From a virus, in the IMG/VR virus record IMGVR_UViG_3300046464_000129, positions 1-64,000 of that record: 64,000 bases of DNA; one strand, 5' to 3'. Under the pieces are notes generated by a model. The model was not told the DNA's origin and searched no databases. It saw only the letters and a program-made list of their open reading frames with translations. The position numbers were made by a program, and so were the translations under genes. Positions within the stretch are counted from its first letter, which is position 1, and the number at the start of each line of letters is the position of its first letter. This document shows positions 1 to 64,000 of this stretch, in pieces.

Positions 1-1
1 T

Positions 2-157
2 AATAAAACATCATGGAAGTCAACTAGTGTTTGTACTAAATCAACTGAGTATTGGGATCTTCCTTGGGAAATAGAAGCACATGGTCGAGAAGTTGGATTG
101 TTTATTCGTTGGGCACAGGCTAATGGCTATGCTAATACAAAGTGGGCCAATATTTAA
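2..157 (+). CDS. C-terminal fragment of an unidentified phage protein (cut by window edge)
   Basis: An open frame enters from the left edge and stops with TAA at 155-157, giving about 51 residues. It contains a Y-W-D-L-P-W-E-I-E-A-H-G-R-E stretch followed by a W-A-Q-A segment. The P-W-E-I-E-A-x-x-R-E pattern resembles the C-terminal end of small metallopeptidase-like phage proteins, but no catalytic motif lies inside the window, so no function is assigned. It converges tail to tail with the minus-strand operon, overlapping by 4 bases. Confidence 0.55.
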   Translation, partial: NKTSWKSTSVCTKSTEYWDLPWEIEAHGREVGLFIRWAQANGYANTKWANI

Positions 158-384
158 TCGCTCATTTTTTTAACAAAATATTCCCATTCTGAAAATAGAG
201 TTACTCTTATCCAATTATGTCTAGGATCAACACTAGTTAGATACCTTTCTATCCAGTACCAGCTAAACCAAACAATTTTACCACTAGACATTTTTTTTGG
301 TAACCATGCAAACTTTTTTGTTGGTTCCATATTTGTTGTCATTCTAAGTGGTGTATTAGTTAATACCTTTTTTAAATGTTTCAT
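154..384 (-). CDS. Small hypothetical protein, last gene of the rSAM operon
   Basis: About 76 residues if the ATG at 382-384 is used. This start has a weak AGG just upstream and overlaps the preceding rSAM gene end by 29 bases. In-frame ATGs at 342 and 330 would avoid the overlap but lack a Shine-Dalgarno sequence. The protein is basic and tryptophan/phenylalanine rich (FSWYWIERYL, SEWEYF). No family is recognised. It is the last minus-strand gene before the convergent plus-strand gene. Confidence 0.5.
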   Translation of the reverse strand: MKHLKKVLTNTPLRMTTNMEPTKKFAWLPKKMSSGKIVWFSWYWIERYLTSVDPRHNWIRVTLFSEWEYFVKKMSD

Positions 385-1540
385 CGCCTGGAAATAATGG
401 CATCTGAGTGCCTGGTTTACGTTTTGGTATTTTACTATCAGCACTTGATACACAAGCACCAGTAGTACATTTTACAGGACCATCAAATAGTTTGAATCCT
501 GTTTCAATGTTTCCTAAAGGCTGATCGTGACAGCTATAACTTCTTTTAATACTACCATCTGGTTCACGTATAATAATTGATCTATATCCACTACTACATT
601 CCCAACCTTCAAACTTATTAAAATTAAAAGCATTAAATCTTTCTGCTTGATCCATATACCAAGGACTGCCTTCTTTATCTCTAAACTCAATTTGCATATG
701 CCATGGCACATCTGCACTTTGTTTTCTATAATGATCGTCTTTATCAATTTTAAAATTAGGTTTAGGTCTTACAACTAATTGTCGTTGTTGTGCTTTAGCT
801 TCTGTATATGCTCTTTGTGGCATTCCATTATAAAGCCTTTGTTTCATTTCATCTGTATAGCCGTCTACAATTTTACTTGCAGTAGGATCTGATTGAGGTT
901 TTAATGTAACATTAATTCCTTGTTCATGAAAGAACAATGCATTTTCCCAATCTCTTTCAAACCATTCTGGAACCATAACTTGATTAATTGTAATTTGTAC
1001 ATCATGTTCTTGACAAAATATAAGTTTATCAGCAAACGCCTGCATTTTTTCTTTTGAGTCAACGTGCTCTGTATGCAAACTTGCAGTAATACTTGCTCTA
1101 TGAAATTTACTTGCATAATCAACATATGTTCCAAACCATTTCATATTACGACTACAGTTTGAAGTCATATGTACACTTGTATAATTTGTATTGTGTGCAT
1201 CATCTGATAGATGCTTCATTATATCTAAATAGCCAGGGTGGAATGTTGGCTCACCTCCACTTAAACTAAAATGAAAACTATTGAAGCCACGTTCACGAGC
1301 TTGACGTTTTATTTCATCTACAGTTTTTAAACAAAGTTCTGTAGGTCTATGATCTTTTCTATCGCTTCTAGCATAAGGCCAACAGTAACTACATTTGTAA
1401 TTACAGAATCTTCCTAGTAGCCAACTAACAGTAAACATATCTCTATACAACATTGTACGTTGACCTACTCTAACTAGATCATTATACGGTGTTGCAGTAA
1501 AATCGTATTCACTCCATTTTAAGTCTTTATCTTTACTCAC
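356..1540 (-). CDS. Radical SAM protein with C-terminal SPASM-like domain
   Basis: 394 residues starting at GTG, chosen because AGGAGAGG lies just upstream. The rSAM core has C46, C50 and C53 (FCNYKCSYC) and a LSGGEP motif, expected to bind a [4Fe-4S] cluster and SAM. A C-terminal cysteine module (C315, C337, C358, C363) resembles SPASM/twitch domains that hold auxiliary Fe-S clusters in peptide- and protein-modifying rSAM enzymes. There is no N-terminal twitch, unlike most paralogs here. It is the intact counterpart of the split pair at 4469-5185 and 3089-3490. The substrate is unknown. Confidence 0.93.
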   Translation of the reverse strand: MSKDKDLKWSEYDFTATPYNDLVRVGQRTMLYRDMFTVSWLLGRFCNYKCSYCWPYARSDRKDHRPTELCLKTVDEIKRQARERGFNSFHFSLSGGEPTFHPGYLDIMKHLSDDAHNTNYTSVHMTSNCSRNMKWFGTYVDYASKFHRASITASLHTEHVDSKEKMQAFADKLIFCQEHDVQITINQVMVPEWFERDWENALFFHEQGINVTLKPQSDPTASKIVDGYTDEMKQRLYNGMPQRAYTEAKAQQRQLVVRPKPNFKIDKDDHYRKQSADVPWHMQIEFRDKEGSPWYMDQAERFNAFNFNKFEGWECSSGYRSIIIREPDGSIKRSYSCHDQPLGNIETGFKLFDGPVKCTTGACVSSADSKIPKRKPGTQMPLFPGDETFKKGIN

Positions 1541-1808
1541 TGTCGTCCTCTCCTAAGATATGGATAGTACCACATCCTCTACATTTACAAGTAGTTTTTG
1601 ACATTTTTAATATCATACAACATTGTTTCATTTTTCTTTTATTTGTAAAATAAAAGCATCTAGTATTCCATTCCCAATAATCAGTAACATCTTGTGACCA
1701 CCATGCTTTTCCTTTTTTTCCTAAATTTAGTTCTAAATACTTTTCAAACCAATCTACAGATTTATCTTTTTCGTCCATATGATAGTTTACTAAAATTCTA
1801 TGTTTCAT
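1533..1808 (-). CDS. Small hypothetical cysteine-rich protein
   Basis: 91 residues starting at ATG 1806-1808, overlapping both neighbours by a few bases, which suggests translational coupling between two rSAM genes. The C-terminal part has CC, then C-K-C-R-G-C-G near the end, a possible metal-binding knuckle. The N-terminal half is rich in W, Y and charged residues. No known family is recognised. It could be a small partner or substrate of the flanking rSAM enzymes, but that is only inferred from position. Confidence 0.7.
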   Translation of the reverse strand: MKHRILVNYHMDEKDKSVDWFEKYLELNLGKKGKAWWSQDVTDYWEWNTRCFYFTNKRKMKQCCMILKMSKTTCKCRGCGTIHILGEDDSE

Positions 1809-3099
1809 CTATTTGATCCAACTTATTATTAAACTTGCGATATTGTTCATATTTTTCATCATGCTTATTATTCTTAATAGCAGTTTCTAACCAACTAATA
1901 GCTCCATTGATGTGAGTTTCTAACATAAACCTTCTAGGAGTATTGCGTCTATCCTGGTGGTTTAAGCTGTCAAATACCCGTTTTAAGCCGTCTATTCCTG
2001 TTTGGAGCTCTGTAGGGTGCTGAACGTTTGCATGAAGGAAATCTGGCCATTGTAGACGGCTAGTATGCCAATGAATACCAAGTTCAAATACAATAGCTTC
2101 AGCAGTCTCGCCAAGCTCTTTTGCATTCATGCCACTAATGCAAGTAGTACCTTTTATAACATCTAGGTTATCTAATTCTGATTTACATAGTTCTATGTTT
2201 GATTTTAGCAAATCCCAATCGCTTTCTCTTCTTATACGTTCATTTAATTCTTTATATCCATCTATACTAATAGTTAGTTTAATGTTTTTAAACTTTTTCC
2301 ATATATCTATAATATGCTTTTTACCTAACTTCATAATACTTAAATTGGTACTATATTTTAATGTAACTTTTTCTGGATTAGGTACTGCTTCTAAAACTCT
2401 ATAATGAATGGGATCCATAAGTGGCTCCCCTCCAGCAAATTCTAATTCTTCAACGTGTTCCATTAATCCTATTAATTGTGAAATAAACTTCTCATCTCTT
2501 TCATATAGATTCATAACACGTCTTTTATACATATCATTCTTTTCTACAATATCGCCTATATATTCTTGATCACCTTTGCCATAAAATTCTTTAACTTTAT
2601 CCCAATCTTGCATCCATTTAGAACTATCTTTTGGCCAACACATTCTACATTTAAAATTACATACATTTGAAAGTTTTAGTTCTAGTAAAGGTATATTAAA
2701 ATCAACTTCTCTATGCTCTAAATACTGTATTACATTTTTTCTTGTTGTCTCTTGGTCCATTGTATCTGTAATTCTATTTAATCTTAGACTAACAATATCC
2801 TGTGCTTCCATTTTCCAGCAATTTCTACATTGTGGTATTTTTTCTCCTAGCAATAATGAATCTCTAACCTCATTCATATATTCGCCATTCCAGTATTCTT
2901 TTAAATCAAAATCTGGATCACTTACATTTGGATTTCTTCCATCACGTGGAGGTTGTCCTCTACAACATAGTTTTATTTCTCCTTGTGGCATAGTGCTTAT
3001 ATGATTAAATGGTAGTGGACAAAATGTAGATTTATCAACAGGAAGTTTTCCTATCTTGCCTATGGCTCTTTCGTAAAACTTTATATAATTACTTTTCAT
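1798..3099 (-). CDS. Twitch-domain radical SAM protein
   Basis: 433 residues. The N-terminal twitch-like module has C27 (FCPLPFNH), the C45-C46 pair after a small-residue turn, and C91-x2-C94. The rSAM core has C147, C151 and C154 (VCNFKCRMC) and GGEP at about 223-226. This layout matches the family of rSAM proteins with an N-terminal twitch domain carrying a likely auxiliary Fe-S cluster. The start overlaps the upstream SPASM fragment gene by 11 bases. Radical chemistry is expected from the family, but the substrate cannot be read from the sequence. Confidence 0.95.
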   Translation of the reverse strand: MKSNYIKFYERAIGKIGKLPVDKSTFCPLPFNHISTMPQGEIKLCCRGQPPRDGRNPNVSDPDFDLKEYWNGEYMNEVRDSLLLGEKIPQCRNCWKMEAQDIVSLRLNRITDTMDQETTRKNVIQYLEHREVDFNIPLLELKLSNVCNFKCRMCWPKDSSKWMQDWDKVKEFYGKGDQEYIGDIVEKNDMYKRRVMNLYERDEKFISQLIGLMEHVEELEFAGGEPLMDPIHYRVLEAVPNPEKVTLKYSTNLSIMKLGKKHIIDIWKKFKNIKLTISIDGYKELNERIRRESDWDLLKSNIELCKSELDNLDVIKGTTCISGMNAKELGETAEAIVFELGIHWHTSRLQWPDFLHANVQHPTELQTGIDGLKRVFDSLNHQDRRNTPRRFMLETHINGAISWLETAIKNNKHDEKYEQYRKFNNKLDQIDET

Positions 3100-3490
3100 T
3101 TTTGTAATCCTTTAGAAGAGAATCTAACTCATCATCAATAGCGTCTTTTGAATGTTTTGATTCGTGTCCTATTCTAACTCTGTCAACGTGTTTAGGTAAT
3201 GCTTTAGTTAATTGCACATCTGCCGCACATACACAACTTGGTTTAGTACACATTATAGTTTCTTCAGGCATTTCAAAACCATCATATATATTTCCTAGCT
3301 TACCTCCAACCTTACATATAGCTCTATATACGTCACCGGTATTGCTTATGGTAATGTTTTGTACACCTGCCCAACATTCCCAACCACGAAAGTCATTTAG
3401 TTCTTTGGCCATAATATTGTTAACATTATCTTCTTCACTTGTTCCATCTTTGTAATGTACAATAATATTTTTAAAGTTATTAATTGCCAT
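3089..3490 (-). CDS. Stand-alone SPASM-like domain (C-terminal half of split rSAM 'A')
   Basis: 133 residues with no rSAM core. C39 (GWECWAG), C59, C81, C86 and C88 line up with the C-terminal cysteine module of the intact rSAM at 356-1540 (GWECSSG, SYSCHDQ, KCTTGAC), and both then run into an A-D-x-x-x-x-K segment. It starts inside the end of the preceding gene (GATGGCAATTAA, 11-base overlap). I infer it is the C-terminal half of the gene whose core is at 4469-5185, separated by an inserted rSAM pair. The two halves may act as a two-subunit enzyme, or this may be a relic. Confidence 0.8.
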   Translation of the reverse strand: MAINNFKNIIVHYKDGTSEEDNVNNIMAKELNDFRGWECWAGVQNITISNTGDVYRAICKVGGKLGNIYDGFEMPEETIMCTKPSCVCAADVQLTKALPKHVDRVRIGHESKHSKDAIDDELDSLLKDYKNEK

Positions 3491-3860
3491 CTAAATGTTC
3501 CTCTGTTTCAGCTCTACCGTATCCTCTGTCTGTTTCTTTGTAACCTGTGCCTGGTGTAGTATTATTTTTCTTACATAATTGTAAACACGGACTTGGTAAA
3601 TCTAATGTTTCATGCCCATCTAATATTGCTTTAAATACATCTGAATCGTATATTTCTTGCATTGTACTAATTTTTATATTTAACTTTGCAAGATTTAGAC
3701 CTTTTTGTTCACACCATTTTTCTAATTTTTGCCAGTTAAGGCGCGAACCATAAAAGTTACAAGGTCTCACATCACCAGTAGCACCTAATTGAATATTGTT
3801 TTTAATCATATTATCATCGTGTGTACATCTTGGTTCTAAGGCTGGGTTAATCTTATACAT
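3480..3860 (-). CDS. Stand-alone SPASM-like domain (C-terminal half of split rSAM 'B')
   Basis: 126 residues from the ATG at 3858-3860, which overlaps the TAA of the preceding core gene (ATGTATAA) and has an AGGA upstream. C12, C34 (ATGDVRPCNF) and C92-x3-C96 match the order of cysteines in the C-terminal SPASM part of the full-length rSAM at 17252-18301. The open frame extends upstream of this ATG to 3902, so a fused product could also arise by frameshift. No catalytic core is present. It probably supplies auxiliary cluster ligands to the core encoded just upstream. Confidence 0.75.
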   Translation of the reverse strand: MYKINPALEPRCTHDDNMIKNNIQLGATGDVRPCNFYGSRLNWQKLEKWCEQKGLNLAKLNIKISTMQEIYDSDVFKAILDGHETLDLPSPCLQLCKKNNTTPGTGYKETDRGYGRAETEEHLDGN

Positions 3861-4476
3861 ATGGATTATCCTCGCCTTTTTGAATTCCGTAATTATCTTC
3901 ACCTCGCAAACTTACTACAGGATTAAATCTATCAAATCCTAAATCCATTGCCATTTGCCTAGCCGTCTCAACTTGATGTTCATTGTATTTAAAAATTAAC
4001 ATTTTCCATTCTAGTCTGGGTCTTCTTTCTTTTGGTATACTAGTCATCCATTTTACGCCAGTCATTATTTGTTTCCACTTTGCATTTATTCTATAGATAT
4101 GATTAGTGTCTTCTAACCCATCTATGTTAAAAACAAACTCACAACGTTTCCAAGATTGTTCAGCGGCTTTTTGCCAAAACTTTTCTGGTTTAGCACTACC
4201 ATTTGTATGTACTTGTGTCCACTTATCTCTTTCAACAAAATAACTCATAATTTCTAAAAAATCTGGATGATATATTGCATCACCATAACAACCACAAAAT
4301 GTATATCTTTTAAAATTTGTAGTATCTGCTATATTAAATAATAATTCTTTATCTAAATGTCCTGCGTCCCATATACCACCATGATTTATATCTTTCATTC
4401 TTGAACAAGCTGGACATTGTAAAACACATTTACTAGTTATTTCAATTTCTAATTTATCATCTGGTTGATTATGCAT
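3853..4476 (-). CDS. Radical SAM core-only protein (N-terminal half of split rSAM 'B')
   Basis: About 207 residues from the ATG at 4474-4476, preceded by ACGAGAAA and overlapping the stop of the upstream gene. The core motif is C17, C21, C24 (SKCVLQCPAC). The usual GGEP is replaced by G-C-Y-G-D-A, comparable to GNWGDP in the related gene at 17252-18301. Both also share a N-G-S, a D-G-L-E-D-T-x-H-I-Y-R and an E-H-Q-V-E segment. The protein ends before any SPASM module, which is encoded next in another frame. Confidence 0.85.
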   Translation of the reverse strand: MHNQPDDKLEIEITSKCVLQCPACSRMKDINHGGIWDAGHLDKELLFNIADTTNFKRYTFCGCYGDAIYHPDFLEIMSYFVERDKWTQVHTNGSAKPEKFWQKAAEQSWKRCEFVFNIDGLEDTNHIYRINAKWKQIMTGVKWMTSIPKERRPRLEWKMLIFKYNEHQVETARQMAMDLGFDRFNPVVSLRGEDNYGIQKGEDNPYV

Positions 4477-5185
4477 TTTCTCGTAACCAACTTTCTTCTT
4501 CAGGACTATAATACTGTCCTGCAAATTTAATAGTTTCTTCGTGTAAAGGATGTTGTCCTAACATACCATCACTGTGTGGTTTGTTCCAACCTGTTCTATC
4601 CATATTGACTCTTGGTCTTATTTTACGAATAGTATATTCAACACCCATATCTTTTAATTCGTCTGTTATCTCAATCCATTTATCTTTCATTCCAGGTAAT
4701 GCCATAATATGAACGTGCATACCTTTCCATTGATCTTGTTCTCTATACTTTTTAATTTCTTCCCACATACCTCTTACATTGTTAATTACTTTTTCATGAT
4801 ATGCAAATTCAAAATGATAGCTTATAATCATATAATGTAAATATGGCAATGCTTTTTTATATATCTTTGGAGGAGGACTTCCATTGGTTGTTACACTACA
4901 TCTGTATACACCATTTTCTCTAGCATACTTTAACATATCAACAAACCTTGGATTAACAAATGGCTCACCGCCTGTAAAACTTATTTTTATTTTTTTACCT
5001 TTTGATGCTTCTACAATTTTATCTATAGTGGAGGTGTATACTTCCCAAGGCATAGAATCACTTGTAGCATCATGTAGTTCGTTACCACAGTAACTACAAT
5101 TATAATTACAACGTTTACCTATGTTCCACTCAACTCTTAAAAGTTCATCTTTAGCTGGAAAGTTATCTTCAATACCTACTAGCAT
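4469..5185 (-). CDS. Radical SAM core-only protein (N-terminal half of split rSAM 'A')
   Basis: 238 residues with C26, C30, C33 (RCNYNCSYC) and TGGEP at about 71-75. It resembles the core of the rSAM at 356-1540 but ends after a Y-Y-S-P-E-E-E-S-W-L segment, where that protein runs on into a SPASM module. The matching module is found 1 kb downstream at 3089-3490. It overlaps the stop of the next gene upstream by 7 bases, consistent with coupled translation. Confidence 0.88.
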   Translation of the reverse strand: MLVGIEDNFPAKDELLRVEWNIGKRCNYNCSYCGNELHDATSDSMPWEVYTSTIDKIVEASKGKKIKISFTGGEPFVNPRFVDMLKYARENGVYRCSVTTNGSPPPKIYKKALPYLHYMIISYHFEFAYHEKVINNVRGMWEEIKKYREQDQWKGMHVHIMALPGMKDKWIEITDELKDMGVEYTIRKIRPRVNMDRTGWNKPHSDGMLGQHPLHEETIKFAGQYYSPEEESWLRENA

Positions 5186-6357
5186 ACAAAGTATTCCTTT
5201 AGTTCTGGAACTGCTTCAACTACATTGTCTCCACGTAGTTTATCTAAATCTTTTGTGTAATTAATAAAGATGTCCCATTGTTCTTCATTAAAAGTTCTTT
5301 TGTTCATACTCTTTACTAATTTTTTAAAATCATCATAAATTGACAATCTTTCTACTGCCTGGTCTCTTAAATTATCTGGTAAATTCATTGGACTCAAATA
5401 AGCAGGTTGATTACAAATAGTAGTAAAACTATTATTAGCACTTACTCTTGGGTATTTATCTTCTAATTCGTTAAGGAAATTATGCAACTCTGGTAGATTG
5501 AATACATTGTAGTTTTGTAATGTTACATTAAACATTATTTGCACGTTTTCCAATTTGCTATATTCAGCTAATGTTTCTTCCAACTGTTCTATATTATATT
5601 TGCCACCTCTTATATAAGAATAAAGTTTACCAGTACCTTCTATACTAAAACATATACTAACACGTTTGAACTGTTTTAGCAAGTTTAAAATTTTAGGATT
5701 TTGTACTGTACCATTTGTTGTATAAAACAATTCTATGTCTGTCATGCCTTCTTCAATTAACCATTGTAGGAATTGATTGTGATGTTTTGCCATCATAGGC
5801 TCGCCACCTTTGAAGTCTATTCTCATAACATCTTTTAAGTGTGGTAGTAAGTTTCTTAAATCTTCTAGACTATATTGTAGCAACGGAACTTCGTTAATAT
5901 TTTTTTGATATCTTTTATCAATCTTTGCTAATGCTATTTCTTCTTTAAACCAACTGTTACTTGCCCAACTTCCACACATACGACATTTTAAATTACATAC
6001 ATTTGACAAGTTAATATCTGCTTGGTATAATTTAGGAAACTCTACAATATTTGTATCTGGTATAATACCTTTTTTAAATTCTTCTTTGTTCTTCATAAAC
6101 TTTTTATTAAACCAAAGACGTCTACTTTCGCCAACTAAATCTTCTCTCTCCCAACAACTCTTACAAGCATCAGGTTGTTTCCCATCTCTAAAATCTTGTC
6201 TTAATTGTTGCATACGTTCACTATTATAGTTTTCCATAATAGTAGGATGTTCTGTATTAGGTTTCCTACCTCTATTGGTAAACTGACAACAAGGTTTAAT
6301 ATCACCATTAGCACTCAATGTAACGGCGTGCCAAGGCATATAACAAAATTTACTCAT
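5179..6357 (-). CDS. Twitch-domain radical SAM protein
   Basis: 392 residues from the ATG at 6355-6357, which shares a base with the upstream stop (TAATG); a TTG three codons earlier is less likely. The N-terminal module has C5 (FCYMPWHA), C23-C24 (KPCCQF) and C65/C68. The rSAM motif is C121, C125, C128 (VCNLKCRMC), with KGGEP following. The C-terminal tail, D-K-L-R-G-D-N then P-E-L-K-E-Y, is shared with several paralogs. The substrate is unknown. Confidence 0.95.
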   Translation of the reverse strand: MSKFCYMPWHAVTLSANGDIKPCCQFTNRGRKPNTEHPTIMENYNSERMQQLRQDFRDGKQPDACKSCWEREDLVGESRRLWFNKKFMKNKEEFKKGIIPDTNIVEFPKLYQADINLSNVCNLKCRMCGSWASNSWFKEEIALAKIDKRYQKNINEVPLLQYSLEDLRNLLPHLKDVMRIDFKGGEPMMAKHHNQFLQWLIEEGMTDIELFYTTNGTVQNPKILNLLKQFKRVSICFSIEGTGKLYSYIRGGKYNIEQLEETLAEYSKLENVQIMFNVTLQNYNVFNLPELHNFLNELEDKYPRVSANNSFTTICNQPAYLSPMNLPDNLRDQAVERLSIYDDFKKLVKSMNKRTFNEEQWDIFINYTKDLDKLRGDNVVEAVPELKEYFVC

Positions 6358-6914
6358 TAAGGCCAATCCTTTTGTATTGGGTCAACACTCAATTCATTAA
6401 CGTTTAAGTGCCAAGGCATATTAACTGCATATTCTATACAATCTACTGCTTCTGATAATTTCATTACTTTTCTATCTGGGTGTTTGTGTGCATTATTTTC
6501 TAGTGTACCAAATGTTACATATGTTACTTTAGGACCGCCTGTCCAAATGCTTTTTAAACCCAATGCGTTGCTAGTTGAACGCAATGCTTTCTTTTCTTGC
6601 TGATACTGCCAATCAGAACCTTTGCTGGTCCTGTCGGTTGTACTGCCTAAACTCACAATATGTAGTCGTTTTAGGTTCTTTAAAGCGTTCTTATAGACTG
6701 TATCTAGTACCAGAGTTTGATGATACTGCCATAGTGCGGAACAGTTAATAAAAACGTCATAATTAAGCACCTTTTCAGCTAACTTGTTTTTATAACCATT
6801 TTCAGTTAAATCGTAACCCCAACCTGTTCTACTTACAAATGTAGTTTCTGGCCAACGATGTGCTATTTCTTTTGCAACACCAAATTCTGGATTACCTGTA
6901 CAGATTATTCTCAT
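6357..6914 (-). CDS. SDR-like oxidoreductase, short
   Basis: 185 residues. The start is MRIICTGNPEFG, a shortened Rossmann-type opening (TGxxxxG), followed by D-V-F-I-N-C-S, a S-L-G strand and Y104-x3-K108 (YQQEK), the catalytic pair of short-chain dehydrogenase/reductases. It is shorter than the usual 230-250 residues, and the family call rests on these motifs only. It lies between rSAM genes with ATGA and TAATG junctions, so it probably acts on the same product or pathway. Confidence 0.6.
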   Translation of the reverse strand: MRIICTGNPEFGVAKEIAHRWPETTFVSRTGWGYDLTENGYKNKLAEKVLNYDVFINCSALWQYHQTLVLDTVYKNALKNLKRLHIVSLGSTTDRTSKGSDWQYQQEKKALRSTSNALGLKSIWTGGPKVTYVTFGTLENNAHKHPDRKVMKLSEAVDCIEYAVNMPWHLNVNELSVDPIQKDWP

Positions 6915-7069
6915 TTACTTTTTCCTGGTTTCTTTTTAGGTTTATACTTTATAAACTTTTTTTCTTCTTTTGCAACACCTATTGACTTTTTAAGTTTTTC
7001 AAATAACTCTTCGTCCATTCCAGCAAATATCCCTCTAGGATCCCTATTGTTTCTTTTGTTATATTTCAT
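6911..7069 (-). CDS. Small basic hypothetical protein
   Basis: 52 residues read from the ATG at 7067-7069. The ATG overlaps the stop of the upstream rSAM by one base (TAATG), and its TGA overlaps the next gene's ATG (ATGA). These perfect junctions on both sides support it as a real gene. It contains a short G-I-F-A-G-M-D-E-E-L-F-E-K-L segment and a lysine/proline-rich end (YKPKKKPGKSK). No family is recognised; the basic tail could bind nucleic acid, which is a guess. Confidence 0.7.
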   Translation of the reverse strand: MKYNKRNNRDPRGIFAGMDEELFEKLKKSIGVAKEEKKFIKYKPKKKPGKSK

Positions 7070-8286
7070 TAGATATACTCCTTAAATTCGGGGCATACAT
7101 CTATTAGTTTTCCTTTTTGTAATTCATCAGTTACTTTATTAAAATCAATAAATTCCTTCCATCGTCTTTCGTGCCAATCTTCTGCCCACATATAATTAAT
7201 TGTATCTTGCACTTTTGGTATATGCAAGTAGTCTTGTAGTTTTTTCTCAGCTAATTCTTTTAACTGTTTTGGTAATATTCTTATGTTCATATTTTCTGGG
7301 TGATTTAAAATATTTAAATATACCTGATCTTCTAAACGTAAGTTCTTTGTTGCTACCCAATCAAATAGTTCATTCATAGCAACCATGTTTAATGCTTGTA
7401 CTGTACAATGCAACTGAATATATACATTTGGCATAGCATTTAGTTTATCAAAGTTTTCTTCTACCTTTGCCCAGTTACTAGGATATCTGATATACCTATC
7501 TCTAGAACCTGTTGCGTCAATACTTGTATTAAGTTGAACGCCTTTAAAGTGATGCCAATAGTCTACCATTTTTTGTGGAATATTTGTAAGGTTAGTATTA
7601 TACTTTAGTTTTATTTTCTTTGCTATTCCTTTTTCTATGCAATAATCAAACAATGCATATTGACTTGTTGCTAACGTAGGTTCACCACCTGTTAAATAAA
7701 TCTCTTCTATTGTTTCTGCTATTTCAACAAAGTTAACTCCAGTTTGTTTTCTATCTGGCCATTCTTTCATAACTTCCATATAATCAAATTGCTCTTTACT
7801 TAAAGGTTCGTTTGGTGTTAGTCCAGTTTGTCCTGGTACAACTTTGTTCCAATCTTTAACCCACATACTACTACTCCATGGATTACACATTCTACATTTT
7901 AGATTGCACAAGTTACCTAGCCTTAAGTCAACATATCTAACGTCTAAAGGTATCTCTTTTTCTATTTTAACATCATCTTTGAGCCATTTCTCATTGTATC
8001 CTATACGTGGACTACGAACACCTGCATCTTCTTCACGGAAGCATCTTTGACAAGTTTCTGGTCTCTTACCATCAATAAATTCTTGTCGTATATTTTGCAT
8101 CCATTTACTGTTCCACATTTCGTTAACATCATCTTTAAAAATTCTGTATGCTTTACCACTACCGTCATCTTTTAGTACTTTATTGTTTGCAGGGTTACTG
8201 TTACAACATACACGGAATCCGCCACCAGGATTAACCGCGGCGTGCATGAACGGAAGTACACAAAATGTTTTACTTATTTTTTTCAT
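7069..8286 (-). CDS. Twitch-domain radical SAM protein
   Basis: 405 residues. The twitch module has C9 (FCVLPFMH), C27-C28 (FRVCCNS) and C79/C82 (TCQRCFREED). The rSAM core has C127, C131, C134 (LCNLKCRMC) and LTGGEP. The D-A-T-G-S-x-D-R-Y-I-R-Y-P segment is shared with the paralog at 28106-29536 (D-S-I-G-A-x-x-D-Y-I-R-Y-P). The tail ends C-P-E-F-K-E-Y. The start ATG overlaps the next gene's stop as ATGA, so translation is coupled. Role inferred as protein, peptide or metabolite modification. Confidence 0.95.
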   Translation of the reverse strand: MKKISKTFCVLPFMHAAVNPGGGFRVCCNSNPANNKVLKDDGSGKAYRIFKDDVNEMWNSKWMQNIRQEFIDGKRPETCQRCFREEDAGVRSPRIGYNEKWLKDDVKIEKEIPLDVRYVDLRLGNLCNLKCRMCNPWSSSMWVKDWNKVVPGQTGLTPNEPLSKEQFDYMEVMKEWPDRKQTGVNFVEIAETIEEIYLTGGEPTLATSQYALFDYCIEKGIAKKIKLKYNTNLTNIPQKMVDYWHHFKGVQLNTSIDATGSRDRYIRYPSNWAKVEENFDKLNAMPNVYIQLHCTVQALNMVAMNELFDWVATKNLRLEDQVYLNILNHPENMNIRILPKQLKELAEKKLQDYLHIPKVQDTINYMWAEDWHERRWKEFIDFNKVTDELQKGKLIDVCPEFKEYI

Positions 8287-9329
8287 TCAAAGAACTCCGG
8301 ACAGGCAAGTTTAAAATTTGTACCCATTAATTTATCTTTTATAGCCATGTGTTTTAATAATTCGTTATATACATTTTCGTTGTATTCATATTTTGTTTCT
8401 ATTTCATATCTTTCTCGTAAACTATTATTCAAGCTACGATATGTTAAGTAGCTTGGTCTATATATTTCAACACTTTTAGAAAATAGTATTCCTTCACTTT
8501 TAGCCCATTGTTCAGCTAGTTTATCTTGTGCCGCATTTATTGACATAGGCAAATAGTTTATGGTTAGACTAAAATTGTCGTTGTGCATTGCAATTTTCTG
8601 AAAATGTTTTAAGTTTGCAGATACTTCTTTCCATTTAGCACCTGCTCTAATATATTCAAATCTATCTTCAATTCCATCTATACTTACTAAAAAGACAACT
8701 TGCTTAAATGATAATAACATTTTTAGCATCTCATCGTCAAGTGGTATAGTTCCGTTAGTGATAATACTTAAACGTACTGCTGGTGATACTTCATCTTCAT
8801 ATAACTTTTTAATAATCTTTCTTACGTGTGGAATCATAAATGGTTCACCACCTGTAAATTTTAAATACTTTGTATCATATAAATTTTCCATCATTTGTGG
8901 CAGTATATCTTTATGCCACCCAGTTTTAAGTTTAGCTTCATTTTTAACTACATTTAACCATTCTTCATTTGGATTTTGATTTACTAGATTATGCCATTTA
9001 CTGCTACTTGTAGGGTTACACATTACACAGGTTAGGTTACAAGTATTGTGCAATTTTAAATCCCAATATTGAATTCCTTCTGCACCTTCAAACCATTCGT
9101 TAGCTTCCATTCGTAAACTTGTATTACCTCTGTCTTCTTCTGCTTTACATTCGTAGCAGTTAGGTAACCACTTGTCTAAACTTTTATCATATAATTCATC
9201 AAATTTTTCTCGCCAGCCAGATTCGTTATATCTTTGATCTATATCTTCATTCATGTACATACAACAAGGTCGTACGTTTCCTACTGGTCCTATTGTCATA
9301 CCATGTTTAAACATTAAACATTTTGGCAT
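8283..9329 (-). CDS. Twitch-domain radical SAM protein, compact
   Basis: 348 residues, the shortest of the complete twitch rSAMs here. It has C4, C22-C23 (VRPCCMY), C58/C61 (NCYECKAEE), the core C97, C101, C104 (TCNLTCVMC) and FTGGEP. It lacks part of the C-terminal helix region of its longer paralogs but keeps the tail M-G-T-N-F-K-L-A-C-P-E. It directly follows a 2OG-Fe(II) oxygenase-like gene with a 23-base overlap, which suggests a shared substrate. Confidence 0.94.
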   Translation of the reverse strand: MPKCLMFKHGMTIGPVGNVRPCCMYMNEDIDQRYNESGWREKFDELYDKSLDKWLPNCYECKAEEDRGNTSLRMEANEWFEGAEGIQYWDLKLHNTCNLTCVMCNPTSSSKWHNLVNQNPNEEWLNVVKNEAKLKTGWHKDILPQMMENLYDTKYLKFTGGEPFMIPHVRKIIKKLYEDEVSPAVRLSIITNGTIPLDDEMLKMLLSFKQVVFLVSIDGIEDRFEYIRAGAKWKEVSANLKHFQKIAMHNDNFSLTINYLPMSINAAQDKLAEQWAKSEGILFSKSVEIYRPSYLTYRSLNNSLRERYEIETKYEYNENVYNELLKHMAIKDKLMGTNFKLACPEFFE

Positions 9330-10086
9330 AATTCTCGTTTACTTTCTTTTTAAATGCAATACCCGGTCCACCGTCAAATATCATATGTATTCTTGGTTCA
9401 TCACTTCGATTCCATACTGCGTGTTTATATCCAGTATTTATTTTAAAAACTGTTCCATGTTTAAAAGGCATAGTTCCATATTCTTCCATAACTAAAGAAC
9501 ACCCATCTGGATTATTAATAGCAACGTTTGTTGCTCCCAATCCAGGTACTTTATCCACATCTTTATGCGGTGCTATATAACCACCTGGTAACAAACACAT
9601 AAATCTTACTCTTGTAAAATCATCGTATAACATTTCATCTTGCATCCATTCTTTTGTAAGTGGTGCAAACTTTGCAATATCAGTCCAATCACTTAAATCT
9701 TTTTCTGCCCTGTCTGGCATATTATAATCTTCTGGACAATTTGTATGTACACTACTCATACCGTGTATACATAGGCTCATCCAACCTCCTGATCCTGCAG
9801 ATCTATGATTTGTAAAACATTCAGTTTCCATTAAATGATATGCTTCTCTTTTAATATCTCCCCATGGCACATTTATATCATGTAATCTTACCCAAGGAAC
9901 TCGTGTGTTATCTCCAATATAGTCTATATCGTCTGATGCATCTAATTGTACTTTATCTGCTGAAGCAGGATTTTTATCAAAGTTTTCCCATATATCAAAA
10001 TGCTCTCGAGTCTCATCATCAACTCTTTCCCACCAGTCACTTTGAAAACCAGTTTTTTTACTTCTGTATCTATCAAATTTCCTCAT
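9307..10086 (-). CDS. Aspartyl/asparaginyl beta-hydroxylase-like 2OG-Fe(II) oxygenase
   Basis: 259 residues from the ATG at 10084-10086, in an ATGA overlap with the upstream gene; a TTG two codons earlier is less likely. The C-terminal half has a jelly-roll-like arrangement with H174-x-D176 (APHKDVD), distal H222 (GYKHAVWN) and R232 (EPRIHMIF). These are the iron and 2-oxoglutarate ligands expected in this family, which hydroxylates Asp/Asn or related groups. The N-terminal 130 residues match no known domain that I recognise. It lies among rSAM genes. Confidence 0.78.
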   Translation of the reverse strand: MRKFDRYRSKKTGFQSDWWERVDDETREHFDIWENFDKNPASADKVQLDASDDIDYIGDNTRVPWVRLHDINVPWGDIKREAYHLMETECFTNHRSAGSGGWMSLCIHGMSSVHTNCPEDYNMPDRAEKDLSDWTDIAKFAPLTKEWMQDEMLYDDFTRVRFMCLLPGGYIAPHKDVDKVPGLGATNVAINNPDGCSLVMEEYGTMPFKHGTVFKINTGYKHAVWNRSDEPRIHMIFDGGPGIAFKKKVNENYAKMFNV

Positions 10087-11465
10087 ATCCAAGTCCTTCT
10101 TCCTATGTCTATCATGTCTTTGTGTGTTCCTCCTGCATCTCCACTAAAATATACTTTTTTTGATTTACCCAAAATCTTGTGAATATAATCAATTAGAGAG
10201 AAGTATACATTCATTCCACTATCAAAATAATTTGCTTCGTAGCTCCATATATTACTTACTTGTAAAAATACTACCTTATTAGGTTTTACTACAGATACTA
10301 TATCATCATATGAGTTTATAATATCTGCTATGATAAAGCTATGTTCTAATTCTTTAATCTTATACCAAGCTTCTAGCCATTTTTGTTCGCTATCAAAACT
10401 ATTAAAAAAATCATCTACTTTACTTTCTTCATAAATTAAACTTAAATTACTAGGTTTATTATTTTCATAATACTGCTTAAAGTTTATACCGTTCCAATCA
10501 TGAATAAGTCCTTGTAACCAATCCATTTGTGGTTTACTAAAGTCAACCCATATAACTTGTTCCATTGTATCTAGGTTATTTGCTATATGTTTAAATTGAG
10601 ATAATCCACTTGCTGGACATACTAATACTTCAACACCTTTTGAACCATAGTTTGGTACGTCTTCTGTGTTTGTAACATATATCATATTATGTGATGAATT
10701 CAAAAGCTCAAACAAAGGTTTCTTATCTGCTTCGTTGTTTTTTAAATCATATACAAATTCTATTTGATTTTGTTTAGTTAACGAATTCCAATATTTTAAA
10801 TTTGCGTGTAGTTGAGTCCATTGTTGCTCATCTTCAGGATACACACATACTTTTTTACTTCTTATATCAAAGTCAAGATTTAATACTGTATAACCTTCTT
10901 TTAATGATACCCATAAAAACCTATCAAATATATTAGCTGGTTCAATTTTTCCATCATTTCCTTCTATAGGTTTTATCCAATAAGGAGTGTAATCATCGTG
11001 TATATTCTCTTCACTTACTCTATATTTCTTTTTAAGTATTTCATCTTTAGTTAACCATTTAATATTATCAATTTCTTTTAAGTTAACAATTATACATTGT
11101 TCATGAAATCTAGGATCTTTATTTTTGAAATTTAAAATATGTCCGGCTACAAGCCATCTATCATATGTATGAAAGGCTTTTAGAATAGCTTCGTCTATTT
11201 CTGGTTCAAGAGGCCAACTGCCTTCTGCCCATAGTACTGCATATTTGTAATCTAACTTTTTTAGTCTTCTTAATATTGCAATTATTTCATCGTCCTCTAT
11301 TTCAGTTATAATAGAACTTTCCATAAAGTTTATATTTACATTAGTACAATTTTTTAAAGTAGACACATATGAATCTTTTGTATCGTCATCATACTTAATT
11401 AATGCCTTATCAAAAGAAATATGACATACTGGAATGTCGTTATATTCATTTATTTTTATTTTCAT
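10083..11465 (-). CDS. Hypothetical protein, paralog of its upstream neighbour
   Basis: 460 residues of unknown family. It shares with the adjacent gene a K-Y-A-x-x-W-x-x-G-x-W-P segment near residue 95. They also share a long C-terminal block, W-L-x-x-W-x-x-I/V-K then H-x-x-I-x-A-D-x-I-N-x-Y, then S-N-I-x-S-Y. An A-G-H-I-L then H-E-Q-C-I-I-V-N-L stretch faintly recalls glycosyltransferase-like proteins, but not enough for a call. No cysteine cluster, signal peptide or membrane segment is seen. Junctions are ATGA and TAATG. Confidence 0.85.
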   Translation of the reverse strand: MKIKINEYNDIPVCHISFDKALIKYDDDTKDSYVSTLKNCTNVNINFMESSIITEIEDDEIIAILRRLKKLDYKYAVLWAEGSWPLEPEIDEAILKAFHTYDRWLVAGHILNFKNKDPRFHEQCIIVNLKEIDNIKWLTKDEILKKKYRVSEENIHDDYTPYWIKPIEGNDGKIEPANIFDRFLWVSLKEGYTVLNLDFDIRSKKVCVYPEDEQQWTQLHANLKYWNSLTKQNQIEFVYDLKNNEADKKPLFELLNSSHNMIYVTNTEDVPNYGSKGVEVLVCPASGLSQFKHIANNLDTMEQVIWVDFSKPQMDWLQGLIHDWNGINFKQYYENNKPSNLSLIYEESKVDDFFNSFDSEQKWLEAWYKIKELEHSFIIADIINSYDDIVSVVKPNKVVFLQVSNIWSYEANYFDSGMNVYFSLIDYIHKILGKSKKVYFSGDAGGTHKDMIDIGRRTWI

Positions 11466-12748
11466 TATATTGCTTTCCCTATACTATCGTTCGTACTGAA
11501 TCCAATTATCGATCTTACATCACAATTTAATTCATTGTCATCTACATCTGTTCCCAAGAACCAGCATCTTTTTGTTCTTTGTAATTCTGTAATTAAATCA
11601 GCAAAACTCTTTTCTAATGTAAATGGTTCACTTCTTACTTTTAATAATACATAACTGTATATGTTACTGGCCCAAAAAAATGCACTCTTATCGTTATCTA
11701 CTGCATTAGTAATTTTATGGTAATCATTTATTAAATCAGCTTCTATATATTCATGTTTGCATAGTTTAACTTGTGTCCAAAAATCTAACCAACTATGTTC
11801 ACCACCAAATGCTTCAACAATATTTAACCATTCCTTGTCCACATTTTTTAATAGATCTGTATTAGCTTCTGGATTATCCTTACAGAACTGTTTTACGAAC
11901 TCTGGATAGTTAGATCCGTCCCAATTTTCCACCATTAGACGCTTAAATTTGAGGCTACAAGCGTCGAAATCAAACCAGATGTACTTTGTACTGTCTATAT
12001 CAAAACCGTACTTAAAAGCGAAATATAGCAGTTTAAAACCTGCGGTTGTGCCTACATATTGTTGGAAATTTTCGTGTTTTAATCTACTAGAAATACCAGA
12101 ATTAACTGGCTCAGTATTAACAAAATATATAGGACTAGTTGGTATATTTTTACGTTTAATCACTACTCTAGCACCACGTGTTATTGTATGGTCTGTATAT
12201 TTTTTACCCATTAGTCCATTTAAGAAGTTTACTGGATCTGTCTTTGGAGCACATACAACTATGTTTCTTAATATTGTTGGATTTAATTCAACTGTTTGTT
12301 CGCCTAGCCACCTTTCGGCCCAGAAATCATAACTACCAAAGTTAGGTGCTTTAGGTGGCCAGGCATTGAACTGGTCTATGTTAAGTAACATTAGACTATC
12401 TGGAAAATTAGGATGTACTGCCGTAATCCATTCTTTGTCCAAATTCTTTATAAACTGTAATATTTTTTTCTCTATCCCATCTGATTTAGGCCAACATCCA
12501 TCAAACCAAAATGCGGCATACTTATGACCCATTTTTCTAACTGACTGTACCCACGCAATGTTTCTATCATTGTATAAGTTTACTATACTTGAATTAATAT
12601 GATTGTCAATCTCTACTTGTTGTAGCAACTGTATTTTTTGTTTTAGTTCTTCCCAATTAGACAAATGAGTGTTTTTAGGAATAAAAACATTTACAATCTC
12701 GCTATCACTTATCCATTGATAGTCCCAATCTTTATCACCCTTTTTCAT
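11465..12748 (-). CDS. Hypothetical protein, paralog of its downstream neighbour
   Basis: 427 residues. The N-terminal part has H-K-Y-A-A-F-W-F-D-G-C-W-P, matching the K-Y-A-V-L-W-A-E-G-S-W-P of the neighbour. A W-F-D-F-D-A and a later H-E-Y-I-E-A-D-L-I-N-D-Y plus S-N-I-Y-S-Y complete the shared blocks. Gene order suggests a tandem duplication followed by strong divergence. The protein is predicted soluble. The family is unknown to me; its position between rSAM genes suggests a role in the same pathway. Confidence 0.85.
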   Translation of the reverse strand: MKKGDKDWDYQWISDSEIVNVFIPKNTHLSNWEELKQKIQLLQQVEIDNHINSSIVNLYNDRNIAWVQSVRKMGHKYAAFWFDGCWPKSDGIEKKILQFIKNLDKEWITAVHPNFPDSLMLLNIDQFNAWPPKAPNFGSYDFWAERWLGEQTVELNPTILRNIVVCAPKTDPVNFLNGLMGKKYTDHTITRGARVVIKRKNIPTSPIYFVNTEPVNSGISSRLKHENFQQYVGTTAGFKLLYFAFKYGFDIDSTKYIWFDFDACSLKFKRLMVENWDGSNYPEFVKQFCKDNPEANTDLLKNVDKEWLNIVEAFGGEHSWLDFWTQVKLCKHEYIEADLINDYHKITNAVDNDKSAFFWASNIYSYVLLKVRSEPFTLEKSFADLITELQRTKRCWFLGTDVDDNELNCDVRSIIGFSTNDSIGKAI

Positions 12749-13970
12749 TTACTAACCTTTCATTAACTATATCCATACCTTCAAGTTTAACTCCAAGATG
12801 TTGTTTTATCATTTTCTTTAAATCTACATTAAGCAAATAACGATTCTCTATATCTCTGGTATACTTCCTCATCTTTGCATAATCTCTTATAGTTGGTTCA
12901 TTGTTTTTTAAATAAGTTATAAACTTATTCATTTCTGGAAATTCTTTTTTAGCTTCTTCTAATTTATTTAAAATTAATTCTCTATATTCAGCTGGCCATA
13001 AATTAGGTCTCAAGTATTTTGGTGTTTGCAAAATGTTTGCCGTAATAAACTTTAAGTCAATCGGACTATCTTTCCAAAACTTAAAGAACTCTGGCATATG
13101 AAAAATATTGTGTGCCTGTACTGTTATACCAGCGGCAAGATCTATTGTTGGTTCTGAATCCAATATCATCATATTTGCATATACTGTATCCCAATCACCA
13201 TCTCTTCTTATATAATTGTATACATCTCCTATACCGTCCATACTTACTTTTATATTAACACTTTTAAACTTATTCCAAATTTCAATTAAATCGTATTTTT
13301 TAAATTTGATATAACTTAAATTACTAGCATAACGTAACTTAATTCTTCTCTTTACTTCGTCTGGTATACTATCTAATAAATCATAATGCTCTTTGTTTAT
13401 TATTGGCTCACCACCAGTAAATTGTAAAGTATGAACTGTATCCCATATACTAGGCCATTTACCAAGGCTTTCAAATAGTGTAGTTGGTCTCAATAGTCTA
13501 GTTTCATATCCATCTGTAGTATACTTTTTAATAATATCTAAATCAGCAACACGTTTATAACTACTATGAGTACTGCACATAATACATTTTAAATTACAAA
13601 AATTACTTACTTTTAATTCCACCCAATAAGGTTTATTGTTTACAGTATAATCATCATTAACATCTATTATATCAGAAAAAGTTTTCCAATTATCTTTTTC
13701 CCATTGTAGCCTATTGCTTATAATTCCAGAATCTTCATTGTGCCAACATACATCACAACGTTTAGGTCTTTCACCATTAGCTAACGCCCTTCTAAGTTCT
13801 TTATAGTTTTTATTATTCCAAGACTGTATTGCACTTTCTCCTTTTTCATTTAAAGGTATTTCTTGTGCTTCACAACAAGGTACAAGGTCTCCACCTGCAC
13901 TTCCATAGACGTGCATAAATGGTAACATACAAAAAGTTTTACTTTTCTTTAATTTCTCTTTATCTATCAT
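12735..13970 (-). CDS. Twitch-domain radical SAM protein
   Basis: 411 residues. The twitch module has C14 (FCMLPFMH), C32-C33 (VPCCEA) and C72/C75 (RCDVCWHNED). The rSAM core has C125, C129, C132 (FCNLKCIMC) and FTGGEP. The M-D-G-I-G-D-x-Y-N-Y-I-R segment is typical of the group here. Unlike most paralogs, the C-terminal tail has no R-G-T-x-F-x-P-E motif but a long helical region ending N-E-R-L-V-N-E-K-G. It overlaps its downstream neighbour by 14 bases. Confidence 0.95.
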   Translation of the reverse strand: MIDKEKLKKSKTFCMLPFMHVYGSAGGDLVPCCEAQEIPLNEKGESAIQSWNNKNYKELRRALANGERPKRCDVCWHNEDSGIISNRLQWEKDNWKTFSDIIDVNDDYTVNNKPYWVELKVSNFCNLKCIMCSTHSSYKRVADLDIIKKYTTDGYETRLLRPTTLFESLGKWPSIWDTVHTLQFTGGEPIINKEHYDLLDSIPDEVKRRIKLRYASNLSYIKFKKYDLIEIWNKFKSVNIKVSMDGIGDVYNYIRRDGDWDTVYANMMILDSEPTIDLAAGITVQAHNIFHMPEFFKFWKDSPIDLKFITANILQTPKYLRPNLWPAEYRELILNKLEEAKKEFPEMNKFITYLKNNEPTIRDYAKMRKYTRDIENRYLLNVDLKKMIKQHLGVKLEGMDIVNERLVNEKG

Positions 13971-15099
13971 TATACTTTAATATACTGGCAAACTTTGGTG
14001 CCATACTTATATCTTGTCCTCTGTGTTTTAAAACTTTGTTTAGCTCTGCTATATACTTCTCACTATTATCAATGTTTGATTCTGTATTAATAAGTCTTTT
14101 AATCATTTTATAAGAACTTTTAAACTTACCTGCATTTTTATTAAAGCCACCGTACTGTGACTCTATCATAAAATCAAGTGTCTTTTTATACCATTCAGGC
14201 CAATGCCTAATACTCATATAATGAGGTTCTTCTACAATTTGTAACATAACATCAATACCTTTATGCACTCTAGCCCAATGTATAAATTCGTGTAACTGTG
14301 GAGCATTAATTACACTTAAAGTGGTGGCTGTAGCTATTTTTAAGCGTCCTGTAGCGTCTTTAAACTCTATCCACTTGTCAAGTGTTGCTTCTATCTTATC
14401 CCACTTACTAGGGTAACGTAGAAGCTCATTTGTAGTTCCTACTCCGTCAATACTAGGACTTAAATCTATTTGTTTAAACTTTAATAATGCGTCATGCTCT
14501 AATTTTGCTGGAAACCATGTACAGTTTGTAAATATTTCTAAATGTATTTGTTCTGCTATTCCATGATCAGCTAATCTTACAATTAGGTTTAAAAATTGTT
14601 TATGTAAAAATGGTTCACCACCTGTTACTTTAATATACTTCACGTGTTTTAGATCATCAATGTTGATATTATCTAAATCATATTCTTGTACTTCTTTTAA
14701 TTTAGTAATCTTTTCTTGACTACTGATACCTAATGCTAGTTCATCTTTATCCCAATTATGACTATATTCACTACCACAACTTAGACAGGCTAGATTACAC
14801 AATCTACCTACAGTTATTTCTAGATACTCAAGTCTTACAGTATCGTCAAAGTCATTAAAGAATTGATCTGCTTCTGTTCTCATACTTGATCCATTATTAG
14901 CTTCGTCTATTTTACATTTGTAACAACCAGGATGCCATTTGTTTTGCATCATTAGTTTTCTAATATCTTCAAAATCATTATGATCATTTGGTCCCAGAAA
15001 TCTATTGTGAAATCTACAACATGGTGTATTTGGTACACCATGCATAAGCATCTTACCCTTAAATGGATAAGCACAAGCATATTCTGGAAGTCTAGCCAT
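13960..15099 (-). CDS. Twitch-domain radical SAM protein
   Basis: 379 residues. C9 (ACAYPFKG), C27-C28 (TPCCRFH) and C59/C62 (GCYKCKIDE) form the N-terminal module. C101, C105, C108 (LCNLACLSC) form the rSAM core, with VTGGEP. S-I-D-G-V-G-x-x-N-E-L-L-R-Y-P follows the usual pattern. It begins on a TAATG junction with the aminotransferase-like gene, so the two are translationally coupled and may act on one substrate. Confidence 0.94.
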   Translation of the reverse strand: MARLPEYACAYPFKGKMLMHGVPNTPCCRFHNRFLGPNDHNDFEDIRKLMMQNKWHPGCYKCKIDEANNGSSMRTEADQFFNDFDDTVRLEYLEITVGRLCNLACLSCGSEYSHNWDKDELALGISSQEKITKLKEVQEYDLDNINIDDLKHVKYIKVTGGEPFLHKQFLNLIVRLADHGIAEQIHLEIFTNCTWFPAKLEHDALLKFKQIDLSPSIDGVGTTNELLRYPSKWDKIEATLDKWIEFKDATGRLKIATATTLSVINAPQLHEFIHWARVHKGIDVMLQIVEEPHYMSIRHWPEWYKKTLDFMIESQYGGFNKNAGKFKSSYKMIKRLINTESNIDNSEKYIAELNKVLKHRGQDISMAPKFASILKYNDR

Positions 15100-16004
15100 T
15101 ACTCAGTAAATTTTCCTTTCTTCTTATGTTGTCTTACTTCTTTACCAATGTTAACTCTGTTGTACAATCCATCTCTATGATACTCGTCCCACTTTGGACC
15201 TTTAGGTGCTAGTCCAATATGAACTGTGTTTGTAGCTTCAAATCCATAGTGTTCACATACTGCTAACTGACTGCTCATATAATTGTTTGGATGGGTATCA
15301 GGACTAAACTCGTTCATTAATCTATTTCCAATAGCAATGTTCAAATGATTTAAATGATTCCATTCATTCTGTACAGGAACAGTTCCTTCGTCAATATTTG
15401 AGAAAGCTATACCTGTTCTCCAATTACCACAACTTAATCCTTTGGTAGTACTAAACACTACCATTTTAATACAAGGCTCAACAAAATTAATTTCAATATC
15501 GTAACAAGTACCAAACCAAGCACAATCAATTAATACAGGAACATCTTTTTCATTGCATTGTTTTATTACGTCATAGTATTGTTCAGGTACTCTACCTGTT
15601 CCACTAAATGGCACACTTATTAATATTGCATCACCAGATTGTATTCCAGTATCATCAATACTATCATGCCACTCCATTGGGTGATTAATTTGTGCATCTC
15701 TATTGTATGGAAACTCTCCACGAAACATTTTTAAGTTATATCCATTCACCTGTGTCCAATGATGCCACCAGGCTAATGATTGTATTGTACCATCTGTAAC
15801 ATATCTATTTTTAAATGTTTCTACACCTGTAAAACTATTCAACTTACTACTAGCTATCCATTTAGGATAATTCTCTAACAATATATTTCCTTCATCTGTT
15901 ATTGTACTAGGATCAATATTGGGAAAGTATTCTTTTACTAGAAAATCCATATATGGTTGATGCCATATACTATTTCCTGTTTTACTAAAATTGGGATTAC
16001 TCAT
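15099..16004 (-). CDS. PLP-dependent aminotransferase-like protein (fold type I)
   Basis: 301 residues. A large-domain fold type I signature is visible: D160 in V-P-V-L-I-D-C-A-W-F-G (pyridine-nitrogen partner), K188 in S-T-T-K-G-L (Schiff-base lysine) and R196 in G-N-W-R-T-G. It is shorter than standard class I/II aminotransferases (about 370-400), and the C-terminal small domain seems reduced. The reaction (transamination, decarboxylation or other PLP chemistry) cannot be told. It sits between two rSAM genes with 1- and 8-base overlaps. Confidence 0.7.
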   Translation of the reverse strand: MSNPNFSKTGNSIWHQPYMDFLVKEYFPNIDPSTITDEGNILLENYPKWIASSKLNSFTGVETFKNRYVTDGTIQSLAWWHHWTQVNGYNLKMFRGEFPYNRDAQINHPMEWHDSIDDTGIQSGDAILISVPFSGTGRVPEQYYDVIKQCNEKDVPVLIDCAWFGTCYDIEINFVEPCIKMVVFSTTKGLSCGNWRTGIAFSNIDEGTVPVQNEWNHLNHLNIAIGNRLMNEFSPDTHPNNYMSSQLAVCEHYGFEATNTVHIGLAPKGPKWDEYHRDGLYNRVNIGKEVRQHKKKGKFTE

Positions 16005-17247
16005 AATATTTTAACTCCTTAATAAATTTAAAGGTATCTGTACCTCTTAAACGATCAAGGTCTTTTGTGTATCTCATAAACCATTGCCAATATTTCTCTT
16101 GATCTTTTTCATCTACACCTTCCAACTGTAATCCATCTCTTATTGCATGAATGCCTGTTTGGTAGTGTATTTCTTGTGCATGATAGCTTCCTTTAGGCCA
16201 GATACTTCTATCTGGTATTTGTAGAAGTTTATCATACATGATATATTTTAATTCTTCTGGCAAGTATGCTATGTTTAAGTAACTAGGATTAACTACAACA
16301 TTACTCATACTAATACTTGCTCTATGTTCGTGTTTTTCTTTAAACCATTTCCATACTTTATCTAACCCAAATATATTAGTTGACATTACGGTTACTGCAA
16401 ATACAACTTCAATATTATCATATGTATAAAATTTCTCTATATTATTTTCTAATTCTTTAAACGTGTATTTTCCACCACGTATAATACTATATAATTCATC
16501 TACTGCTTCTATACTAATAAGCAATTCTATATGCTTAAAGTGTTTAAATATCTCTTGAAAGTCTTCGTCAAATACTGTAGCATTAGTTGATATATCTAGC
16601 ATAATATTCTTTGCTAGTCCTTGATCAATAAACCATTGTAATATTGCTTTACAACTTTCATCATACAAAGGTTCGCCACCTCTTAATGCTACCCATTGTA
16701 AATTTCTAAAGTAGTCTGGGTCTGCAAACAAGTTATCAAGAAACTGCATATCAGTTACTCCATGATATCCTATCTTTGCTTGTTCCCAATAATCTGGCTT
16801 TTCTTTGTTTAGCTTTTTTCCATCTTTGGTCCAACCTGTACTTACAAATGGATTACAATGTAAACAAGCTAGGTTACATTTATTGCTTATTGTAAAGTCT
16901 AAATAACGTATATCAGGTTTACTAGTAGCATTATTTTTAATTGATCCACGTTTTACATCTTCATCAAGTTTATCCCAAAAATACATTCTACGACTCTTAC
17001 CACTTTGTTCTTTCTTTTGACAAGCTATACAAGCTGGCGGTATATTTCTACCTGCATGAGCTTTTCTTAATTCTACTGCTTCTTTACTGTTTAATATTTC
17101 TGGTAATGTCTGCTTTGTAATATTGCCAAATTTTCCTTGATAGATAATGTCTGGTAATACATTACCTCCCCACTTAATCGTTAAGGCGTTCCATGGTGCA
17201 AGGCACGTAGGAAACCTAGTATCTTTTAACATTGGATTTACATACAT
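15997..17247 (-). CDS. Twitch-type radical SAM protein lacking the CC pair
   Basis: 416 residues from the ATG at 17245-17247, just after the upstream stop; a GTG six codons earlier is an alternative. C15 (TCLAPWNA) and C73/C76 (ACIACQKKE) of the twitch module are kept, but the usual CC pair is replaced by D33-I34. Its auxiliary cluster is therefore likely changed or lost. The rSAM core is intact: C124, C128, C131 (KCNLACLHC) and LRGGEP. The tail is D-L-D-R-L-R-G-T-D-T-F. Confidence 0.93.
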   Translation of the reverse strand: MYVNPMLKDTRFPTCLAPWNALTIKWGGNVLPDIIYQGKFGNITKQTLPEILNSKEAVELRKAHAGRNIPPACIACQKKEQSGKSRRMYFWDKLDEDVKRGSIKNNATSKPDIRYLDFTISNKCNLACLHCNPFVSTGWTKDGKKLNKEKPDYWEQAKIGYHGVTDMQFLDNLFADPDYFRNLQWVALRGGEPLYDESCKAILQWFIDQGLAKNIMLDISTNATVFDEDFQEIFKHFKHIELLISIEAVDELYSIIRGGKYTFKELENNIEKFYTYDNIEVVFAVTVMSTNIFGLDKVWKWFKEKHEHRASISMSNVVVNPSYLNIAYLPEELKYIMYDKLLQIPDRSIWPKGSYHAQEIHYQTGIHAIRDGLQLEGVDEKDQEKYWQWFMRYTKDLDRLRGTDTFKFIKELKYYE

Positions 17248-17251
17248 ATTA

Positions 17252-18301
17252 TTAGCATACTCCACACGATCGTTTACATACTTCCCATTTGGCTTCTTTG
17301 ACTACAGTATCAAGGTGATGGTTGTACCAATCGTTACTTAATATTTCTTGTAAACTATATTTGAATAAGCTATTTTCAGTTCTTCTTTCAATAATAGTTT
17401 CATCGCAATTTGTTTTAAGAGATTGTTTGGATAAATTTACTCCATATAAACTTACATGGCAACAAGGCCATACAGTTCCAAAAGGATCAATTTGTATCTC
17501 TCCTTCATTGTACCAAGGACATTTTGTTTCATTCATAAATTTTGAGTCTTTTAATACTTCTGTTATATGCATCCAATAATCTGAATCAGGTTGGTCGCTT
17601 ATTGTAAACTCGTCATTTTGTTCAAACCACCATTCTTGCTCTTTCATATTAGATTTTTTTATTACGTATTTTTCATCTTTATCATTTATTCTTATGTCAC
17701 CTCCTTGGTGACTGCTTCTTGTTACAAATTGTCTGCACTTTAAAGTTTCTGCCAAATTCTTTAGTTCTTCAACTTGATGCTGGTTATGTTCAAACAATGT
17801 CATTATTATTCTTCCACTACCACCAGCTTCATTAAAACTTTTTATATTTTGTATAATTTTTTTAAAATCTGTTCTTCTTCTATATATGTGATGTGTATCT
17901 TCTAATCCATCTACTGCAAAATTAACCTGATGAGCAGGATACTTTCTTAATTGTTTAGCTAAATCAAACCAAAACTTTTCACCTCTCATACTACCATTTG
18001 TATTGATAGTTATAAATGTTTCTGGGTGATTCTCAATCCATATTCTTACCATCTCAACTAAATTTGGATGCATCATAGGATCGCCCCAATTACCATTTAA
18101 TGCTAACTGACCAATGTACCAACCTTTAGTATCTTTAGTACATATTCTTTTCCATAAATCTATATCAAAATGATTCAATGCTAATTCTGGTTCAGTATCT
18201 CCACCATCTTTGTTTCTAACACAAGCACCACATCTTGCATTACAATGACTGGTTACATCAAACTGAAATTTGTGTACCTTTGATTGCCATTTCATTCCCA
18301 T
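17252..18301 (-). CDS. Radical SAM/SPASM protein
   Basis: 349 residues. The rSAM core is at the N-terminus: C20, C24, C27 (SHCNARCGAC), with G-N-W-G-D-P in the place of GGEP. The C-terminal SPASM-like part has C261, C280-C281 (VWPCCHVS) and C342, C346, C349 (CKRSCGVC). This is the full-length relative of the split core/SPASM pair at 3480-4476. SPASM proteins usually modify peptides or proteins; the target here is unknown. Start at ATG 18299-18301. Confidence 0.93.
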   Translation of the reverse strand: MGMKWQSKVHKFQFDVTSHCNARCGACVRNKDGGDTEPELALNHFDIDLWKRICTKDTKGWYIGQLALNGNWGDPMMHPNLVEMVRIWIENHPETFITINTNGSMRGEKFWFDLAKQLRKYPAHQVNFAVDGLEDTHHIYRRRTDFKKIIQNIKSFNEAGGSGRIIMTLFEHNQHQVEELKNLAETLKCRQFVTRSSHQGGDIRINDKDEKYVIKKSNMKEQEWWFEQNDEFTISDQPDSDYWMHITEVLKDSKFMNETKCPWYNEGEIQIDPFGTVWPCCHVSLYGVNLSKQSLKTNCDETIIERRTENSLFKYSLQEILSNDWYNHHLDTVVKEAKWEVCKRSCGVC

Positions 18302-18304
18302 ATG

Positions 18305-18649
18305 TTATCCGCTAAAGTCCATTCTCCAAGGATACATTGTGTATCCTGCTGGCTTTAAAATATATTCTTCAAACAATATAATAAGTACGATACCAAACAC
18401 ATACTTTACCCATGTAGGCCAAGTGTTTTGCCATCTTGTAAATGGTTTCAATATCCACATCCAAAAACTTGCTACTTTACCCCAAAACCAATCACCAATA
18501 TTAAATGGTGGCGTTTTCCATAAAACTACTGGAATGAAAAGATACCATATCCAAACTGGTATTTCATCTGTTGGTTCAGATGCATATATTAGGAAACACA
18601 CTATTGCTAATAGATATATTCCAATGTAATTTTTTAAATGATTATACAT
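18305..18649 (-). CDS. Membrane protein of unknown function
   Basis: About 114 residues from the ATG at 18647-18649, whose ATGTATAA overlaps the stop of the amidinotransferase gene. Three hydrophobic helices are visible: near residues 8-24, 33-45 and 84-102, with aromatic-rich loops (WFWGKVASFWMWILKPF). There is no signal peptide and no family is recognised. Its place between an amidinotransferase and an rSAM/SPASM gene suggests a membrane-associated partner of this pathway, which is inference. Confidence 0.75.
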   Translation of the reverse strand: MYNHLKNYIGIYLLAIVCFLIYASEPTDEIPVWIWYLFIPVVLWKTPPFNIGDWFWGKVASFWMWILKPFTRWQNTWPTWVKYVFGIVLIILFEEYILKPAGYTMYPWRMDFSG

Positions 18650-19706
18650 AACTCTCACAATCTCCTTCTCTAACTATATCACTCGTTAAGCAATGTATGC
18701 CACCATCCCAAAAATACTGATGTCTAAAATTCCAGTAAATTGGTTCAATACCATGTGCTTCCATTTCAGCAAAGGCGGCTTCGTTCTTGCCTGTGCAGAT
18801 TACTGTGTTCTCATCTAACGATAATACGTTAACATCAAATACACTTTCGTCTGGACAGCCTACCCAATGCTCTAGCCATTTGCTTACATACTCTGTATGA
18901 AATCTTTGCTTACGAGTATTTTGAAAATCTTCTGGCATATCAAAATCATCTGCTACTTCAATGATAGTCCAGTTCTTCATTTCTTCTGGTACCCAGTTTT
19001 TATTCCAGGTCATTAGTACACCAGGTTTCAGCAATGCAATTTTGCCATCGATATGTCCTCCGACTGGTATGTCCAAAAATTGTGTCTTAGGATATCGCAA
19101 CTTTATTTCACGTTGAATCCACTCACGGCCCAGTTCCGTACCTTTACCTCGCTTATTGTCTCCCTCATAGGGTTGGCTAAACAACACGCGGTCCCCACAC
19201 TTTATCATGTTAGCCGCATGATAAAGTAAGCGATGATTCTCTACAAAGTAGTCGTATTTTTTACCACTCTCAATCATTGCTCCTGGCATACTAACCCAAT
19301 CAGCACCTTCACGAAACCATTTACTACAATGGTCGTAGTATGCTAGATTCTCAAAATATCTATTATCACTACCTGTATAAATTTCAAATATTGTATTACC
19401 GTAAGGCATTAATGTATCACGTGGCATTAATGGATGATTAGGAAATCTACAATGCATCCAAGGTAGCTGAATTTGCTCGCCACCGGTGATTGTAAATATG
19501 TCTTTTGGCCTTACGACCTCAACACCTTTGCTTTTTAATATATTTTCTAGTATGGTTAAATCTTCGGCAGTTTCTCTGAATATTTGTTCCATGACAGTTC
19601 TGGTCTCTTCGTCCTTATGCCATTCAAATGTTTCTGGAGGAAACGGAGCACCTAATATAACCCGTTTGAGCGGTTGAAACTCGCTCCATACATTAACTGA
19701 TTTCAT
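18642..19706 (-). CDS. Amidinotransferase (glycine/inosamine amidinotransferase family)
   Basis: 354 residues. The opening N-V-W-S-E-F-Q-P-L-K-R-V-I-L-G is typical of arginine:glycine/inosamine-phosphate amidinotransferases. H219 (VGGHIDG) and C339 (GGIHCLTSD) match the catalytic His and Cys that carry the amidino group as a covalent intermediate. The acceptor amine is unknown. It is first in the long minus-strand rSAM operon, with AAGGAACATA before the ATG and a divergent promoter region upstream. A second copy lies at 23761-24993. Confidence 0.88.
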   Translation of the reverse strand: MKSVNVWSEFQPLKRVILGAPFPPETFEWHKDEETRTVMEQIFRETAEDLTILENILKSKGVEVVRPKDIFTITGGEQIQLPWMHCRFPNHPLMPRDTLMPYGNTIFEIYTGSDNRYFENLAYYDHCSKWFREGADWVSMPGAMIESGKKYDYFVENHRLLYHAANMIKCGDRVLFSQPYEGDNKRGKGTELGREWIQREIKLRYPKTQFLDIPVGGHIDGKIALLKPGVLMTWNKNWVPEEMKNWTIIEVADDFDMPEDFQNTRKQRFHTEYVSKWLEHWVGCPDESVFDVNVLSLDENTVICTGKNEAAFAEMEAHGIEPIYWNFRHQYFWDGGIHCLTSDIVREGDCESYV

Positions 19707-19761
19707 TATGTTCCTTTGGTAGTTTTCTACTTAATTATGCTTGTTGGTAGATTTCTGTTGC

Positions 19762-19775
19762 ATAAATATATTTAT
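19762..19775. promoter_or_regulatory. Palindromic AT box in the divergent intergenic region
   Basis: ATAAATATATTTAT is a perfect 14-base palindrome between the divergent genes at 19706 and 19808, so a T4-late-type ATAAATA box is presented on both strands. It lies about 56 bases from the minus-strand ATG and 33 from the plus-strand ATG. I infer a shared bidirectional late promoter. Confidence 0.5.
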
Positions 19776-19807
19776 CCGTATATAATATATGCAATGGAGC
19801 AAAAATC

Positions 19808-20638
19808 ATGACAAGAATCGCTAAAGATATTATAGCAAAGGATGACTTCATAGTCAACATATTTGATTATAATAAAGATAAAATATTCAATACCGATGAG
19901 TTATATGCCGCATTTGAGAGCGGTTGGCCTGTGGTTATTCAAAATTTACCCATAGAAGGGCTAGATTACAAGTATTATGATGATCTAGAGGATTGGACTA
20001 TTAAGGATAACAAGTGGATTATGCCTTGGTATAACAGCCATATAAAAAACCGTGATAGATTACGTGAAGAACGTAATTGGTCTGAGGAACAAATTGACGT
20101 ATTCCACAAGAAACATAAGCAGGCAAATAATGCTTGGAATGAACTATTTGATAAAATGTTTCCAAAATACAATACTACAGAACGTATGCTCAGTCATAGA
20201 TACAATACACTAGTTGAAAATAAACTACACTTAGATGAACTAGATGAGCAACATACAGGTAACGAGCAACAGATACGTATGTTTGTACAACTAGATAAAA
20301 AACGTCCCAGAGTACTTACATTTGGTCCTGACTTAGAACAACTGTATCAAAAATATTATTGGGAATTTAATTTAAGAGATATAGATAAAAATAATGTACA
20401 CAAATTTATAAGTGAAATGAGAAATCGTTGTGTATGGAATGATAAGAAATGGGATCAATTTCATCACCCATTACATTATATTACTTTTAATCCAGGCGAC
20501 ATTTGGTTTTTTAATGCACAATGGATTACACATCAAATAGTATATGGAACAAAACTACAATGTTTTGAAGCTGACATTTTAAATGATAGTTTAATCTATC
20601 CTGAACTATGTATGGCTGAACGTATTAAAAACTTATAG
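19808..20638 (+). CDS. Possible 2OG-Fe(II) oxygenase-like protein
   Basis: 276 residues and the only complete plus-strand gene in the window, started by GGAG-CAAAAATC-ATG. Motifs compatible with a jelly-roll oxygenase are H-x-D in K-L-H-L-D-E, a long spacer, then F-N-P-G-D-I-W-F-F-N-x-x-W-x-T-H-Q with a distal histidine. These motifs alone do not settle the family. It is divergent from the rSAM operon and convergent with the nitroreductase gene (6-base overlap), suggesting independent control. Confidence 0.5.
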   Translation: MTRIAKDIIAKDDFIVNIFDYNKDKIFNTDELYAAFESGWPVVIQNLPIEGLDYKYYDDLEDWTIKDNKWIMPWYNSHIKNRDRLREERNWSEEQIDVFHKKHKQANNAWNELFDKMFPKYNTTERMLSHRYNTLVENKLHLDELDEQHTGNEQQIRMFVQLDKKRPRVLTFGPDLEQLYQKYYWEFNLRDIDKNNVHKFISEMRNRCVWNDKKWDQFHHPLHYITFNPGDIWFFNAQWITHQIVYGTKLQCFEADILNDSLIYPELCMAERIKNL

Positions 20639-21316
20639 TTTTAATTTATATACATCTTCAAACTTAGGTTCTGCATAAGGTCGATAATCATATGGATATG
20701 GAATAGTTCTGTGTAAGCCTGTTCTAGGATCTTTATATCTTGGATAGTCAGTTTCTTTTCCAGTAACTGAATCTGTTCTACTCTCTCTACCAACGCCAAT
20801 TATTAAATCTGCTTTTCCATGAGTTCCTAATATTCTTGCCGCTTCACCTCTACTTCTTAAGCATTGACATAAACCAGTATGCCATCCTCTAGCAGTGAGT
20901 GCATGAATAAAAGAAAGAGCAACCATACCAAGTTCAATGTTATCAGTATTAGCTACTCCTTCAGGAACTCTATGTTCTATTTGTTGATATAAAGTTTCTG
21001 CTTTGTGTACATTACGTTTACTGAATACAATTAATGTTGGTGCAAGTATTTGAGGATTACCTCTATCTTCTTCAATAGACTTATCTGTATTTCTATGACT
21101 ATTTAAATGAAATTCTTTTCTAGTTTCTTCATCTGTTGGTCCTCTAATTATATCAATAACGTATGGCATTCTTCTATTTTTACTAGGGCAATATTTGTGT
21201 ACTTCTCTAGCAACTTCTTCCATAACTTCAGCAGGAACTAATTCATCAGTCCAACTAAATGTTGTCCATCTGTTAGATATAATATCTTCCCACTTTTCGT
21301 ATTTAAAATCACTCAT
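20633..21316 (-). CDS. Nitroreductase-family flavoprotein
   Basis: 227 residues. The early S-N-R-W-T-T-F-x-W segment near the start, the N-I-E-L-G-M-V-A-L-S-F-I-H-A-L-T-A-R-G-W-H-T-G middle helix and the L-I-I-G-V-G block fit the FMN-dependent nitroreductase fold. The family reduces nitro groups, quinones or flavins, or catalyses dehydrogenations. A late-type box overlaps its leader (AATAAATAGTATAAAGGAG), giving a strong ribosome site. A role as a flavin reductant for neighbouring oxidative enzymes is possible but unproven. Confidence 0.78.
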   Translation of the reverse strand: MSDFKYEKWEDIISNRWTTFSWTDELVPAEVMEEVAREVHKYCPSKNRRMPYVIDIIRGPTDEETRKEFHLNSHRNTDKSIEEDRGNPQILAPTLIVFSKRNVHKAETLYQQIEHRVPEGVANTDNIELGMVALSFIHALTARGWHTGLCQCLRSRGEAARILGTHGKADLIIGVGRESRTDSVTGKETDYPRYKDPRTGLHRTIPYPYDYRPYAEPKFEDVYKLKL

Positions 21317-21335
21317 AATACTTGCTCCTTTATAC

Positions 21336-21342
21336 TATTTAT
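21336..21342 (-). promoter_or_regulatory. T4-late-type promoter box before nitroreductase gene
   Basis: Minus-strand ATAAATA followed by GTATAAAGGAGC, about 20 bases before the ATG at 21316 and immediately after the upstream stop. Match to the T4 late -10 consensus TATAAATA is 7 of 8. Confidence 0.5.
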
Positions 21343-22787
21343 TATGCTACTACTGTATATTCGTACAAGTATGTTGTACTTGCTGGTGCTACACTTACAT
21401 CAAAGTAATAATCATAGTAATCGCCACTGATTTGAGTCTTAGTAATATTACCTGTTACTGTCATTGAAGTTCCTGATGTTGTACCAACATAGAATGTATC
21501 ACCTGTTGATAAGTTATCTAGAACATAGTTAATATTTCTACGTAAGTCATGGTCCTTGCCTTCATTCATTCTAACACGCATTTGTGCGTTTCCAGTTGAA
21601 CTGTCAGCCGCTGTGTACCATTGTGTCTGTGATGAACCTGAATCGCTATAGTATTCACCACCTGTGAATGTTTCACCAGACGATGGAGCAGTCCAGGTTT
21701 GTGATGGATCAGCAATATGGAACCATTGTGATTCTGCGAGTATATTACTATAATCACCTGCTTGTTTCATCAACCAAACTTGTCTAATTTCGCCATCTTC
21801 TGTGACACTATCATCTATCGCAGTTATAGTAGCACTAACTTGTCCATTTGAAACTGTTAGCCATCCACTTGTTGAAGGATTACCTGATACGTCATTCCAG
21901 TTTGGATCACTACCTGATTGGTATGAACCATAATATGTTGATACACAAGTATAGTAAACTTGTATTCCGTCTGGTGCATTGGTTGTTGCTGTCCATGTCA
22001 TAGTATCACCTTCTTCTAATTGTGCCTGATAAGCACCGTCATCATAATTTGAACTATGAACTCCATAGTCGGTTGCACCTGAGGCAAGAGTACCATACGT
22101 AACCGGACTAGCAATATCAATCGTTGTTGCTACGCTCCAATTAAAATCAGAAGCGTCTTGAGTAGCTGGTGTTGTTGATGTATCGTTTATTGTAACATAC
22201 TTAATATTTGAATTACCATTGTCTAACGATATTTGTAAAGTTTCTGTTCCTTCTGTAGTAGAATCAGCAGTAATATTTAAAGTTATTGAATCTGTTGTTC
22301 CAACAACAAAGTTTCCTGTAAGACTAGCATTATCAATATCTGCACTAGAAACTCCAGAGATTGTATATGGCAATGTAGTTCCGTCAGCTACGGCTGTTGT
22401 TGCTAGAGATATTGTAACTGAGCCACCTTCATTAACTGTTGAATAATCGCACGATAAACTATAGCTTAAAAATTCGGCATCTTTTTCTGCATACAAATCA
22501 CCATCTTCTGTTGGACGTAATGTCCACGCACCAACTCTAACTCCGCCGTCTGCTATAAAAGGTCTTTGTGATCCTGTTATTGCAGTTTCAGATAGATTCA
22601 TATCTCCATTACCGTCAACTGTCATTCTCCAGTCTCCCATACGTAAACCTTTGTCAACTCTGAACATCTTTTGTGAACCTGATATAGTATGCATATTAGA
22701 AACTTGCAGGTCGCCGTTTGCTAATTCAACAATGCTCCATTCGCCTAAACGAACGCCAGCATCTGCCATAAATGCTTTTTGTGCCAT
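21342..22787 (-). CDS. Virion/adhesin-type structural protein with Calx-beta domain
   Basis: 481 residues. Three tandem repeats of about 35 residues open the protein (starting near 3, 39 and 74), each with a Q-K/R-x-F-x-x-D-x-G-x-R-x-G-x-W core. A Calx-beta-like segment follows (about 108-195: E-G-G-S-V-T-I-S-L then E-G-T-E-T-L-Q-I-S-L), then Thr/Ser/Gly-rich beta regions. There is no signal peptide. This composition is typical of phage tail, fibre or capsid-decoration proteins. A late-type box lies upstream. It could also be a target of the surrounding modifying enzymes. Confidence 0.75.
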   Translation of the reverse strand: MAQKAFMADAGVRLGEWSIVELANGDLQVSNMHTISGSQKMFRVDKGLRMGDWRMTVDGNGDMNLSETAITGSQRPFIADGGVRVGAWTLRPTEDGDLYAEKDAEFLSYSLSCDYSTVNEGGSVTISLATTAVADGTTLPYTISGVSSADIDNASLTGNFVVGTTDSITLNITADSTTEGTETLQISLDNGNSNIKYVTINDTSTTPATQDASDFNWSVATTIDIASPVTYGTLASGATDYGVHSSNYDDGAYQAQLEEGDTMTWTATTNAPDGIQVYYTCVSTYYGSYQSGSDPNWNDVSGNPSTSGWLTVSNGQVSATITAIDDSVTEDGEIRQVWLMKQAGDYSNILAESQWFHIADPSQTWTAPSSGETFTGGEYYSDSGSSQTQWYTAADSSTGNAQMRVRMNEGKDHDLRRNINYVLDNLSTGDTFYVGTTSGTSMTVTGNITKTQISGDYYDYYFDVSVAPASTTYLYEYTVVA

Positions 22788-22831
22788 GATAATCTCCTAA
22801 AGTATTACAGTTACTTCTCTAACTATTCTAG

Positions 22832-22838
22832 TATTTAT
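22832..22838 (-). promoter_or_regulatory. T4-late-type promoter box before the structural gene
   Basis: Minus-strand AAATAAATAC, about 45 bases before the ATG at 22787, which is itself preceded by TAGGAG. The position suits a late promoter for a structural gene. Confidence 0.55.
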
Positions 22839-22855
22839 TTAGATATTGGTAATAA

Positions 22856-23683
22856 TTAAGTTACAGTATTTTGTTTATCTAAAGCACTAATCATTCTTGT
22901 CATGCCTATACCACCGCCTACACGTGGGAAGAAGTCAAACTTTAAGAACTCTTCTAGTTCTGCTTGTACTCGTTCTTTACCAAATAGTTTAAATAATAGT
23001 TCACTATATGCACCTTCTGTAATAGTATGAAATGTATCTCGCATTTGTTCTACATCACATGAACGTTCTGCACTTCCTATTGTTTCCATTCCACCTAGTA
23101 TTACATCAATCTTCTTTGATTCTGTGTCACCAGGATATCTACTCATATTCCAAAAAGGACTTGTGAATTCTGGAAAGTCTGTAATCATTGCAGTTTTAAA
23201 GTCTTCGTACATTTTAGTTTCATGTTCTGCCTTTAGCTCACCTTCAACACCATAATGACTTTGCCAATCAGCATATGTCATTTCGTATGGTTTTTCAAAG
23301 CCTAAGTAATCTACTAGTTCGTATTCCATTTCTTTTAAATTGTCAATGTTACCTGGCATTTCAAATTCAAACATTGGAAATATTATATCGTGTCTACCTG
23401 GAATAGCATTTGGCTCTTGTCTATAGCTGGTACTTACACAAAAGAAACCTTTTGCATTAGGGTCTGTAAGTAATTCGTGTTCAAGCCACATTTGACCTGT
23501 TTGTGGAAGTGGCCATACTTGACCTGCATAATTGTATGTTGCTACATTAAATGGATCTTCACAAGCGGCAAGTATTGATAATCTGTTTTGGGTATGGACT
23601 TCTTGGAAACCTTTAGCCAAAAAAAATGACCTTAAAAGGCCAACTGCGTCTGTAAATTTTTGTGGGGATATTAACTGTGTCAT
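22856..23683 (-). CDS. AsnA-like class II aminoacyl-tRNA synthetase-fold ligase
   Basis: 275 residues from the ATG at 23681-23683, chosen for its AAGGAAAAAGAA leader; an in-frame start 15 codons earlier lacks support. Class II motif 2 (S-Y-R-Q-E-P-N then R-H-D-I-I-F-P-M-F-E-F-E-M) and motif 3 (G-G-G-I-G-M-T-R) are clear. No anticodon-binding domain is present. This matches the asparagine-synthetase-A/AspRS-like paralogs that adenylate an amino acid and transfer it to ammonia or another amine. Here it may activate an amino acid for the rSAM-associated pathway. Confidence 0.82.
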   Translation of the reverse strand: MTQLISPQKFTDAVGLLRSFFLAKGFQEVHTQNRLSILAACEDPFNVATYNYAGQVWPLPQTGQMWLEHELLTDPNAKGFFCVSTSYRQEPNAIPGRHDIIFPMFEFEMPGNIDNLKEMEYELVDYLGFEKPYEMTYADWQSHYGVEGELKAEHETKMYEDFKTAMITDFPEFTSPFWNMSRYPGDTESKKIDVILGGMETIGSAERSCDVEQMRDTFHTITEGAYSELLFKLFGKERVQAELEEFLKFDFFPRVGGGIGMTRMISALDKQNTVT

Positions 23684-23757
23684 TTCTTTTTCCTTTTCAT
23701 TGTTCAAAAAAAAATATTTGATAGCCAAAAAAAAATCTGATTAATTTGTTATCGTTT

Positions 23758-23764
23758 TATTTAT
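23758..23764 (-). promoter_or_regulatory. T4-late-type promoter box before AsnA-like gene
   Basis: Minus-strand GATAAATAAAACG, overlapping the stop of the amidinotransferase gene and about 75 bases before the start at 23683. Confidence 0.45.
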
Positions 23765-24993
23765 CTTCGTAGCTCGTTATTACCCCATAATCTACCAAAC
23801 TCAATTCCCTGATCTCCACGTTCTGGAAAATAGTCTTCACAATCACCTTCACGTTCTAGATCACTTGTAGCACAATGTAATCCACCGTCCCAGAAGAATC
23901 TGTGTCTCATATTACAAGTAACTACATCTACTTTATGTTCACCTAATTTATCTTCAAGTTCTTTAGCAGGGCCACTAGCAATTACTGTATTCTCATTAAC
24001 ACTCAAACAATTTACATCAAAATTAGTCTCCCAACAAGCACCTACACTAGGGTGCATATATAAATCAATAAATTTATGTAATGCTTCGTTTTGTTCTTCG
24101 CCTGCTATCCAATAATCTGCTACTGGTCTTTTCTTGTTTAATCTCCAGTCATCTTTTACTGTTACTCTATAATCTTGCCAAGCAGTAGTATGATCATTAT
24201 GCTTTCTATCTATTTTAATAACATCCCAACCTGGATATGTTTCTTCATATTTGTTTACATTAGTATGACTAATAAGCAATCCTGGTCTCACTAGAGCTAA
24301 TACTGCATCTGTATGACCACCCATAACTGTAGTATTGATTCTAAAATTGTACCCATACTTTTCATTAAACTTTTTAAACCATTCAACTAATACTTTAGTA
24401 GGGCCATTAAAGTCATGTAAGTCAATCATAATATCTCTACCAGTTCTCATAATACTAGGCCAAGAAATAGCAAATCCTTTGCCTGGGTTTAGTGCCGTTG
24501 CTTCTTTTATTATGTTTAATTCTTGATTCTCATCTCCTAGATCTAAAAAATCATCACAACCTGCCCAAGGTGCATATTCATCTTCAGTAAAGATATTATG
24601 GTTATCAAGCATTGTTTTATTCCATTTTCTAAAAATACTATCACGTTTGCCTGTTAATAATTTTTCACCAAATATAATTTGATCATCTCTAGGTGTATTA
24701 AATGGTCTTGGTATGTATCCTTCTTCTTCTACAAATTCTGTTACACTTTCGTATCTTTTATTATCAGTTACACAAGTATCTGGCATTCTGTAAACTTTTA
24801 CACCATAACTTTCTGTTAATACTTTACAAAAATAATCCAAGTCTTCTCTGGTTTCTTCATTTACTTTCGTCATGACATCTGCTACTTTTTTATCATGATA
24901 GTCTTCAAAGAAGCCTTTAGGAAATACATTTCCCACCATTACCTTTGTTAGTTTATCCCAACTATTATAACTTTTAAATCCAAAATTATTCAT
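23761..24993 (-). CDS. Amidinotransferase-family protein, second copy
   Basis: 410 residues. It begins with S-W-D-K-L-T-K-V-M-V-G-N-V and has V-M-G-G-H-T-D (catalytic His) and C374 in G-G-L-H-C-A-T-S-D, as in the copy at 18642-19706. The shared R-E-G-D-C-E-x-Y ending is followed here by a 22-residue extension (G-I-E-F-G-R-L-W). It is about 56 residues longer, mainly by insertions near residues 80-130. GGAG precedes the ATG. Amidine transfer from arginine is expected; the acceptor is unknown. Confidence 0.86.
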   Translation of the reverse strand: MNNFGFKSYNSWDKLTKVMVGNVFPKGFFEDYHDKKVADVMTKVNEETREDLDYFCKVLTESYGVKVYRMPDTCVTDNKRYESVTEFVEEEGYIPRPFNTPRDDQIIFGEKLLTGKRDSIFRKWNKTMLDNHNIFTEDEYAPWAGCDDFLDLGDENQELNIIKEATALNPGKGFAISWPSIMRTGRDIMIDLHDFNGPTKVLVEWFKKFNEKYGYNFRINTTVMGGHTDAVLALVRPGLLISHTNVNKYEETYPGWDVIKIDRKHNDHTTAWQDYRVTVKDDWRLNKKRPVADYWIAGEEQNEALHKFIDLYMHPSVGACWETNFDVNCLSVNENTVIASGPAKELEDKLGEHKVDVVTCNMRHRFFWDGGLHCATSDLEREGDCEDYFPERGDQGIEFGRLWGNNELRR

Positions 24994-25059
24994 TACTTTT
25001 TTGCTCCTCCATTAAACCAAAATGACCACTTGCAATGCCAGTGAATATGTTCGTTAATG

Positions 25060-26319
25060 TTATTTAGTGACTTCTGATCTAATTCGTTCAAACTCGGGCG
25101 ACACTTTGGTAACCACGTGTTGTCTGAATCTGTCATAGTTTTCTGTGACTTTGACGTATTGACGCATGATGTCAGCATTATACTTATGCTTACTATCAAG
25201 ACTAAAATTAACCACTTCCATAAGTGGCTCTTCGTATTGTTTAAAGTGTGGGCTATTTCCGATACTCTTAAGAAATTCCAATATTTGTTCACGTTGTCTC
25301 TCTTTCAACCATTCTGGAGCATGAGCCATACTATAATATTGAGGTTCAATAAGTTGATTAGTACTCATTCCAATTCCTCTATTACTAGTCATTTGGTAGT
25401 CATGCATAAACTTCCAAAACTTTGTAATGTGAAGTGCATTAGTCATCTGGTTAACTGTAGTAACTCTTACCTTAATACGTTTACCTGCTTTAGTATCTGC
25501 AAACTTAACTAACTTATCAAAGTTCTTCCAAACACTATCCCATTTAGATGGCGGTCTTAAATAATCGTTCATTTCTTCCATACCTTCTAATGAGCAGTTA
25601 ACTATTACACGTTCAAACTTACTTAATTGTTCTAACCATTTGTCTTGCATATTAGTAATGTTTGTATAAAAACTTAACTCAATATGTTCTGCGTGTCCAC
25701 TTTCTACTGCAAGATCTAATAGTTTAAACATATCTTTGGCTACTGTTGGTTCGCCTCCAATTAATTTTATTTTACGAGCATACTTTAACATAGGAGTAAA
25801 ACTTTCCCATTCTATTCCTGGCTGAAGTAATGCTTTTTTCTTTTCTGCAATCATGCCTTTCCAATCCTTGTGATCTAACCCAAGTCCTTGGTCTATCATC
25901 TTTGCACGTTCTATACTTACCAAATGTGATGCTTCTTTGTTACACATTTGACATTGTAAATTACATAGATTTCCTAGTCTAAAATCAAATTGTAAAGGTT
26001 GTTCAACTTCCCAATCATTAGCTGAAGCATCAGCTACTACATCATCAATTACATCTTTCCATTGTTCATTTTCCCATTGTCTTGAACTCATAATGCCATT
26101 ACGTTCTAAGTGTTGACATTCGCCACATTCGGGTAACCATTCGCCTGCAGTCATTTTACGTCTTACTTCTTTTACGTAGTCATGATTCCAAGTACCTTCT
26201 ATACCTAGTTCTTCTTGATTAACTAGTTTTTTAGGTTCTTTGGCCATACAACATAGTCTATAACGTCCACCGTTATATGTACTATATTGAACAAATGGTA
26301 ACGAACAAAATCCGCTCAT
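25060..26319 (-). CDS. Twitch-domain radical SAM protein
   Basis: 419 residues from the ATG at 26317-26319, two bases after the upstream stop; the longer open frame into the nucleosidase gene is not used. C5 (FCSLPFVQ), C23-C24 (RLCCMAK) and C65/C68 (ECGECQHLE) form the twitch module. C119, C123, C126 (LCNLQCQMC) and I-G-G-E-P form the rSAM core. The tail N-Y-D-R-F-R then V-S-P-E-F matches the conserved C-terminal motif. It is translated right after the nucleosidase that would remove its 5'-deoxyadenosine product. Confidence 0.94.
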   Translation of the reverse strand: MSGFCSLPFVQYSTYNGGRYRLCCMAKEPKKLVNQEELGIEGTWNHDYVKEVRRKMTAGEWLPECGECQHLERNGIMSSRQWENEQWKDVIDDVVADASANDWEVEQPLQFDFRLGNLCNLQCQMCNKEASHLVSIERAKMIDQGLGLDHKDWKGMIAEKKKALLQPGIEWESFTPMLKYARKIKLIGGEPTVAKDMFKLLDLAVESGHAEHIELSFYTNITNMQDKWLEQLSKFERVIVNCSLEGMEEMNDYLRPPSKWDSVWKNFDKLVKFADTKAGKRIKVRVTTVNQMTNALHITKFWKFMHDYQMTSNRGIGMSTNQLIEPQYYSMAHAPEWLKERQREQILEFLKSIGNSPHFKQYEEPLMEVVNFSLDSKHKYNADIMRQYVKVTENYDRFRQHVVTKVSPEFERIRSEVTK

Positions 26320-26320
26320 A

Positions 26321-26860
26321 TTATTTACACATCTCCAAAAAGGCACCTGCGCCTTTTGCTTGATTATTTTTCCAACTATCTGCCGCATTCTCATCAGCAA
26401 AATCTGTTACATATTTATAGCAAATAAAAGGCTTGTTAAAATGTTTACAAACTTTTGCTATACCATACGATTCCATATCAACTATATCACTTTCAAGTTC
26501 TGGTGGTGCTTGTACAAAATTATCACCACTACTACAACTCCATGCACTATTTGATATTCTAATATCTCCTGCAAATCCAGTTTCTTCAAAAGGAGTTATA
26601 CCTAACCCAGCTTGTGGTCTTGTATCCATATCACGTTGTTTAACAAGTCCAACCTGAACTAATTGTTCTGCTAGTTCTGTATTTAATGCACCAGCAGTTC
26701 CATAATTAATTACTGCTTCGCAATCAGATTGTATACAAGCCATAGTAGCAAACATTGTAGCATTTACTTTTCCGACTCCATGATACCAGACTTTATATTC
26801 TTCTGGATTTAGATTATGCTCTGGAAGTTCACCTTTCAGAGCTACTAATACATACTTCAT
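26321..26860 (-). CDS. MTA/SAH (5'-deoxyadenosine) nucleosidase-like protein
   Basis: 179 residues. The nucleoside phosphorylase-fold signature is visible: Y-G-T-A-G-A-L-N early, C-S-S-G-D-N-F, then D-I-V-D-M-E-S-Y-G-I-A-K-V with the purine/ribose-binding M-E, and K-Y-V-T-D-F-A-D with the catalytic Asp. It is shorter than bacterial MtnN (about 230). The family cleaves methylthioadenosine, S-adenosylhomocysteine and 5'-deoxyadenosine, the inhibitory by-products of SAM enzymes. It sits between two rSAM genes on tight junctions (TAATG), so a support role is likely. Confidence 0.85.
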   Translation of the reverse strand: MKYVLVALKGELPEHNLNPEEYKVWYHGVGKVNATMFATMACIQSDCEAVINYGTAGALNTELAEQLVQVGLVKQRDMDTRPQAGLGITPFEETGFAGDIRISNSAWSCSSGDNFVQAPPELESDIVDMESYGIAKVCKHFNKPFICYKYVTDFADENAADSWKNNQAKGAGAFLEMCK

Positions 26861-28131
26861 TATTTTTCCTCAATATCTAAATTTGTTAAATCTTCACCAA
26901 AATGTTTCCAGTTCTGATTTAGTCGATGTTTCGCTAACATCAATTCTTTTGTTAAATGCTGATCTAAATTTCCAGTTTCATCTATATGAAATCTAGCTAC
27001 ATCAAGCATTCTGCCTATAGGACTTTTTCTTGCTGGTGGATTGCTATTTTCCCAATCGTTCCATTTCTTTTTAATTCTATCTTTTGTTTCCTTACTAAGA
27101 TTTCTAAAATCTATATAGTCATCATGTCCTGGTGTAATTGGATTAACATTAAACCAGTCTAATTCTTTATCTCCAACTTTACTATATAACCAATCTGCTA
27201 TATCAGTTATTTGTCCTATGTTTAATGCTGTCATAACAGTATTACTAGCAAATTGTATATTAACTTCGTTTGATAGTTCTCTATACTTGTTTACAGTATC
27301 TTCTATCATTTGCCAAGTATATTTGCCTGGCCGTTGTAATGTAGCATTTTCTTTTACCCCATCAAGACTAAAAATAATATGAATTTTTTTAATCTTTTTC
27401 CAACATTCAATAACTCTTCTACTAGGAAAATGACTAGCATTAGTATGATATTCTATTGCTAGTTTTTCTGGAGTATCATTAAGCTGAATAACTTTTTCTA
27501 ATAAGTCATCATGTTTGTGTTCTAGCATAGGTTCACCACCTACAAATTTTAAATAACGTAATTCAGATAAGTCATCATCTATGTTATCATTAGATTCATG
27601 AAAGCCTCTTGGTATTTTCTTTTTAGGAAATTTAATACTGTAGATTGTACTACTAGCATAAGGGCCACACATAACACAAGCCATATTACAAAGACTGCTT
27701 ATACCTGTTTCTAAATATTTTATTTTTGCAGGGCCTGTTGTAGTTTGTCTTGTTTTATCTGTTTTTTCATCAATGTTTAATCTAGGAAGACTTCCTCTAA
27801 CTAATTTGTCGCCAGCATCTTCTGCTTTTAACAAAGAGTCTTCCATACCCCAACATTTTCCACATTGATATGGTCTCTTCCCTTCAATCATTTGTTTTCT
27901 TATACTAGTAAAGTATTCACCTTCTCTGGCTTTTTTTATTCCGTCTCTAATATGAGGAGCTGGATCGTTTTTTGTCCTAGGACCAAAAAATCTGCAACAT
28001 GGCATAACAAGCCCATCAGGGCCAACTGCGGCGCCTGCCCAAAGATATGAACAATAACTTGATGTAGGTAAATCTTCTAGCCTAGATCTAATAGTTGGTG
28101 GTTGGTTATTCTTTTCCATCTTTTGGCTCAT
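26860..28131 (-). CDS. Twitch-domain radical SAM protein
   Basis: 423 residues; the ATG at 28131 or one four codons later (28119) could be the start. C27 (YCSYLWAG), C45-C46 (MPCCRFF) and C90/C93 (QCGKCWGMED) form the twitch module. C148, C152, C155 (LCNMACVMC) and VGGEP form the core. S-L-D-G-V-K-E-N-A-T-L follows the usual pattern. The C-terminal end lacks the R-G-T-D...P-E tail. It overlaps the upstream rSAM gene by 26 (or 14) bases. Confidence 0.94.
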   Translation of the reverse strand: MSQKMEKNNQPPTIRSRLEDLPTSSYCSYLWAGAAVGPDGLVMPCCRFFGPRTKNDPAPHIRDGIKKAREGEYFTSIRKQMIEGKRPYQCGKCWGMEDSLLKAEDAGDKLVRGSLPRLNIDEKTDKTRQTTTGPAKIKYLETGISSLCNMACVMCGPYASSTIYSIKFPKKKIPRGFHESNDNIDDDLSELRYLKFVGGEPMLEHKHDDLLEKVIQLNDTPEKLAIEYHTNASHFPSRRVIECWKKIKKIHIIFSLDGVKENATLQRPGKYTWQMIEDTVNKYRELSNEVNIQFASNTVMTALNIGQITDIADWLYSKVGDKELDWFNVNPITPGHDDYIDFRNLSKETKDRIKKKWNDWENSNPPARKSPIGRMLDVARFHIDETGNLDQHLTKELMLAKHRLNQNWKHFGEDLTNLDIEEK

Positions 28132-29536
28132 CTAGTAAGTAAGCCATCTCAGGAAATGTTGCACGGAAATCTGTGCCACGAAGTTTATCTAACTTGTTAA
28201 TGTATTCTCTAAATTCAGGAAGTCTACGAGTCCAGTCTTCACTCTTAGCAAACTTAATCATTCCTCTAAGTCTTTTGATTCCATAACTAGCTTCTTCCCA
28301 CTTTTCATATGGTACTTTACCTTTATGCCAGCTAGGAACACCTAGTTCCCAATTTTCTTTCCACCATTCAATAAACTCTTCATACTTGGCTTCAGTCTTA
28401 TCTAAAAACTCTCTTGGTAATACTTTAACATTCAAGTGTCCAGGCCAATATACAAAGTGATAGTTAATACCACCTGCACCAAATGGCCACATATTAGTTT
28501 TCTTTAGTCCGCTTTCCTGAAGTTTCCATTTAAGGAAATCTGGAATATAATGAATGTTTAAGGCATTAACTGCACAGGCAATAGTTACTTCTACATTGTT
28601 TGATGTCATTGTATCCAAACGTTTGAACTGTCTTAAATTATGTTCCCACTCACTTGGATATCTTATATAATCATTCATAGCACCAATGCTATCTACACTA
28701 TAATGCATACGAACTTTTTGAAAGTGTTTCCATTGCTCAAGTAACCTATCTGGTAACTCAATACAGTTTGAATTGTAACGCACTTCAATTTGGTGTGCGT
28801 AACCCATTTCAATAACTTTATCTAAGATTTCATAATGTTCTTCAATAACTGTAGACTCACCACCTGCAAAATATAATTGTCTTATGTACGGTATTTGTTT
28901 CCAAAACTGATCCCAAAACATTGGATTATCTTTGTGCCAATTATAACTTGCATCAAATTCTCTACCTTTTTTCTCCCATACCATAGTATCTTTGAGTGTT
29001 TTATTTTCAATCTGTGGGTGTAATGCTTTCCAGTCTTTAACCCAACCACTCGAGTCATGTGGGCTACACATAACACAGGCTAATTGACATTTGGTTCCCA
29101 TACGTATATCGATGTAACGAAGTTTACTGTCAGTACTTCCATCTTCGTATGTTTCTTTTTTTAATTGTTCTATGTCAATTCCATCTTTAATCCAGTAGTC
29201 CGTTTCCCATTGTCGCTTACTTCTATGTCCTGCGGCTTCTTCCTTGTAGCACTTTAAACAACTTGCCGGTTTTTCGCCGTTCATCATCATCTTACGTACA
29301 CTTCGCATATAAGAATTATTCCAGCTACTATCTAAATCTGAATTATTTAAGTTGGCAGGTCTGCCATCTTCTAGTTTCAAAACTCCAACACGACCACCGT
29401 GCTCTTTGTCGTTTGTAGCACCTACTGAACTTGCATTTGCGGTACAACATACTCTCATACTTCCGTCTGGTCTTGTTGATAAATGAATCCATGGTAGGAT
29501 ACAAAATGTATCCGAAGGTAATTTGTTATCTGACAT
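28106..29536 (-). CDS. Twitch-domain radical SAM protein, longest copy
   Basis: 476 residues. C12 (FCILPWIH), C30-C31 (RVCCTAN) and C93/C96 (SCLKCYKEE) form the twitch module. C150, C154, C157 (KCQLACVMC) form the core, with G-G-E-S in place of GGEP. An insertion after the core and a clear tail (D-K-L-R-G-T-D-F-R-A-T-F-P-E) are present. It is first in its operon, with its own late-type box about 40 bases upstream and AAGG before the ATG. Expression late in infection is inferred. Confidence 0.95.
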   Translation of the reverse strand: MSDNKLPSDTFCILPWIHLSTRPDGSMRVCCTANASSVGATNDKEHGGRVGVLKLEDGRPANLNNSDLDSSWNNSYMRSVRKMMMNGEKPASCLKCYKEEAAGHRSKRQWETDYWIKDGIDIEQLKKETYEDGSTDSKLRYIDIRMGTKCQLACVMCSPHDSSGWVKDWKALHPQIENKTLKDTMVWEKKGREFDASYNWHKDNPMFWDQFWKQIPYIRQLYFAGGESTVIEEHYEILDKVIEMGYAHQIEVRYNSNCIELPDRLLEQWKHFQKVRMHYSVDSIGAMNDYIRYPSEWEHNLRQFKRLDTMTSNNVEVTIACAVNALNIHYIPDFLKWKLQESGLKKTNMWPFGAGGINYHFVYWPGHLNVKVLPREFLDKTEAKYEEFIEWWKENWELGVPSWHKGKVPYEKWEEASYGIKRLRGMIKFAKSEDWTRRLPEFREYINKLDKLRGTDFRATFPEMAYLLDEPKDGKE

Positions 29537-29576
29537 TATTTTTCCTTATGTGCAAGTTCGTCTGCACCGTACTGTG

Positions 29577-29583
29577 TATTTAT
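29577..29583 (-). promoter_or_regulatory. T4-late-type promoter box before rSAM/nucleosidase operon
   Basis: Minus-strand TGATAAATACACAG, about 40 bases upstream of the ATG at 29536 in a 60-base intergenic gap. A small GTGCA/TGCAC hairpin lies between the box and the start. Confidence 0.55.
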
Positions 29584-29595
29584 CATTAGCATATG

Positions 29596-30300
29596 TTAGA
29601 TTGTATATGTTTTATCTGCTGATCCATTGTTTACTATATTCCACGTTTCTTCTGTAGCATTGCCTGTTAACTGCAAACAAGGGCGTTTACGCCAACTTCC
29701 ATTCCAAGTTAAATGAGGTAATGTACTCCACTCCCACGTGAATATAGTACCTGCTTTCCATTGTGTATATACACGATTACCAAATTGAAATATCTGTCCT
29801 GGCTCCCAATCTTCCATAGGAATGAGGAATCTTATTTTGTTACTGTTTTGATATTGGAAATCTGGATTATCTATTACCCGTTCACCACGTGGATTACCTG
29901 GTAAGTTATCTATATGCCACATAAGCTGATCATTAGGGTATTGATCGTTAAACTTACAAGTTAGTTTATCGTCTTTGTTAAATTTTAAAAATTCTGTGAT
30001 TTTGGTAAATTGAGGGAACTCGTCTGGATATTTGTCAAAGTTTACCTTACGGAACATAACGGCTTCTGGTTTGCCATCTGGGTTCTCTTTATCTTCTTCT
30101 ACGTGATTTTCGCTTTTTTTATTAGCGGCGTGTTCGTATCTTTGCTCGTTGTATGCTTGATTTTGTACACCCTTTGATCTAGCTAATTCTATTTCATCAG
30201 TCCAGTCGCCTATAAAACGACCTACTATTTTTACATATTCGCCTTCTTGGTCTTCTCTAAACTTGTCAAAGTGCCAAGGACTTTTAAAAGGTGATCCCAT
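29596..30300 (-). CDS. 2OG-Fe(II) oxygenase-like protein
   Basis: 234 residues from the ATG at 30298-30300, chosen because GGAGAG lies just upstream. H-x-D is in L-M-W-H-I-D-N-L-P-G and the distal His is in S-T-L-P-H-L-T-W-N-G, followed by R-P-C-L-Q-L-T-G. W-x-x-G-Q-I-F-Q-F-G-N and W-K-A-G-T-I-F-T-W fit the jelly-roll strands. This suggests a hydroxylase of a protein or small-molecule substrate. It is preceded by the sulfotransferase-like gene, with which it is coupled. Confidence 0.7.
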   Translation of the reverse strand: MGSPFKSPWHFDKFREDQEGEYVKIVGRFIGDWTDEIELARSKGVQNQAYNEQRYEHAANKKSENHVEEDKENPDGKPEAVMFRKVNFDKYPDEFPQFTKITEFLKFNKDDKLTCKFNDQYPNDQLMWHIDNLPGNPRGERVIDNPDFQYQNSNKIRFLIPMEDWEPGQIFQFGNRVYTQWKAGTIFTWEWSTLPHLTWNGSWRKRPCLQLTGNATEETWNIVNNGSADKTYTI

Positions 30301-30301
30301 T

Positions 30302-30973
30302 CTATCTCTCCGGAATTGTTGCTGATGCAATATAAACATCTGAATGCTTATGTTTATTTACCTCTACATACTCCAAAGATTTATCTAGGTTAAATGAATT
30401 CCAGTTTTTAAATAGTTCTGTACTCCACGGTTTGAATTCTAGTCCTTTACGAACTGCAAAGTCTGTAATACTACTACTTTCTTGCCATAACAGTTCCCAC
30501 ATTCTATCATAGTTTTTATATCCAGGTCTATAATCTGGATAATGATCCTCATCAAAACACATAACTTCACTCCACCAAGCAAAGCTCTTTTGAGGTTCTC
30601 TATAAACTAACATAATCTTATCACCTGGAAAGTGATTCCATATGTAATCTAAATTAAAATGCCTAGCAAACACATGACCTTTAATAATACGATATCCCTC
30701 TCCAGAGAATACATCATTAATATCATCCTGTAGTTTATTAGGTGTAAGAAAATTAAAGTCTATCCAATCTTCACCACAGCCCATTCCTGGACCCCAATAA
30801 CTACCACGATGTCCATTGTTAACATCACCTGGTGTTTTAGGTCTATGATATTGAGTTCTTTCTGGAGTTTCGTCTGTACGATCACAGGTTAAGATAGAAC
30901 GTAATTGTATATCAATTCCGCTCCACCTAGATCCTGGTATACCGCATAGCCATACATTAATATTATTTGTCAA
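30302..30973 (-). CDS. Sulfotransferase-like protein
   Basis: 223 residues from a TTG start with AGGA seven bases upstream; no in-frame ATG lies near. The N-terminal W-L-C-G-I-P-G-S-R-W-S-G-I resembles the 5'-phosphosulfate-binding loop, and K-I-M-L-V-Y-R-E-P-Q-K-S-F-A-W-W the second PAPS-binding strand/helix of sulfotransferases. The rest is divergent, so the call is tentative. A different P-loop-like transferase is possible. The operon continues into the 2OG oxygenase. Confidence 0.5.
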   Translation of the reverse strand: MTNNINVWLCGIPGSRWSGIDIQLRSILTCDRTDETPERTQYHRPKTPGDVNNGHRGSYWGPGMGCGEDWIDFNFLTPNKLQDDINDVFSGEGYRIIKGHVFARHFNLDYIWNHFPGDKIMLVYREPQKSFAWWSEVMCFDEDHYPDYRPGYKNYDRMWELLWQESSSITDFAVRKGLEFKPWSTELFKNWNSFNLDKSLEYVEVNKHKHSDVYIASATIPER

Positions 30974-31259
30974 AGTGTTTTCCTAAAAATCCTGTAACGC
31001 CATTCATCACGTCTGATTTAATTGCGTCATAATCTAATTTAAGATTAATTTTTGACATAGAGTCTACTGTTAATGCTTTTAAGATATCATCTTTTGGAGA
31101 TTCTTCTTTTATCTTTTTTAGATCTTCTTGAGTCAGTACAACCTTCTCACCAGTAGCTAGGTTTATTTGGACCTCTTTAATATACTCTGCTGGTATATGG
31201 TCCATAGATACTTGATCAAAGATCAGATCAAAAGATCTATCTTTTCTTTCAATTGGCAT
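30963..31259 (-). CDS. Conserved-type phage hypothetical protein
   Basis: 98 residues, soluble and charged, with a beta-rich N-terminal half (S-F-D-L-I-F-D-Q-V) and a helical end (V-M-N-G-V-T-G-F-L-G-K-H-F). No family is recognised. Its place near phage housekeeping genes, with an 11-base overlap into the sulfotransferase-like gene, suggests joint expression. Confidence 0.75.
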   Translation of the reverse strand: MPIERKDRSFDLIFDQVSMDHIPAEYIKEVQINLATGEKVVLTQEDLKKIKEESPKDDILKALTVDSMSKINLKLDYDAIKSDVMNGVTGFLGKHFDK

Positions 31260-31284
31260 TTTTTGCCCGCCTTCTTGTTTTTAA

Positions 31285-31911
31285 TTATTCAGCTGGTTCA
31301 GTAACTTTAGCATCAGTCTTCTTTGGTCCTGGTTTTAAACCTGGTGCCAATTCATATGCCTGAGCTTTTAAGTTTTTAGCTTCTGACTCAAACGATTTAG
31401 CTTGAGCTAATAAGTTCTTTGCCATCTGTGTATCATCAAGAGTCTCACCTGGTGTAGCAGTTTCTGCAACTGGTGCAGGAGCGGCTTGGTCAGCTTTAAC
31501 TTCTTTACCCGCCATTGGAGTCTCATCCGTTGGTGGTGCTACAATAGGTGCACCTTTAGTTTCTTCACGAACAATGTTATTAATTTCAGTTAAGCCTACT
31601 GCAATTTCTGCATTAGGTGTCATTAACACATTATCAGTAGACTGTTTCATAAGTCTTCCTGTCTTGTGAAGTGTTTGAAGCATATTAGTACCGTCTGCCA
31701 TTACAGTTCTCTCTGCATACTCGTAGAAGTTAGGACTCGCTTGAGCACCTGGTGCTTCTACTGCATTGATTACATCATCATGCATCCAGTCTGCTAGTGC
31801 ATCAGTATCTACAACCAAACAACTTTTTGGATCATCTGGTAATTCTCTGAATACAACTACAACTTTTTTCTGCGTGTTGGCCAATTTACCAACGTGTTTT
31901 GTATTTCTCAT
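31285..31911 (-). CDS. Phage hypothetical protein with Ala/Pro-rich C-terminal half
   Basis: About 208 residues from the ATG at 31909-31911, preceded by GGAGTAATAAT and placed just after the previous stop; an earlier in-frame start inside the upstream gene is unlikely. The first 110 residues look folded (V-V-V-V-F-R-E-L-P-D-D, D-T-D-A-L-A-D-W-M-H-D). The rest is rich in Ala, Pro, Glu and Lys, with a heptad-like helix near the end. The function is unknown. Confidence 0.75.
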   Translation of the reverse strand: MRNTKHVGKLANTQKKVVVVFRELPDDPKSCLVVDTDALADWMHDDVINAVEAPGAQASPNFYEYAERTVMADGTNMLQTLHKTGRLMKQSTDNVLMTPNAEIAVGLTEINNIVREETKGAPIVAPPTDETPMAGKEVKADQAAPAPVAETATPGETLDDTQMAKNLLAQAKSFESEAKNLKAQAYELAPGLKPGPKKTDAKVTEPAE

Positions 31912-31915
31912 ATTA

Positions 31916-32152
31916 TTACTCCTTTGCCGGAGTTTCTGCTTTTGCATCAGTTTCAACTTTTGCATCTTCAGGTTGTTCCGGTGTATTTGCTTTAATAAAA
32001 GCTACTAGCTTTTCAAAACATTTTCCTACTTGACCTGCTTCAGCGGCTTTAAATGCGCCACGTTGTGTAGCAAGGTCAATAATATTAGCTGAAAGAACAA
32101 TGTCCTGAATAGACAATGTTACTGCTTCAGCATTTTTATTTTCTTCTGCCAT
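31916..32152 (-). CDS. Small acidic phage protein, T4-like phage type
   Basis: 78 residues with a core A-T-Q-R-G-A-F-K-A-A-E-A-G-Q-V-G-K-C-F-E-K-L. From memory, T4-like marine phages carry a similar small conserved protein (S-R-R-G-A-F then V-G); the role is unknown. The C-terminal third is acidic and low complexity. A late-type box lies about 35 bases upstream and AAAGGAG precedes the ATG. Confidence 0.7.
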   Translation of the reverse strand: MAEENKNAEAVTLSIQDIVLSANIIDLATQRGAFKAAEAGQVGKCFEKLVAFIKANTPEQPEDAKVETDAKAETPAKE

Positions 32153-32185
32153 TTTAATCTCCTTTGATTAATTAACTACTATGTT

Positions 32186-32192
32186 TATTTAT
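32186..32192 (-). promoter_or_regulatory. T4-late-type promoter box
   Basis: Minus-strand CATAAATAAACAT about 35 bases before the ATG at 32152, overlapping the stop region of the upstream gene. The downstream genes (31285-32152) may be late. Confidence 0.5.
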
Positions 32193-32518
32193 GCCGGCTC
32201 GTGTGCGGTATCTGCTAATTTGCTAACATAAAGGTTCTTTTTGAACTGTTCAATATCTTTGGGTAGCTCAAACCATAGTTGGTATATATGTTTTACCTTA
32301 TCTAAAGGTTTAATGTGATACAACCCAGAAATATTATCAACTAATGACTTCCAGGATATATCTTCATTGTTGGTAACAATTACTACTCTATTCCTAACCA
32401 TCTTTTCTAGCAATAGAGTACCTTTGAGTAACTCCATATCAGAATTACTTAAACTGTTACCATTTGATACTAACCTTATTTTATCTTTAGTCTTAGCTTG
32501 TTTATTAACTAATCCCAT
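32189..32518 (-). CDS. Hypothetical phage protein
   Basis: 109 residues. A central L-L-K-G-T-L-L-L-E-K-M-V-R-N-R-V-V-I-V-T-N-N segment and Y-Q-L-W-F-E-L-P-K-D are visible; no motif gives a function. The protein is basic overall. It lies between the cold-shock gene and the late-promoter region. Confidence 0.65.
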   Translation of the reverse strand: MGLVNKQAKTKDKIRLVSNGNSLSNSDMELLKGTLLLEKMVRNRVVIVTNNEDISWKSLVDNISGLYHIKPLDKVKHIYQLWFELPKDIEQFKKNLYVSKLADTAHEPA

Positions 32519-32530
32519 ATTAGTACCGTA

Positions 32531-32737
32531 CTACTGTTTCTTTAACTGAACAGCCACTGGTCCTTTGTTACCATCTTCAACTTCAAATTCAATAGTATCA
32601 CCTTCTACAAGTGAATCAATTCCTGAATCCTTTACTGCTGAAATATGTACAAAGATATCCTTCTCGTCGCCGTCAACGGCAATAAAACCAAAACCTTTAG
32701 TTCCATTAAACCATTTTACTTTACCTATTTTACTCAT
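32531..32737 (-). CDS. Cold-shock domain protein
   Basis: 68 residues from the ATG at 32735-32737; the longer open frame into the upstream gene is not needed. K-V-K-W-F-N-G-T-K-G-F-G-F-I (RNP1) and D-I-F-V-H-I-S-A-V (RNP2) are textbook CspA-family single-strand nucleic acid-binding motifs. Length matches bacterial Csps. It probably acts as an RNA chaperone or transcription antiterminator during infection. GAAAAGGAAAAT precedes the ATG. Confidence 0.93.
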   Translation of the reverse strand: MSKIGKVKWFNGTKGFGFIAVDGDEKDIFVHISAVKDSGIDSLVEGDTIEFEVEDGNKGPVAVQLKKQ

Positions 32738-32750
32738 ATTTTCCTTTTCT

Positions 32751-33917
32751 TTATGTTGCTTCGTAATGTACTGTGACACCAAATGGTGCTTTAATTCTTT
32801 TTTGCTTATCACTATGGATTACAAATAATGAATCACAGTAGTCTGGGTTACCCCAACTTTCCCAAGGGTATCCGTCTGTGAACATGACTAACTGATCTGG
32901 ATTGATGTCGTTCAATTCCATATAGTTATAAACTGCATCAAAGTCAGTTCCACCACCACCTTCAAGTTGGTAGTCGTTCATAGTTCGTCCATCATCACTA
33001 TGGAATTCTTCAACACCATAAACCTTAGTGTCAAATTGCATAATAGTAACTTTATAGCTATTATACTGATCCATAATACCCTGTACTTCAGATAGGAAGT
33101 CACGAAGCATATCTTGACTTATACTTCCTGAAGTATCTAATGCAATCGCTATATTCAATTGCTCGTCCTTATTCATACCAGGAAAAATAACTTCTCCTGA
33201 CCTTTTACTTGGACGCATAAAAGTAAAATCGTTTTTAAGAGAACTTTCTAATTGTGTTCTAAGAATATCTCTCCAATCCATTTTAGGAGCAATTAATTCA
33301 TTAATCATTCTCTTAACGGATTCAGGCACATCCATACCAGCATTTTGTGCCGCTTGGATTGCCGCTTGTTTAATTTCGTCTGCTAGTGCTTTCTTTTCTT
33401 CTTCACTTAATTCAGCACCTATACCTTTGCCATCTTTGTCACCTGGCTTAATTTCTTCTAAGTGTACATCCATACCTTTAGCATCTTTTTTATTTGCTTT
33501 AAGATGATCATAAATTTCAAAACTATTCCAACCTTGATATTTCCAATCAAGACAAATTTTGCCACCACCTAGTTTATCTTCTGTAATTGGTTCACCTACG
33601 TTTTGTTCAACTAGTGTCATATTAATATTATAATCAGCGGCCGCATTATATAATTGCGGTTCACGATCTCCTCTTGCCTGCATATGATCAAATACACAAT
33701 GCAATACTTCATGTCCCACTAAAAAGTCTAACATAGGATCTGTTAAACTGTTTACAAAATCACGATTAAAAAGAAACTTTCTACCATCTGTTGCCGCAGT
33801 AGGCAAATAGTCAGCTTCTTCAATTTTTAATCTAACAGCCAATTGCCCAAAAAACGGTTTAGTTAATAGCAACCTAACTCTAGATTGTGTAATTCTTTCT
33901 TCAGCAGTTTTATTCAT
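32751..33917 (-). CDS. VWA-domain protein with N-terminal metallopeptidase-like domain
   Basis: 388 residues. The N-terminal domain has G-H-E-V-L-H (69-73), an HExxH zinc-type motif. A charged linker near 140-190 follows. The C-terminal VWA-like domain has a MIDAS D-T-S-G-S at 261-265 and F-T-D-G near the end. The architecture fits the DUF2201-type VWA partners of MoxR ATPases. The ATPase gene is two genes upstream, so the two probably act together in protein remodelling or metal insertion. It has its own host-type promoter. Confidence 0.88.
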   Translation of the reverse strand: MNKTAEERITQSRVRLLLTKPFFGQLAVRLKIEEADYLPTAATDGRKFLFNRDFVNSLTDPMLDFLVGHEVLHCVFDHMQARGDREPQLYNAAADYNINMTLVEQNVGEPITEDKLGGGKICLDWKYQGWNSFEIYDHLKANKKDAKGMDVHLEEIKPGDKDGKGIGAELSEEEKKALADEIKQAAIQAAQNAGMDVPESVKRMINELIAPKMDWRDILRTQLESSLKNDFTFMRPSKRSGEVIFPGMNKDEQLNIAIALDTSGSISQDMLRDFLSEVQGIMDQYNSYKVTIMQFDTKVYGVEEFHSDDGRTMNDYQLEGGGGTDFDAVYNYMELNDINPDQLVMFTDGYPWESWGNPDYCDSLFVIHSDKQKRIKAPFGVTVHYEAT

Positions 33918-33947
33918 CTTTATGTCCCTTATCTAACTTATAACTAT

Positions 33948-33976
33948 ATAATACTATCTTTACCAACATATGTCAA
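33948..33976 (-). promoter_or_regulatory. Host-type sigma70 promoter for the VWA gene
   Basis: -35 TTGACA at 33971-33976, 17-base spacer, -10 TATTAT at 33948-33953 (minus strand). It overlaps the stop of the upstream gene and lies about 31 bases before the ATG at 33917. Confidence 0.75.
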
Positions 33977-34311
33977 CCTTTATATGACAATTTAAATACC
34001 ATTGCATCTGGTTGGTTTTTAAAGAAAACTTTATCAATTTCAATATGAAAATCTTGGTGATAAAAGTGTTTTCTACAAAATTTAGTTATCCAAGTCTTAT
34101 GTCCTTTACTGTATAATGGAATAATTTCACAGTTTTTCATCCACTCTTGCTTGTATTTACTAATATCACTAGCAGTATAATCTTTGAATCCCAAACCATA
34201 TAATCTAATGTTAGTTCTCTGTCTTGGGGTAAATTGGGAGAGATCAACTGTCTCTCCCTCTTTTAATTTAGGCGTCAAGTACGAGTCTACCATATCGGTT
34301 AAAGTACTCAT
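33973..34311 (-). CDS. Hypothetical protein between MoxR and VWA genes
   Basis: 112 residues from the ATG at 34309-34311, chosen for AGAGAGG just upstream although it overlaps the MoxR gene by 44 bases; an ATG at 34293 gives a smaller overlap but no ribosome site. It has a basic centre (F-T-P-R-Q-R-T-N-I-R-L-Y-G-L-G) and K-F-C-R-K-H-F. The family is unknown; its position suggests a link to the MoxR-VWA pair. Confidence 0.7.
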   Translation of the reverse strand: MSTLTDMVDSYLTPKLKEGETVDLSQFTPRQRTNIRLYGLGFKDYTASDISKYKQEWMKNCEIIPLYSKGHKTWITKFCRKHFYHQDFHIEIDKVFFKNQPDAMVFKLSYKG

Positions 34312-35392
34312 CAAACCTCTCTATCTTTTGTTGCTTAGGTACTAGCTTGTACTGTTGCATTGCAATCCTAGAAGCCATAACAACCATTTCAGTTTCAAAG
34401 TTATCCATCATAAAGCTGATGAAGTTTGAGAACCTTTTATGGTATTTGTCCATCTCCTTAGATTTAGCACCAGCTTTTTCACCAGCAATAAAACTATCTC
34501 TCAACTCATAACATAGTGATGTAGCAAGAGCATACATAGCTGATACTTCAGTATTATCAACTTTCTTAACTTTAGCATCTAGTACATCTTCTGGAACAGG
34601 AAGGTCACCTGCAATTTTTCTATGAGCCATAAACTTGACAGCAACACCTTCTCCTACACAACCTGCAACCATATCTGTTTGTAGACTTTCAGAAAGTTCA
34701 TCACCATCTTCTAGTAATTCTGAAGTAAATGTCCAAGCCCTTGGTGTAGCAAATCCACGTGAACTTGATTGTGGATCAAAGTTATAAAGATCACCTTTGG
34801 CAAATGAAAGGTATCCAACTACATCTGGGTTAACATTATTATGAACTGCCCAATTTAACCAATCTGTAAAATCAACACGTAGTTCAAAGTGTACGAATCT
34901 ATTCTCAAGTGGCTTAGGCATTCTATAAGTAACACCTTTGTCAGTCTCTCTATTACCAGCGGCAATTAAAACTACATTGTCTGGTAATACATATTGACCA
35001 ATTCGTCTATTAAGAATTAACTGATAACCTGCGGCCTGTACACTAGGAGCGGCAGAGTTCATTTCGTCTAAGAAAACGATAACAGTATCAAACTGTTTCG
35101 CAAATTCTTCTGAAGGTAAATCAGCTGGTGGTAACCAAACCATTTTACCATTTTTAAGATCTGGAGCTGGGTAACCTCTAAGGTCAGTTGGCTCAAATAG
35201 TGCAAGTCTCATATCAACAACGTGAGTCTTACCTAATGCACCAGAATCACCAATACCTTGGATTAATTCTGATTTACCAATTCCTGGAGGACCCCATAAA
35301 AATACAGGTCTCTTCTTTTTAAAAGCCCTAGTAATCAAAGTAGTGGCTTCGCTAATTTTTACAGTTCTTGTATCTGATATCGCAGTTTGCAT
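34268..35392 (-). CDS. MoxR-family AAA+ ATPase
   Basis: About 374 residues from the ATG at 35390-35392, chosen for GAAGGACAAAAA upstream. Twelve codons earlier another ATG falls almost on the predicted transcription start. Walker A G-P-P-G-I-G-K-S (34-41), Walker B V-I-V-F-L-D-E-M, sensor A-G-N-R-E-T and R-F-V-H arginine region are present. MoxR ATPases work with VWA proteins as chaperones or in metal-cofactor insertion. Two genes downstream is such a VWA protein. A strong host-type promoter precedes it. Confidence 0.92.
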   Translation of the reverse strand: MQTAISDTRTVKISEATTLITRAFKKKRPVFLWGPPGIGKSELIQGIGDSGALGKTHVVDMRLALFEPTDLRGYPAPDLKNGKMVWLPPADLPSEEFAKQFDTVIVFLDEMNSAAPSVQAAGYQLILNRRIGQYVLPDNVVLIAAGNRETDKGVTYRMPKPLENRFVHFELRVDFTDWLNWAVHNNVNPDVVGYLSFAKGDLYNFDPQSSSRGFATPRAWTFTSELLEDGDELSESLQTDMVAGCVGEGVAVKFMAHRKIAGDLPVPEDVLDAKVKKVDNTEVSAMYALATSLCYELRDSFIAGEKAGAKSKEMDKYHKRFSNFISFMMDNFETEMVVMASRIAMQQYKLVPKQQKIERFDEYFNRYGRLVLDA

Positions 35393-35436
35393 TTTTTGTC
35401 CTTCTTCTAAGTTTGCTTTCTTTGGCATATAATATT

Positions 35437-35465
35437 ATAATAAGATATCTTACTTATTTTGTCAA
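35437..35465 (-). promoter_or_regulatory. Host-type sigma70 promoter for the MoxR gene
   Basis: -35 TTGACA at 35460-35465, 17-base spacer, -10 TATTAT at 35437-35442. The expected start of transcription near 35430 supports the internal ATG at 35392. Part of the spacer (AAGATATCT) is also found in the promoter at 37185-37213. Confidence 0.8.
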
Positions 35466-35473
35466 CCTATAAA

Positions 35474-35647
35474 TTAATTATTTTCTGTTAAAGTTTTATC
35501 TGTCATAAGTGCCCAGATACCTAGCACGATTCCAGTGATTGCAAAAAGAAAACATCCTAACCAGTTATTTGATTCGTAACCTGTTGGACCGTCAATACAA
35601 CCTACTGCTAAAATTAAACATAAAATTGAAAGTGTTATTCTAATCAT
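35474..35647 (-). CDS. Small lipoprotein with one membrane helix
   Basis: 57 residues. The N-terminal hydrophobic stretch ends in a lipobox, L-A-V-G-C17, so the mature protein would be lipid-anchored. A second hydrophobic helix spans about 30-48. AAGGAGAAATATAA precedes the ATG and a good host-type promoter lies upstream, so the gene is real. Small phage lipoproteins can block superinfection or alter the envelope; that role is only suggested here. Confidence 0.8.
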   Translation of the reverse strand: MIRITLSILCLILAVGCIDGPTGYESNNWLGCFLFAITGIVLGIWALMTDKTLTENN

Positions 35648-35680
35648 TTATATTTCTCCTTTGTTTCTAACTATACTATT

Positions 35681-35709
35681 ATAATACAGTAAGACGTCTT
35701 GATTGTCAA
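35681..35709 (-). promoter_or_regulatory. Host-type sigma70 promoter for the small lipoprotein
   Basis: -35 TTGACA at 35704-35709, 17-base spacer, -10 TATTAT at 35681-35686, 34 bases before the ATG. It lies just downstream of a terminator, so the transcript is independent. Confidence 0.8.
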
Positions 35710-35735
35710 CCTTTTATACAAAAAAAGATCATAAA

Positions 35736-35760
35736 AAAACCCTTATATTACAAGGGTTTT
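35736..35760. terminator. Rho-independent terminator
   Basis: Nine-base stem AAAACCCTT / AAGGGTTTT with a seven-base loop and T/A runs on both sides. On the minus strand it ends transcription of the lipoprotein gene at 35786-37147. The structure is symmetric and could act in either direction. Confidence 0.85.
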
Positions 35761-35785
35761 TAAATTAATTTAAATTATTTTTGTA

Positions 35786-37147
35786 TTAATTCATACACTT
35801 TGGCTCAAATCCAAAGTTTCTGTCTACAAAATAAGCTGATTTTTTAGATTTCCACATTCCATCATCTGCAACTATAGTATGATCTCTATCTGTATAATTC
35901 TCAATTAACCAGTCTAGTGATATAGCCATTTGGTGTACGTGGTATGCTGAATGAGATTTGTCTTTTGTATGATTCTTCATTCCTGATGGATCCTTACGTT
36001 TTCTGTAAGTTTTAACGTCTGTAAGACCCAAGTTAAGTATATCTACACTTTTGTCTATTCTTTTCTTTAAATCTTTTGGAAACTGCTTATAACCCCATAG
36101 TTCAGCTATGGCATATAGTCCTAGCAAATTGTTTACACCTTGTGAATGATACCATACATCTCTAACACCTCTGAAACTGTTGTTATGAATATATCCATCT
36201 TTGTATAAAACATGATCAGCTTTAGCAATTCCTTTTTCAATCCACTTTACTATTTGTTCTGGTTTATCTTTCCAAGCCAAATATGATAGTATTCCAATAG
36301 TTCCATCAGCTAACTGTATAAAACCTCTGGTATGTTTATTTAACTTCAAAGAACTAATAGCCATTGGTTTAACATATTTTTTGTATAAGGTTTCAATATA
36401 CTCATCAACAATTTTAAATTGTTCTTCTGTAAATTGATCTTTCATTAAATATGCTTGTTGCATATAAGTGGCTCCAAATATCTGAGCTTCGTGTGGTCTA
36501 TGAGAAATACAAGGTTTACTACCGTCACCTTTACCATTTCCATAACATAGATTATCAACTTTGCCTTGGTCTTTTAATTTTCTAATTTCTTCGGAAGTTA
36601 AAGTACTTAACATCACACCTGCTTCTGCCCAGGCTACCATAACTTCAGCAATAATTGGACCATGTTCTTCCATTTTGTTGTTTACGATTGCATAAACAAT
36701 AGTTCCGTGTAATAGTGCTAATCTATTAGTATGTTTTTCGTGATTAACATATATACTATTTGATCTTAGTTCATGATCTTTGTTCCAATCATACTCAGTA
36801 AGTTTCATTAGGTGATCATAGTTATTACCTTGAAGTTCAGGATTTTTTGACTTGCTCACGTGTGTTATAGCAAGATCCATTTCCCAATGGGTTTTGCCCC
36901 AACTTCCATAACCATGCACACCTTCTAGTGAACAAGTTTCTTTTGTAAGTTCATTTGCAAAGAAATATTTTGGAATAGCTATATCATTTGCTTTAGCTGA
37001 TGTACTACAACCTACTAGTGCTAATACAAGTAGTATAAAAAGAATACCTTTAAAGAAGGATACCCAATAGATAGCATAATGTGACATACCTAATTTTTTT
37101 CTAACTGACTCAGATAGATCCTTGTGCCATTTAATAATTTGATCCAT
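35786..37147 (-). CDS. Lipoprotein with alginate-lyase-like alpha-toroid domain (tentative)
   Basis: 453 residues from the ATG at 37145-37147, preceded by CGGAG. An N-terminal amphipathic stretch of about 20 residues is followed by a hydrophobic helix ending in a lipobox (A-L-V-G-C). The mature part is alpha-helical with H-G-Y-G-S-W, H-R-P-H-E-A-Q and Y-H-S-Q-G-V-N-N-L-L, which faintly recall polysaccharide lyase/hydrolase toroids. It could degrade envelope or exopolysaccharide. Confidence in function is low; export as a lipoprotein is better supported. It has its own promoter and terminator. Confidence 0.75.
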   Translation of the reverse strand: MDQIIKWHKDLSESVRKKLGMSHYAIYWVSFFKGILFILLVLALVGCSTSAKANDIAIPKYFFANELTKETCSLEGVHGYGSWGKTHWEMDLAITHVSKSKNPELQGNNYDHLMKLTEYDWNKDHELRSNSIYVNHEKHTNRLALLHGTIVYAIVNNKMEEHGPIIAEVMVAWAEAGVMLSTLTSEEIRKLKDQGKVDNLCYGNGKGDGSKPCISHRPHEAQIFGATYMQQAYLMKDQFTEEQFKIVDEYIETLYKKYVKPMAISSLKLNKHTRGFIQLADGTIGILSYLAWKDKPEQIVKWIEKGIAKADHVLYKDGYIHNNSFRGVRDVWYHSQGVNNLLGLYAIAELWGYKQFPKDLKKRIDKSVDILNLGLTDVKTYRKRKDPSGMKNHTKDKSHSAYHVHQMAISLDWLIENYTDRDHTIVADDGMWKSKKSAYFVDRNFGFEPKCMN

Positions 37148-37184
37148 AATATTTTCTCCGTTTATTATCATTAATAATAAGTAT

Positions 37185-37213
37185 ATTATAAGATATCTTG
37201 GCTAATTTGTCAA
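37185..37213 (-). promoter_or_regulatory. Consensus sigma70 promoter
   Basis: Perfect -35 TTGACA (37208-37213), 17-base spacer and perfect -10 TATAAT (37185-37190), about 38 bases before the ATG at 37147. It is the strongest promoter seen in the window and overlaps nothing coding. Confidence 0.88.
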
Positions 37214-37219
37214 TGAATA

Positions 37220-38458
37220 TTATCGTGCTATTTGTGCGATTGATTTAACGATTTTTGAGTGATCAAACTCGGTTAGTGCAATTTTTAGTGAAATTAGCTC
37301 TTCTCCTCGTTTAACTGTTACATCCCATACGTCACCTGGAAATGCTTGTAAAGTAAGTTTCATAACTCCGAAACTATTCTCTATTCTTTTACCATTTATT
37401 TCTATCAAAATATCACCTTGTAGTAATCCAGCCAATTCACCTACTGTTTTCTTTGGTGCTTCTTTACCTTCTTCTACTTCAGGATAATTTATGTACGCCA
37501 TGTGTCTTTCGTCTTTTGGTATATCTTTAACATCTTGTATTTCAAAAGTGCCCATACTAAAAGGAAGCTCTGCATAAGGTACATATCCTTTAGATTTATA
37601 ATGAGGGCTCATTATATATTCGTATGATCTTAATGCTTGATCTGCGGATATTGCTACTCCTACTCCATCCCAACCAGGGATTTGTCTACCTGGACTGTAT
37701 ATAGCCTGTGCTACACCAACTATATTACCTTCTAAATTTAATATAGGTCCGCCACTATTTCCTTGATTAATTACTGCATCAGTTTGAATCATTAATGCAT
37801 ATGGTCTTAAACCATATCGTTGTGAATGTGTAATATGTCCTTGTGTTGTTGTCCAAGGCATACCCATTCCGTGTCCTATAATAACTACAGGATCACCAGT
37901 ATTGTAATCATCAGTATCAGCAAACTTTAAAGTTTTCCAATGTTCATCGTCTTGTTTATTAATTTTGATAACGCCAATATCTGATACTGCATCATAACCT
38001 ACTATTTCTGCATTATAGGTCCAATAATCTTCGGCTGTTAAAACATTTATTTTTATATCTTCGTTTTCTATTGCTCTTGATATAACATGATGGTTTGTAA
38101 TGATATAACCTTCTGTGTCTGTTACTTTAATAAAGAATCCTGTACCTCTACCATTAAATGAAGTATTCTCTGGTTCTTTTTCGTTAACTATATTAATAAT
38201 AACAATACGAGTATAGTTTTCATATATTGTAAATTTTTGACTGCGTTCTAGATCAAAATGTTTACCATTCAATAAAAATCCATTCACATCATATAATGCT
38301 TCACCAACTATTTTATTTTGGTCGTATATGTAACCTATTCCGTTATGTATGGTTTCTTGTATTGGACGGTAGTGAGAAGTGACTATAACTGTTATAGACA
38401 CAACGATAAGTAGCCTGGCTACGTTACCTAGAACTTGGTTTACTAGTTTCTTCAACAT
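37220..38458 (-). CDS. HtrA/DegP-type membrane-anchored serine protease
   Basis: 412 residues. A single N-terminal membrane anchor spans about 13-28. The trypsin-like triad is visible: H124 (TNHHVI), D160 (VSDIGVI) and S235 (QGNSGGPI). A C-terminal PDZ-like domain follows (A-G-L-L-Q-G-D-I-L-I-E-I-N-G). This matches DegS/DegP proteins of the periplasm. A phage copy could tune the host envelope stress response or process exported phage proteins. The start codon lies inside a long hairpin (see 38456-38505). Confidence 0.92.
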   Translation of the reverse strand: MLKKLVNQVLGNVARLLIVVSITVIVTSHYRPIQETIHNGIGYIYDQNKIVGEALYDVNGFLLNGKHFDLERSQKFTIYENYTRIVIINIVNEKEPENTSFNGRGTGFFIKVTDTEGYIITNHHVISRAIENEDIKINVLTAEDYWTYNAEIVGYDAVSDIGVIKINKQDDEHWKTLKFADTDDYNTGDPVVIIGHGMGMPWTTTQGHITHSQRYGLRPYALMIQTDAVINQGNSGGPILNLEGNIVGVAQAIYSPGRQIPGWDGVGVAISADQALRSYEYIMSPHYKSKGYVPYAELPFSMGTFEIQDVKDIPKDERHMAYINYPEVEEGKEAPKKTVGELAGLLQGDILIEINGKRIENSFGVMKLTLQAFPGDVWDVTVKRGEELISLKIALTEFDHSKIVKSIAQIAR

Positions 38459-38505
38459 AAAGTTTTATTACCTTTTCTATATATGTATTTAGCTAAAACT
38501 TTATG
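38456..38505 (-). promoter_or_regulatory. Long inverted repeat over the protease start with a late-type box in its loop
   Basis: CATAAAGTTTTA (38456-38467) and TAAAACTTTATG (38494-38505) are perfect 12-base arms around a 26-base loop. The ATG of the protease is in one arm. On the minus strand the loop contains GCTAAATACATA, a T4-late-type box (38486-38492), and an AAAAGG ribosome site. Transcripts reading through from upstream can hide the ATG in the hairpin; transcripts starting in the loop cannot. Confidence 0.65.
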
Positions 38506-39253
38506 TCTTAAAAGCCTGCTTGGTCCACTCACTGTAATAGCGATTCCCCCATCTTACATCTTCGTCAGTCTCATCATGGTCCCAACTTATTTCGTTAACT
38601 GTACAGTTAACCTTTTCTGAAATATCCATAATGTATTCTTCTGACCAGTTAAAGAAATCAACCCACTTGGCGTGTTCGTTGTCGTGTGTGATACCAGGAT
38701 TGCATCTCCAGAATATCTTTCCTCCAGGTTTTGTTAAGTTAACAACATTACTGACCTGTTTGCTTATTTCTACTTGATCTCCAAAATTTATACTTCCTAG
38801 TGCTAGTACAATATCGTATTTGTTTTGATGTTCTTTTAAACTAGCAAATTCATTTATACCCATTCTAATATCTGCATTAGGATGGAAAGGGTCTATGCCT
38901 AATAACCTTCCACCTAATTTTGATTTCCATTCGTTTTCGCCACATCCTACATCAAGTATCTTTAATGGAACTTGTGGACTTTGGTCTTGTATAGTATTAA
39001 TATATTCTAATAGCTTTTGTCCTGTTCTACGTGTATTCCATTTTAACTGCTGAGTCCAATATGTTCCTTCTTCTTCCGGATTATCATTAGGACCAAAATA
39101 TCTTTCTAGTATTATTTCGTCTAGCCAGTATTGCATTCTCATAAAATTTTTAAAAAGCTCTGGAGTCTTTTCATTATGCTTTGTTACATCTATATTATAC
39201 CTCATTTGTATAAATTTTGCTAGATCCTGCAATACTTTTTTATTCATTCTCAT
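38501..39253 (-). CDS. Class I SAM-dependent methyltransferase
   Basis: 250 residues; ATG at 39251-39253 in an ATGA overlap with ThyX. Motif I I-L-D-V-G-C-G-E-N-E, then L-L-G-I-D-P-F and Y-D-I-V-L-A-L-G-S-I-N-F define the Rossmann methyltransferase fold. An N-terminal extension of about 90 residues is helical. The substrate is unknown; small molecules, tRNA or DNA cannot be told apart. It uses SAM that the phage MetK could supply. Confidence 0.85.
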   Translation of the reverse strand: MRMNKKVLQDLAKFIQMRYNIDVTKHNEKTPELFKNFMRMQYWLDEIILERYFGPNDNPEEEGTYWTQQLKWNTRRTGQKLLEYINTIQDQSPQVPLKILDVGCGENEWKSKLGGRLLGIDPFHPNADIRMGINEFASLKEHQNKYDIVLALGSINFGDQVEISKQVSNVVNLTKPGGKIFWRCNPGITHDNEHAKWVDFFNWSEEYIMDISEKVNCTVNEISWDHDETDEDVRWGNRYYSEWTKQAFKT

Positions 39254-39948
39254 ATTTTTAATTCTCTAATTAATGGAAATATTTCTGCAATAACGTCTGC
39301 ACAGGCACGAGCTATTTCCATATGCTCTTTTTGTGTGCCATTTGCTCCACGTAATTCTATATAATGAACCCAACTTCTTAATGTGCCATTTGCATATAGT
39401 CTACTTGACGTAAGTCCTTCTGGCAGTACTGCTCTTGCTTGTTCTTTAGCAATGCCATTTTCAATAGCCCAATTATATACTTCCTTACAATTATTTATTA
39501 CTCCGTGTTGCTTTCTTTGCCAATTAGTAATTAGTTCTTGATCTTTTACATTTAATTGTAATTCTGGGTTGTTCTCAATTTCAATTGAGTTTTGTCTATT
39601 AGTAAGATCTTGTTTACGTGTTTCTCTAATCTTAAACTGCATACCTTGCTCGTTAACATCAGCATAACGTTGACTAAACTCTTGAAAACTAAAACTACGA
39701 TGCCTTAGTAATTGTCTGGCTATATCTCTGGTTGTTTCAATTTCTAAACAAGCACTAACCATCTCTAATGGTGACCAGTGCTTATGTTTAATTAGGTATG
39801 ATATTAATTTACTGCTAGTCTTCTTATTAATTTGTGCATTAGGATTGCTTACTTTAGCACAATAGGCTATGAGGTCTTGAGCATTGTTTAGCCCTTCAGC
39901 CTCAAAATGTTCTGTTGGTTTGCTATAACTGACCAAACGTACTTGCAT
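39250..39948 (-). CDS. thyX: Flavin-dependent thymidylate synthase ThyX
   Basis: 232 residues with the ThyX signature R-H-R-S-F-S-F-Q-E-F-S-Q-R-Y (RHRxxSxxxxSxR) and the C-terminal S-S-R-L-Y-A-N-G-T-L-R-S-W. It makes dTMP from dUMP using FADH2 and methylene-tetrahydrofolate, supplying DNA precursors during replication; Tdk and MazG elsewhere serve the same purpose. It is common in marine T4-like phages. It is followed directly by the methyltransferase. Confidence 0.97.
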   Translation of the reverse strand: MQVRLVSYSKPTEHFEAEGLNNAQDLIAYCAKVSNPNAQINKKTSSKLISYLIKHKHWSPLEMVSACLEIETTRDIARQLLRHRSFSFQEFSQRYADVNEQGMQFKIRETRKQDLTNRQNSIEIENNPELQLNVKDQELITNWQRKQHGVINNCKEVYNWAIENGIAKEQARAVLPEGLTSSRLYANGTLRSWVHYIELRGANGTQKEHMEIARACADVIAEIFPLIRELKI

Positions 39949-39952
39949 TTTA

Positions 39953-40405
39953 CTATTCCTCTTCTTCAGTATTTAGTACTTTTATTTTTAAGGTTTTGCC
40001 ACCACCGTGACTATCTTCTGTTTCTATTTCCATCTGGTCGACGTTAACATCTACATTAAAGATACCATTAGCATCAGATATCTGTAAATTAGATAAGTTA
40101 CTTAATGTATCATCTTCTTCTAACTTTTCTTGTAATTCTCTATATCCACATTCAATACCTGCATCGTACATATCTGCACCAAATTTAAATACGTTATATA
40201 GAGAATCTCTATAGTTATTTTTTTCTTGTATTTCTGCTTTATGCATTCTGCTTATTACTGCATAGAATGCTTTTTGTTTATCCTCAAGACTTAAATTATA
40301 CCACCACTTGGCATTCTCTTTTGGATTTATTTTTATCTTTTTAATTTTTGTTTCCATTTCTATCTTTTCTAATTGTCTTACAAATTGACTAAATTCAGAT
40401 TCCAT
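39953..40405 (-). CDS. Conserved-type phage hypothetical protein
   Basis: 150 residues with Y-N-V-F-K-F-G-A-D-M-Y-D-A-G-I-E-C-G-Y, a pattern I associate with a small hypothetical of T4-like marine phages. The C-terminal third is acidic. The start ATG at 40403-40405 is used, but an internal ATG after 16 codons is also possible. The function is unknown. Confidence 0.7.
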   Translation of the reverse strand: MESEFSQFVRQLEKIEMETKIKKIKINPKENAKWWYNLSLEDKQKAFYAVISRMHKAEIQEKNNYRDSLYNVFKFGADMYDAGIECGYRELQEKLEEDDTLSNLSNLQISDANGIFNVDVNVDQMEIETEDSHGGGKTLKIKVLNTEEEE

Positions 40406-40422
40406 AAATTTACTTTCTTTAT

Positions 40423-40737
40423 CTAATGATCGTTAAATTTTTTAATTAGTTTAGAAAGATCTAACGTTGGTTTTTTTACTTCACCTATAGTAACCTTGTG
40501 AGATAATTTCTTTTTCTTTATTTTAATTAAAAATGCTCCTGTATTTTTTGGATTTCTGATAATAGTTTTACAGTTTACATTGGAATGTACCCAAGCAATT
40601 ATTTCTTCTGCTATTGCACCGTGTCCTGTGATAATTTCAGTTTCTTTAATTTCATTATAGTAACACTCATTAACGTGTCTGGTAAATTCTTTCCAGGCAT
40701 TGTGTATTGTGTATCCGTGTAAATCTAATTTTATCAT
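40423..40737 (-). CDS. Smr-domain protein
   Basis: 104 residues: L-D-L-H-G-Y-T near the start, then I-I-T-G-H-G and G-A-F-L-I-K-I-K match the LDLHG and TGxG motifs of the small MutS-related (Smr) domain, a nuclease-type nucleic acid-binding fold. The domain stands alone, with a basic C-terminal tail. Roles in recombination or RNA cleavage are known for the family. It overlaps its downstream neighbour by 4 bases. Confidence 0.82.
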   Translation of the reverse strand: MIKLDLHGYTIHNAWKEFTRHVNECYYNEIKETEIITGHGAIAEEIIAWVHSNVNCKTIIRNPKNTGAFLIKIKKKKLSHKVTIGEVKKPTLDLSKLIKKFNDH

Positions 40738-40940
40738 AATGACATAACAAACTCTTTACCACGCCAATTGGCTATGTAAAGATTACGTTTTAAATGAACG
40801 AAATTTAAAGGGACTCCGTGTAAGGCAGTTTTAATTGAATGTTGTGTGTTTGATATGTAATCTACTTGATAAGTTTCGTCATTGTCTGTACATCTGACTT
40901 CTATCTTATCTGGTAAATCAAAGTTATTAATCTTTGCCAT
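40734..40940 (-). CDS. Small hypothetical protein
   Basis: 68 residues, mostly beta-strand in appearance (I-E-V-R-C-T-D-N-D-E-T-Y-Q-V-D-Y, N-L-Y-I-A-N-W-R-G-K-E-F). No family is recognised. It is packed by overlaps on both sides in a run of small phage genes. Confidence 0.7.
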   Translation of the reverse strand: MAKINNFDLPDKIEVRCTDNDETYQVDYISNTQHSIKTALHGVPLNFVHLKRNLYIANWRGKEFVMSL

Positions 40941-41253
40941 CTAACCAACCTTGGGTTCCTGCTAGTTTAGCAAGAAATGCATCTTGTTCTGTGAATAAAA
41001 CCATTTTCTTTTTATCTATATAATAAGGATATCTCATTTTTCTTAATAATTGGATTAAGTTACCTGCACTAAGAACTGGCGGGTCTACTGTCCATTTATC
41101 ATATTGCTTTCCTAATAGTCTCAAACCTGTTTTTGTCAATCTTAAGGTCTGTGTATTTTTAAAAACTGTTTTGATGGATATATTTTTATCGTCAGTAATA
41201 AGTTTCAGAATCTTAATCTGAACCTTTTGCATCTCTACTGATCGTTTGTCCAT
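40927..41253 (-). CDS. Conserved-type phage hypothetical protein
   Basis: 108 residues from the ATG at 41251-41253; a TTG one codon earlier and an ATG at 41232 are alternatives. L-R-L-T-K-T-G-L-R-L-L, then P-Y-Y-I-D and L-F-T-E-Q-D-A resemble a widespread T4-like phage hypothetical with a winged-helix look. The overlap with the upstream gene is 41 bases with this start, which makes the start uncertain. Confidence 0.65.
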   Translation of the reverse strand: MDKRSVEMQKVQIKILKLITDDKNISIKTVFKNTQTLRLTKTGLRLLGKQYDKWTVDPPVLSAGNLIQLLRKMRYPYYIDKKKMVLFTEQDAFLAKLAGTQGWLDGKD

Positions 41254-41515
41254 CAACTAGTTTTACCACACTAAACTTATCTGTATTAAACTTTTTATTC
41301 AGCCTATCTGCTAAATTAAAAGCATGACCGCTATTTGAGAAACTAACCTTTTTATACTTTGGACCTGGATAGTTTACTAACGTATTCATAGTCCTTAGAT
41401 TGATAGGTTTGTTTTCATAATACACCGCATATATTGCAACGGCATTAAGTATTTGTTCACTATTATATGACTTATCAACTGAGTCAAGTATAATTGTAGG
41501 TTTTGGTCTAGCCAT
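41213..41515 (-). CDS. Conserved-type phage hypothetical protein
   Basis: About 100 residues from the ATG at 41513-41515, chosen for AAGGAG upstream. It begins M-A-R-P-K-P-T-I-I-L-D and contains A-I-Y-A-V-Y-Y and L-A-D-R-L-N-K-K-F, a pattern I link to a small hypothetical of marine T4-like phages. A late-type box lies just upstream. The role is unknown. Confidence 0.75.
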   Translation of the reverse strand: MARPKPTIILDSVDKSYNSEQILNAVAIYAVYYENKPINLRTMNTLVNYPGPKYKKVSFSNSGHAFNLADRLNKKFNTDKFSVVKLVDGQTISRDAKGSD

Positions 41516-41538
41516 TAAATGTTTCTCCTTATTACTTG

Positions 41539-41545
41539 TATTTAG
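41539..41545 (-). promoter_or_regulatory. T4-late-type promoter box
   Basis: Minus-strand GCTAAATACAAG, about 25 bases before the ATG at 41515 and identical over nine bases to the box in the protease hairpin loop (GCTAAATAC). ACAAGTA occurs on both sides of it as a direct repeat. Confidence 0.5.
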
Positions 41546-41577
41546 CATACTTGTAAGAAAAAACATCAGTTAATGGC

Positions 41578-42063
41578 TTATTTTTCTGTGCTTTGGTCTT
41601 GTTCCAACTGTTTAATAACGTCTAATGTTGATTGTATAGCCGTACCCATTTGTACGATACAAGTTAGACCAGTAGATACTTGAACTAGCATCAATGTATA
41701 CTCACCTGTTGTAAGATTCTGTGTTATAATTAATCCTTCAAACGGATCAGCGGGTACATATTGAGGTGCTTTAAACCCAGATAATATTATTTGCTGTCCA
41801 CGTGCCATTGTAAATGCTCTAACATTGTCTATAGTATGACATTGTAAGGATCTATTATGTTGGATCCACCCTGTTTCATCCCACGACTGAGCTGGCAACT
41901 GTTTTTCTGGATCTTTCTCTACCTGTTTCTTTTCCTGTTTAGGAGTAGAATTTGACATATCTGGCGGTGAGCCATCCAATAAACTGTCTGGACTAACTGT
42001 TTGTGCATATGTCACGTTTGCAATAGTAAACAGTACTAACAAAGATAATATTAAGTTTCTCAT
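41578..42063 (-). CDS. Exported protein with signal peptide
   Basis: 161 residues. The Sec signal peptide M-R-N-L-I-L-S-L-L-V-L-F-T-I-A-N-V-T-Y-A is followed by QT. The mature protein begins with a Pro/Glu/Lys-rich linker, then a folded domain with two cysteines (near 75 and 137) that may form a disulfide in the periplasm. The function is unknown. It starts in an ATGA-type overlap with the upstream gene. Confidence 0.78.
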   Translation of the reverse strand: MRNLILSLLVLFTIANVTYAQTVSPDSLLDGSPPDMSNSTPKQEKKQVEKDPEKQLPAQSWDETGWIQHNRSLQCHTIDNVRAFTMARGQQIILSGFKAPQYVPADPFEGLIITQNLTTGEYTLMLVQVSTGLTCIVQMGTAIQSTLDVIKQLEQDQSTEK

Positions 42064-42503
42064 TCTTTTTTAGCCTTTTTTAAGTTTAAATTCATATCCC
42101 ACTCTGTGAGATAGGGGCCTCGGTGTTCATATTTGTCCAATGTTTCTAATTTAGGACAAAATGCGTGTTGCCACCCCATACCATCATACTTTAAAATATA
42201 ATAGCCTGCAACAAATATTGTTTTCCCATCTTTAGCTTTTTTAAATAAAGCTCTAGATTCATCTTCTACTTCAAATAATATAGGAGTATTTGTTGGAAAT
42301 CCTTTGTACTCTTGGTTTTCATTAGTAGTCTGTAATACTACTGTTTCTTTAAACCTATCTAAATTTGGAAGTAATTCTTTTGTATTATCGTCTTGATTAA
42401 AATATTCAAATCCATTGTCAAGTTTTCTTACTGTACCTACTTTACCGTAGCCACTTTCAACTATCCAATATTTGTCTTTGATTATTTGTTTAATCTTTAA
42501 CAT
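42060..42503 (-). CDS. Conserved-type phage hypothetical protein
   Basis: 147 residues from the ATG at 42501-42503; the frame extends upstream only to a TTG. F-P-T-N-T-P-I-L-F-E-V then A-G-Y-Y-I-L and F-C-P-K-L-E-T-L look like a recurrent T4-like marine phage protein. No enzymatic motif is seen. It overlaps both neighbours slightly. Confidence 0.7.
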   Translation of the reverse strand: MLKIKQIIKDKYWIVESGYGKVGTVRKLDNGFEYFNQDDNTKELLPNLDRFKETVVLQTTNENQEYKGFPTNTPILFEVEDESRALFKKAKDGKTIFVAGYYILKYDGMGWQHAFCPKLETLDKYEHRGPYLTEWDMNLNLKKAKKE

Positions 42504-42810
42504 CTTCAACTTCAATAATCCTGTCTATTCTAAATCCACGCCATCCATTGGCTTTAGTATCCCATACACTTAATACTTCTGGATTGATATTTCTAACTTT
42601 CTTTTGACTTAATGGATCTTCTTTTTTAGCTGGAGGTAATATATCTTCTTGCAATGTACAAGTCATTTCTCTATAGTCACCATTTAATTTATTAAACTTT
42701 ACAACTAGTTTACCTTGTTTCAAACGTTCTGTCAAGTCTTGTCTAATTGATTCTATTTCTATATTTTCCATTATTTTTAATTTCTCCACTCTGTTAATTA
42801 CAAATTCCAT
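42490..42810 (-). CDS. SH3-barrel-like phage protein (DUF2693-type)
   Basis: 106 residues from the ATG overlapping the upstream stop (TAATG); an internal ATG after 13 codons with GGAG further upstream is also plausible. L-K-Q-G-K-L-V-V-K-F, then Y-R-E-M-T-C-T-L, then V-W-D and W-R-G-F-R-I-D-R-I are hallmarks of small phage SH3-fold proteins of this group. The role is unknown. Confidence 0.7.
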   Translation of the reverse strand: MEFVINRVEKLKIMENIEIESIRQDLTERLKQGKLVVKFNKLNGDYREMTCTLQEDILPPAKKEDPLSQKKVRNINPEVLSVWDTKANGWRGFRIDRIIEVEDVKD

Positions 42811-42974
42811 TATTTTTTATTACCTGGAAAGTCTTTCCAAAATTCAGTTATTGGATTATCAGGTTCTTCTTTATCAGTTTTTTCGTATGTTGCTATTTTA
42901 AATGCAATAAAGAATCCTAGGATTGATATTAATGTTCCACCTACTCCCATAAGTATTCCGAACTCAGCTGTCAT
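42810..42974 (-). CDS. Small single-pass membrane protein
   Basis: 54 residues read from the ATG at 42972-42974. A hydrophobic helix spans about 7-27 (G-I-L-M-G-V-G-G-T-L-I-S-I-L-G-F-F-I-A-F), followed by a charged cytoplasmic-type tail. It joins the next gene by TAATG and overlaps the upstream phosphatase gene, which supports it as a gene. The function is unknown. Confidence 0.7.
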   Translation of the reverse strand: MTAEFGILMGVGGTLISILGFFIAFKIATYEKTDKEEPDNPITEFWKDFPGNKK

Positions 42975-43713
42975 TCATTGCCTTTAATAAACTAAATGTT
43001 TGTTCCCACCCATTTACTTGATAACACTTATCGTTATTATTATTACGTTTGATTATAGCATTTTTAAGAGGTTCGTCATTACCGCCTGGTTGCATCATAT
43101 CACCAAAAAAGTATATGTTCATATTGTCAAAGTCATTTATAATTTGTCCTTTGTCTGCTCCTACTTGCATTATATCTACACCAGTTGATCCTGCTACTTG
43201 AGCCCTTACACCTTTAGATTCAAATTGTCTATTAAACTTTTTACAGATGTATTCTCTTTCATTGGTTTTCTTATCAAACTCTTGATATTCTGATCTATCG
43301 TTATCATACTGCTCTCTGTCTTCTTTAGCAGACTCTGTTCCTCTACCTAGTATACTAAAATTACATAAGCCTATTCGTTCATCAATGTGTTTACCTATTC
43401 GTTTTTTAAAATCTGATTCATCTAACATCTCTTCTAAGAATGTTCTTATCTCTTCACTAATTTTCCAATCATTTGAGTATATGCTTTTGTCACCTTCGTA
43501 TACATCATTGCCACTACATTGATATGCTTTCTTAGCCATACTATAGTTTGCTTCACCTAATTGTTCAACTGTTTTATATTTGTCACTACCAGTTACTATA
43601 TAAACATTATTGTTAGTACAAAATTCATAAAAGAATTTTGAAAACTCTGGATCCATTAAAGTTCTACTAGGTGTTAATGTTCCGTCTACATCAAAAATAT
43701 ATGCTCTAGGCAT
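42964..43713 (-). CDS. HAD-family phosphomannomutase-like protein
   Basis: 249 residues from the ATG at 43711-43713, chosen for GGGAG upstream. D-V-D-G-T-L-T-P-S-R (nucleophile motif), L-G-R-G-T-E, D-I-M-Q-V-G-A-D-K and F-F-G-D-M-M-Q-P-G-G-N-D match the eukaryotic-type PMM branch of the HAD superfamily. It may interconvert or dephosphorylate a sugar phosphate, in line with GalE, the UDP-sugar dehydrogenase-like protein and the glycosyltransferase elsewhere in the window. Confidence 0.82.
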   Translation of the reverse strand: MPRAYIFDVDGTLTPSRTLMDPEFSKFFYEFCTNNNVYIVTGSDKYKTVEQLGEANYSMAKKAYQCSGNDVYEGDKSIYSNDWKISEEIRTFLEEMLDESDFKKRIGKHIDERIGLCNFSILGRGTESAKEDREQYDNDRSEYQEFDKKTNEREYICKKFNRQFESKGVRAQVAGSTGVDIMQVGADKGQIINDFDNMNIYFFGDMMQPGGNDEPLKNAIIKRNNNNDKCYQVNGWEQTFSLLKAMNDS

Positions 43714-44704
43714 TTGCACTCCCATAACTTGAATTTAAATATTGTGAATGATCCTGTGCTTTTTCAGATACTCTTTGCATATCCCATTTGCCACAGAACT
43801 TCATAAAATGAATACCTACTTGTGACTTAGGTTGCTTCTGCACTTGTTCAACAATAGCACCATCTAGCTTTTGTTTAATCTCATCTGGTTGTGCATTAAG
43901 ATCAATTAACTGTAAATTACGTTGATAGTCATCAAGTACTCTGTGTTCTACATTCTCATGATCAACCCATCGTTGTAACATAAAGTTATTCCAATTAAAG
44001 CCTTTTGCACCTTTATCAGCAAAGGCTTCTAGCATACCTACTTTATTCTTAGTACCTTTTTTACGAGCACCAGGAAATGCACTAAAGATATTATCACTAG
44101 TATCACCTCGTATACACTTCTCAAATAATAAGTATTCTGGGTCTCCTAGTAACTTAGGTTCTTTAGTTTTCTTATCAATAATAGCTTTACCACTATCATC
44201 AAATATGCCATCTATAGTAATTAATTGTCCCATGATACCATTGTATTGTGTTACATTCTCTTTAATAAGCTGATAGAAGTCACTATCGCTACTTACTATA
44301 CAATGTTTATCATTAGGGTGATTGTGAATCCAACGTGCAATAAAGTCATCTGCTTCGCACTCTTTGTTTTGTAATACTGTACAATTTGTTTTGTCTTTAA
44401 AGAACTGTTGCAGTTCATCAAATGCTTGCCAAAACTCTTCGTCTTCAGTTTTCTCTTGATCTGTTAAAGCAGACCTTGCTTCAGCTCTGTTACGTTTATA
44501 AGGCTCGTATGCGTCTTTACGCCAGCTACGTCCTTCTAAGCATAATACAACGTGTGTGCCTTGTTGCTCACGCCACACCTTGTTAATACTATTAAAAATA
44601 ATATGATATGACATACCAATCTTAGTTTTCATATCACTTCCTCTTACAACGTGCCTTGCTCTAAAAAACATATTAGCGGCATCAACTAAAATATAACTCA
44701 ACAT
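43706..44704 (-). CDS. 5'-3' exonuclease / FEN-like RNase H (T4 Rnh type)
   Basis: 332 residues. L-V-D-A-A-N at the start, R-K-D-A-Y-E-P-Y-K-R-N-R, E-C-E-A-D-D-F-I-A, S-S-D-S-D-F-Y-Q-L and I-R-G-D-T-S-D-N-I give the ordered acidic residues of the flap endonuclease family. T4 RNase H of this type removes RNA primers and 5' flaps on the lagging strand. It is slightly longer than T4 Rnh (305). It overlaps the downstream phosphatase by 8 bases. Confidence 0.93.
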   Translation of the reverse strand: MLSYILVDAANMFFRARHVVRGSDMKTKIGMSYHIIFNSINKVWREQQGTHVVLCLEGRSWRKDAYEPYKRNRAEARSALTDQEKTEDEEFWQAFDELQQFFKDKTNCTVLQNKECEADDFIARWIHNHPNDKHCIVSSDSDFYQLIKENVTQYNGIMGQLITIDGIFDDSGKAIIDKKTKEPKLLGDPEYLLFEKCIRGDTSDNIFSAFPGARKKGTKNKVGMLEAFADKGAKGFNWNNFMLQRWVDHENVEHRVLDDYQRNLQLIDLNAQPDEIKQKLDGAIVEQVQKQPKSQVGIHFMKFCGKWDMQRVSEKAQDHSQYLNSSYGSANA

Positions 44705-44734
44705 TTTATTCCTTATAATTTAAGTTTATAGAAT

Positions 44735-45019
44735 CTACGACGTAGATTCATCTTCTGCAATTCCTCTGCATAGTGTAGTAAACCATGCATCGACTGTTTC
44801 ATTTTCATCTTTGCCACTATAACCTGCTTCTTCTAATTTAGTTACAAAGTGTTTGTTCCATTCTAACTCAAAGTATCCATCTCCTGGATTCTTTTCATCA
44901 AACTTAACATCAATTACTTTTACAAAAGGTTTGCCTTCGGCTGTTGCTTTTTCTTTGTCAGACATTATTTGCTGTCTATTGCTACTACCTGACATTAGAT
45001 TTTTTAGTTTTTTAAACAT
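44735..45019 (-). CDS. Conserved-type phage hypothetical protein
   Basis: 94 residues. S-D-K-E-K-A-T-A-E-G-K-P-F-V-K-V, then N-P-G-D-G-Y-F-E-L-E-W-N and V-D-A-W-F match a small acidic hypothetical I recall from T4-like cyanophages and relatives. No function is known. Confidence 0.78.
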   Translation of the reverse strand: MFKKLKNLMSGSSNRQQIMSDKEKATAEGKPFVKVIDVKFDEKNPGDGYFELEWNKHFVTKLEEAGYSGKDENETVDAWFTTLCRGIAEDESTS

Positions 45020-45022
45020 TTA

Positions 45023-45454
45023 TCATCCTATAAGTTTTGCTATTGAATCTTCTGAATATTCTCTAGCACCTTCATCGTCGCCATCACACTCAAGCCTATC
45101 TGCTATTCGTGTTGCTCCGAGTGCTTCCATTCGTGCATCTATCTTTTTACCTGCACCACAGAAATTTGTATGAGAACTATCACCTAATGCACATACTGCA
45201 TATTTTGTTTTACTTAGATCAAGTTCTGCTTTTTCTAGTTCACTATAAAAGTTTTCACCATTAGTAGGTACATCACCTTGTCCTGTGCTACTAGAAACAA
45301 ATACAACGTTTTCCATTGCTTGGAAGTCTTCCATTGAAACATCATTCATTTCAAATATTTCTACGCCTTTATCTTTTACTTTTTCGTGTACGTCAATTGC
45401 AACATCTTCTGCGGTTCCAAACATTGACGCCCATAATATATTTACTTTTACCAT
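45023..45454 (-). CDS. Flavodoxin
   Basis: 143 residues from the ATG at 45452-45454, with GGGAG upstream. W-A-S-M-F-G-T-A-E (FMN phosphate loop), S-S-S-T-G-Q-G-D-V-P and A-L-G-D-S-S-H-T-N-F-C-G-A-G match the flavodoxin/MioC-type fold. It could deliver electrons to radical SAM enzymes (as flavodoxin does for several bacterial rSAMs) or to other flavoprotein partners. It follows metK and has its own host-type promoter inside the metK end. Confidence 0.92.
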   Translation of the reverse strand: MVKVNILWASMFGTAEDVAIDVHEKVKDKGVEIFEMNDVSMEDFQAMENVVFVSSSTGQGDVPTNGENFYSELEKAELDLSKTKYAVCALGDSSHTNFCGAGKKIDARMEALGATRIADRLECDGDDEGAREYSEDSIAKLIG

Positions 45455-46536
45455 CCTATTTTCTCCCACGGTACATCTTTATTTCCAAAATGTCCAAATG
45501 TACAATTCTTACTATACATATAATACTTGAATAAATCGAATTTGTCAATGATTCCTTTTGGTGTTAGGTCAATATTTTCTTTAATAAACTTTTCAATACT
45601 TTTGTTATGTCCATTACTATCAACGTATATACTTGTTGGTTCTTTAATACCAATAGCATAACTTAATTGGATACTACACCAATCAGCCATATTGTCTGCT
45701 ACAACGTTTTTTGCTAACCAACGTGCCATATATGCCGCACTTCTATCTACTTTCGTAGGGTCCTTTCCGCTAAAAGCGCCACCACCGTGAGGAGCAAAGC
45801 CCCCATATGTATCAACGATAATCTTTCTGCCTGTAAGGCCAGTATCACCGTCAGGACCGCCGATAACAAAGTTACCGGTTGGATTAAGATGCCATGTAGT
45901 ATTTTCATCATATAAACCTTCCAATACTGTCATTCCTGCTAACTTACATATATTTCTTGCTTGTTGAATTTGTCCTTCGCCATGTTGACTACTGATAATA
46001 ACTTGATCTACTCTTTTGGGTATACCACCTACGTATTCAATACTTACTTGTGATTTACTATCAGGACCTAATACGTGTTGTCTTTGTGTTTTTAATTGTT
46101 TAAGAATCTCGTGTGAATAATGTATTGGTGCTGGTAAGTATGATTCATTCTCATTACAAGCATAACCAAACATAATACCTTGATCTCCTGCACCAAAGTC
46201 GTCTGTACCTAATCCAATATCTGCACTCTGTGAATGTATTTCATTGTAGACTTTTAATTTATCCCAATGAAATCCATCTTGTTCATAGCCTATTTCTTTT
46301 ACTTTGTTTCTTACAATTTGTTCTACTTCTTCTTTTGTTACATTAAAGTTTTTAACTTCACCTGCAACGGTTACAAGATTTGTTGTTACAAGAGTTTCAA
46401 CTGCTACTCTTGTGGTATCATCGCCATTCTTTAGACCCGCATCAACTAGAGCATCACTAATTTGATCTGCTACTTTGTCTGGGTGCCCGTCACTAACACT
46501 TTCGCTAGTGAATACGTAATTACCTATCTTTGTCAT
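45448..46536 (-). CDS. metK: S-adenosylmethionine synthetase
   Basis: 362 residues. S-E-S-V-S-D-G-H-P-D-K at the start, G-A-G-D-Q-G-I-M-F-G-Y-A, and G-G-G-A-F-S-G-K-D-P-T-K-V-D-R-S are diagnostic MetK motifs. It makes SAM from methionine and ATP, the cofactor of the numerous rSAM enzymes and methyltransferases in this genome. It is slightly shorter than E. coli MetK (384), with catalytic motifs intact. It is coupled to sufE by an ATGA-type overlap. Confidence 0.97.
   Translation of the reverse strand: MTKIGNYVFTSESVSDGHPDKVADQISDALVDAGLKNGDDTTRVAVETLVTTNLVTVAGEVKNFNVTKEEVEQIVRNKVKEIGYEQDGFHWDKLKVYNEIHSQSADIGLGTDDFGAGDQGIMFGYACNENESYLPAPIHYSHEILKQLKTQRQHVLGPDSKSQVSIEYVGGIPKRVDQVIISSQHGEGQIQQARNICKLAGMTVLEGLYDENTTWHLNPTGNFVIGGPDGDTGLTGRKIIVDTYGGFAPHGGGAFSGKDPTKVDRSAAYMARWLAKNVVADNMADWCSIQLSYAIGIKEPTSIYVDSNGHNKSIEKFIKENIDLTPKGIIDKFDLFKYYMYSKNCTFGHFGNKDVPWEKIGW
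45520..45548 (-). promoter_or_regulatory. Host-type sigma70 promoter inside metK, for flavodoxin
   Basis: -35 TTGACA at 45543-45548, 17-base spacer, -10 TATTAT at 45520-45525, lying in the last codons of metK and about 66 bases before the flavodoxin ATG. It would let flavodoxin be made independently. Confidence 0.7.
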
Positions 46537-46931
46537 ATCGATTCTATCCTTTTTATTATTGTCCCAATTAAACTACCTAACCCATTTCTTCTTTGTGGTG
46601 TTAACAACTGTTGAATGTTTAACTTTTCAAAGTCTTCTAGTTTAATTTTCTTAGCATCAGCAACTGTTTTATCTGAAAAACAATCACATACAATACTTGT
46701 TATTCCTTTAGTGATCATTGCATCACTGTCGTAGTAAACTTTTACTTTATCTTCTACAATTCCTACATCAACCCATATCTTTGACATACATCCACCTATT
46801 AAACGATCTTCTGTTCTTAGTTCTGGTGGTAGGCTAGTTTCTTTTCTAGCTAACTCAACTAGATACGTTAGTTTTTCTGTACCATCTTCTATGAGATCTA
46901 AGTTCTCTGCCCATTCTGATATACTTGCCAT
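46533..46931 (-). CDS. sufE: SufE-type sulfur acceptor
   Basis: 132 residues. R-L-I-G-G-C-M-S-K-I-W-V holds the sulfur-accepting Cys (C48) of SufE, and L-L-T-P-Q-R-R-N-G-L-G is the typical helix. SufE takes persulfide sulfur from a SufS/CsdA desulfurase for Fe-S cluster assembly. No desulfurase gene is in the window, so a host enzyme would have to donate. It starts on a TAATG junction with iscU and overlaps metK. Confidence 0.93.
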   Translation of the reverse strand: MASISEWAENLDLIEDGTEKLTYLVELARKETSLPPELRTEDRLIGGCMSKIWVDVGIVEDKVKVYYDSDAMITKGITSIVCDCFSDKTVADAKKIKLEDFEKLNIQQLLTPQRRNGLGSLIGTIIKRIESI

Positions 46932-47317
46932 TATCTATGCATTCTATTTTTGTTCTGATAATTCTTTACTGCTGACTTAATAGCATCTTCCGCCAATACA
47001 CTACAATGAATTTTAACTGGAGGTAATGATAGTTCATCTACTATGTCCATATTTTTAACTGCCTTTGCTTCTCCTAGTGTCATACCTTTAATCATTTCTG
47101 TTACAAGACTGCTACTAGCAATCGCACTTCCACAACCGTATGTTTTAAAACAAGCATCTTCTATAACTTCGCCTTCTACTTTAATTTGTAACTGCATTAC
47201 ATCACCACAAGCAGGAGCACCTACCATTCCTGTTCCTACCTTAGGATCTTCTTTATCCATCTTACCTACATTACGTGGATTATTGTAATGATCCATAACT
47301 TTTTTACTGTAAGCCAT
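46931..47317 (-). CDS. iscU: IscU/NifU-type Fe-S cluster scaffold
   Basis: 128 residues. Three conserved cysteines are present: P-A-C-G-D-V, Y-G-C-G-S-A-I-A and K-I-H-C-S-V-L-A-E-D-A-I. The last follows P-P-V-K-I-H-C, a variant of the LPPVK HscA-binding motif. Its length equals bacterial IscU. It would assemble clusters and pass them to apo-proteins such as the rSAM proteins. It is linked to sufE and metK in one operon. Confidence 0.96.
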   Translation of the reverse strand: MAYSKKVMDHYNNPRNVGKMDKEDPKVGTGMVGAPACGDVMQLQIKVEGEVIEDACFKTYGCGSAIASSSLVTEMIKGMTLGEAKAVKNMDIVDELSLPPVKIHCSVLAEDAIKSAVKNYQNKNRMHR

Positions 47318-47628
47318 TATGCTACTCCAAAATAATATTTCACAAGTCCCATTATAATTAATGTTACTAATACCCCATTAAGCATGATAAGAGCCCTATC
47401 ATGCCAAAGCATTCCAACCCAAAACCAACCCATAGTTCCAAATAATCCAAACCATAAATCAACTTGTGGTACAGTACCTGTTGCTCTAGCAACGGTTGCA
47501 AAAAGAATTAATATACTTGCTGTCCATTTTACATACCAAGATAAATCACCCTTTGGTGTAACTTTTTTAAATACCCTTGTAGAGTTAAGTTCTTTTATCT
47601 TGTCATCCAATTTCTTTTTATATTCCAT
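47317..47628 (-). CDS. Small membrane protein
   Basis: 103 residues. A soluble N-terminal 30 residues is followed by hydrophobic helices at about 33-47, 56-73 and 80-98. No family is recognised. It lies between queE and iscU on TAATG junctions; the operon position does not define a role. Confidence 0.78.
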   Translation of the reverse strand: MEYKKKLDDKIKELNSTRVFKKVTPKGDLSWYVKWTASILILFATVARATGTVPQVDLWFGLFGTMGWFWVGMLWHDRALIMLNGVLVTLIIMGLVKYYFGVA

Positions 47629-48524
47629 TATGTTCCTATAGCATTACCAAACAAGTAAACGTGTACTCTTGCCGCAACATTGTACCCACGTTTAAATGCT
47701 TTTTCTGCAACTTTACCTGCACCTGCAGTCTGCTCTTCTTCTCTAGCACCTGTTGGCATAACCCATACGGGCCAGTCAACACCTGCATCTTTAAACTGTT
47801 TAATTACTGATTCCATCTCATCCCACTCTCTATCTTTAGGACCTACTACAAATTTTAATTGCCCTTTACTAGATAGTTTTCTGTACTCTGCAACTACTTC
47901 AGGCTTAATTGCTTTACCAGGAGCTTCTCCTGATACTGTAAATAGTTTAGGACTACAACTAAAAAATATTTCTGTATCAATTCTCTTAACCCATTCCATA
48001 AATGGTTCTCTGAGTTTTTGTGTACCATTTGTTTCAAATGTCATTGACTCTGGTAAGTTATTTTGTCTTTCAAGTTCTTCATATATTCCTACTGTAGCCA
48101 TTTGCCCTGTTGCCATTAATGGCTCTCCGCCTGTAATACATAAATGCTGTCTTTGCCCTGTAACAGGATGTAAAAACAATCCATCAGGGTTACTTTCATT
48201 TTTCATTATGTCTACAATTTTATTTGCTAATACAGAAGGAGTTTCTTGACCCATAAGACTTTTAAACTTCTTGGCCCACGTGTAACTACTATCACAACCT
48301 TTTTCCCATACAGGCAAGTCTTCAACTCTCTTTACACTTGATACATCAAAGTCTTCAAATGGTAAATCATATGTTTCAGGATTTGTAGGATCAATCTGCC
48401 CAAACCCACTACATTGTAAGTTACATAAAAAGAATCTTATCCAGGCAGTTGGTACTCCTGTATAATGTCCTTCACCTTGTATAGAATGAAATATTTCTGA
48501 GTAGTAATACTTTTTCTCTTCCAT
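47628..48524 (-). CDS. queE: QueE-like 7-carboxy-7-deazaguanine synthase
   Basis: 298 residues. S-I-Q-G-E-G-H-Y-T-G-V-P-T-A-W-I-R-F is the QueE signature. C34 and C38 (LCNLQCSGFG) are followed by a long insert before G-C77-D-S-S-Y-T-W, so the cluster loop is CX3CX38C instead of CX3CX2C. I-T-G-G-E-P and T-N-G-T-Q are present. QueE converts carboxytetrahydropterin to CDG, the entry point to preQ0 and to 7-deazaguanine DNA bases. FolE, QueD-like and DpdA-like genes lie at 56-62 kb. Confidence 0.9.
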   Translation of the reverse strand: MEEKKYYYSEIFHSIQGEGHYTGVPTAWIRFFLCNLQCSGFGQIDPTNPETYDLPFEDFDVSSVKRVEDLPVWEKGCDSSYTWAKKFKSLMGQETPSVLANKIVDIMKNESNPDGLFLHPVTGQRQHLCITGGEPLMATGQMATVGIYEELERQNNLPESMTFETNGTQKLREPFMEWVKRIDTEIFFSCSPKLFTVSGEAPGKAIKPEVVAEYRKLSSKGQLKFVVGPKDREWDEMESVIKQFKDAGVDWPVWVMPTGAREEEQTAGAGKVAEKAFKRGYNVAARVHVYLFGNAIGT

Positions 48525-48556
48525 ACTATTTATATTCCTTCTGTTTAAATACTAAG

Positions 48557-48591
48557 AAAAGATCCGTAATTGTAGGCACCACGGATCTTTT
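48557..48591. terminator. Rho-independent terminator, symmetric
   Basis: Eleven-base stem AAAAGATCCGT / ACGGATCTTTT with a 13-base loop and T runs on both strands. It lies 14 bases downstream of the glycine-zipper gene stop and before queE on the minus strand. Confidence 0.85.
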
Positions 48592-48604
48592 TATAAATTT
48601 TGAG

Positions 48605-49114
48605 TTATTGTCTTTGAAATGTAAGTTCAAAAACTTTACCGTTTTGATCAGTAAATCTAATTGTACTGTGGCTATATACGTTTTGTTGAACTGTGTTATA
48701 TGTTGTATTAGTTTCACAGATTGTTTGTCTCTTATAACCAACAATATTATTGTTATTAGTTTGAGCATTATTTTTACCAATCTTAGAACCAATTATAGCA
48801 CCAACACCTGTTGCAACTTTACTACCATCGCCACTTCCAATTTTAGATCCAATTACTCCACCAATGATAGCACCTAGTATTTCTGCACCATCTGTATTAC
48901 CACCTGTGTTTCCATATATTGGAACATCAACTTCTCTACAAGTTTGTGTAGATGGATTAGGTGTTCTAATTGTTTTAGTGATATAATGATCTTTGATGTA
49001 TGCCCTATCTGTTTTTACAGGATCAGATGTAAATCCACCTGCACTAGCAGTTGAAGCATATGTTAAAATTATTGCAACTGTTAATGTTACAATACTAGTT
49101 ATTGTTTTTCCCAT
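48605..49114 (-). CDS. Exported glycine-zipper protein
   Basis: 169 residues. A signal peptide ends near S-T-A-S-A-G-G. The middle has G-A-I-I-G-G-V-I-G-S-K-I-G and a second G-A-I-I-G-S-K-I-G, a glycine-zipper pair like that of outer-membrane SmpA/17-kDa-antigen-type proteins. Two cysteines may form a disulfide. It could insert into or alter the host outer membrane. It has its own host-type promoter and terminator, so it is a single-gene unit. Confidence 0.85.
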   Translation of the reverse strand: MGKTITSIVTLTVAIILTYASTASAGGFTSDPVKTDRAYIKDHYITKTIRTPNPSTQTCREVDVPIYGNTGGNTDGAEILGAIIGGVIGSKIGSGDGSKVATGVGAIIGSKIGKNNAQTNNNNIVGYKRQTICETNTTYNTVQQNVYSHSTIRFTDQNGKVFELTFQRQ

Positions 49115-49889
49115 TTGTAACCTCCTTGATTAATAGGGTTTCATTTACCTTAACAACGTTCTTTATTATACTATGATTTAGGATATTTGTCAATGCTTTT
49201 AGATCTTTAGGAAAACAAGACCCACTATATCCTAGGGTTCCTTGAGAGTTTGGCACAAGCATATGTGTCGATCCTATAGTAGAAAATTTACCTAGTACAC
49301 TAGATAAAGTGCCATAGTTTACCTCAGGTTGCATTGTATCATATAGTTCATGAAACCATGCTACTTTTGTGGCTAACCAAGCATTATGGACATATTTTAT
49401 CATACTAGCTGTCTCTCTATTGGTAAATTCTGTAGCAATAGGTTTAGAATGAATTTCATTAAACAAATCTGCCCACCAAACGGCATCATCATATGCATTG
49501 TTATGATGGCCAAATATTTGTGTGTGTTGATTTGCAAAATCTTCTTTAGCACTTGCTTCTCGTAAAAACTCTGGATTATATACTACGTTAGGTACATAGC
49601 TACTTAATAAGTCTGATGTTACTGTACTCTTTAATAATACTTTAGTTCTGTAATCACATAGTTCCAATACTTCTTTAATATGTTTATCATCACATGAACC
49701 ATTTTCCATACTTGGAGTTGGTACACAAATAATTATACCATCTGTATTCATTATTGCTTCTGTTGGATCTGTGTCTGGGTATAGTTTAGGATCAACTCTA
49801 GTTACTTCTACTCCGCCTTGCTCTAAAAAGTCAGCAACTGTTCCTCCTACAAACCCACAACCAAATACTGCTATCTTATATGTCTTCAA
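49095..49889 (-). CDS. UDP-glucose/GDP-mannose dehydrogenase-like protein, C-terminally short
   Basis: 264 residues. G-C-G-F-V-G binds NAD, V-P-T-P-S and E-F-L-R-E-A are characteristic, and G-Y-S-G-S-C-F-P-K-D holds the catalytic Cys. Full-length enzymes have about 390-450 residues; the C-terminal UDP-binding domain is missing, so it may act with a partner, use another nucleotide sugar, or be inactive. The gene ends 20 bases inside the next gene's start. Confidence 0.85.
   Translation of the reverse strand: MKTYKIAVFGCGFVGGTVADFLEQGGVEVTRVDPKLYPDTDPTEAIMNTDGIIICVPTPSMENGSCDDKHIKEVLELCDYRTKVLLKSTVTSDLLSSYVPNVVYNPEFLREASAKEDFANQHTQIFGHHNNAYDDAVWWADLFNEIHSKPIATEFTNRETASMIKYVHNAWLATKVAWFHELYDTMQPEVNYGTLSSVLGKFSTIGSTHMLVPNSQGTLGYSGSCFPKDLKALTNILNHSIIKNVVKVNETLLIKEVTNGKNNN
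49165..49193 (-). promoter_or_regulatory. Consensus sigma70 promoter for glycine-zipper gene
   Basis: -35 TTGACA at 49188-49193, 17-base spacer, -10 TATAAT at 49165-49170, lying inside the C-terminal coding part of the dehydrogenase-like gene, about 50 bases before the ATG at 49114. Confidence 0.82.
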
Positions 49890-50642
49890 TTATCTATCCT
49901 TTAAATATTTTTGAAATGTTACTGTTCCAGTTTTTACTAGCTTTTTCCAATCTTCTCTTGGTTCAGTTTCTAATGCTCTTACTAGATTGTCGTACTCACC
50001 TTGACTTTCGTTTAATAGCCTGCCTATGTTCACAATATAGTTTGGAGCATTTTCTGCTAGATATGGAAAGTTTGTAGTAACATTTTTCATATCAATCATC
50101 TTAACATAAGTTGATTTTAATTTTTCTCTTCTTACTTTTGCACTATCATCTAAAGTTAAGTCATACATTCTTCTACCAATTAACCATTCGTAATCTCCTG
50201 AGATCATCATAATATTTTTATATACTTTACATTCTTTTGCGATGTCTGAATTAATTTGCCAAGTACGAGCTTTGTGTGGATTATGTTGTGCTGATAGTTT
50301 TAATGCAATGCTTGTAAAAGATTCATCATGCTTATCTGTCATAAAGTATTTTCTATGTTGTTCTAATGTTACAGTCTTATTATTAAATTTGTCTTTTACT
50401 TTTGGAGGTAAAAAATTACGATCAGTTGGCATTTTAGTTTCTAGATGCCAACTTACTCCATCACAACTATAATGTAATGGCAAATCAAATTCGTACTTTG
50501 ATCCTGCGGCGCCGGCGACTGGACTATATAGATACCTTCCTTTAAATTTAGGAAAGTTTGTATGTTGATTGATAAACCATAACAACCAAGTGCCGGGCCA
50601 ACCCGAATCATGCCAAACTAAAAATAACTTTTTATCCTTCAT
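49890..50642 (-). CDS. Hypothetical protein, possibly sulfotransferase-like
   Basis: 250 residues. The N-terminal F-L-V-W-H-D-S-G-W-P-G-T-W-L-L-W-F-I-N-Q-H resembles the phosphosulfate-binding entry of sulfotransferase-like proteins, but no second PAPS motif is clear. The C-terminal E-T-E-P-R-E-D-W-K-K-L is helical. The family is uncertain. It overlaps MazG by 11 bases and joins the dehydrogenase-like gene directly. Confidence 0.7.
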   Translation of the reverse strand: MKDKKLFLVWHDSGWPGTWLLWFINQHTNFPKFKGRYLYSPVAGAAGSKYEFDLPLHYSCDGVSWHLETKMPTDRNFLPPKVKDKFNNKTVTLEQHRKYFMTDKHDESFTSIALKLSAQHNPHKARTWQINSDIAKECKVYKNIMMISGDYEWLIGRRMYDLTLDDSAKVRREKLKSTYVKMIDMKNVTTNFPYLAENAPNYIVNIGRLLNESQGEYDNLVRALETEPREDWKKLVKTGTVTFQKYLKDR

Positions 50643-51048
50643 ACTTGTATCCGTGTAAACTACTGTACTTTTTTAATTTAAGTTTTTTAACTTGTTTACG
50701 TGCATTAATTTCATCTTTAGTAATAAACCCTGCATCTACTATCAAGTCAAGCATTAAAGCAACATCGCCAACTTCTTCAATAAGGTCCTGCATCTTTTTC
50801 TTATCTACACCCCATCTAGCAATTTTCATACATACTTGAACTAACTCACCACATTCTTCTGCGGTTATGCAAAATAGTTCTTTCTCTTTATTTAGATCTG
50901 ATTTAACTACTTGTTCTTCAAATTTCATTTCGTATTGTCTCCAGTCTGTGCTATATCCATCTGGATACTTGTTGGCAATACTTTCTTCTTGTCGCATTTT
51001 CCATAGCATCCAATCATAATATCTTTCTGGTTCACTGTAATCTGCCAA
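50632..51048 (-). CDS. MazG-like nucleotide pyrophosphohydrolase
   Basis: 138 residues. E-E-C-G-E-L-V-Q (ExxE helix) and L-I-E-E-V-G-D-V-A-L-M-L-D (EExxD helix) are the metal-binding signatures of the all-alpha NTP pyrophosphohydrolases. Phage MazG proteins hydrolyse (d)NTPs or related alarmones. The N-terminal 55 residues are specific to this copy. It is operonic with the hypothetical at 49890. Confidence 0.87.
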   Translation of the reverse strand: MADYSEPERYYDWMLWKMRQEESIANKYPDGYSTDWRQYEMKFEEQVVKSDLNKEKELFCITAEECGELVQVCMKIARWGVDKKKMQDLIEEVGDVALMLDLIVDAGFITKDEINARKQVKKLKLKKYSSLHGYKYEG

Positions 51049-51067
51049 TTCATTGTTCCTCTTCTAA

Positions 51068-51517
51068 TTAATCCCATAGATGGTTATAGTATTTTCCAAA
51101 TAGTGTAAAGCCTTTTGCTATTCTTTTTTGATAATTTTTCATTCCTTTTGTATCAACTTTATATGTATGATTAGGACCTTCTGTTAATTCTGCAAGTCCT
51201 GGTTCAATCTTATCAACTAATTTCATATCCCATTCACCTGAAGTAAACTCACTTTCCCAATCAATAGTTTTAGATTTAAAAGCAAATATCATATCATCTA
51301 ATATACTATCCCATTCTTGTTCTGTTAACTTTGGTGGATGTGTATTTTTTGTTTCTTTTAATTGAACTAGCATAGGATGAATAATATGTGCTAGTGTTAC
51401 ATCCATATTCCAAGTATCCCATTTGTTAATCTTTACAGATATCTTTTGCTCAGTATTAATACCCATCTTGTAAAGAATACTATATGGGTTAGGATGAGTT
51501 CCAATATTAATTTTCAT
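51068..51517 (-). CDS. Conserved-type phage hypothetical protein
   Basis: 149 residues with W-D-T-W-N-M-D-V-T-L-A-H-I-I, then P-P-K-L-T and W-D-S-I-L-D-D-M-I-F-A-F, a helical pattern I recall from marine phage hypotheticals of similar size. A later K-G-F-T-L-F-G-K-Y-Y-N-H-L-W closes it. No enzymatic residues are evident. It overlaps the small upstream gene by 11 bases. Confidence 0.75.
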   Translation of the reverse strand: MKINIGTHPNPYSILYKMGINTEQKISVKINKWDTWNMDVTLAHIIHPMLVQLKETKNTHPPKLTEQEWDSILDDMIFAFKSKTIDWESEFTSGEWDMKLVDKIEPGLAELTEGPNHTYKVDTKGMKNYQKRIAKGFTLFGKYYNHLWD

Positions 51518-51701
51518 AGTTCACTACCTTTACATTGTTTCTAGTTGATTTTTTACGCCATATACCTGCGGCTTTTTCTGCATCTAATTTAGACTTATAA
51601 GTTTCTGGAACAAGATCCCAACAATGTTTGCTATCGCTTTTTGTTATGTAAATCCAATCGTTAGGAGCAAGTTCAACTTTTATTGCATATTGCTTTGCCA
51701 T
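51507..51701 (-). CDS. Small hypothetical protein
   Basis: 64 residues, with W-I-Y-I-T-K and a basic C-terminal end. It abuts tdk and overlaps the downstream gene. No family is recognised. Confidence 0.65.
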   Translation of the reverse strand: MAKQYAIKVELAPNDWIYITKSDSKHCWDLVPETYKSKLDAEKAAGIWRKKSTRNNVKVVNYEN

Positions 51702-52277
51702 TTACTTTGCCTCCCAATGTTCGTTGCACCTTGGTTCATAAGTTTCTGCACCACCTACTTTTACTCTATCAGAAAGTTTAGTGGCTCTTAGTCTTTGAGT
51801 TTTACCAGCATCTAAACCACATATAGTACAGAATGCTTTGATCTTAATAACTTCATCTGCTAGTGCCAAACATCTTGATGTAGTTTCAAAAGGAACACCT
51901 CTACTGTCTTGATCTAATCCTGCACATACAAAGTTAACACCTTCTCTTAATCCTTCTTCAATAAACCACATAGTTTCTGCCGTATCAAAAAACTGTACTT
52001 CGTCAATGAATACTGTATGAAAGTTATAAGGTTTAATTGTATAGTTATCTTTGACTAACTCCAAATCTATAACTGCTACTGCTGGATGTTTTAGTTGATT
52101 GTGTGTAACAATAAAATTGCTATCATATCTATCATCAATAACAGGCTTTAGCACTAATACTTTGTGTCCACCGTGTTCAATAAAGAGCAATCGCTTTAGA
52201 AGCTCACTGCTCTTACCGGCAAACATAGGGCCTGCGATGACCTCTAGTTTGCCTCTTTTGTATGGTTTAACTGACAT
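51702..52277 (-). CDS. tdk: Thymidine kinase
   Basis: 191 residues. G-P-M-F-A-G-K-S-S-E is the P-loop, F-I-D-E-V-Q-F-F the Walker B, and C-T-I-C-G-L-D-A plus the C-terminal R-C-N-E-H supply the structural zinc cysteines of type II TK. It phosphorylates thymidine for dTTP supply, complementing ThyX. It starts on a one-base overlap with the subtilase stop. Confidence 0.95.
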   Translation of the reverse strand: MSVKPYKRGKLEVIAGPMFAGKSSELLKRLLFIEHGGHKVLVLKPVIDDRYDSNFIVTHNQLKHPAVAVIDLELVKDNYTIKPYNFHTVFIDEVQFFDTAETMWFIEEGLREGVNFVCAGLDQDSRGVPFETTSRCLALADEVIKIKAFCTICGLDAGKTQRLRATKLSDRVKVGGAETYEPRCNEHWEAK

Positions 52278-54964
52278 TAAAATGTAATCCTATAGTTAAT
52301 ACCTAGTTCAACAGTATCGTCTTCGGTACCTGCATAGTTTGTTCTCATTTCTGCAAAACTTGAGATTGTACTATTTTCAGTAAGTCCTACATTGTAGAAC
52401 ACACCAAAGTCTATCTCTCTATTTTGTGATTTTAACGAACTGTTTATGTCGCTATTCTCAATATCACCATTAGCACTTACTGTAGAAGGCATATTAAACT
52501 TGGCATCGCCATCTACTATAGCAACTGGCATACTTGTTGTAAACCCGAAGCTATGGGTGTCTATTGTACGTTTAACACCTATTGTAGCACTATTTGATAA
52601 CATCATATCTGCACTTTTAAGCATTGAGCTTTTATCAACGTTTAGATTAGTGAAACCTACTGTTGCACTACCAAACACGTTAACGCCATTTCCTACATCA
52701 AGATTATTGTTATAACCTAAGTATGTAGTTTGTGAACCGTTAACTCTCATAAGAGGACTATCAGCAATATTACCTAAGAAGCTTTTATCTTCTGTAATAT
52801 AACCTATTGTAAACTTATTTATGTTTGTAGCAATTCCATATTGACTAGCATTTTCATTTACACTTAACATTGTATTATGTGCAACTGGTAAAAAGTGTCC
52901 GCCAGTATAACCTGCATAATAGTTTGTGTTAAATCCTGCTTTAGTATTCAATATAGCACTAGTAGTTCTAGTATCATTTACTTGTACGACATTATTTCCG
53001 TTGAAATAATAATCTCTATCGTACTCGTCTAATACCATAATTTCATTAAAAGCTGAAATATTAGCACCGCCACTAAATGCAATAGTTCCATCAACACTTA
53101 CTGTATTTCCATCTGCTCTACCTGTTGTAGGAATTCCTACAACACCTTGTGGAAGTGTTGCCGCATCTAGATCTAACAATCCTTGTCCGTGAACATTTAC
53201 ATCATAGTTTGCTATTGTTTTATCTGCTGTCGTTAGCAATAGTTTCTTAATATTAGAACCTTTCATATGTGGCCACATTTGATGTATGATAGCAACTGCA
53301 CCACTAACCTGAGGAGCCGCCATCGATGTACCACTATTAGTTCTATATTCACCATTAGCATCAGGAGCCGCAATATATCTACCAGGAGCGATCAAATAGT
53401 GATCACTAACTTTATCATCTGAATTACAAGTATTTGTAATTGAGTTAAAGTCATAACATATAGTACCTGCTCTGTTACTACCATGTGCCATTTTATTAGT
53501 TCGTGTATCCCATGAACCAACAATCATTACCCTGTCACCTACACCATCTTCAAATGCAAGTTTACTAGGCTGTCCGGCATAGTCAGCATTTTGATTACCA
53601 GCCGCTAATACAAGAACTGCTTCATGTCCTTTCATAGCTTCTACAATATTTTTGTAATATATATCACTACTGTATAAGGCCGCATATCCATACTTGTCAT
53701 ATGTAATACCATTTCTACCTCGTGTATCATTTGCAAAATACATACCTGGCGATACTTCTGTAGTACTGTTCATATAAGTTCTATCAAAGTTATAGTTTGC
53801 ACTTATATTGATTACATCAGCACCATTTTGTACTGACCAAGCAATAGCTTCGTCGGCAGTACTAAAATCAAACATACCAAAATTCCAGGCTGTTTTAGCA
53901 ATTAATAAACTTGCATCAGGAGCAACACCTGTAGTACCATTGCCATCTAAATTAGCGGCCGCAATACCTGCAACGTGTGTTCCGTGCGAGTATCTATTTT
54001 CATCTTGTATAGTTTCGTGTCCTGCTTTACAAGTACTTGTAAAACATTTTGCATCTATAATTTTATTTTCAAACTCGCTATGGTCTAAATCAATACCAGT
54101 ATCAAGAATAGCAATAATACTATCTTTACCTGTATATCCTCTACTCCACGCCGCCGGTGCACCAATTACTTCTAAATGGTTACCATAGTTCTTAGAAAGA
54201 ATTTCAGTAGTATACCATTCGTTAATTCTGCTATTCATATTCCAAACTGCATCTTTGTAAGTTTGTGTATCATATAAAGATACATCATCTCTAGCAAGAT
54301 ATTCAGCTTCAGTTAGAGTAACAACTACTGTATCTTCTATTGGTTGTTCTATTACTACTGCATATTCTCTGATAAGTTCTTTTTCAACTTTTGTTTCAGT
54401 TTCAGTAGTATTGTCAATTTTGATTGTTTTAACATCACTAGTAGAACCCATTGATCCGTCACTGTAATGTTTAATAGTTTGTGTATTTTGCCAGTGTTGT
54501 TTTTTAACAGGAGTAGAATATATCTTAGTAACAACTGCATACTCTTTAACAGTATTACCTGTTCTTTCTTCTACTACTGCTGAACTTTCACTTGCAACTA
54601 TAGTATCACCTTTAGTAACAATAACACCATTAGTAACTTTAGTTTCAGTTTTAACTAGAGTAACTAATGCTTCTTTATTATTAATTAAGGCTTGATACTT
54701 AACTATTTCTGCTTGTTGAAATTTGTACCTTGATTTCATATTTTGGAACCAAGAATATTTTCCAAACATATGATCGTATTTTGTAATTAAATTGCCATAT
54801 GTTTTGTTACTTCGTTCATAGGCCTTAATCATTGAAGTGGAAAAACTGATCTGCAATCCGCTATTTAGGCCTGATGCATAATCGTAATAACTTTTAAAAG
54901 ATGACGCATTTGCTGAAGTAGTTAATCCTACTACTAGTAATGCAACTGCAATTAGCTTTTTCAT
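52277..54964 (-). CDS. Secreted subtilisin-like protease with C-terminal beta-barrel-like domain
   Basis: 895 residues. Sec signal peptide 1-20 (A-N-A cut), then a helical/propeptide-like region to about 255. The S8 peptidase domain carries D288 (ILDTGID), H327 (SHGTHVAG) and S546 (GTSMAAP). The last 280 residues alternate beta strands and end in Y-R-I-T-F, the aromatic ending expected for an outer-membrane barrel. The layout fits an autotransporter (type V) subtilase, rare in phages. It may act at the infected cell surface. A host-type promoter drives it. Confidence 0.88.
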   Translation of the reverse strand: MKKLIAVALLVVGLTTSANASSFKSYYDYASGLNSGLQISFSTSMIKAYERSNKTYGNLITKYDHMFGKYSWFQNMKSRYKFQQAEIVKYQALINNKEALVTLVKTETKVTNGVIVTKGDTIVASESSAVVEERTGNTVKEYAVVTKIYSTPVKKQHWQNTQTIKHYSDGSMGSTSDVKTIKIDNTTETETKVEKELIREYAVVIEQPIEDTVVVTLTEAEYLARDDVSLYDTQTYKDAVWNMNSRINEWYTTEILSKNYGNHLEVIGAPAAWSRGYTGKDSIIAILDTGIDLDHSEFENKIIDAKCFTSTCKAGHETIQDENRYSHGTHVAGIAAANLDGNGTTGVAPDASLLIAKTAWNFGMFDFSTADEAIAWSVQNGADVINISANYNFDRTYMNSTTEVSPGMYFANDTRGRNGITYDKYGYAALYSSDIYYKNIVEAMKGHEAVLVLAAGNQNADYAGQPSKLAFEDGVGDRVMIVGSWDTRTNKMAHGSNRAGTICYDFNSITNTCNSDDKVSDHYLIAPGRYIAAPDANGEYRTNSGTSMAAPQVSGAVAIIHQMWPHMKGSNIKKLLLTTADKTIANYDVNVHGQGLLDLDAATLPQGVVGIPTTGRADGNTVSVDGTIAFSGGANISAFNEIMVLDEYDRDYYFNGNNVVQVNDTRTTSAILNTKAGFNTNYYAGYTGGHFLPVAHNTMLSVNENASQYGIATNINKFTIGYITEDKSFLGNIADSPLMRVNGSQTTYLGYNNNLDVGNGVNVFGSATVGFTNLNVDKSSMLKSADMMLSNSATIGVKRTIDTHSFGFTTSMPVAIVDGDAKFNMPSTVSANGDIENSDINSSLKSQNREIDFGVFYNVGLTENSTISSFAEMRTNYAGTEDDTVELGINYRITF

Positions 54965-55001
54965 TATAGTCTCCTGACTGTTTTAGTTTATCAATACATA
55001 T

Positions 55002-55030
55002 ATAATAACAAAGAATACCAAGAATGTCAA
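55002..55030 (-). promoter_or_regulatory. Host-type sigma70 promoter for the subtilase
   Basis: -35 TTGACA at 55025-55030, 17-base spacer, -10 TATTAT at 55002-55007, about 38 bases before the ATG at 54964. Confidence 0.8.
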
Positions 55031-55070
55031 CCGAAATGTCTTGGTTAAAAGTCTAATAAAATCAAGGGTT

Positions 55071-55613
55071 TTATAAAATTTCGTACAAACTTTGCCCTGT
55101 TTGTCGTACTTTTGTAGTTCCTGTGTCAGTTTCTAGCTCTTTATTATCATACTCTATGCCATAAATTATAGCATCATTATCTATGCTTTTAGCATAGAAT
55201 TTAAGTAGATCTTTGTTAAATTTGTCAGTGTCTATTTCAGCTTGAAAAAACATACCTTTTTCATATGTAAGTGATTTTAAGTAGAATCCTGGGTCTAATG
55301 TATTATGATCAACAATGTGATTTCTTGTTATTGTTGGAGTTAATGTAGTATATATTTCTTGTCCATCTTCATCTTTTACTACAATTTTACAATCATCTAA
55401 GTTTACTCCATAAGTATGAACTATATCTCCACTATCTTCAAAGTTTCCTATATATCTTTCATCGTCTTCGGGAATATCACTTGAACTGTCAAATAAATGA
55501 GAAGTTAATGCTTCGTCTGTTTGCGATTCCCAATACTCGTATGATTCTTGGGATATACTTCCTATTGTAATCTCACCGCCAGAACCAGTAACTTCAATAT
55601 CATATGTTGCCAT
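55071..55613 (-). CDS. Hypothetical acidic phage protein
   Basis: About 180 residues from the ATG at 55611-55613, chosen for AAGGAGAAAGGG upstream; the frame opens ten codons earlier inside the upstream gene. Acidic and beta-rich, with G-S-G-G-E-I-T-I-G near the start. No family is recognised. It overlaps the phosphoribosyltransferase end by 14 bases. Confidence 0.75.
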   Translation of the reverse strand: MATYDIEVTGSGGEITIGSISQESYEYWESQTDEALTSHLFDSSSDIPEDDERYIGNFEDSGDIVHTYGVNLDDCKIVVKDEDGQEIYTTLTPTITRNHIVDHNTLDPGFYLKSLTYEKGMFFQAEIDTDKFNKDLLKFYAKSIDNDAIIYGIEYDNKELETDTGTTKVRQTGQSLYEIL

Positions 55614-56082
55614 AGTCCCTTTCTCCTTCCCAAGGAAATACAACCCAGACGTCTTTTTCCATCTTGTTAATTTCCAAGGCTGTGTAATCTACTTCTCCAA
55701 AATTGCTAGATCCATTATCAACTAGAGCGGCAGTTCTTACGTTAGTACCCCACTTAATATTCCAATCATCTTTTATCCATTGAAATGTGCGACCACTATC
55801 ATTTATATCATCAAGTATTAGAATGTTTTTGCCAGCATAAGCATCTGCGGCCATTTTCTTATTGCTTTCAGGATTGTTGTCTTTAGTAACATCTCTGAAT
55901 CTAACATCAAGAGCATACATTTTTATGCCTGTTGAATTAGACATCATAACTGCCGGTACTAAACCACCACGGGTCATGCCTACAATATAATCAGGTCGCC
56001 AATTATCTGCAAACATAAGATTGTTAATAGTAACAATCATATGCTCAATATCTTTCCAAGTATAATAAACCTTATCAATCAT
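55600..56082 (-). CDS. Type I phosphoribosyltransferase
   Basis: 160 residues from the ATG at 56080-56082; a longer start is unlikely. I-L-I-L-D-D-I-N-D-S-G-R-T-F is the PRPP-binding loop and W-V-V-F-P-W-E the C-terminal hood typical of xanthine/hypoxanthine-type enzymes. It may salvage purines, or could activate a modified base, given its place next to folE. The nucleobase specificity is not visible. Confidence 0.87.
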   Translation of the reverse strand: MIDKVYYTWKDIEHMIVTINNLMFADNWRPDYIVGMTRGGLVPAVMMSNSTGIKMYALDVRFRDVTKDNNPESNKKMAADAYAGKNILILDDINDSGRTFQWIKDDWNIKWGTNVRTAALVDNGSSNFGEVDYTALEINKMEKDVWVVFPWEGERDYGNI

Positions 56083-56086
56083 GAGT

Positions 56087-56776
56087 CTATTTTCCTTGTG
56101 CAAATTGTTGTTGTAATTTTACGTTATCAATAAATTCTTTTTTAACGTTAGGATCTGTTTTGAATACACCACGTAATACTGTAGTTTGTGTTAAACTGCT
56201 ATGTGCTTGGATACCTCTGTTCTCACAACAACCATGTGTTGCTTGTACATAAACACCTACATCATCACTACCTGTTGTTTCCTGAATAGTGTTTGCAATC
56301 ATAACATTTAGATCTTCTTGTAGTGTTCCACGTCTTGCACACCATTGAGCGATACGTGTATATTTAGATAACCCTAATAGTTTAGGTCCTGCAAGGATAC
56401 CAATATATGCTACACCTTTTACTGTTTGATGGTGATGCGAACATAGACTTGTAAGTTCACTTCTCACAACTAGCATACCTTCATAACCATTTTCAATGTA
56501 GTTAGGAAAAGCACTAGGATTAGGCATTTCATTATATCTGCCAGACATAATCTCATTGATATACATCTTAGCCATACGCCTTGCGGTATCCATACTGTTA
56601 GGATCTGTTTTTGTATCTATCAATAAACTTTGTAGTACATTTTCAAAAGCAGGTACTGCTTCATCAATTAATTGTTGTTTTTCATCTGCATCAATGTATT
56701 TGCTAATATTATCATTAGCCCAATATCTAACATTGTTTTCTTCTAGTCGTTTTTTAATTGTGTCTCTTATTGTCAT
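56087..56776 (-). CDS. folE: GTP cyclohydrolase I
   Basis: 229 residues. S-L-C112-S-H-H-H-Q-T-V-K-G supplies zinc ligands, L-G-L-S-K-Y-T-R-I follows, and H-G-C-C-E-N-R-G is the second metal and substrate motif. It converts GTP to dihydroneopterin triphosphate, the first step to folates and to 7-deazaguanines. With the QueD-like, QueE and DpdA-like genes the latter route is favoured. The start overlaps galE by 4 bases. Confidence 0.96.
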   Translation of the reverse strand: MTIRDTIKKRLEENNVRYWANDNISKYIDADEKQQLIDEAVPAFENVLQSLLIDTKTDPNSMDTARRMAKMYINEIMSGRYNEMPNPSAFPNYIENGYEGMLVVRSELTSLCSHHHQTVKGVAYIGILAGPKLLGLSKYTRIAQWCARRGTLQEDLNVMIANTIQETTGSDDVGVYVQATHGCCENRGIQAHSSLTQTTVLRGVFKTDPNVKKEFIDNVKLQQQFAQGK

Positions 56777-57768
56777 TTCTTTTTCTCCGAGTTAAAGACG
56801 AGGATGTCTGCTGAGTGCTTGACCTCTTTTTTTTGATACCAATCGTATGCAGTCTTTACAATATGATTTAAATCATATTCAGGTTTCCAACCTAACACAC
56901 TACTGGTAATAAAATCATTTGCTACTAGCTTGGCAGGGTCTCCTGCTCTTGCTGGTCCAAACTTTACGTTAGGTTTTAAAGGAGTATTATCTTCTACTGC
57001 TTTTACAATTTCTTTATTACTGTAACCTTTACCATCACCTAAATTAAATACATGAGCACCTATATTGCTCTTTGTAAATTCTACTGCTTTTACTATTCCA
57101 CTAGCAACATCTTCTACATGAACATAATCTCTTATGCAAGTTCCATCTGGTGTTTTAAAGTCATCACCATTAAGTGTAAAATCTTTGCCGTCCATAGTCA
57201 TTTCCATAAGTTTAGCAATTATATGAGTTCCATCTTTTTCTTGTCCTAACTCACAATCACTATCTGCACCAGCTACATTAAAGAAACGTAAACTTACACT
57301 AGATAAACTATAAGCTCTAGCAAAGTCTTTTAACATAACTTCTGTCATACGTTTACTCCAGCCATATGGATTAACTGGTTTTACTTCATCTGTTTCTGTA
57401 CAATATTCTTCTTCTGGTTCTCCATAAACTGCCGCACTACTTGCAAATACAAATCTGTTAATACCTACAGTTTTACAAGCATCTAGTAATACTAGAGTAC
57501 CAGTTACATTATTAAAATAATAAGATGCAGGATCAAGTACACTAGGTCCAACTAAACTTGTTGCACCAATATGTACTACACAATCTACACCTTTTAAAAA
57601 TGCTAGAATAGCAGGATCTGTATAACTACCTTCAAAGAAATCATTATAGTATTCATGTCTTATAGGATTACGATCAACTGCTACTACGTGATGATTATCT
57701 TTTGTTAATTGTTTACAAGTTTGAGCACCTATATAACCATTTGCTCCTGTTACTAATACTTTTGCCAT
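56773..57768 (-). CDS. galE: UDP-glucose 4-epimerase-like protein
   Basis: 331 residues. V-T-G-A-N-G-Y-I-G (NAD loop), S-S-A-A-V-Y-G, Y-G-W-S-K (catalytic Tyr-x3-Lys) and R-F-F-N-V-A-G are classic GalE marks. It interconverts UDP-glucose and UDP-galactose. A glycosyltransferase-like gene is next to it, so a sugar-transfer unit is likely. An extension after the usual end (S-A-D-I-L-V-F-N) is odd but short. Confidence 0.95.
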   Translation of the reverse strand: MAKVLVTGANGYIGAQTCKQLTKDNHHVVAVDRNPIRHEYYNDFFEGSYTDPAILAFLKGVDCVVHIGATSLVGPSVLDPASYYFNNVTGTLVLLDACKTVGINRFVFASSAAVYGEPEEEYCTETDEVKPVNPYGWSKRMTEVMLKDFARAYSLSSVSLRFFNVAGADSDCELGQEKDGTHIIAKLMEMTMDGKDFTLNGDDFKTPDGTCIRDYVHVEDVASGIVKAVEFTKSNIGAHVFNLGDGKGYSNKEIVKAVEDNTPLKPNVKFGPARAGDPAKLVANDFITSSVLGWKPEYDLNHIVKTAYDWYQKKEVKHSADILVFNSEKKK

Positions 57769-58986
57769 TTAATACTTTGCCTCCGCTACGTGATCTCTAT
57801 ATCTATTTCCACTACGTAACCACTTATTAGCTCTATAATCACCTTGCATAATATGAATCATACGGTCAATAGTTCCATTAGTCCAATCACTTAATTTACC
57901 CATATCCTCACTTGGCTTTTCTAATCCAGCCATAATCTTAGCAACTGCATCTTCTTTACTCCAAGGAGTATAAAGCCTACTATAATCATTTGCAAACGTT
58001 TCAGGAAAGCTTCTATAAGCAGGATACACTACGTTACAACCTAATGTGTCTGCTTCACTTACTGTATTGCTTACCCAATCTTGTAATGCACAATTAAATA
58101 AAACTTTACTATCATTTACTATATTATAATAATCGTTTTTTTGCAAGTCTTTATATATTTTTAATTGACCTTTTTCTTCCATTTCTAAAGCACGTTTCAA
58201 ATACTTTTCATTGTTGCTTCTTAATGGACCTCCACTTAATACTGCAAATTCTACAGGATCAATTCTATCTGTTAACGTTTCTCTATCAAAGTTTCTAGTT
58301 TTTTCATGGACCATTTCAATGACATCCATAAAGAAATCTGGTTGTTTCTCTTGATCAAACCTTGCCGCAAATACAACTCTATTACTACGTTCTGCCCATG
58401 GCTTAACTTTATTGTTTACTCTTTCTAGTACTTCTTCTTTACCAAAACTTAAACCTGATATATTATAAATTGGTGCCTCCCAACCTGCAATTCTCATATG
58501 AGCAACCATTTCTTCATTTGTTGCTAGTATATGAACGTTAGGAATTTCATTACACATTTTTTCATACAAGCCCATCCATTTGCCCATACCCCATACATGA
58601 ACAAAGTCATCTGGATCAACAGCCTGTGCTAAACAACGTAAGAAGATCTTAGGTCGTTGTGCTTCTGGAATTTGACACATAATATATGGCAAACTTTCAA
58701 TACCTGGTTGAAACATATCTTCAAAGAAAACTGCATCTTCTGCTGTCACTTCTCCATTACGCATCATCTGTACTAGATTCATAAGCTGGCTCATACCAAA
58801 ATAACTTCTACCGTGTGCATCTAACACTTGACCAACACTAATAGACTTTGTATTATCAATAGTAGTACCAGGAACAATTACATAATCTATATTGTTCTTT
58901 TTAAATACTCTTTCACTCCACTCTTGTAATTGTAGAGTGTATCTTCCTTCATACGGTTCTAAACCCATATAAAATAATTTACGCAT
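57769..58986 (-). CDS. GT-B-type glycosyltransferase-like protein
   Basis: 405 residues from the ATG at 58984-58986, with GGAGG nine bases upstream. The first half has N-terminal domain strands, and R-V-V-F-A-A-R-F-D-Q-E-K-Q-P-D with later S-N-T-V-S-E-A resembles the donor-binding domain of GT4 enzymes. The acceptor is unknown: phage DNA bases, virion proteins or host surface glycans are all possible. It overlaps the upstream gene by 8 bases (ATGCGTAA). Confidence 0.8.
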   Translation of the reverse strand: MRKLFYMGLEPYEGRYTLQLQEWSERVFKKNNIDYVIVPGTTIDNTKSISVGQVLDAHGRSYFGMSQLMNLVQMMRNGEVTAEDAVFFEDMFQPGIESLPYIMCQIPEAQRPKIFLRCLAQAVDPDDFVHVWGMGKWMGLYEKMCNEIPNVHILATNEEMVAHMRIAGWEAPIYNISGLSFGKEEVLERVNNKVKPWAERSNRVVFAARFDQEKQPDFFMDVIEMVHEKTRNFDRETLTDRIDPVEFAVLSGGPLRSNNEKYLKRALEMEEKGQLKIYKDLQKNDYYNIVNDSKVLFNCALQDWVSNTVSEADTLGCNVVYPAYRSFPETFANDYSRLYTPWSKEDAVAKIMAGLEKPSEDMGKLSDWTNGTIDRMIHIMQGDYRANKWLRSGNRYRDHVAEAKY

Positions 58987-59401
58987 CAGCTTTCGCCTCC
59001 TCCGCTTCATTATCATTTGAAGCTTCATGCTCTGGTTGAATCCAAAGTTTACCTACGTGGATCTTAAGTTTTTTAGGACTGCGATCTCTCTGCATTTTAA
59101 TTTGAATGTCAAATGTAATTGCATTCTCTTTTTCAGTAGGAACAATTTCAAAACTAAAAATCTTCCTAGCTTCTCGTAGATCTCCCAAGTAGGAGTTGAA
59201 TACACTAATCAATTGATTAGTTTCTTTTTCATTATACATATAACCATCATATGGTTGTATAATCTTAAGTAGGTCATATTTAATATCATTGATATTATAG
59301 AACCCACTCATTCTAAAGTAACGAACCGCAACACTTTCTTCTTTGCGTTCACGTTTTACGAAGTCTTTCTTCACTTCAACGTTTTTATTATCTGTAGACA
59401 T
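58979..59401 (-). CDS. Hypothetical phage protein
   Basis: 140 residues. Y-D-L-L-K-I-I-Q-P-Y-D-G-Y-M-Y-N and F-S-F-E-I-V-P-T-E give alternating helix/strand character, with a basic stretch R-D-R-S-P-K-K-L-K-I. The C-terminal 20 residues are acidic. The pattern looks virion- or tail-related, but nothing is decisive. Confidence 0.72.
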   Translation of the reverse strand: MSTDNKNVEVKKDFVKRERKEESVAVRYFRMSGFYNINDIKYDLLKIIQPYDGYMYNEKETNQLISVFNSYLGDLREARKIFSFEIVPTEKENAITFDIQIKMQRDRSPKKLKIHVGKLWIQPEHEASNDNEAEEAKADA

Positions 59402-59404
59402 TGT

Positions 59405-59806
59405 CTATCCTTTAGTTACAGGGTTAAAAGTCATTGTTGCACCATTTTCATTATCTTCTGCAACACTTATTGTTATTGATCTATTTGGATACCTATTATG
59501 AATCTGATTAGCTAATTCTTCACCAATCATTTCACAACTTCTGTGATTAAGTTCTAGGACTCCATCTTTAGCATATAATGATTCCAACCAACGTTTGAAT
59601 TGAATAAATTCAATATCTCTGTCATCATGGAATACATCAATTGCCACTCTAAAGTGAAAAATATGTCTGTGTGCATAGCCTAAAAAGCTAACATCATATT
59701 CATCACCTGTTGCTAATGCTGGGTCATCTTTTGCGGCAGGATACAAATGTACACCTTCCTTTTGAAATGTTACCCAAATTTGCCTTGTCGTCACATCTAG
59801 TGCCAT
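59405..59806 (-). CDS. queD: QueD-like carboxytetrahydropterin synthase (6-PTPS family)
   Basis: 133 residues. G-V-H-L-Y-P-A-A and Y-A-H-R-H-I-F-H-F supply histidines in the order expected for the zinc site, and E-L-N-H-R-S-C-E-M-I-G-E-E-L, then S-V-A-E-D-N-E-N-G-A match a phage branch of the QueD/6-pyruvoyl-tetrahydropterin synthase family. The HGH motif is replaced by HRH. It would convert dihydroneopterin triphosphate toward carboxytetrahydropterin for QueE. Divergent from bacterial QueD, so moderate confidence. Confidence 0.68.
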   Translation of the reverse strand: MALDVTTRQIWVTFQKEGVHLYPAAKDDPALATGDEYDVSFLGYAHRHIFHFRVAIDVFHDDRDIEFIQFKRWLESLYAKDGVLELNHRSCEMIGEELANQIHNRYPNRSITISVAEDNENGATMTFNPVTKG

Positions 59807-59807
59807 A

Positions 59808-60005
59808 CTATTCTTTCTCTTCTCTGTCTGCCTTCATTAATTTTAGCATTTCCCAAAGTTTCCAGTCAATTGCTTCTAGATACTTCATTAATTGCTTTTT
59901 GTAAACATCATCTGCTACAGCCTCATCAACTGGTGCATCTGGATTTACAGTTCCTGGTTCAGTAGCTTTCGCTTCTTCATCCATTAAACGTATTTTCTTT
60001 GTCAT
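59808..60005 (-). CDS. Small hypothetical protein
   Basis: 65 residues: an acidic, Pro-rich first half and a helical second half (Y-L-E-A-I-D-W-K-L-W-E-M-L-K-L). It adjoins the QueD-like gene within one base. No function is recognised. Confidence 0.68.
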   Translation of the reverse strand: MTKKIRLMDEEAKATEPGTVNPDAPVDEAVADDVYKKQLMKYLEAIDWKLWEMLKLMKADREEKE

Positions 60006-60014
60006 AAGATTCTC

Positions 60015-60563
60015 CTATTCAATTATCTTATCTGATTTATATTGGTCCCATTGTGTGAATCTATCGCGATCCATTAAGTCATGAACCTTGTGAGTCCATA
60101 CTCCTTTGTTTGTTGCATTAAAATCTTTATCGTCAATTTTAATACAAGCATTATACCCCAACTGTTCAATGTATGGAACCTTAACACTAATCATTGGTAT
60201 AAATTTATTATGTTCTGTGTAACCTGCTTCTTGAATCCATTCTAAATATTCATGTTCAAAATCTAATGTTACCCAAAAACCTTCTTCGCAAAGTGTCTTA
60301 ACTAAATTATCCCAAGCTTCTTCTTCCTCTTTTAATATATCTTCGTTATCAGATAAATCAAAACTTTGATTTGCTCCTAGATATATATGTTGTACGTTTT
60401 TCCTTGTTGCAATTCCTTTTACTTCTTCAGGGTCTTGCATACCAACAACAAATAAAGTATCCATGCCATAAGCAGGTGTATGTTCAATTTCAACACCTTG
60501 AAAGTATGTTATACCTTCTTGTATGTTAGTTTTTTTGTTGCTTGAGTGATAGTCTCTTTTCAT
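60015..60563 (-). CDS. Hypothetical protein near the DpdA-like gene
   Basis: 182 residues. V-V-G-M-Q-D-P-E-E, H-I-Y-L-G-A-N-Q-S-F and a C-terminal H-D-L-M-D-R-D-R-F-T-Q-W-D-Q-Y segment are visible. No family is recognised. Position in the folE-queD-dpdA region suggests, without proof, a role in base modification. Confidence 0.75.
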   Translation of the reverse strand: MKRDYHSSNKKTNIQEGITYFQGVEIEHTPAYGMDTLFVVGMQDPEEVKGIATRKNVQHIYLGANQSFDLSDNEDILKEEEEAWDNLVKTLCEEGFWVTLDFEHEYLEWIQEAGYTEHNKFIPMISVKVPYIEQLGYNACIKIDDKDFNATNKGVWTHKVHDLMDRDRFTQWDQYKSDKIIE

Positions 60564-60566
60564 TTA

Positions 60567-60746
60567 TTAAGCCTCTGCTAATTGTGTTTCTAATCTTGTA
60601 ATTTGCATTTTCAAATCAAGTTTTTGATACTTTAACTCTTTTAATACATCTTCATTAACATACTGATTATATAATGTATTAATTTTTTTGTCAAGTTCTC
60701 TATGTTTCTTTTTTAATGTATTTAGATATGTTGCTTTATCAGCCAT
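60567..60746 (-). CDS. YdcH-like (DUF465-type) small coiled-coil protein
   Basis: 59 residues read from the ATG at 60744-60746. H-R-E-L-D-K-K-I then V-L-K-E-L-K-Y-Q-K-L-D-L-K-M-Q-I-T-R-L fits the short antiparallel-helix family DUF465. It overlaps the DpdA-like gene end by 8 bases and has GGAGGAAACAA before the ATG. The role in phages is unknown. Confidence 0.78.
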   Translation of the reverse strand: MADKATYLNTLKKKHRELDKKINTLYNQYVNEDVLKELKYQKLDLKMQITRLETQLAEA

Positions 60747-62247
60747 TTGTTTCCTCCAAGTTATTCAAGAAGTCTTCTGCGGCCTCTACCTGTTCACTAG
60801 TATACTCGCCGTCATCAACGTCTTGTAAATCATCTCCAGAATCAAATAAACTATCAAATGCACTCTGTGAAGTTTTGATAGACTTCATACCACTAAAGTG
60901 TGTAAGCATTGATTCTGCTTCTTCTAATAATTGCATTGGTGTTTCACTTTTGAATAGCTTATCAATAAACTCGGTTACATATATCACATCTCTTGGAACC
61001 CATAAGTCAAATTCTTCTTGCTTAGGTTTTACTTTACGCCATTCCAAGTGACTTGGCTTGTATCTAGTACAGGCTATATCTGCTAGAGTATTAGCACGTT
61101 GACAAGCTTCAATGTGTTGATATACATTGTGTGCCATTAACAAGAAGTATGAGAAACTATCCCAACTTGTCTTGCCTTCTTTGCCAATTTTATTTAACAT
61201 ACCAGGACCCATATAACATAAGTCACCCATTGTCATACGTTCGCCAATAGGACTGTTAAATGGAAACGGTATATTGCTATGTTGAAATTTCTTATCGTCA
61301 ACTGCTTGTTCCATTACATAACTAAACTTATCGTTACGATGAACGTGTTGACTGTATGCTTGTCCTTTAGCCGTTGTAATAAAAGGACTAGCGGCATCAT
61401 ACGTAACCATCATATTAGGATTAATAGTTTCTCTAATGTTACGTTGTATTGCAGTAAAGATACAAGACCAATTAAGTTTACTTGTACCCAAGTAGTGAAT
61501 TAGATCTCTGCCTGGATCTAACAGTTTCTCATCTCGCATTACAATAAGTCTACGTAGAGCAAGATGCAACTGTTTCATATTGTAACCAGCCATTGCCCAA
61601 CCTTCAAATGGATAATGTTTAACTGCACTAAACCAATCATCAGCTTGTTGCTCATTGTTACCTTGTAATACATTTAAGAATTTAGTTTTACCTTGTCTAT
61701 TACGTACAAAGTAATCGTTATTAAACATTGTGTATTCTAAACAATCAACCCAATCTTTCAATCCTGTTTTAGCATTCAATGGTGGAGCCGCCGCTAATGT
61801 AGGAATATCTAATACCATACTATAATCTGCAGTATGCTCTAACCAATTTAAAATTGTTTTACGTAGATCATCATCAGTTTTAAAATTAGGCCAATCACAT
61901 TTGATTACACCTGTAGCAATCTGAAACCCACCACTATCACCAAGTATAAAACTATGTTCTCTATCACGTTTTTGAATCATAGGTTCTTGCTCATCACTTT
62001 TGACTGGATCTCGAGTGGCATGACCTGCAGAGTATAAACCCCACTTGTAACTATAATAATTGTCTTTAGGTTTTAGAAAATCAAAGCCGTCTATGCCAAA
62101 CTCAAAGCCCTTAGGCATTCTCTCTGGTTTAACAAAGTCTGGTCTTTTCTGTGCTTGTCTAATAAACTTAGAATAAAAACTACTAATGCTCGGCAAGAAT
62201 ACTGAGTAGTCTTTATTACTTTCTGTAAGGTTTTTGTTACTTGCCAT
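60739..62247 (-). CDS. dpdA: DpdA/TGT-like DNA 7-deazaguanine transglycosylase
   Basis: 502 residues. H-S-F-I-L-G-D104-S-G-G-F-Q-I is the tRNA-guanine transglycosylase base-binding motif, D147 (V-L-D-I-P-T) is a second active-site Asp, and W-A-M-A-G-Y-N and T-Y-D-A-A-S-P-F continue the barrel. Phage members of this family (DpdA) exchange guanine in DNA for a 7-deazaguanine. FolE, QueD-like and QueE genes here would make the precursor. The last 70 residues are acidic and specific to this copy. Confidence 0.85.
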   Translation of the reverse strand: MASNKNLTESNKDYSVFLPSISSFYSKFIRQAQKRPDFVKPERMPKGFEFGIDGFDFLKPKDNYYSYKWGLYSAGHATRDPVKSDEQEPMIQKRDREHSFILGDSGGFQIATGVIKCDWPNFKTDDDLRKTILNWLEHTADYSMVLDIPTLAAAPPLNAKTGLKDWVDCLEYTMFNNDYFVRNRQGKTKFLNVLQGNNEQQADDWFSAVKHYPFEGWAMAGYNMKQLHLALRRLIVMRDEKLLDPGRDLIHYLGTSKLNWSCIFTAIQRNIRETINPNMMVTYDAASPFITTAKGQAYSQHVHRNDKFSYVMEQAVDDKKFQHSNIPFPFNSPIGERMTMGDLCYMGPGMLNKIGKEGKTSWDSFSYFLLMAHNVYQHIEACQRANTLADIACTRYKPSHLEWRKVKPKQEEFDLWVPRDVIYVTEFIDKLFKSETPMQLLEEAESMLTHFSGMKSIKTSQSAFDSLFDSGDDLQDVDDGEYTSEQVEAAEDFLNNLEETNG

Positions 62248-62273
62248 TTACTATCCTTTATATAAGGTTAAAG

Positions 62274-63026
62274 TTATACAGTTAATGCTGGTAAGATGTA
62301 GTCGTATTTGCCTAAGCCTGAATCAACTGAAATCATTAATGCACCTTTTTTACTGATGTTCATTACACACGTTCCACTCATACCTAGTCTTAGAATTGCT
62401 AACACTTGGTTTAATGGCCATGCATAACCTTCTGTAATTTCTCCATTTACATTGTTTGCAAATGTACGTTTACCTGTAAAAGATCCATCAGCGGCACCTA
62501 CTGTAAGAATTAAATCACCGTTGTCTGTTTTAACAGTAAAGTTAGGTTCAATTCCACCATAGATTCCTGCAACTGCTTGAAGCTCACTTACTTTAGCTTT
62601 TGTAGGTGCAAATGTTACATCCCACTCAACGCCTTTGAACTTAACAGTTTGTAAGGTCTGTTCAATAATTTCTTTACTCATAAATCTGTATTGATCTGTA
62701 TTGCCTTCTTTGTCTTTAAACAATAAGTGATCTGGAACTGTTACTCCATTACGTTCACGAGTTACTACATCAACTGTAGCATCATCTGTTTGATAGTTAG
62801 GTAGTCCTGTAACACCAGATAAAAATCCAAGGTTTCCAAGACCAAATTCGCCGTTAAATTCATCAACTGCATTATGCATTGTTGCTTGTAAGATTACTGT
62901 ACGATCAGCATCCATAGCATCTAATGTAGTTGATTCATCTGTGCCTGTTACTTTCACTGAAGTAATAAAGCCTAAGCCGGCTGTGTGCTTAACAATGTCT
63001 TGCACTATATCACGAGTCTGACTCAT
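62274..63026 (-). CDS. T4 gp45-like DNA polymerase sliding clamp
   Basis: 250 residues. The order of strands and the segments G-L-G-N-L-G-F-L-S-G-V, R-F-M-S-K-E-I-I-E-Q and I-S-K-K-G-A-L-M-I-S-V fit the T4-type clamp of marine myoviruses. gp45 encircles DNA and tethers the polymerase; in T4 it also activates late transcription, consistent with the late-type boxes in this window. Both a host-type and a late-type promoter sequence lie upstream. Confidence 0.78.
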   Translation of the reverse strand: MSQTRDIVQDIVKHTAGLGFITSVKVTGTDESTTLDAMDADRTVILQATMHNAVDEFNGEFGLGNLGFLSGVTGLPNYQTDDATVDVVTRERNGVTVPDHLLFKDKEGNTDQYRFMSKEIIEQTLQTVKFKGVEWDVTFAPTKAKVSELQAVAGIYGGIEPNFTVKTDNGDLILTVGAADGSFTGKRTFANNVNGEITEGYAWPLNQVLAILRLGMSGTCVMNISKKGALMISVDSGLGKYDYILPALTV

Positions 63027-63059
63027 TTAGTTTCTCCTGTTTGAGTTATTAATATAAAC

Positions 63060-63088
63060 ATATTACAATAGTATTTAGAAAATGTCAA
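63060..63088 (-). promoter_or_regulatory. Host-type sigma70 promoter overlapping a late-type box, for the clamp
   Basis: -35 TTGACA at 63083-63088, 17-base spacer, -10 TAATAT at 63060-63065. The spacer contains CTAAATAC (63072-63078), the late-type box seen elsewhere, so early and late polymerases could use overlapping sites. Confidence 0.65.
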
Positions 63089-63107
63089 CAAAAACATTGA
63101 CTTATAC

Positions 63108-63647
63108 CTATTTTAATTTAAGTTTTAGTTTACCAATAGATTTTTGAACACATAATGCCTGTACTTTACAGTCTTCTAAAGCATTATGAGCCGCAAATTC
63201 TATTTCTTTTCTTGGATCACTTGGCATAATACTGAATAGTGTTCTACTATCTCTTATTTTCCAAAATGCCCAAGGTATATGATGTTTGTACTGATGATAC
63301 ATATTTTCTAGTATAACTATATCAAATGCAGGTCCTTGGCACCATATAACATCAACACCAACACACCATTTATTTAGATGTTGTAGGACTTCTAGTACAG
63401 ACGTTCTTCCTTCGTCACCAAGTGCTTCATCTCTAACACTTTTTTCTTGCCTACCCCACCACTCTATAGTGCTGTCTAATGTTGTTCTTCCTTTTGCTAA
63501 TTGTTCATCTACATCAAATCGATAGTAGAATTCATTGTGGGTATCACTTATTTCATTAGGATTGAACTTTACACCTCCTATAGTTAGAACTACACAATCA
63601 GGACCTGTGCCCAATGTTTCTAAGTCTATCATCGCGTGAGTAGTCAT
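63108..63647 (-). CDS. DexA-like 3'-5' exonuclease (DEDD)
   Basis: 179 residues. M-I-D-L-E-T-L (ExoI, D/E), F-D-I-V-I-L-E-N and H-N-A-L-E-D-C (ExoIII, with the conserved His) mark the DnaQ-type nuclease fold. T4 DexA has 227 residues; this is shorter but in range of marine homologs. It may trim DNA in replication or host DNA breakdown. A host-type promoter lies upstream. Confidence 0.85.
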   Translation of the reverse strand: MTTHAMIDLETLGTGPDCVVLTIGGVKFNPNEISDTHNEFYYRFDVDEQLAKGRTTLDSTIEWWGRQEKSVRDEALGDEGRTSVLEVLQHLNKWCVGVDVIWCQGPAFDIVILENMYHQYKHHIPWAFWKIRDSRTLFSIMPSDPRKEIEFAAHNALEDCKVQALCVQKSIGKLKLKLK

Positions 63648-63681
63648 ATTAATCCATGTTCAAAGTTTCAGTTTAAAGTGT

Positions 63682-63710
63682 ATTGTAACACACTATAAGT
63701 TCTTTGTCAA
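63682..63710 (-). promoter_or_regulatory. Host-type sigma70 promoter for the exonuclease
   Basis: -35 TTGACA at 63705-63710, 17-base spacer, -10 TACAAT at 63682-63687, about 35 bases before the ATG at 63647, in the last codons of the partial rSAM gene. Confidence 0.7.
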
Positions 63711-64000
63711 GCCTTCTATTGGTATTATTTTTTTATAGAAGTCGGCAAACTCTGGAAATGCTTTTTCAAATGAGTTACCGTGATATCTATCATGTCTTTC
63801 AAGCATAAATTTTGTTGGGTATAGATATACATCTTTTGGTACAACATTTTTAAATGCTACTTGTACTTCTGGGTAATCTTTCCAATGCTCTATTAGTTTG
63901 TCTAGGTGTTCTTTTGGTAAACAATCAATACTCAAACCATATGGGTTGGTAACAAAGTTATGTCTCATCTTATCAACATATTGAGCTAAGTCATCAAACA
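63693..64000 (-). CDS. C-terminal part of a further twitch-type radical SAM protein (edge-cut)
   Basis: The frame runs off the right edge without a stop and ends at TAG 63693-63695, giving about 101 residues. No rSAM core lies in the window. The call rests on likeness of L-P-K-E-H then R-H-D-R-Y-H-G-N-S-F-E-K-A-F-P-E-F-A-D-F-Y to the tails of the twitch rSAMs here (L-P then R-G-T-D-F..F-P-E). An ATG at 63968 could give a short free-standing protein, but the upstream frame is open and similar in style. Confidence 0.55.
   Translation of the reverse strand, partial: FDDLAQYVDKMRHNFVTNPYGLSIDCLPKEHLDKLIEHWKDYPEVQVAFKNVVPKDVYLYPTKFMLERHDRYHGNSFEKAFPEFADFYKKIIPIEGLTKNL

Follow-up and report, generated by a model that had tools for sequence, protein, structure and literature searches.

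The large T4-like environmental viral genome TARA_ERS488813_N000010 possesses 12 radical SAM (rSAM) genes and a Fe-S carrier gene, and its authors suggest that Fe-S genes also serve viral Fe-S proteins (Nishimura et al. 2017, PMC5332604). The portion of that account considered here gives the gene count, with no mention of a cassette, orthology, selection, a nucleosidase, a SAM synthetase run, a split-gene insert or a cellular counterpart. Pelagimyophages gain radical SAM genes as cassettes in a hypervariable region, and the portion of their description considered here reports no array of the size or conserved order found in this study (PMC7029224). KVP40-like Vibrio phages are likewise tailed and carry several rSAMs (5 in KVP40). 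In SynChlorMet systems the rSAM/SPASM proteins ScmE/ScmF act as a set, and bacterial multi-rSAM cassettes of this kind contain few rSAMs. Here we analyzed a window of 64,000 nucleotides, positions 1 to 64,000 of the 73,389-bp record IMGVR_UViG_3300046464_000129, in which genes are named by their first position.

Results

A reading of the window made without database searches (the sequence-only reading) had counted about 14 rSAM loci in less than 30 kb, namely ten twitch-domain proteins, two full-length rSAM/SPASM proteins (356 and 17252) and two split loci, and profile searches returned the same number and composition (Table 1). PF04055 marks 17 places in the record, 14 of them within 356-29536; its curated cut-off is passed at 14 of the 17, those at 4042, 28607 and 65447 lying below it. 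All 14 catalytic proteins of the array contain CxxxCxxC, match PF04055 (two below the cut-off) and belong to the Radical SAM superfamily. The ten N-terminal-twitch proteins (1798, 5179, 7069, 8283, 12735, 13960, 15997, 25060, 26860 and 28106) all exceed the 170-bit cut-off of NF033640 (N_Twi_rSAM; 191-418 bits), a domain-layout model that names no function, and nine of them keep the twitch double Cys and CxxC, 15997 lacking the double Cys. Pairwise identity among these paralogs is 18-30% (median 25%, 45 pairs), in agreement with the earlier view of a divergent, expanded family. The best NCBIfam match of 17252 is ScmF, which it resembles at 61.5 bits, far below the 400-bit cut-off. What had been taken for a partial rSAM copy at the window's right edge belongs to an intact rSAM gene that crosses the window end. 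Two further full-length rSAMs and one further split pair, identified by CxxxCxxC and position alone, lie in the record beyond the window, and the whole record totals 19 rSAMs. The 19 genes of 356-18301 overlap at every junction except one, and this stretch reads like one operon.

Table 1. Features of the window discussed in the text, with the evidence for each.
Position	Strand	Feature	Evidence
356..1540	-	Full-length rSAM, C-terminal Cys-rich (SPASM-like) domain, 356-type	PF04055 1e-11
1533..1808	-	91-aa ORF, hypothetical protein	translation
1798..3099	-	N-twitch rSAM	NF033640 294 bits
3089..3490	-	Split rSAM A, SPASM-like half	34% over 80 aa to 356 C-terminal part
3480..3902	-	Split rSAM B, probable Cys-rich half	position and cysteines
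3853..4524	-	Split rSAM B, core half	PF04055 7.6e-6, below cut-off
4469..5185	-	Split rSAM A, core half	PF04055 1.9e-16; matches N-terminal part of 356
5179..6366	-	N-twitch rSAM	NF033640 316 bits
6357..6914	-	SDR-like	read from sequence; 68-84% orthologs within cassette of other phages
7069..8286	-	N-twitch rSAM	NF033640 385 bits; 61-79% in 8 other distinct phages
8283..9329	-	N-twitch rSAM	NF033640 191 bits
9307..10092	-	2OG oxygenase, Asp/Asn beta-hydroxylase family	PF05118 (Asp_Arg_Hydrox) 3.2e-12
10083..11465	-	Cassette protein, paralog of 11465-12748	hhalign E 1.6e-34
11465..12748	-	Conserved cassette protein, paralog of 10083	hhalign
12735..13970	-	N-twitch rSAM	NF033640 321 bits
13960..15099	-	N-twitch rSAM	NF033640 226 bits
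15099..16004	-	PLP fold-type-I aminotransferase-like	PF00155 8.4e-5; PDB 3if2 (aminotransferase) 4e-4
15997..17265	-	N-twitch rSAM without twitch double Cys	NF033640 258 bits; Cys list
17252..18301	-	Full-length rSAM/SPASM	PF04055 7.8e-14
18642..19706	-	Amidinotransferase	HsvA 1.8e-25, SxtG 8.6e-21
19808..20638	+	2OG oxygenase-like by reading	65-80% in 6/7 phages
20633..21316	-	Nitroreductase-like	PF00881 0.008, below cut-off
22856..23728	-	Class-II synthetase-like (AsnA-like)	PF00152 3.5e-15
23761..24993	-	Second amidinotransferase-like	read from sequence; relatives in 3/7 phages, 42-72%
25060..26400	-	N-twitch rSAM	NF033640 305 bits; 75-86% in 6/7 phages
26321..26860	-	MTA/SAH-type nucleosidase	PF01048 3.8e-16; 41-72% in 6/7 phages
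26860..28131	-	N-twitch rSAM	NF033640 222 bits; best matches 33-60% in 4/7 phages
28106..29536	-	N-twitch rSAM, 28106-type	NF033640 418 bits
45023..45469	-	Flavodoxin	PF00258 1e-28
45448..46536	-	MetK, S-adenosylmethionine synthetase	three Pfam domains, best 1.3e-58
46533..46931	-	SufE-like sulfur transfer	PF02657 1.8e-28
46931..47317	-	IscU Fe-S scaffold	TIGR01999 213.9 bits (above cut-off, 192.4)
47628..48524	-	QueE-like rSAM, 7-deazaguanine pathway	phrog_2076 7e-54; adjoins supply genes
63693..64000	-	N-twitch-like rSAM, 3' end	intact gene at 63693-64835 of record, 380 aa

One split rSAM encloses an insert of variable content: 4469 and 3089 match opposite ends of 356 (E=4e-13 each), and the second split rSAM (3853 and 3480) sits between them. 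Against one full-length rSAM/SPASM relative encoded in this record, BLASTP gave a match at 1e-31 for 3853 and none for 3480; in L012 a 3480 homolog (62%) follows one of 3853. Orthologs of 3089 occur in five other distinct phages with a median dN/dS of 0.065; the halves are encoded separately in six phages as well as in a contig of Bdellovibrionales (L122). Decay of 4469 and 3089 was considered and rejected, the pair being a stable two-gene form.

The proposed phylogeny and gene-neighbourhood comparison were carried out; in counting distinct phages, L010 (identity to the query 100%) and the near-copies L014 and L020-L023 were left aside. In eight other distinct phages most rSAM orthologs have 49-88% identity and the cassette is colinear with that of the window, and in the tree the cassette rSAMs fall into old ortholog groups and not into one recent clade with inactivated cores, the motifs being intact. 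Median dN/dS is 0.065-0.135 for ten cassette rSAM genes, values that are rough because gene-median dS (0.9-2.0) is near saturation. Divergent paralogs, similar colinear orthologs and low dN/dS therefore indicate an old set under purifying selection. By sequence, each rSAM tested is a separate old lineage whose order is kept across phages under purifying selection, and there is good support for selection acting on intact enzymes. The block 17252-29536 is also present in six of seven phages with an adjoining stretch; in the seventh (G014) no rSAM of this block was found within the adjoining 20 kb. Since six of the seven phages retain 28106, 26321, 25060, 19808 and 18642 alongside the cassette, the extent of about 30 kb given by the sequence-only reading is right. 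KVP40-like phages have weak homologs of 7069 (19-28%), but no gene of the 356-type or of the 28106-type turned up in them or elsewhere among 50,697 deposited phage records (E<=1e-10), and the literature searched describes no such phage system, as had been supposed.

The conserved set includes a PLP enzyme, a 2OG oxygenase, an SDR, an amidinotransferase and a paralogous pair. Of the other interleaved genes listed in the initial reading, the AsnA-like 22856 has no relative in the seven adjoining phage stretches, and the nitroreductase is placed elsewhere in the cassette in the 4 of 13 related loci that have it (two of these four are near-copies). Residues D160, S185 and K188 of 15099 are invariant across 16 sequences. 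18642 is strongly conserved with the array (84-90% in six of seven phages) and matches inosamine-phosphate amidinotransferase at 2e-18, and its solved relatives include an aminocyclitol enzyme. In the paralogous pair, 10083 is the fastest-evolving cassette gene tested (median dN/dS 0.30); 11465 had no match in Pfam, PHROG or PDB sequences and its structure model is poor (pLDDT 53). No family match was found for 6357 in Pfam or NCBIfam or for 23761 in Pfam, and Pfam gave 19808 a sub-threshold RecT match and no 2OG oxygenase support.

The sequence-only reading was silent on the nucleosidase 26321 and on the flavodoxin, MetK, SufE and IscU genes, which form one run (45023-47317) apart from the array. 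The alignment of 26321 with an MTA/SAH nucleosidase of solved structure covers the ME...SDxAD segment. Its best NCBIfam scores (74.9 of 129 bits for PRK05634 nucleosidase and 57.4 of 169 bits) lie below the equivalog cut-offs, so that it is a relative, probably working like such an enzyme, and not an equivalog member. The nucleosidase occurs in 10 of 15 array records, always 371-495 bp from an rSAM domain. 5'-Deoxyadenosine inhibits rSAM enzymes, and 26321 is a candidate for its removal. MetK was found in 8 of the 15 array records and flavodoxin, a candidate electron donor, in two, both the same phage.

It is quite conceivable, if still the lesser chance, that the supply run serves QueE and 7-deazaguanine synthesis instead of the array. 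The run adjoins QueE, whose predicted presence in the window was confirmed by its PHROG match, with NCBIfam scores below cut-offs and no Pfam match. Among 80 phage MetK loci, mostly with no array visible, QueE is nearby in 49, FolE in 27 and a profile-detected rSAM in 15; since MetK is common in phages where no array is visible and usually beside QueE, it may serve QueE. Moreover, MetK was not found in 7 of the 15 array records, several of which are fragments. However, a single QueE would scarcely require its own IscU, SufE and flavodoxin, and five of the 15 array records carry IscU, two of these five (G013 and G014) with no MetK found. The complete four-gene run was seen in 2 of the 80 MetK loci, one being the same phage.

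In Bdellovibrionota MAGs a smaller core comprises three types of rSAM and, in many cases, a protein with a GT-A fold. Among 17 loci counted as cellular, the 356-type is present in 16, the 28106-type in 15, the L009:2836-type in 14 and a protein read from sequence as MTase-like in 8; the 356-type and 28106-type are core members common to Bdellovibrionota MAGs. Orthologs of 356 share 77-87% identity in seven phages and 53-79% in 23 genome loci, and those of 28106 share 81-89% in six of seven window-type phages and 50-66% in 33 relatives. The AF2 model of the GT-A protein (L009:6595-7299, outside the window; pLDDT 87) best matches B4GALNT1 (Z 11.5), and 36 PDB chains, mostly glycosyltransferases, match the protein at E<=0.001. 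Its DxD is at residues 57-59, with D59 invariant in 15, and a two-domain relative (L122:8326-9876) has a Glycos_transf_2 match of 6.9e-7 within the homologous part. The model thus presents a GT-A fold with DxD and a predicted transferase; nucleotidyltransferases, MobA among them, share the GT-A fold. The phage record carries this GT-A protein outside the cassette, and other glycan genes in the window encode an NDP-sugar epimerase, a GT1 and a UDP-Glc/GDP-Man dehydrogenase. Against a sugar reading, the GT-A protein was seen in only 10 of the 17 cellular loci and in 5 of 80 phage 356-type windows (each up to about 21 kb, so that farther genes are missed).

Discussion

We tentatively propose, at slightly below an even chance, that the phage runs a pathway of several steps, built mainly from rSAM enzymes, and that this pathway probably tailors a product containing sugar. 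Each rSAM would carry out its own step on one shared product or on related positions of it, and the PLP, 2OG, SDR and amidinotransferase proteins would perform further steps. MetK would provide SAM, IscU/SufE clusters and flavodoxin electrons, and 26321 would clear inhibitory 5'-deoxyadenosine. Less certainly, the product may carry a sugar, whether as a surface glycan, as a virion or cell component bearing sugars, or as a free glycoside; the grounds are that the smaller chromosomal version often keeps the GT-A protein and that the phage record has this protein and other glycan genes. A sugar-based product is our best guess, and we infer the target. BtrN, NeoN and AprD4, twitch or SPASM rSAMs that alter sugars, offer precedent; no match to them appeared in the searches made here. 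The likely benefit would be a surface altered during infection, for example by receptor change or exclusion of other phages. Weighing against the pathway, no rSAM reaches the cut-off of a family with known function. The original interpretation is partly supported: the expanded, divergent rSAM family and the interleaved tailoring enzymes do look like a modification or small-molecule pathway. Among the targets it named, the glycan has gained evidence from outside the window, a GT-A-fold protein being part of the cellular core, and the peptide option has lost some ground because a comparison around that core in 17 bacterial loci yielded no small ORF that is conserved.

That the array modifies peptides or proteins, maturing them in a RiPP-like way or giving a host or virion protein unusual residues, seems rather unlikely. 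Most characterized SPASM/twitch rSAMs do act on peptides, the sole PDB-sequence match of the 28106 profile is the peptide maturase SkfB (0.0038), and 9307 belongs to a protein hydroxylase family. However, no small conserved precursor gene was found close to the rSAMs of the 17 bacterial loci, where comparison of 222 small ORFs at E 1e-4 gave one pair only (L114-L115, which share gene layout), and no RiPP maturase model reached its cut-off for the 14 rSAMs among the best 25 NCBIfam families of each. The amidinotransferase family of 18642 acts on small amines. The structural-type protein at 21342-22787, once put forward as a target, is a weak candidate for a common one because it is kept in one of seven adjoining stretches.

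We consider it improbable that the rSAMs produce altered nucleotides or nucleic acids, whether by viperin-like chemistry or within the 7-deazaguanine DNA modification that this phage seems to encode. 356 and 4469 match pVip of a defence library (47.6 and 60.5 bits), FolE and QueE are found in the window, and we take 60739-62247 to be DpdA-like from its motif. Against this, 356 and 4469 score 47.4 and 57.8 bits with the prokaryotic viperin model NF038283, far short of its cut-off of 180 bits; viperins are not known to have a Cys-rich C-terminal domain such as that of 356; the cassette is separate from the deazaguanine genes; and neither Pfam nor PHROG supports DpdA at 60739-62247.

That the array is mere cargo, or a store of captured genes in decay, might be suggested by the split loci and by the hypervariable region of pelagimyophages, in which radical SAM cassettes differ between phages (PMC7029224, in the portion considered). 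This is very improbable and largely refuted by intact motifs in 14 of 14 proteins, low dN/dS, gene order kept in eight other phages, and split halves that remain separate genes in six phages and L122.

Portal_T4 (PF07230), taken as the marker of a T4-like phage, was found in none of seven window-type records, possibly fragments (one of 204,772 bp), and in five of six large 356-type records and KVP40.

An operon-like array of divergent radical SAM genes

The radical SAM (rSAM) profile PF04055 matched at 17 places in the 73,389-bp IMG/VR virus record, of which 14 lie in 356-29536, in agreement with the sequence-only reading that had counted about 14 rSAM loci there, and CxxxCxxC is present in all 14. 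Ten proteins score over the curated NF033640 cut-off for the N-terminal-twitch (N-twitch) rSAM subfamily, and pairwise identity among them is 18-30%. This divergence, together with the long branches between ortholog groups in the tree described below, upheld the earlier view of an expanded family. Three further rSAM loci lie in the record beyond the window, and the gene at the right edge that had been taken for a partial copy is intact and simply runs on past the window end. The total for the record is 19 with QueE counted, the last split pair being assigned from motif and position only. The genes from 356 to 19706 show an operon-like layout, in which 18 of 20 junctions overlap and the others are gaps of 3 bp (18301 to 18305) and 154 bp (6914 to 7069).

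Features of the array and of other genes discussed in the text (window coordinates; single numbers are gene starts)
Position	Strand	Feature	Remark
356-19706	minus	first overlapping gene run	every listed gene on this strand
356 and 17252		full-length rSAMs	C-terminal Cys-rich domain
4469+3089 and 3853+3480		split rSAM loci
11465-12748		paralog of 10083
18642-19706	minus	amidinotransferase
19808-20638	plus	2OG oxygenase-like	between the two overlapping blocks
25060-29536		second overlapping gene run	includes nucleosidase 26321
30302-30973 and 49890-50642		putative P-loop sulfotransferases	by sequence reading
32751-35428		MoxR-type ATPase	near DUF2201/VWA protein
45023-47317		flavodoxin, MetK, SufE, IscU	genes overlap or abut
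47628-48524		QueE
52277-54964		895-aa protein
56087-56776		FolE
60739-62247		DpdA/TGT-like protein	DSGGFQ motif

The cassette is conserved in order across phages

A viral contig scan with gene 7069 as query yielded 14 loci. L010, which is 100% identical, was set aside together with the near-copies L014 and L020-L023, and the eight other distinct phages (L011-L013, L015-L019) were compared. The order 15997, 15099 (PLP aminotransferase-like), 13960, 12735, 11465, [10083], 9307 (2OG oxygenase), 8283, 7069 is kept in all eight with an occasional extra ORF, 10083 being absent from the L019 cassette. In five of them the order continues through 6357 (SDR-like), 5179, 4469, an insert, 3089, 1798 and 356, and a shorter version is found in L017-L019. 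Identity between rSAM orthologs is mostly 49-88% (as low as 34% for 8283), while that of 11465 is 35-73% and that of 10083 is 30-42%.

The 7069 loci stop near 17252, and adjoining stretches of 15-20 kb were compared for seven phages, leaving two shorter ones (one a near-copy of G002) uncounted. A block composed of 18642 (84-90% identity), 19808 (65-80%, opposite strand), 25060 (75-86%), 26321 (41-72%) and 28106 (81-89%) is kept in six of the seven, which rules out 18642, 25060 and 28106 as window-specific genes; none of the block genes was found in the adjoining stretch of the seventh, G014. Relatives of 26860 occur in four of the seven stretches, those of the second amidinotransferase-like gene 23761 in three and those of the AsnA-like synthetase 22856 in none. 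The structural-type protein 21342, kept in one of seven, was set aside as a target common to the arrays.

A tree of 68 proteins places the cassette rSAMs in ortholog groups that are well supported and separated by long branches, without settling the deep order; 25060, 26860 and 28106 each stand alone in it because it contained no orthologs of them. Median dN/dS is 0.065-0.135 for ten rSAM genes, 0.10-0.18 for four other accessory genes and 0.30 for 10083, values that are rough since dS is near saturation. Judged from these comparisons, the rSAM cassette is old, ordered and under selection in the phages closely compared.

A putative split rSAM with a variable insert

Genes 4469 and 3089 match opposite ends of 356 and therefore together look like one split rSAM. 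The space between them is occupied by one or two rSAM modules in the window and five other phages. The window has only the split pair 3853+3480 there, L011, L013 and L015 have a single N-twitch rSAM instead, and L012 and L016 have both kinds. The five N-twitch inserts form a single clade of their own without an ortholog in the window (25-28% to window paralogs), and the flanking halves are conserved at 75-82%. Contig L122, from Bdellovibrionales, carries similar halves (37% and 50%) next to each other, with a 4-bp overlap and no insert. In our reading, 4469 and 3089 would make up a stable enzyme encoded by two genes, with an insert that can be exchanged.

Related arrays in viruses and a core in Bdellovibrionota

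At least 518 loci of the 356 type (full-length rSAM with a C-terminal Cys-rich domain) were confirmed in viral contigs. Among the best 80 of these, 77 windows of up to ~21 kb hold at least two rSAMs, with a median of 7 at loose profile thresholds. PF04055 matches number 7-25 per record in 14 records and 6-23 in 16 hand-picked ones, a sample of 30 that excludes the window's own record and contains some near-copies, whereas KVP40 has five against the 6-25 of the uncultured array records. rSAM enzymes are sensitive to oxygen, and isolated phages are not known as carriers of many rSAM genes. Neither 356 nor 28106 (N-twitch) matched any of 50,697 deposited phage records at E<=1e-10, a set from which records very close to the window's are possibly absent. 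Such a lack of matches for both core genes among deposited phages would account for the system having been overlooked. For gene 7069, 34 deposited phage records matched with identities of 19-28%, of which 33 are from Vibrio phages. The T4 portal was found in five of six other carrier records and in none of seven in the window's own group, whose records are possibly fragments. A search for the T4 capsid gave no match in any record, the controls included.

A pattern-based scan of 84,980 species genomes yielded 23 loci with 356-type genes, mostly in Bdellovibrionota MAGs; the contigs of some are 100-937 kb long. Of the 17 loci counted as cellular, the 356 type is present in 16, the 28106 type in 15, the type of L009:2836 (a gene of the window's own record) in 14, a GT-A protein in 10 and a methyltransferase (MTase)-like protein in 8. 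Since the neighbours are otherwise mostly different between these loci, the set looks like a self-contained core, and its three rSAMs offer an entry point for biochemistry. The 356 tree, rooted at the midpoint and with bootstrap values that had not converged, groups the viral copies in a single clade (100/100). Five MAG contigs fall within or next to this clade, and the remaining Bdellovibrionota copies branch outside. These five contigs (L112, L116, L123, L128, L134), which are labelled as different bacterial groups, may be of viral origin and have been assigned to genomes by binning.

Earlier reports give rSAM gene counts for marine phages, one T4-like genome having 12 (PMC5332604), and describe rSAM cassettes in pelagimyophages (PMC7029224) and rSAM genes as auxiliary genes in viromes (PMC7150976, PMC9301287). 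Within the open-access literature searched, we found no account of rSAM genes ordered in a multi-gene cassette, of the accompanying nucleosidase or of the cellular core. High rSAM counts in phages were thus already reported, and what is new is the gene set and its organisation.

A nucleosidase accompanies the array

Gene 26321 encodes a relative of MTA/SAH-nucleosidases that scores under the equivalog cut-offs. Members of this family occur in 10 of the 15 array records, and in each the distance to an rSAM domain is 371-495 bp. These cases amount to about seven independent ones, since G000 and G001 are almost the same phage and the pairs G005/G006 and G007/G012 appear to be duplicates. MetK was found in eight of the 15 records, IscU in five and flavodoxin in two, both of the same phage. 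Among the 80 nearest phage MetK loci in IMG/VR (L024-L103), QueE is near in 49, an rSAM (found with a profile of our own) in 15 and the full flavodoxin-MetK-SufE-IscU run in two. MetK was therefore rejected as an array marker, as it mostly accompanies QueE, and a SAM-supply link for deazaguanine synthesis is possible. The nucleosidase, beside an rSAM in every carrier, is tied to the array; the flavodoxin-MetK-SufE-IscU genes may serve QueE.

In the window's QueE, the likely cluster cysteines are C34, C38 and C77, with ~38 residues between the second and the third, and this wide spacing accounts for the missing plain CxxxCxxC and the absent Pfam match. FolE and the protein with the DSGGFQ motif, which we take to be a sign of DpdA/TGT, suggest 7-deazaguanine DNA modification.

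The product of the array

The L009:6595 protein (record 68594-69298) was modelled with a GT-A fold at pLDDT 87. Its two-domain Bdellovibrionales relative, L122:8326-9876, consists of two GT-A-type units, 38% and 29% identical to the phage protein, and has a Glycos_transf_2 match (6.9e-7) inside the homologous part. GT2 proteins also lie repeatedly beside the core; one family of them occurs in five of 17 cellular loci, with a Pfam match in both members tested. Relatives of the amidinotransferase conserved in six of seven phages include HsvA, SxtG and the streptomycin-pathway inosamine-phosphate amidinotransferase, an aminocyclitol enzyme. This gene is a handle on the product and fits a small-molecule or sugar product without settling the question. 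The window encodes further sugar genes, and no proven glycosyltransferase was found within the cassette itself. For a peptide product, no precursor-like small ORF was found near the core, and the conserved small ORFs in phage loci look like ordinary phage genes or out-of-frame shadows. On the basis of the GT-A and GT2 proteins, the amidinotransferase, the sugar genes and the lack of a precursor ORF, we favour, with moderate odds, a sugar-bearing product over a peptide.

The AF2 model of 11465 has pLDDT 53, with methyltransferase-like folds as the best structural hints and no PDB structure matched at E<=0.001, and the model was given no weight. Gene 10083 is related to 11465 (hhalign 1.6e-34), but profile comparison linked neither of them to the GT-A or MTase-like proteins. 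The dN/dS of 10083 is about three times that of 11465 and the surrounding rSAMs, and perhaps it faces a changing partner. A search for bacterial homologs of 11465 gave 72 pattern matches, none confirmed, and PDB-sequence searches with the GT-A, MTase-like, 11465/10083, 356 and AsnA-like proteins returned nothing useful.

Because the rSAMs are ordered and under selection in the uncultured phages compared closely, the array product probably matters for infection. With more doubt than belief, we propose that the arrays represent a widespread undescribed class of rSAM assembly line, ancient in Bdellovibrionota and much enlarged in uncultured phages, which would build a chemically new glycan or metabolite from a fixed enzyme frame and exchangeable modules, including the split-rSAM insertion slot, with the phage's own SAM, Fe-S, electron and 5'-deoxyadenosine handling. 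If so, this phage-supplied handling would turn infected cells into dedicated radical-chemistry factories.

Other genes of the window

For the MoxR-type ATPase, identity is 47% to the ATPases of PA5oct-like Pseudomonas jumbo phages and 85-88% to those beside five related arrays. A third putative P-loop sulfotransferase was read at L009:4265-4873. The 895-aa protein has a match to a protease (phrog_3677), together with an apparent signal peptide and an apparent C-terminal beta-barrel, a predicted layout that looks autotransporter-like and is unusual for a phage.
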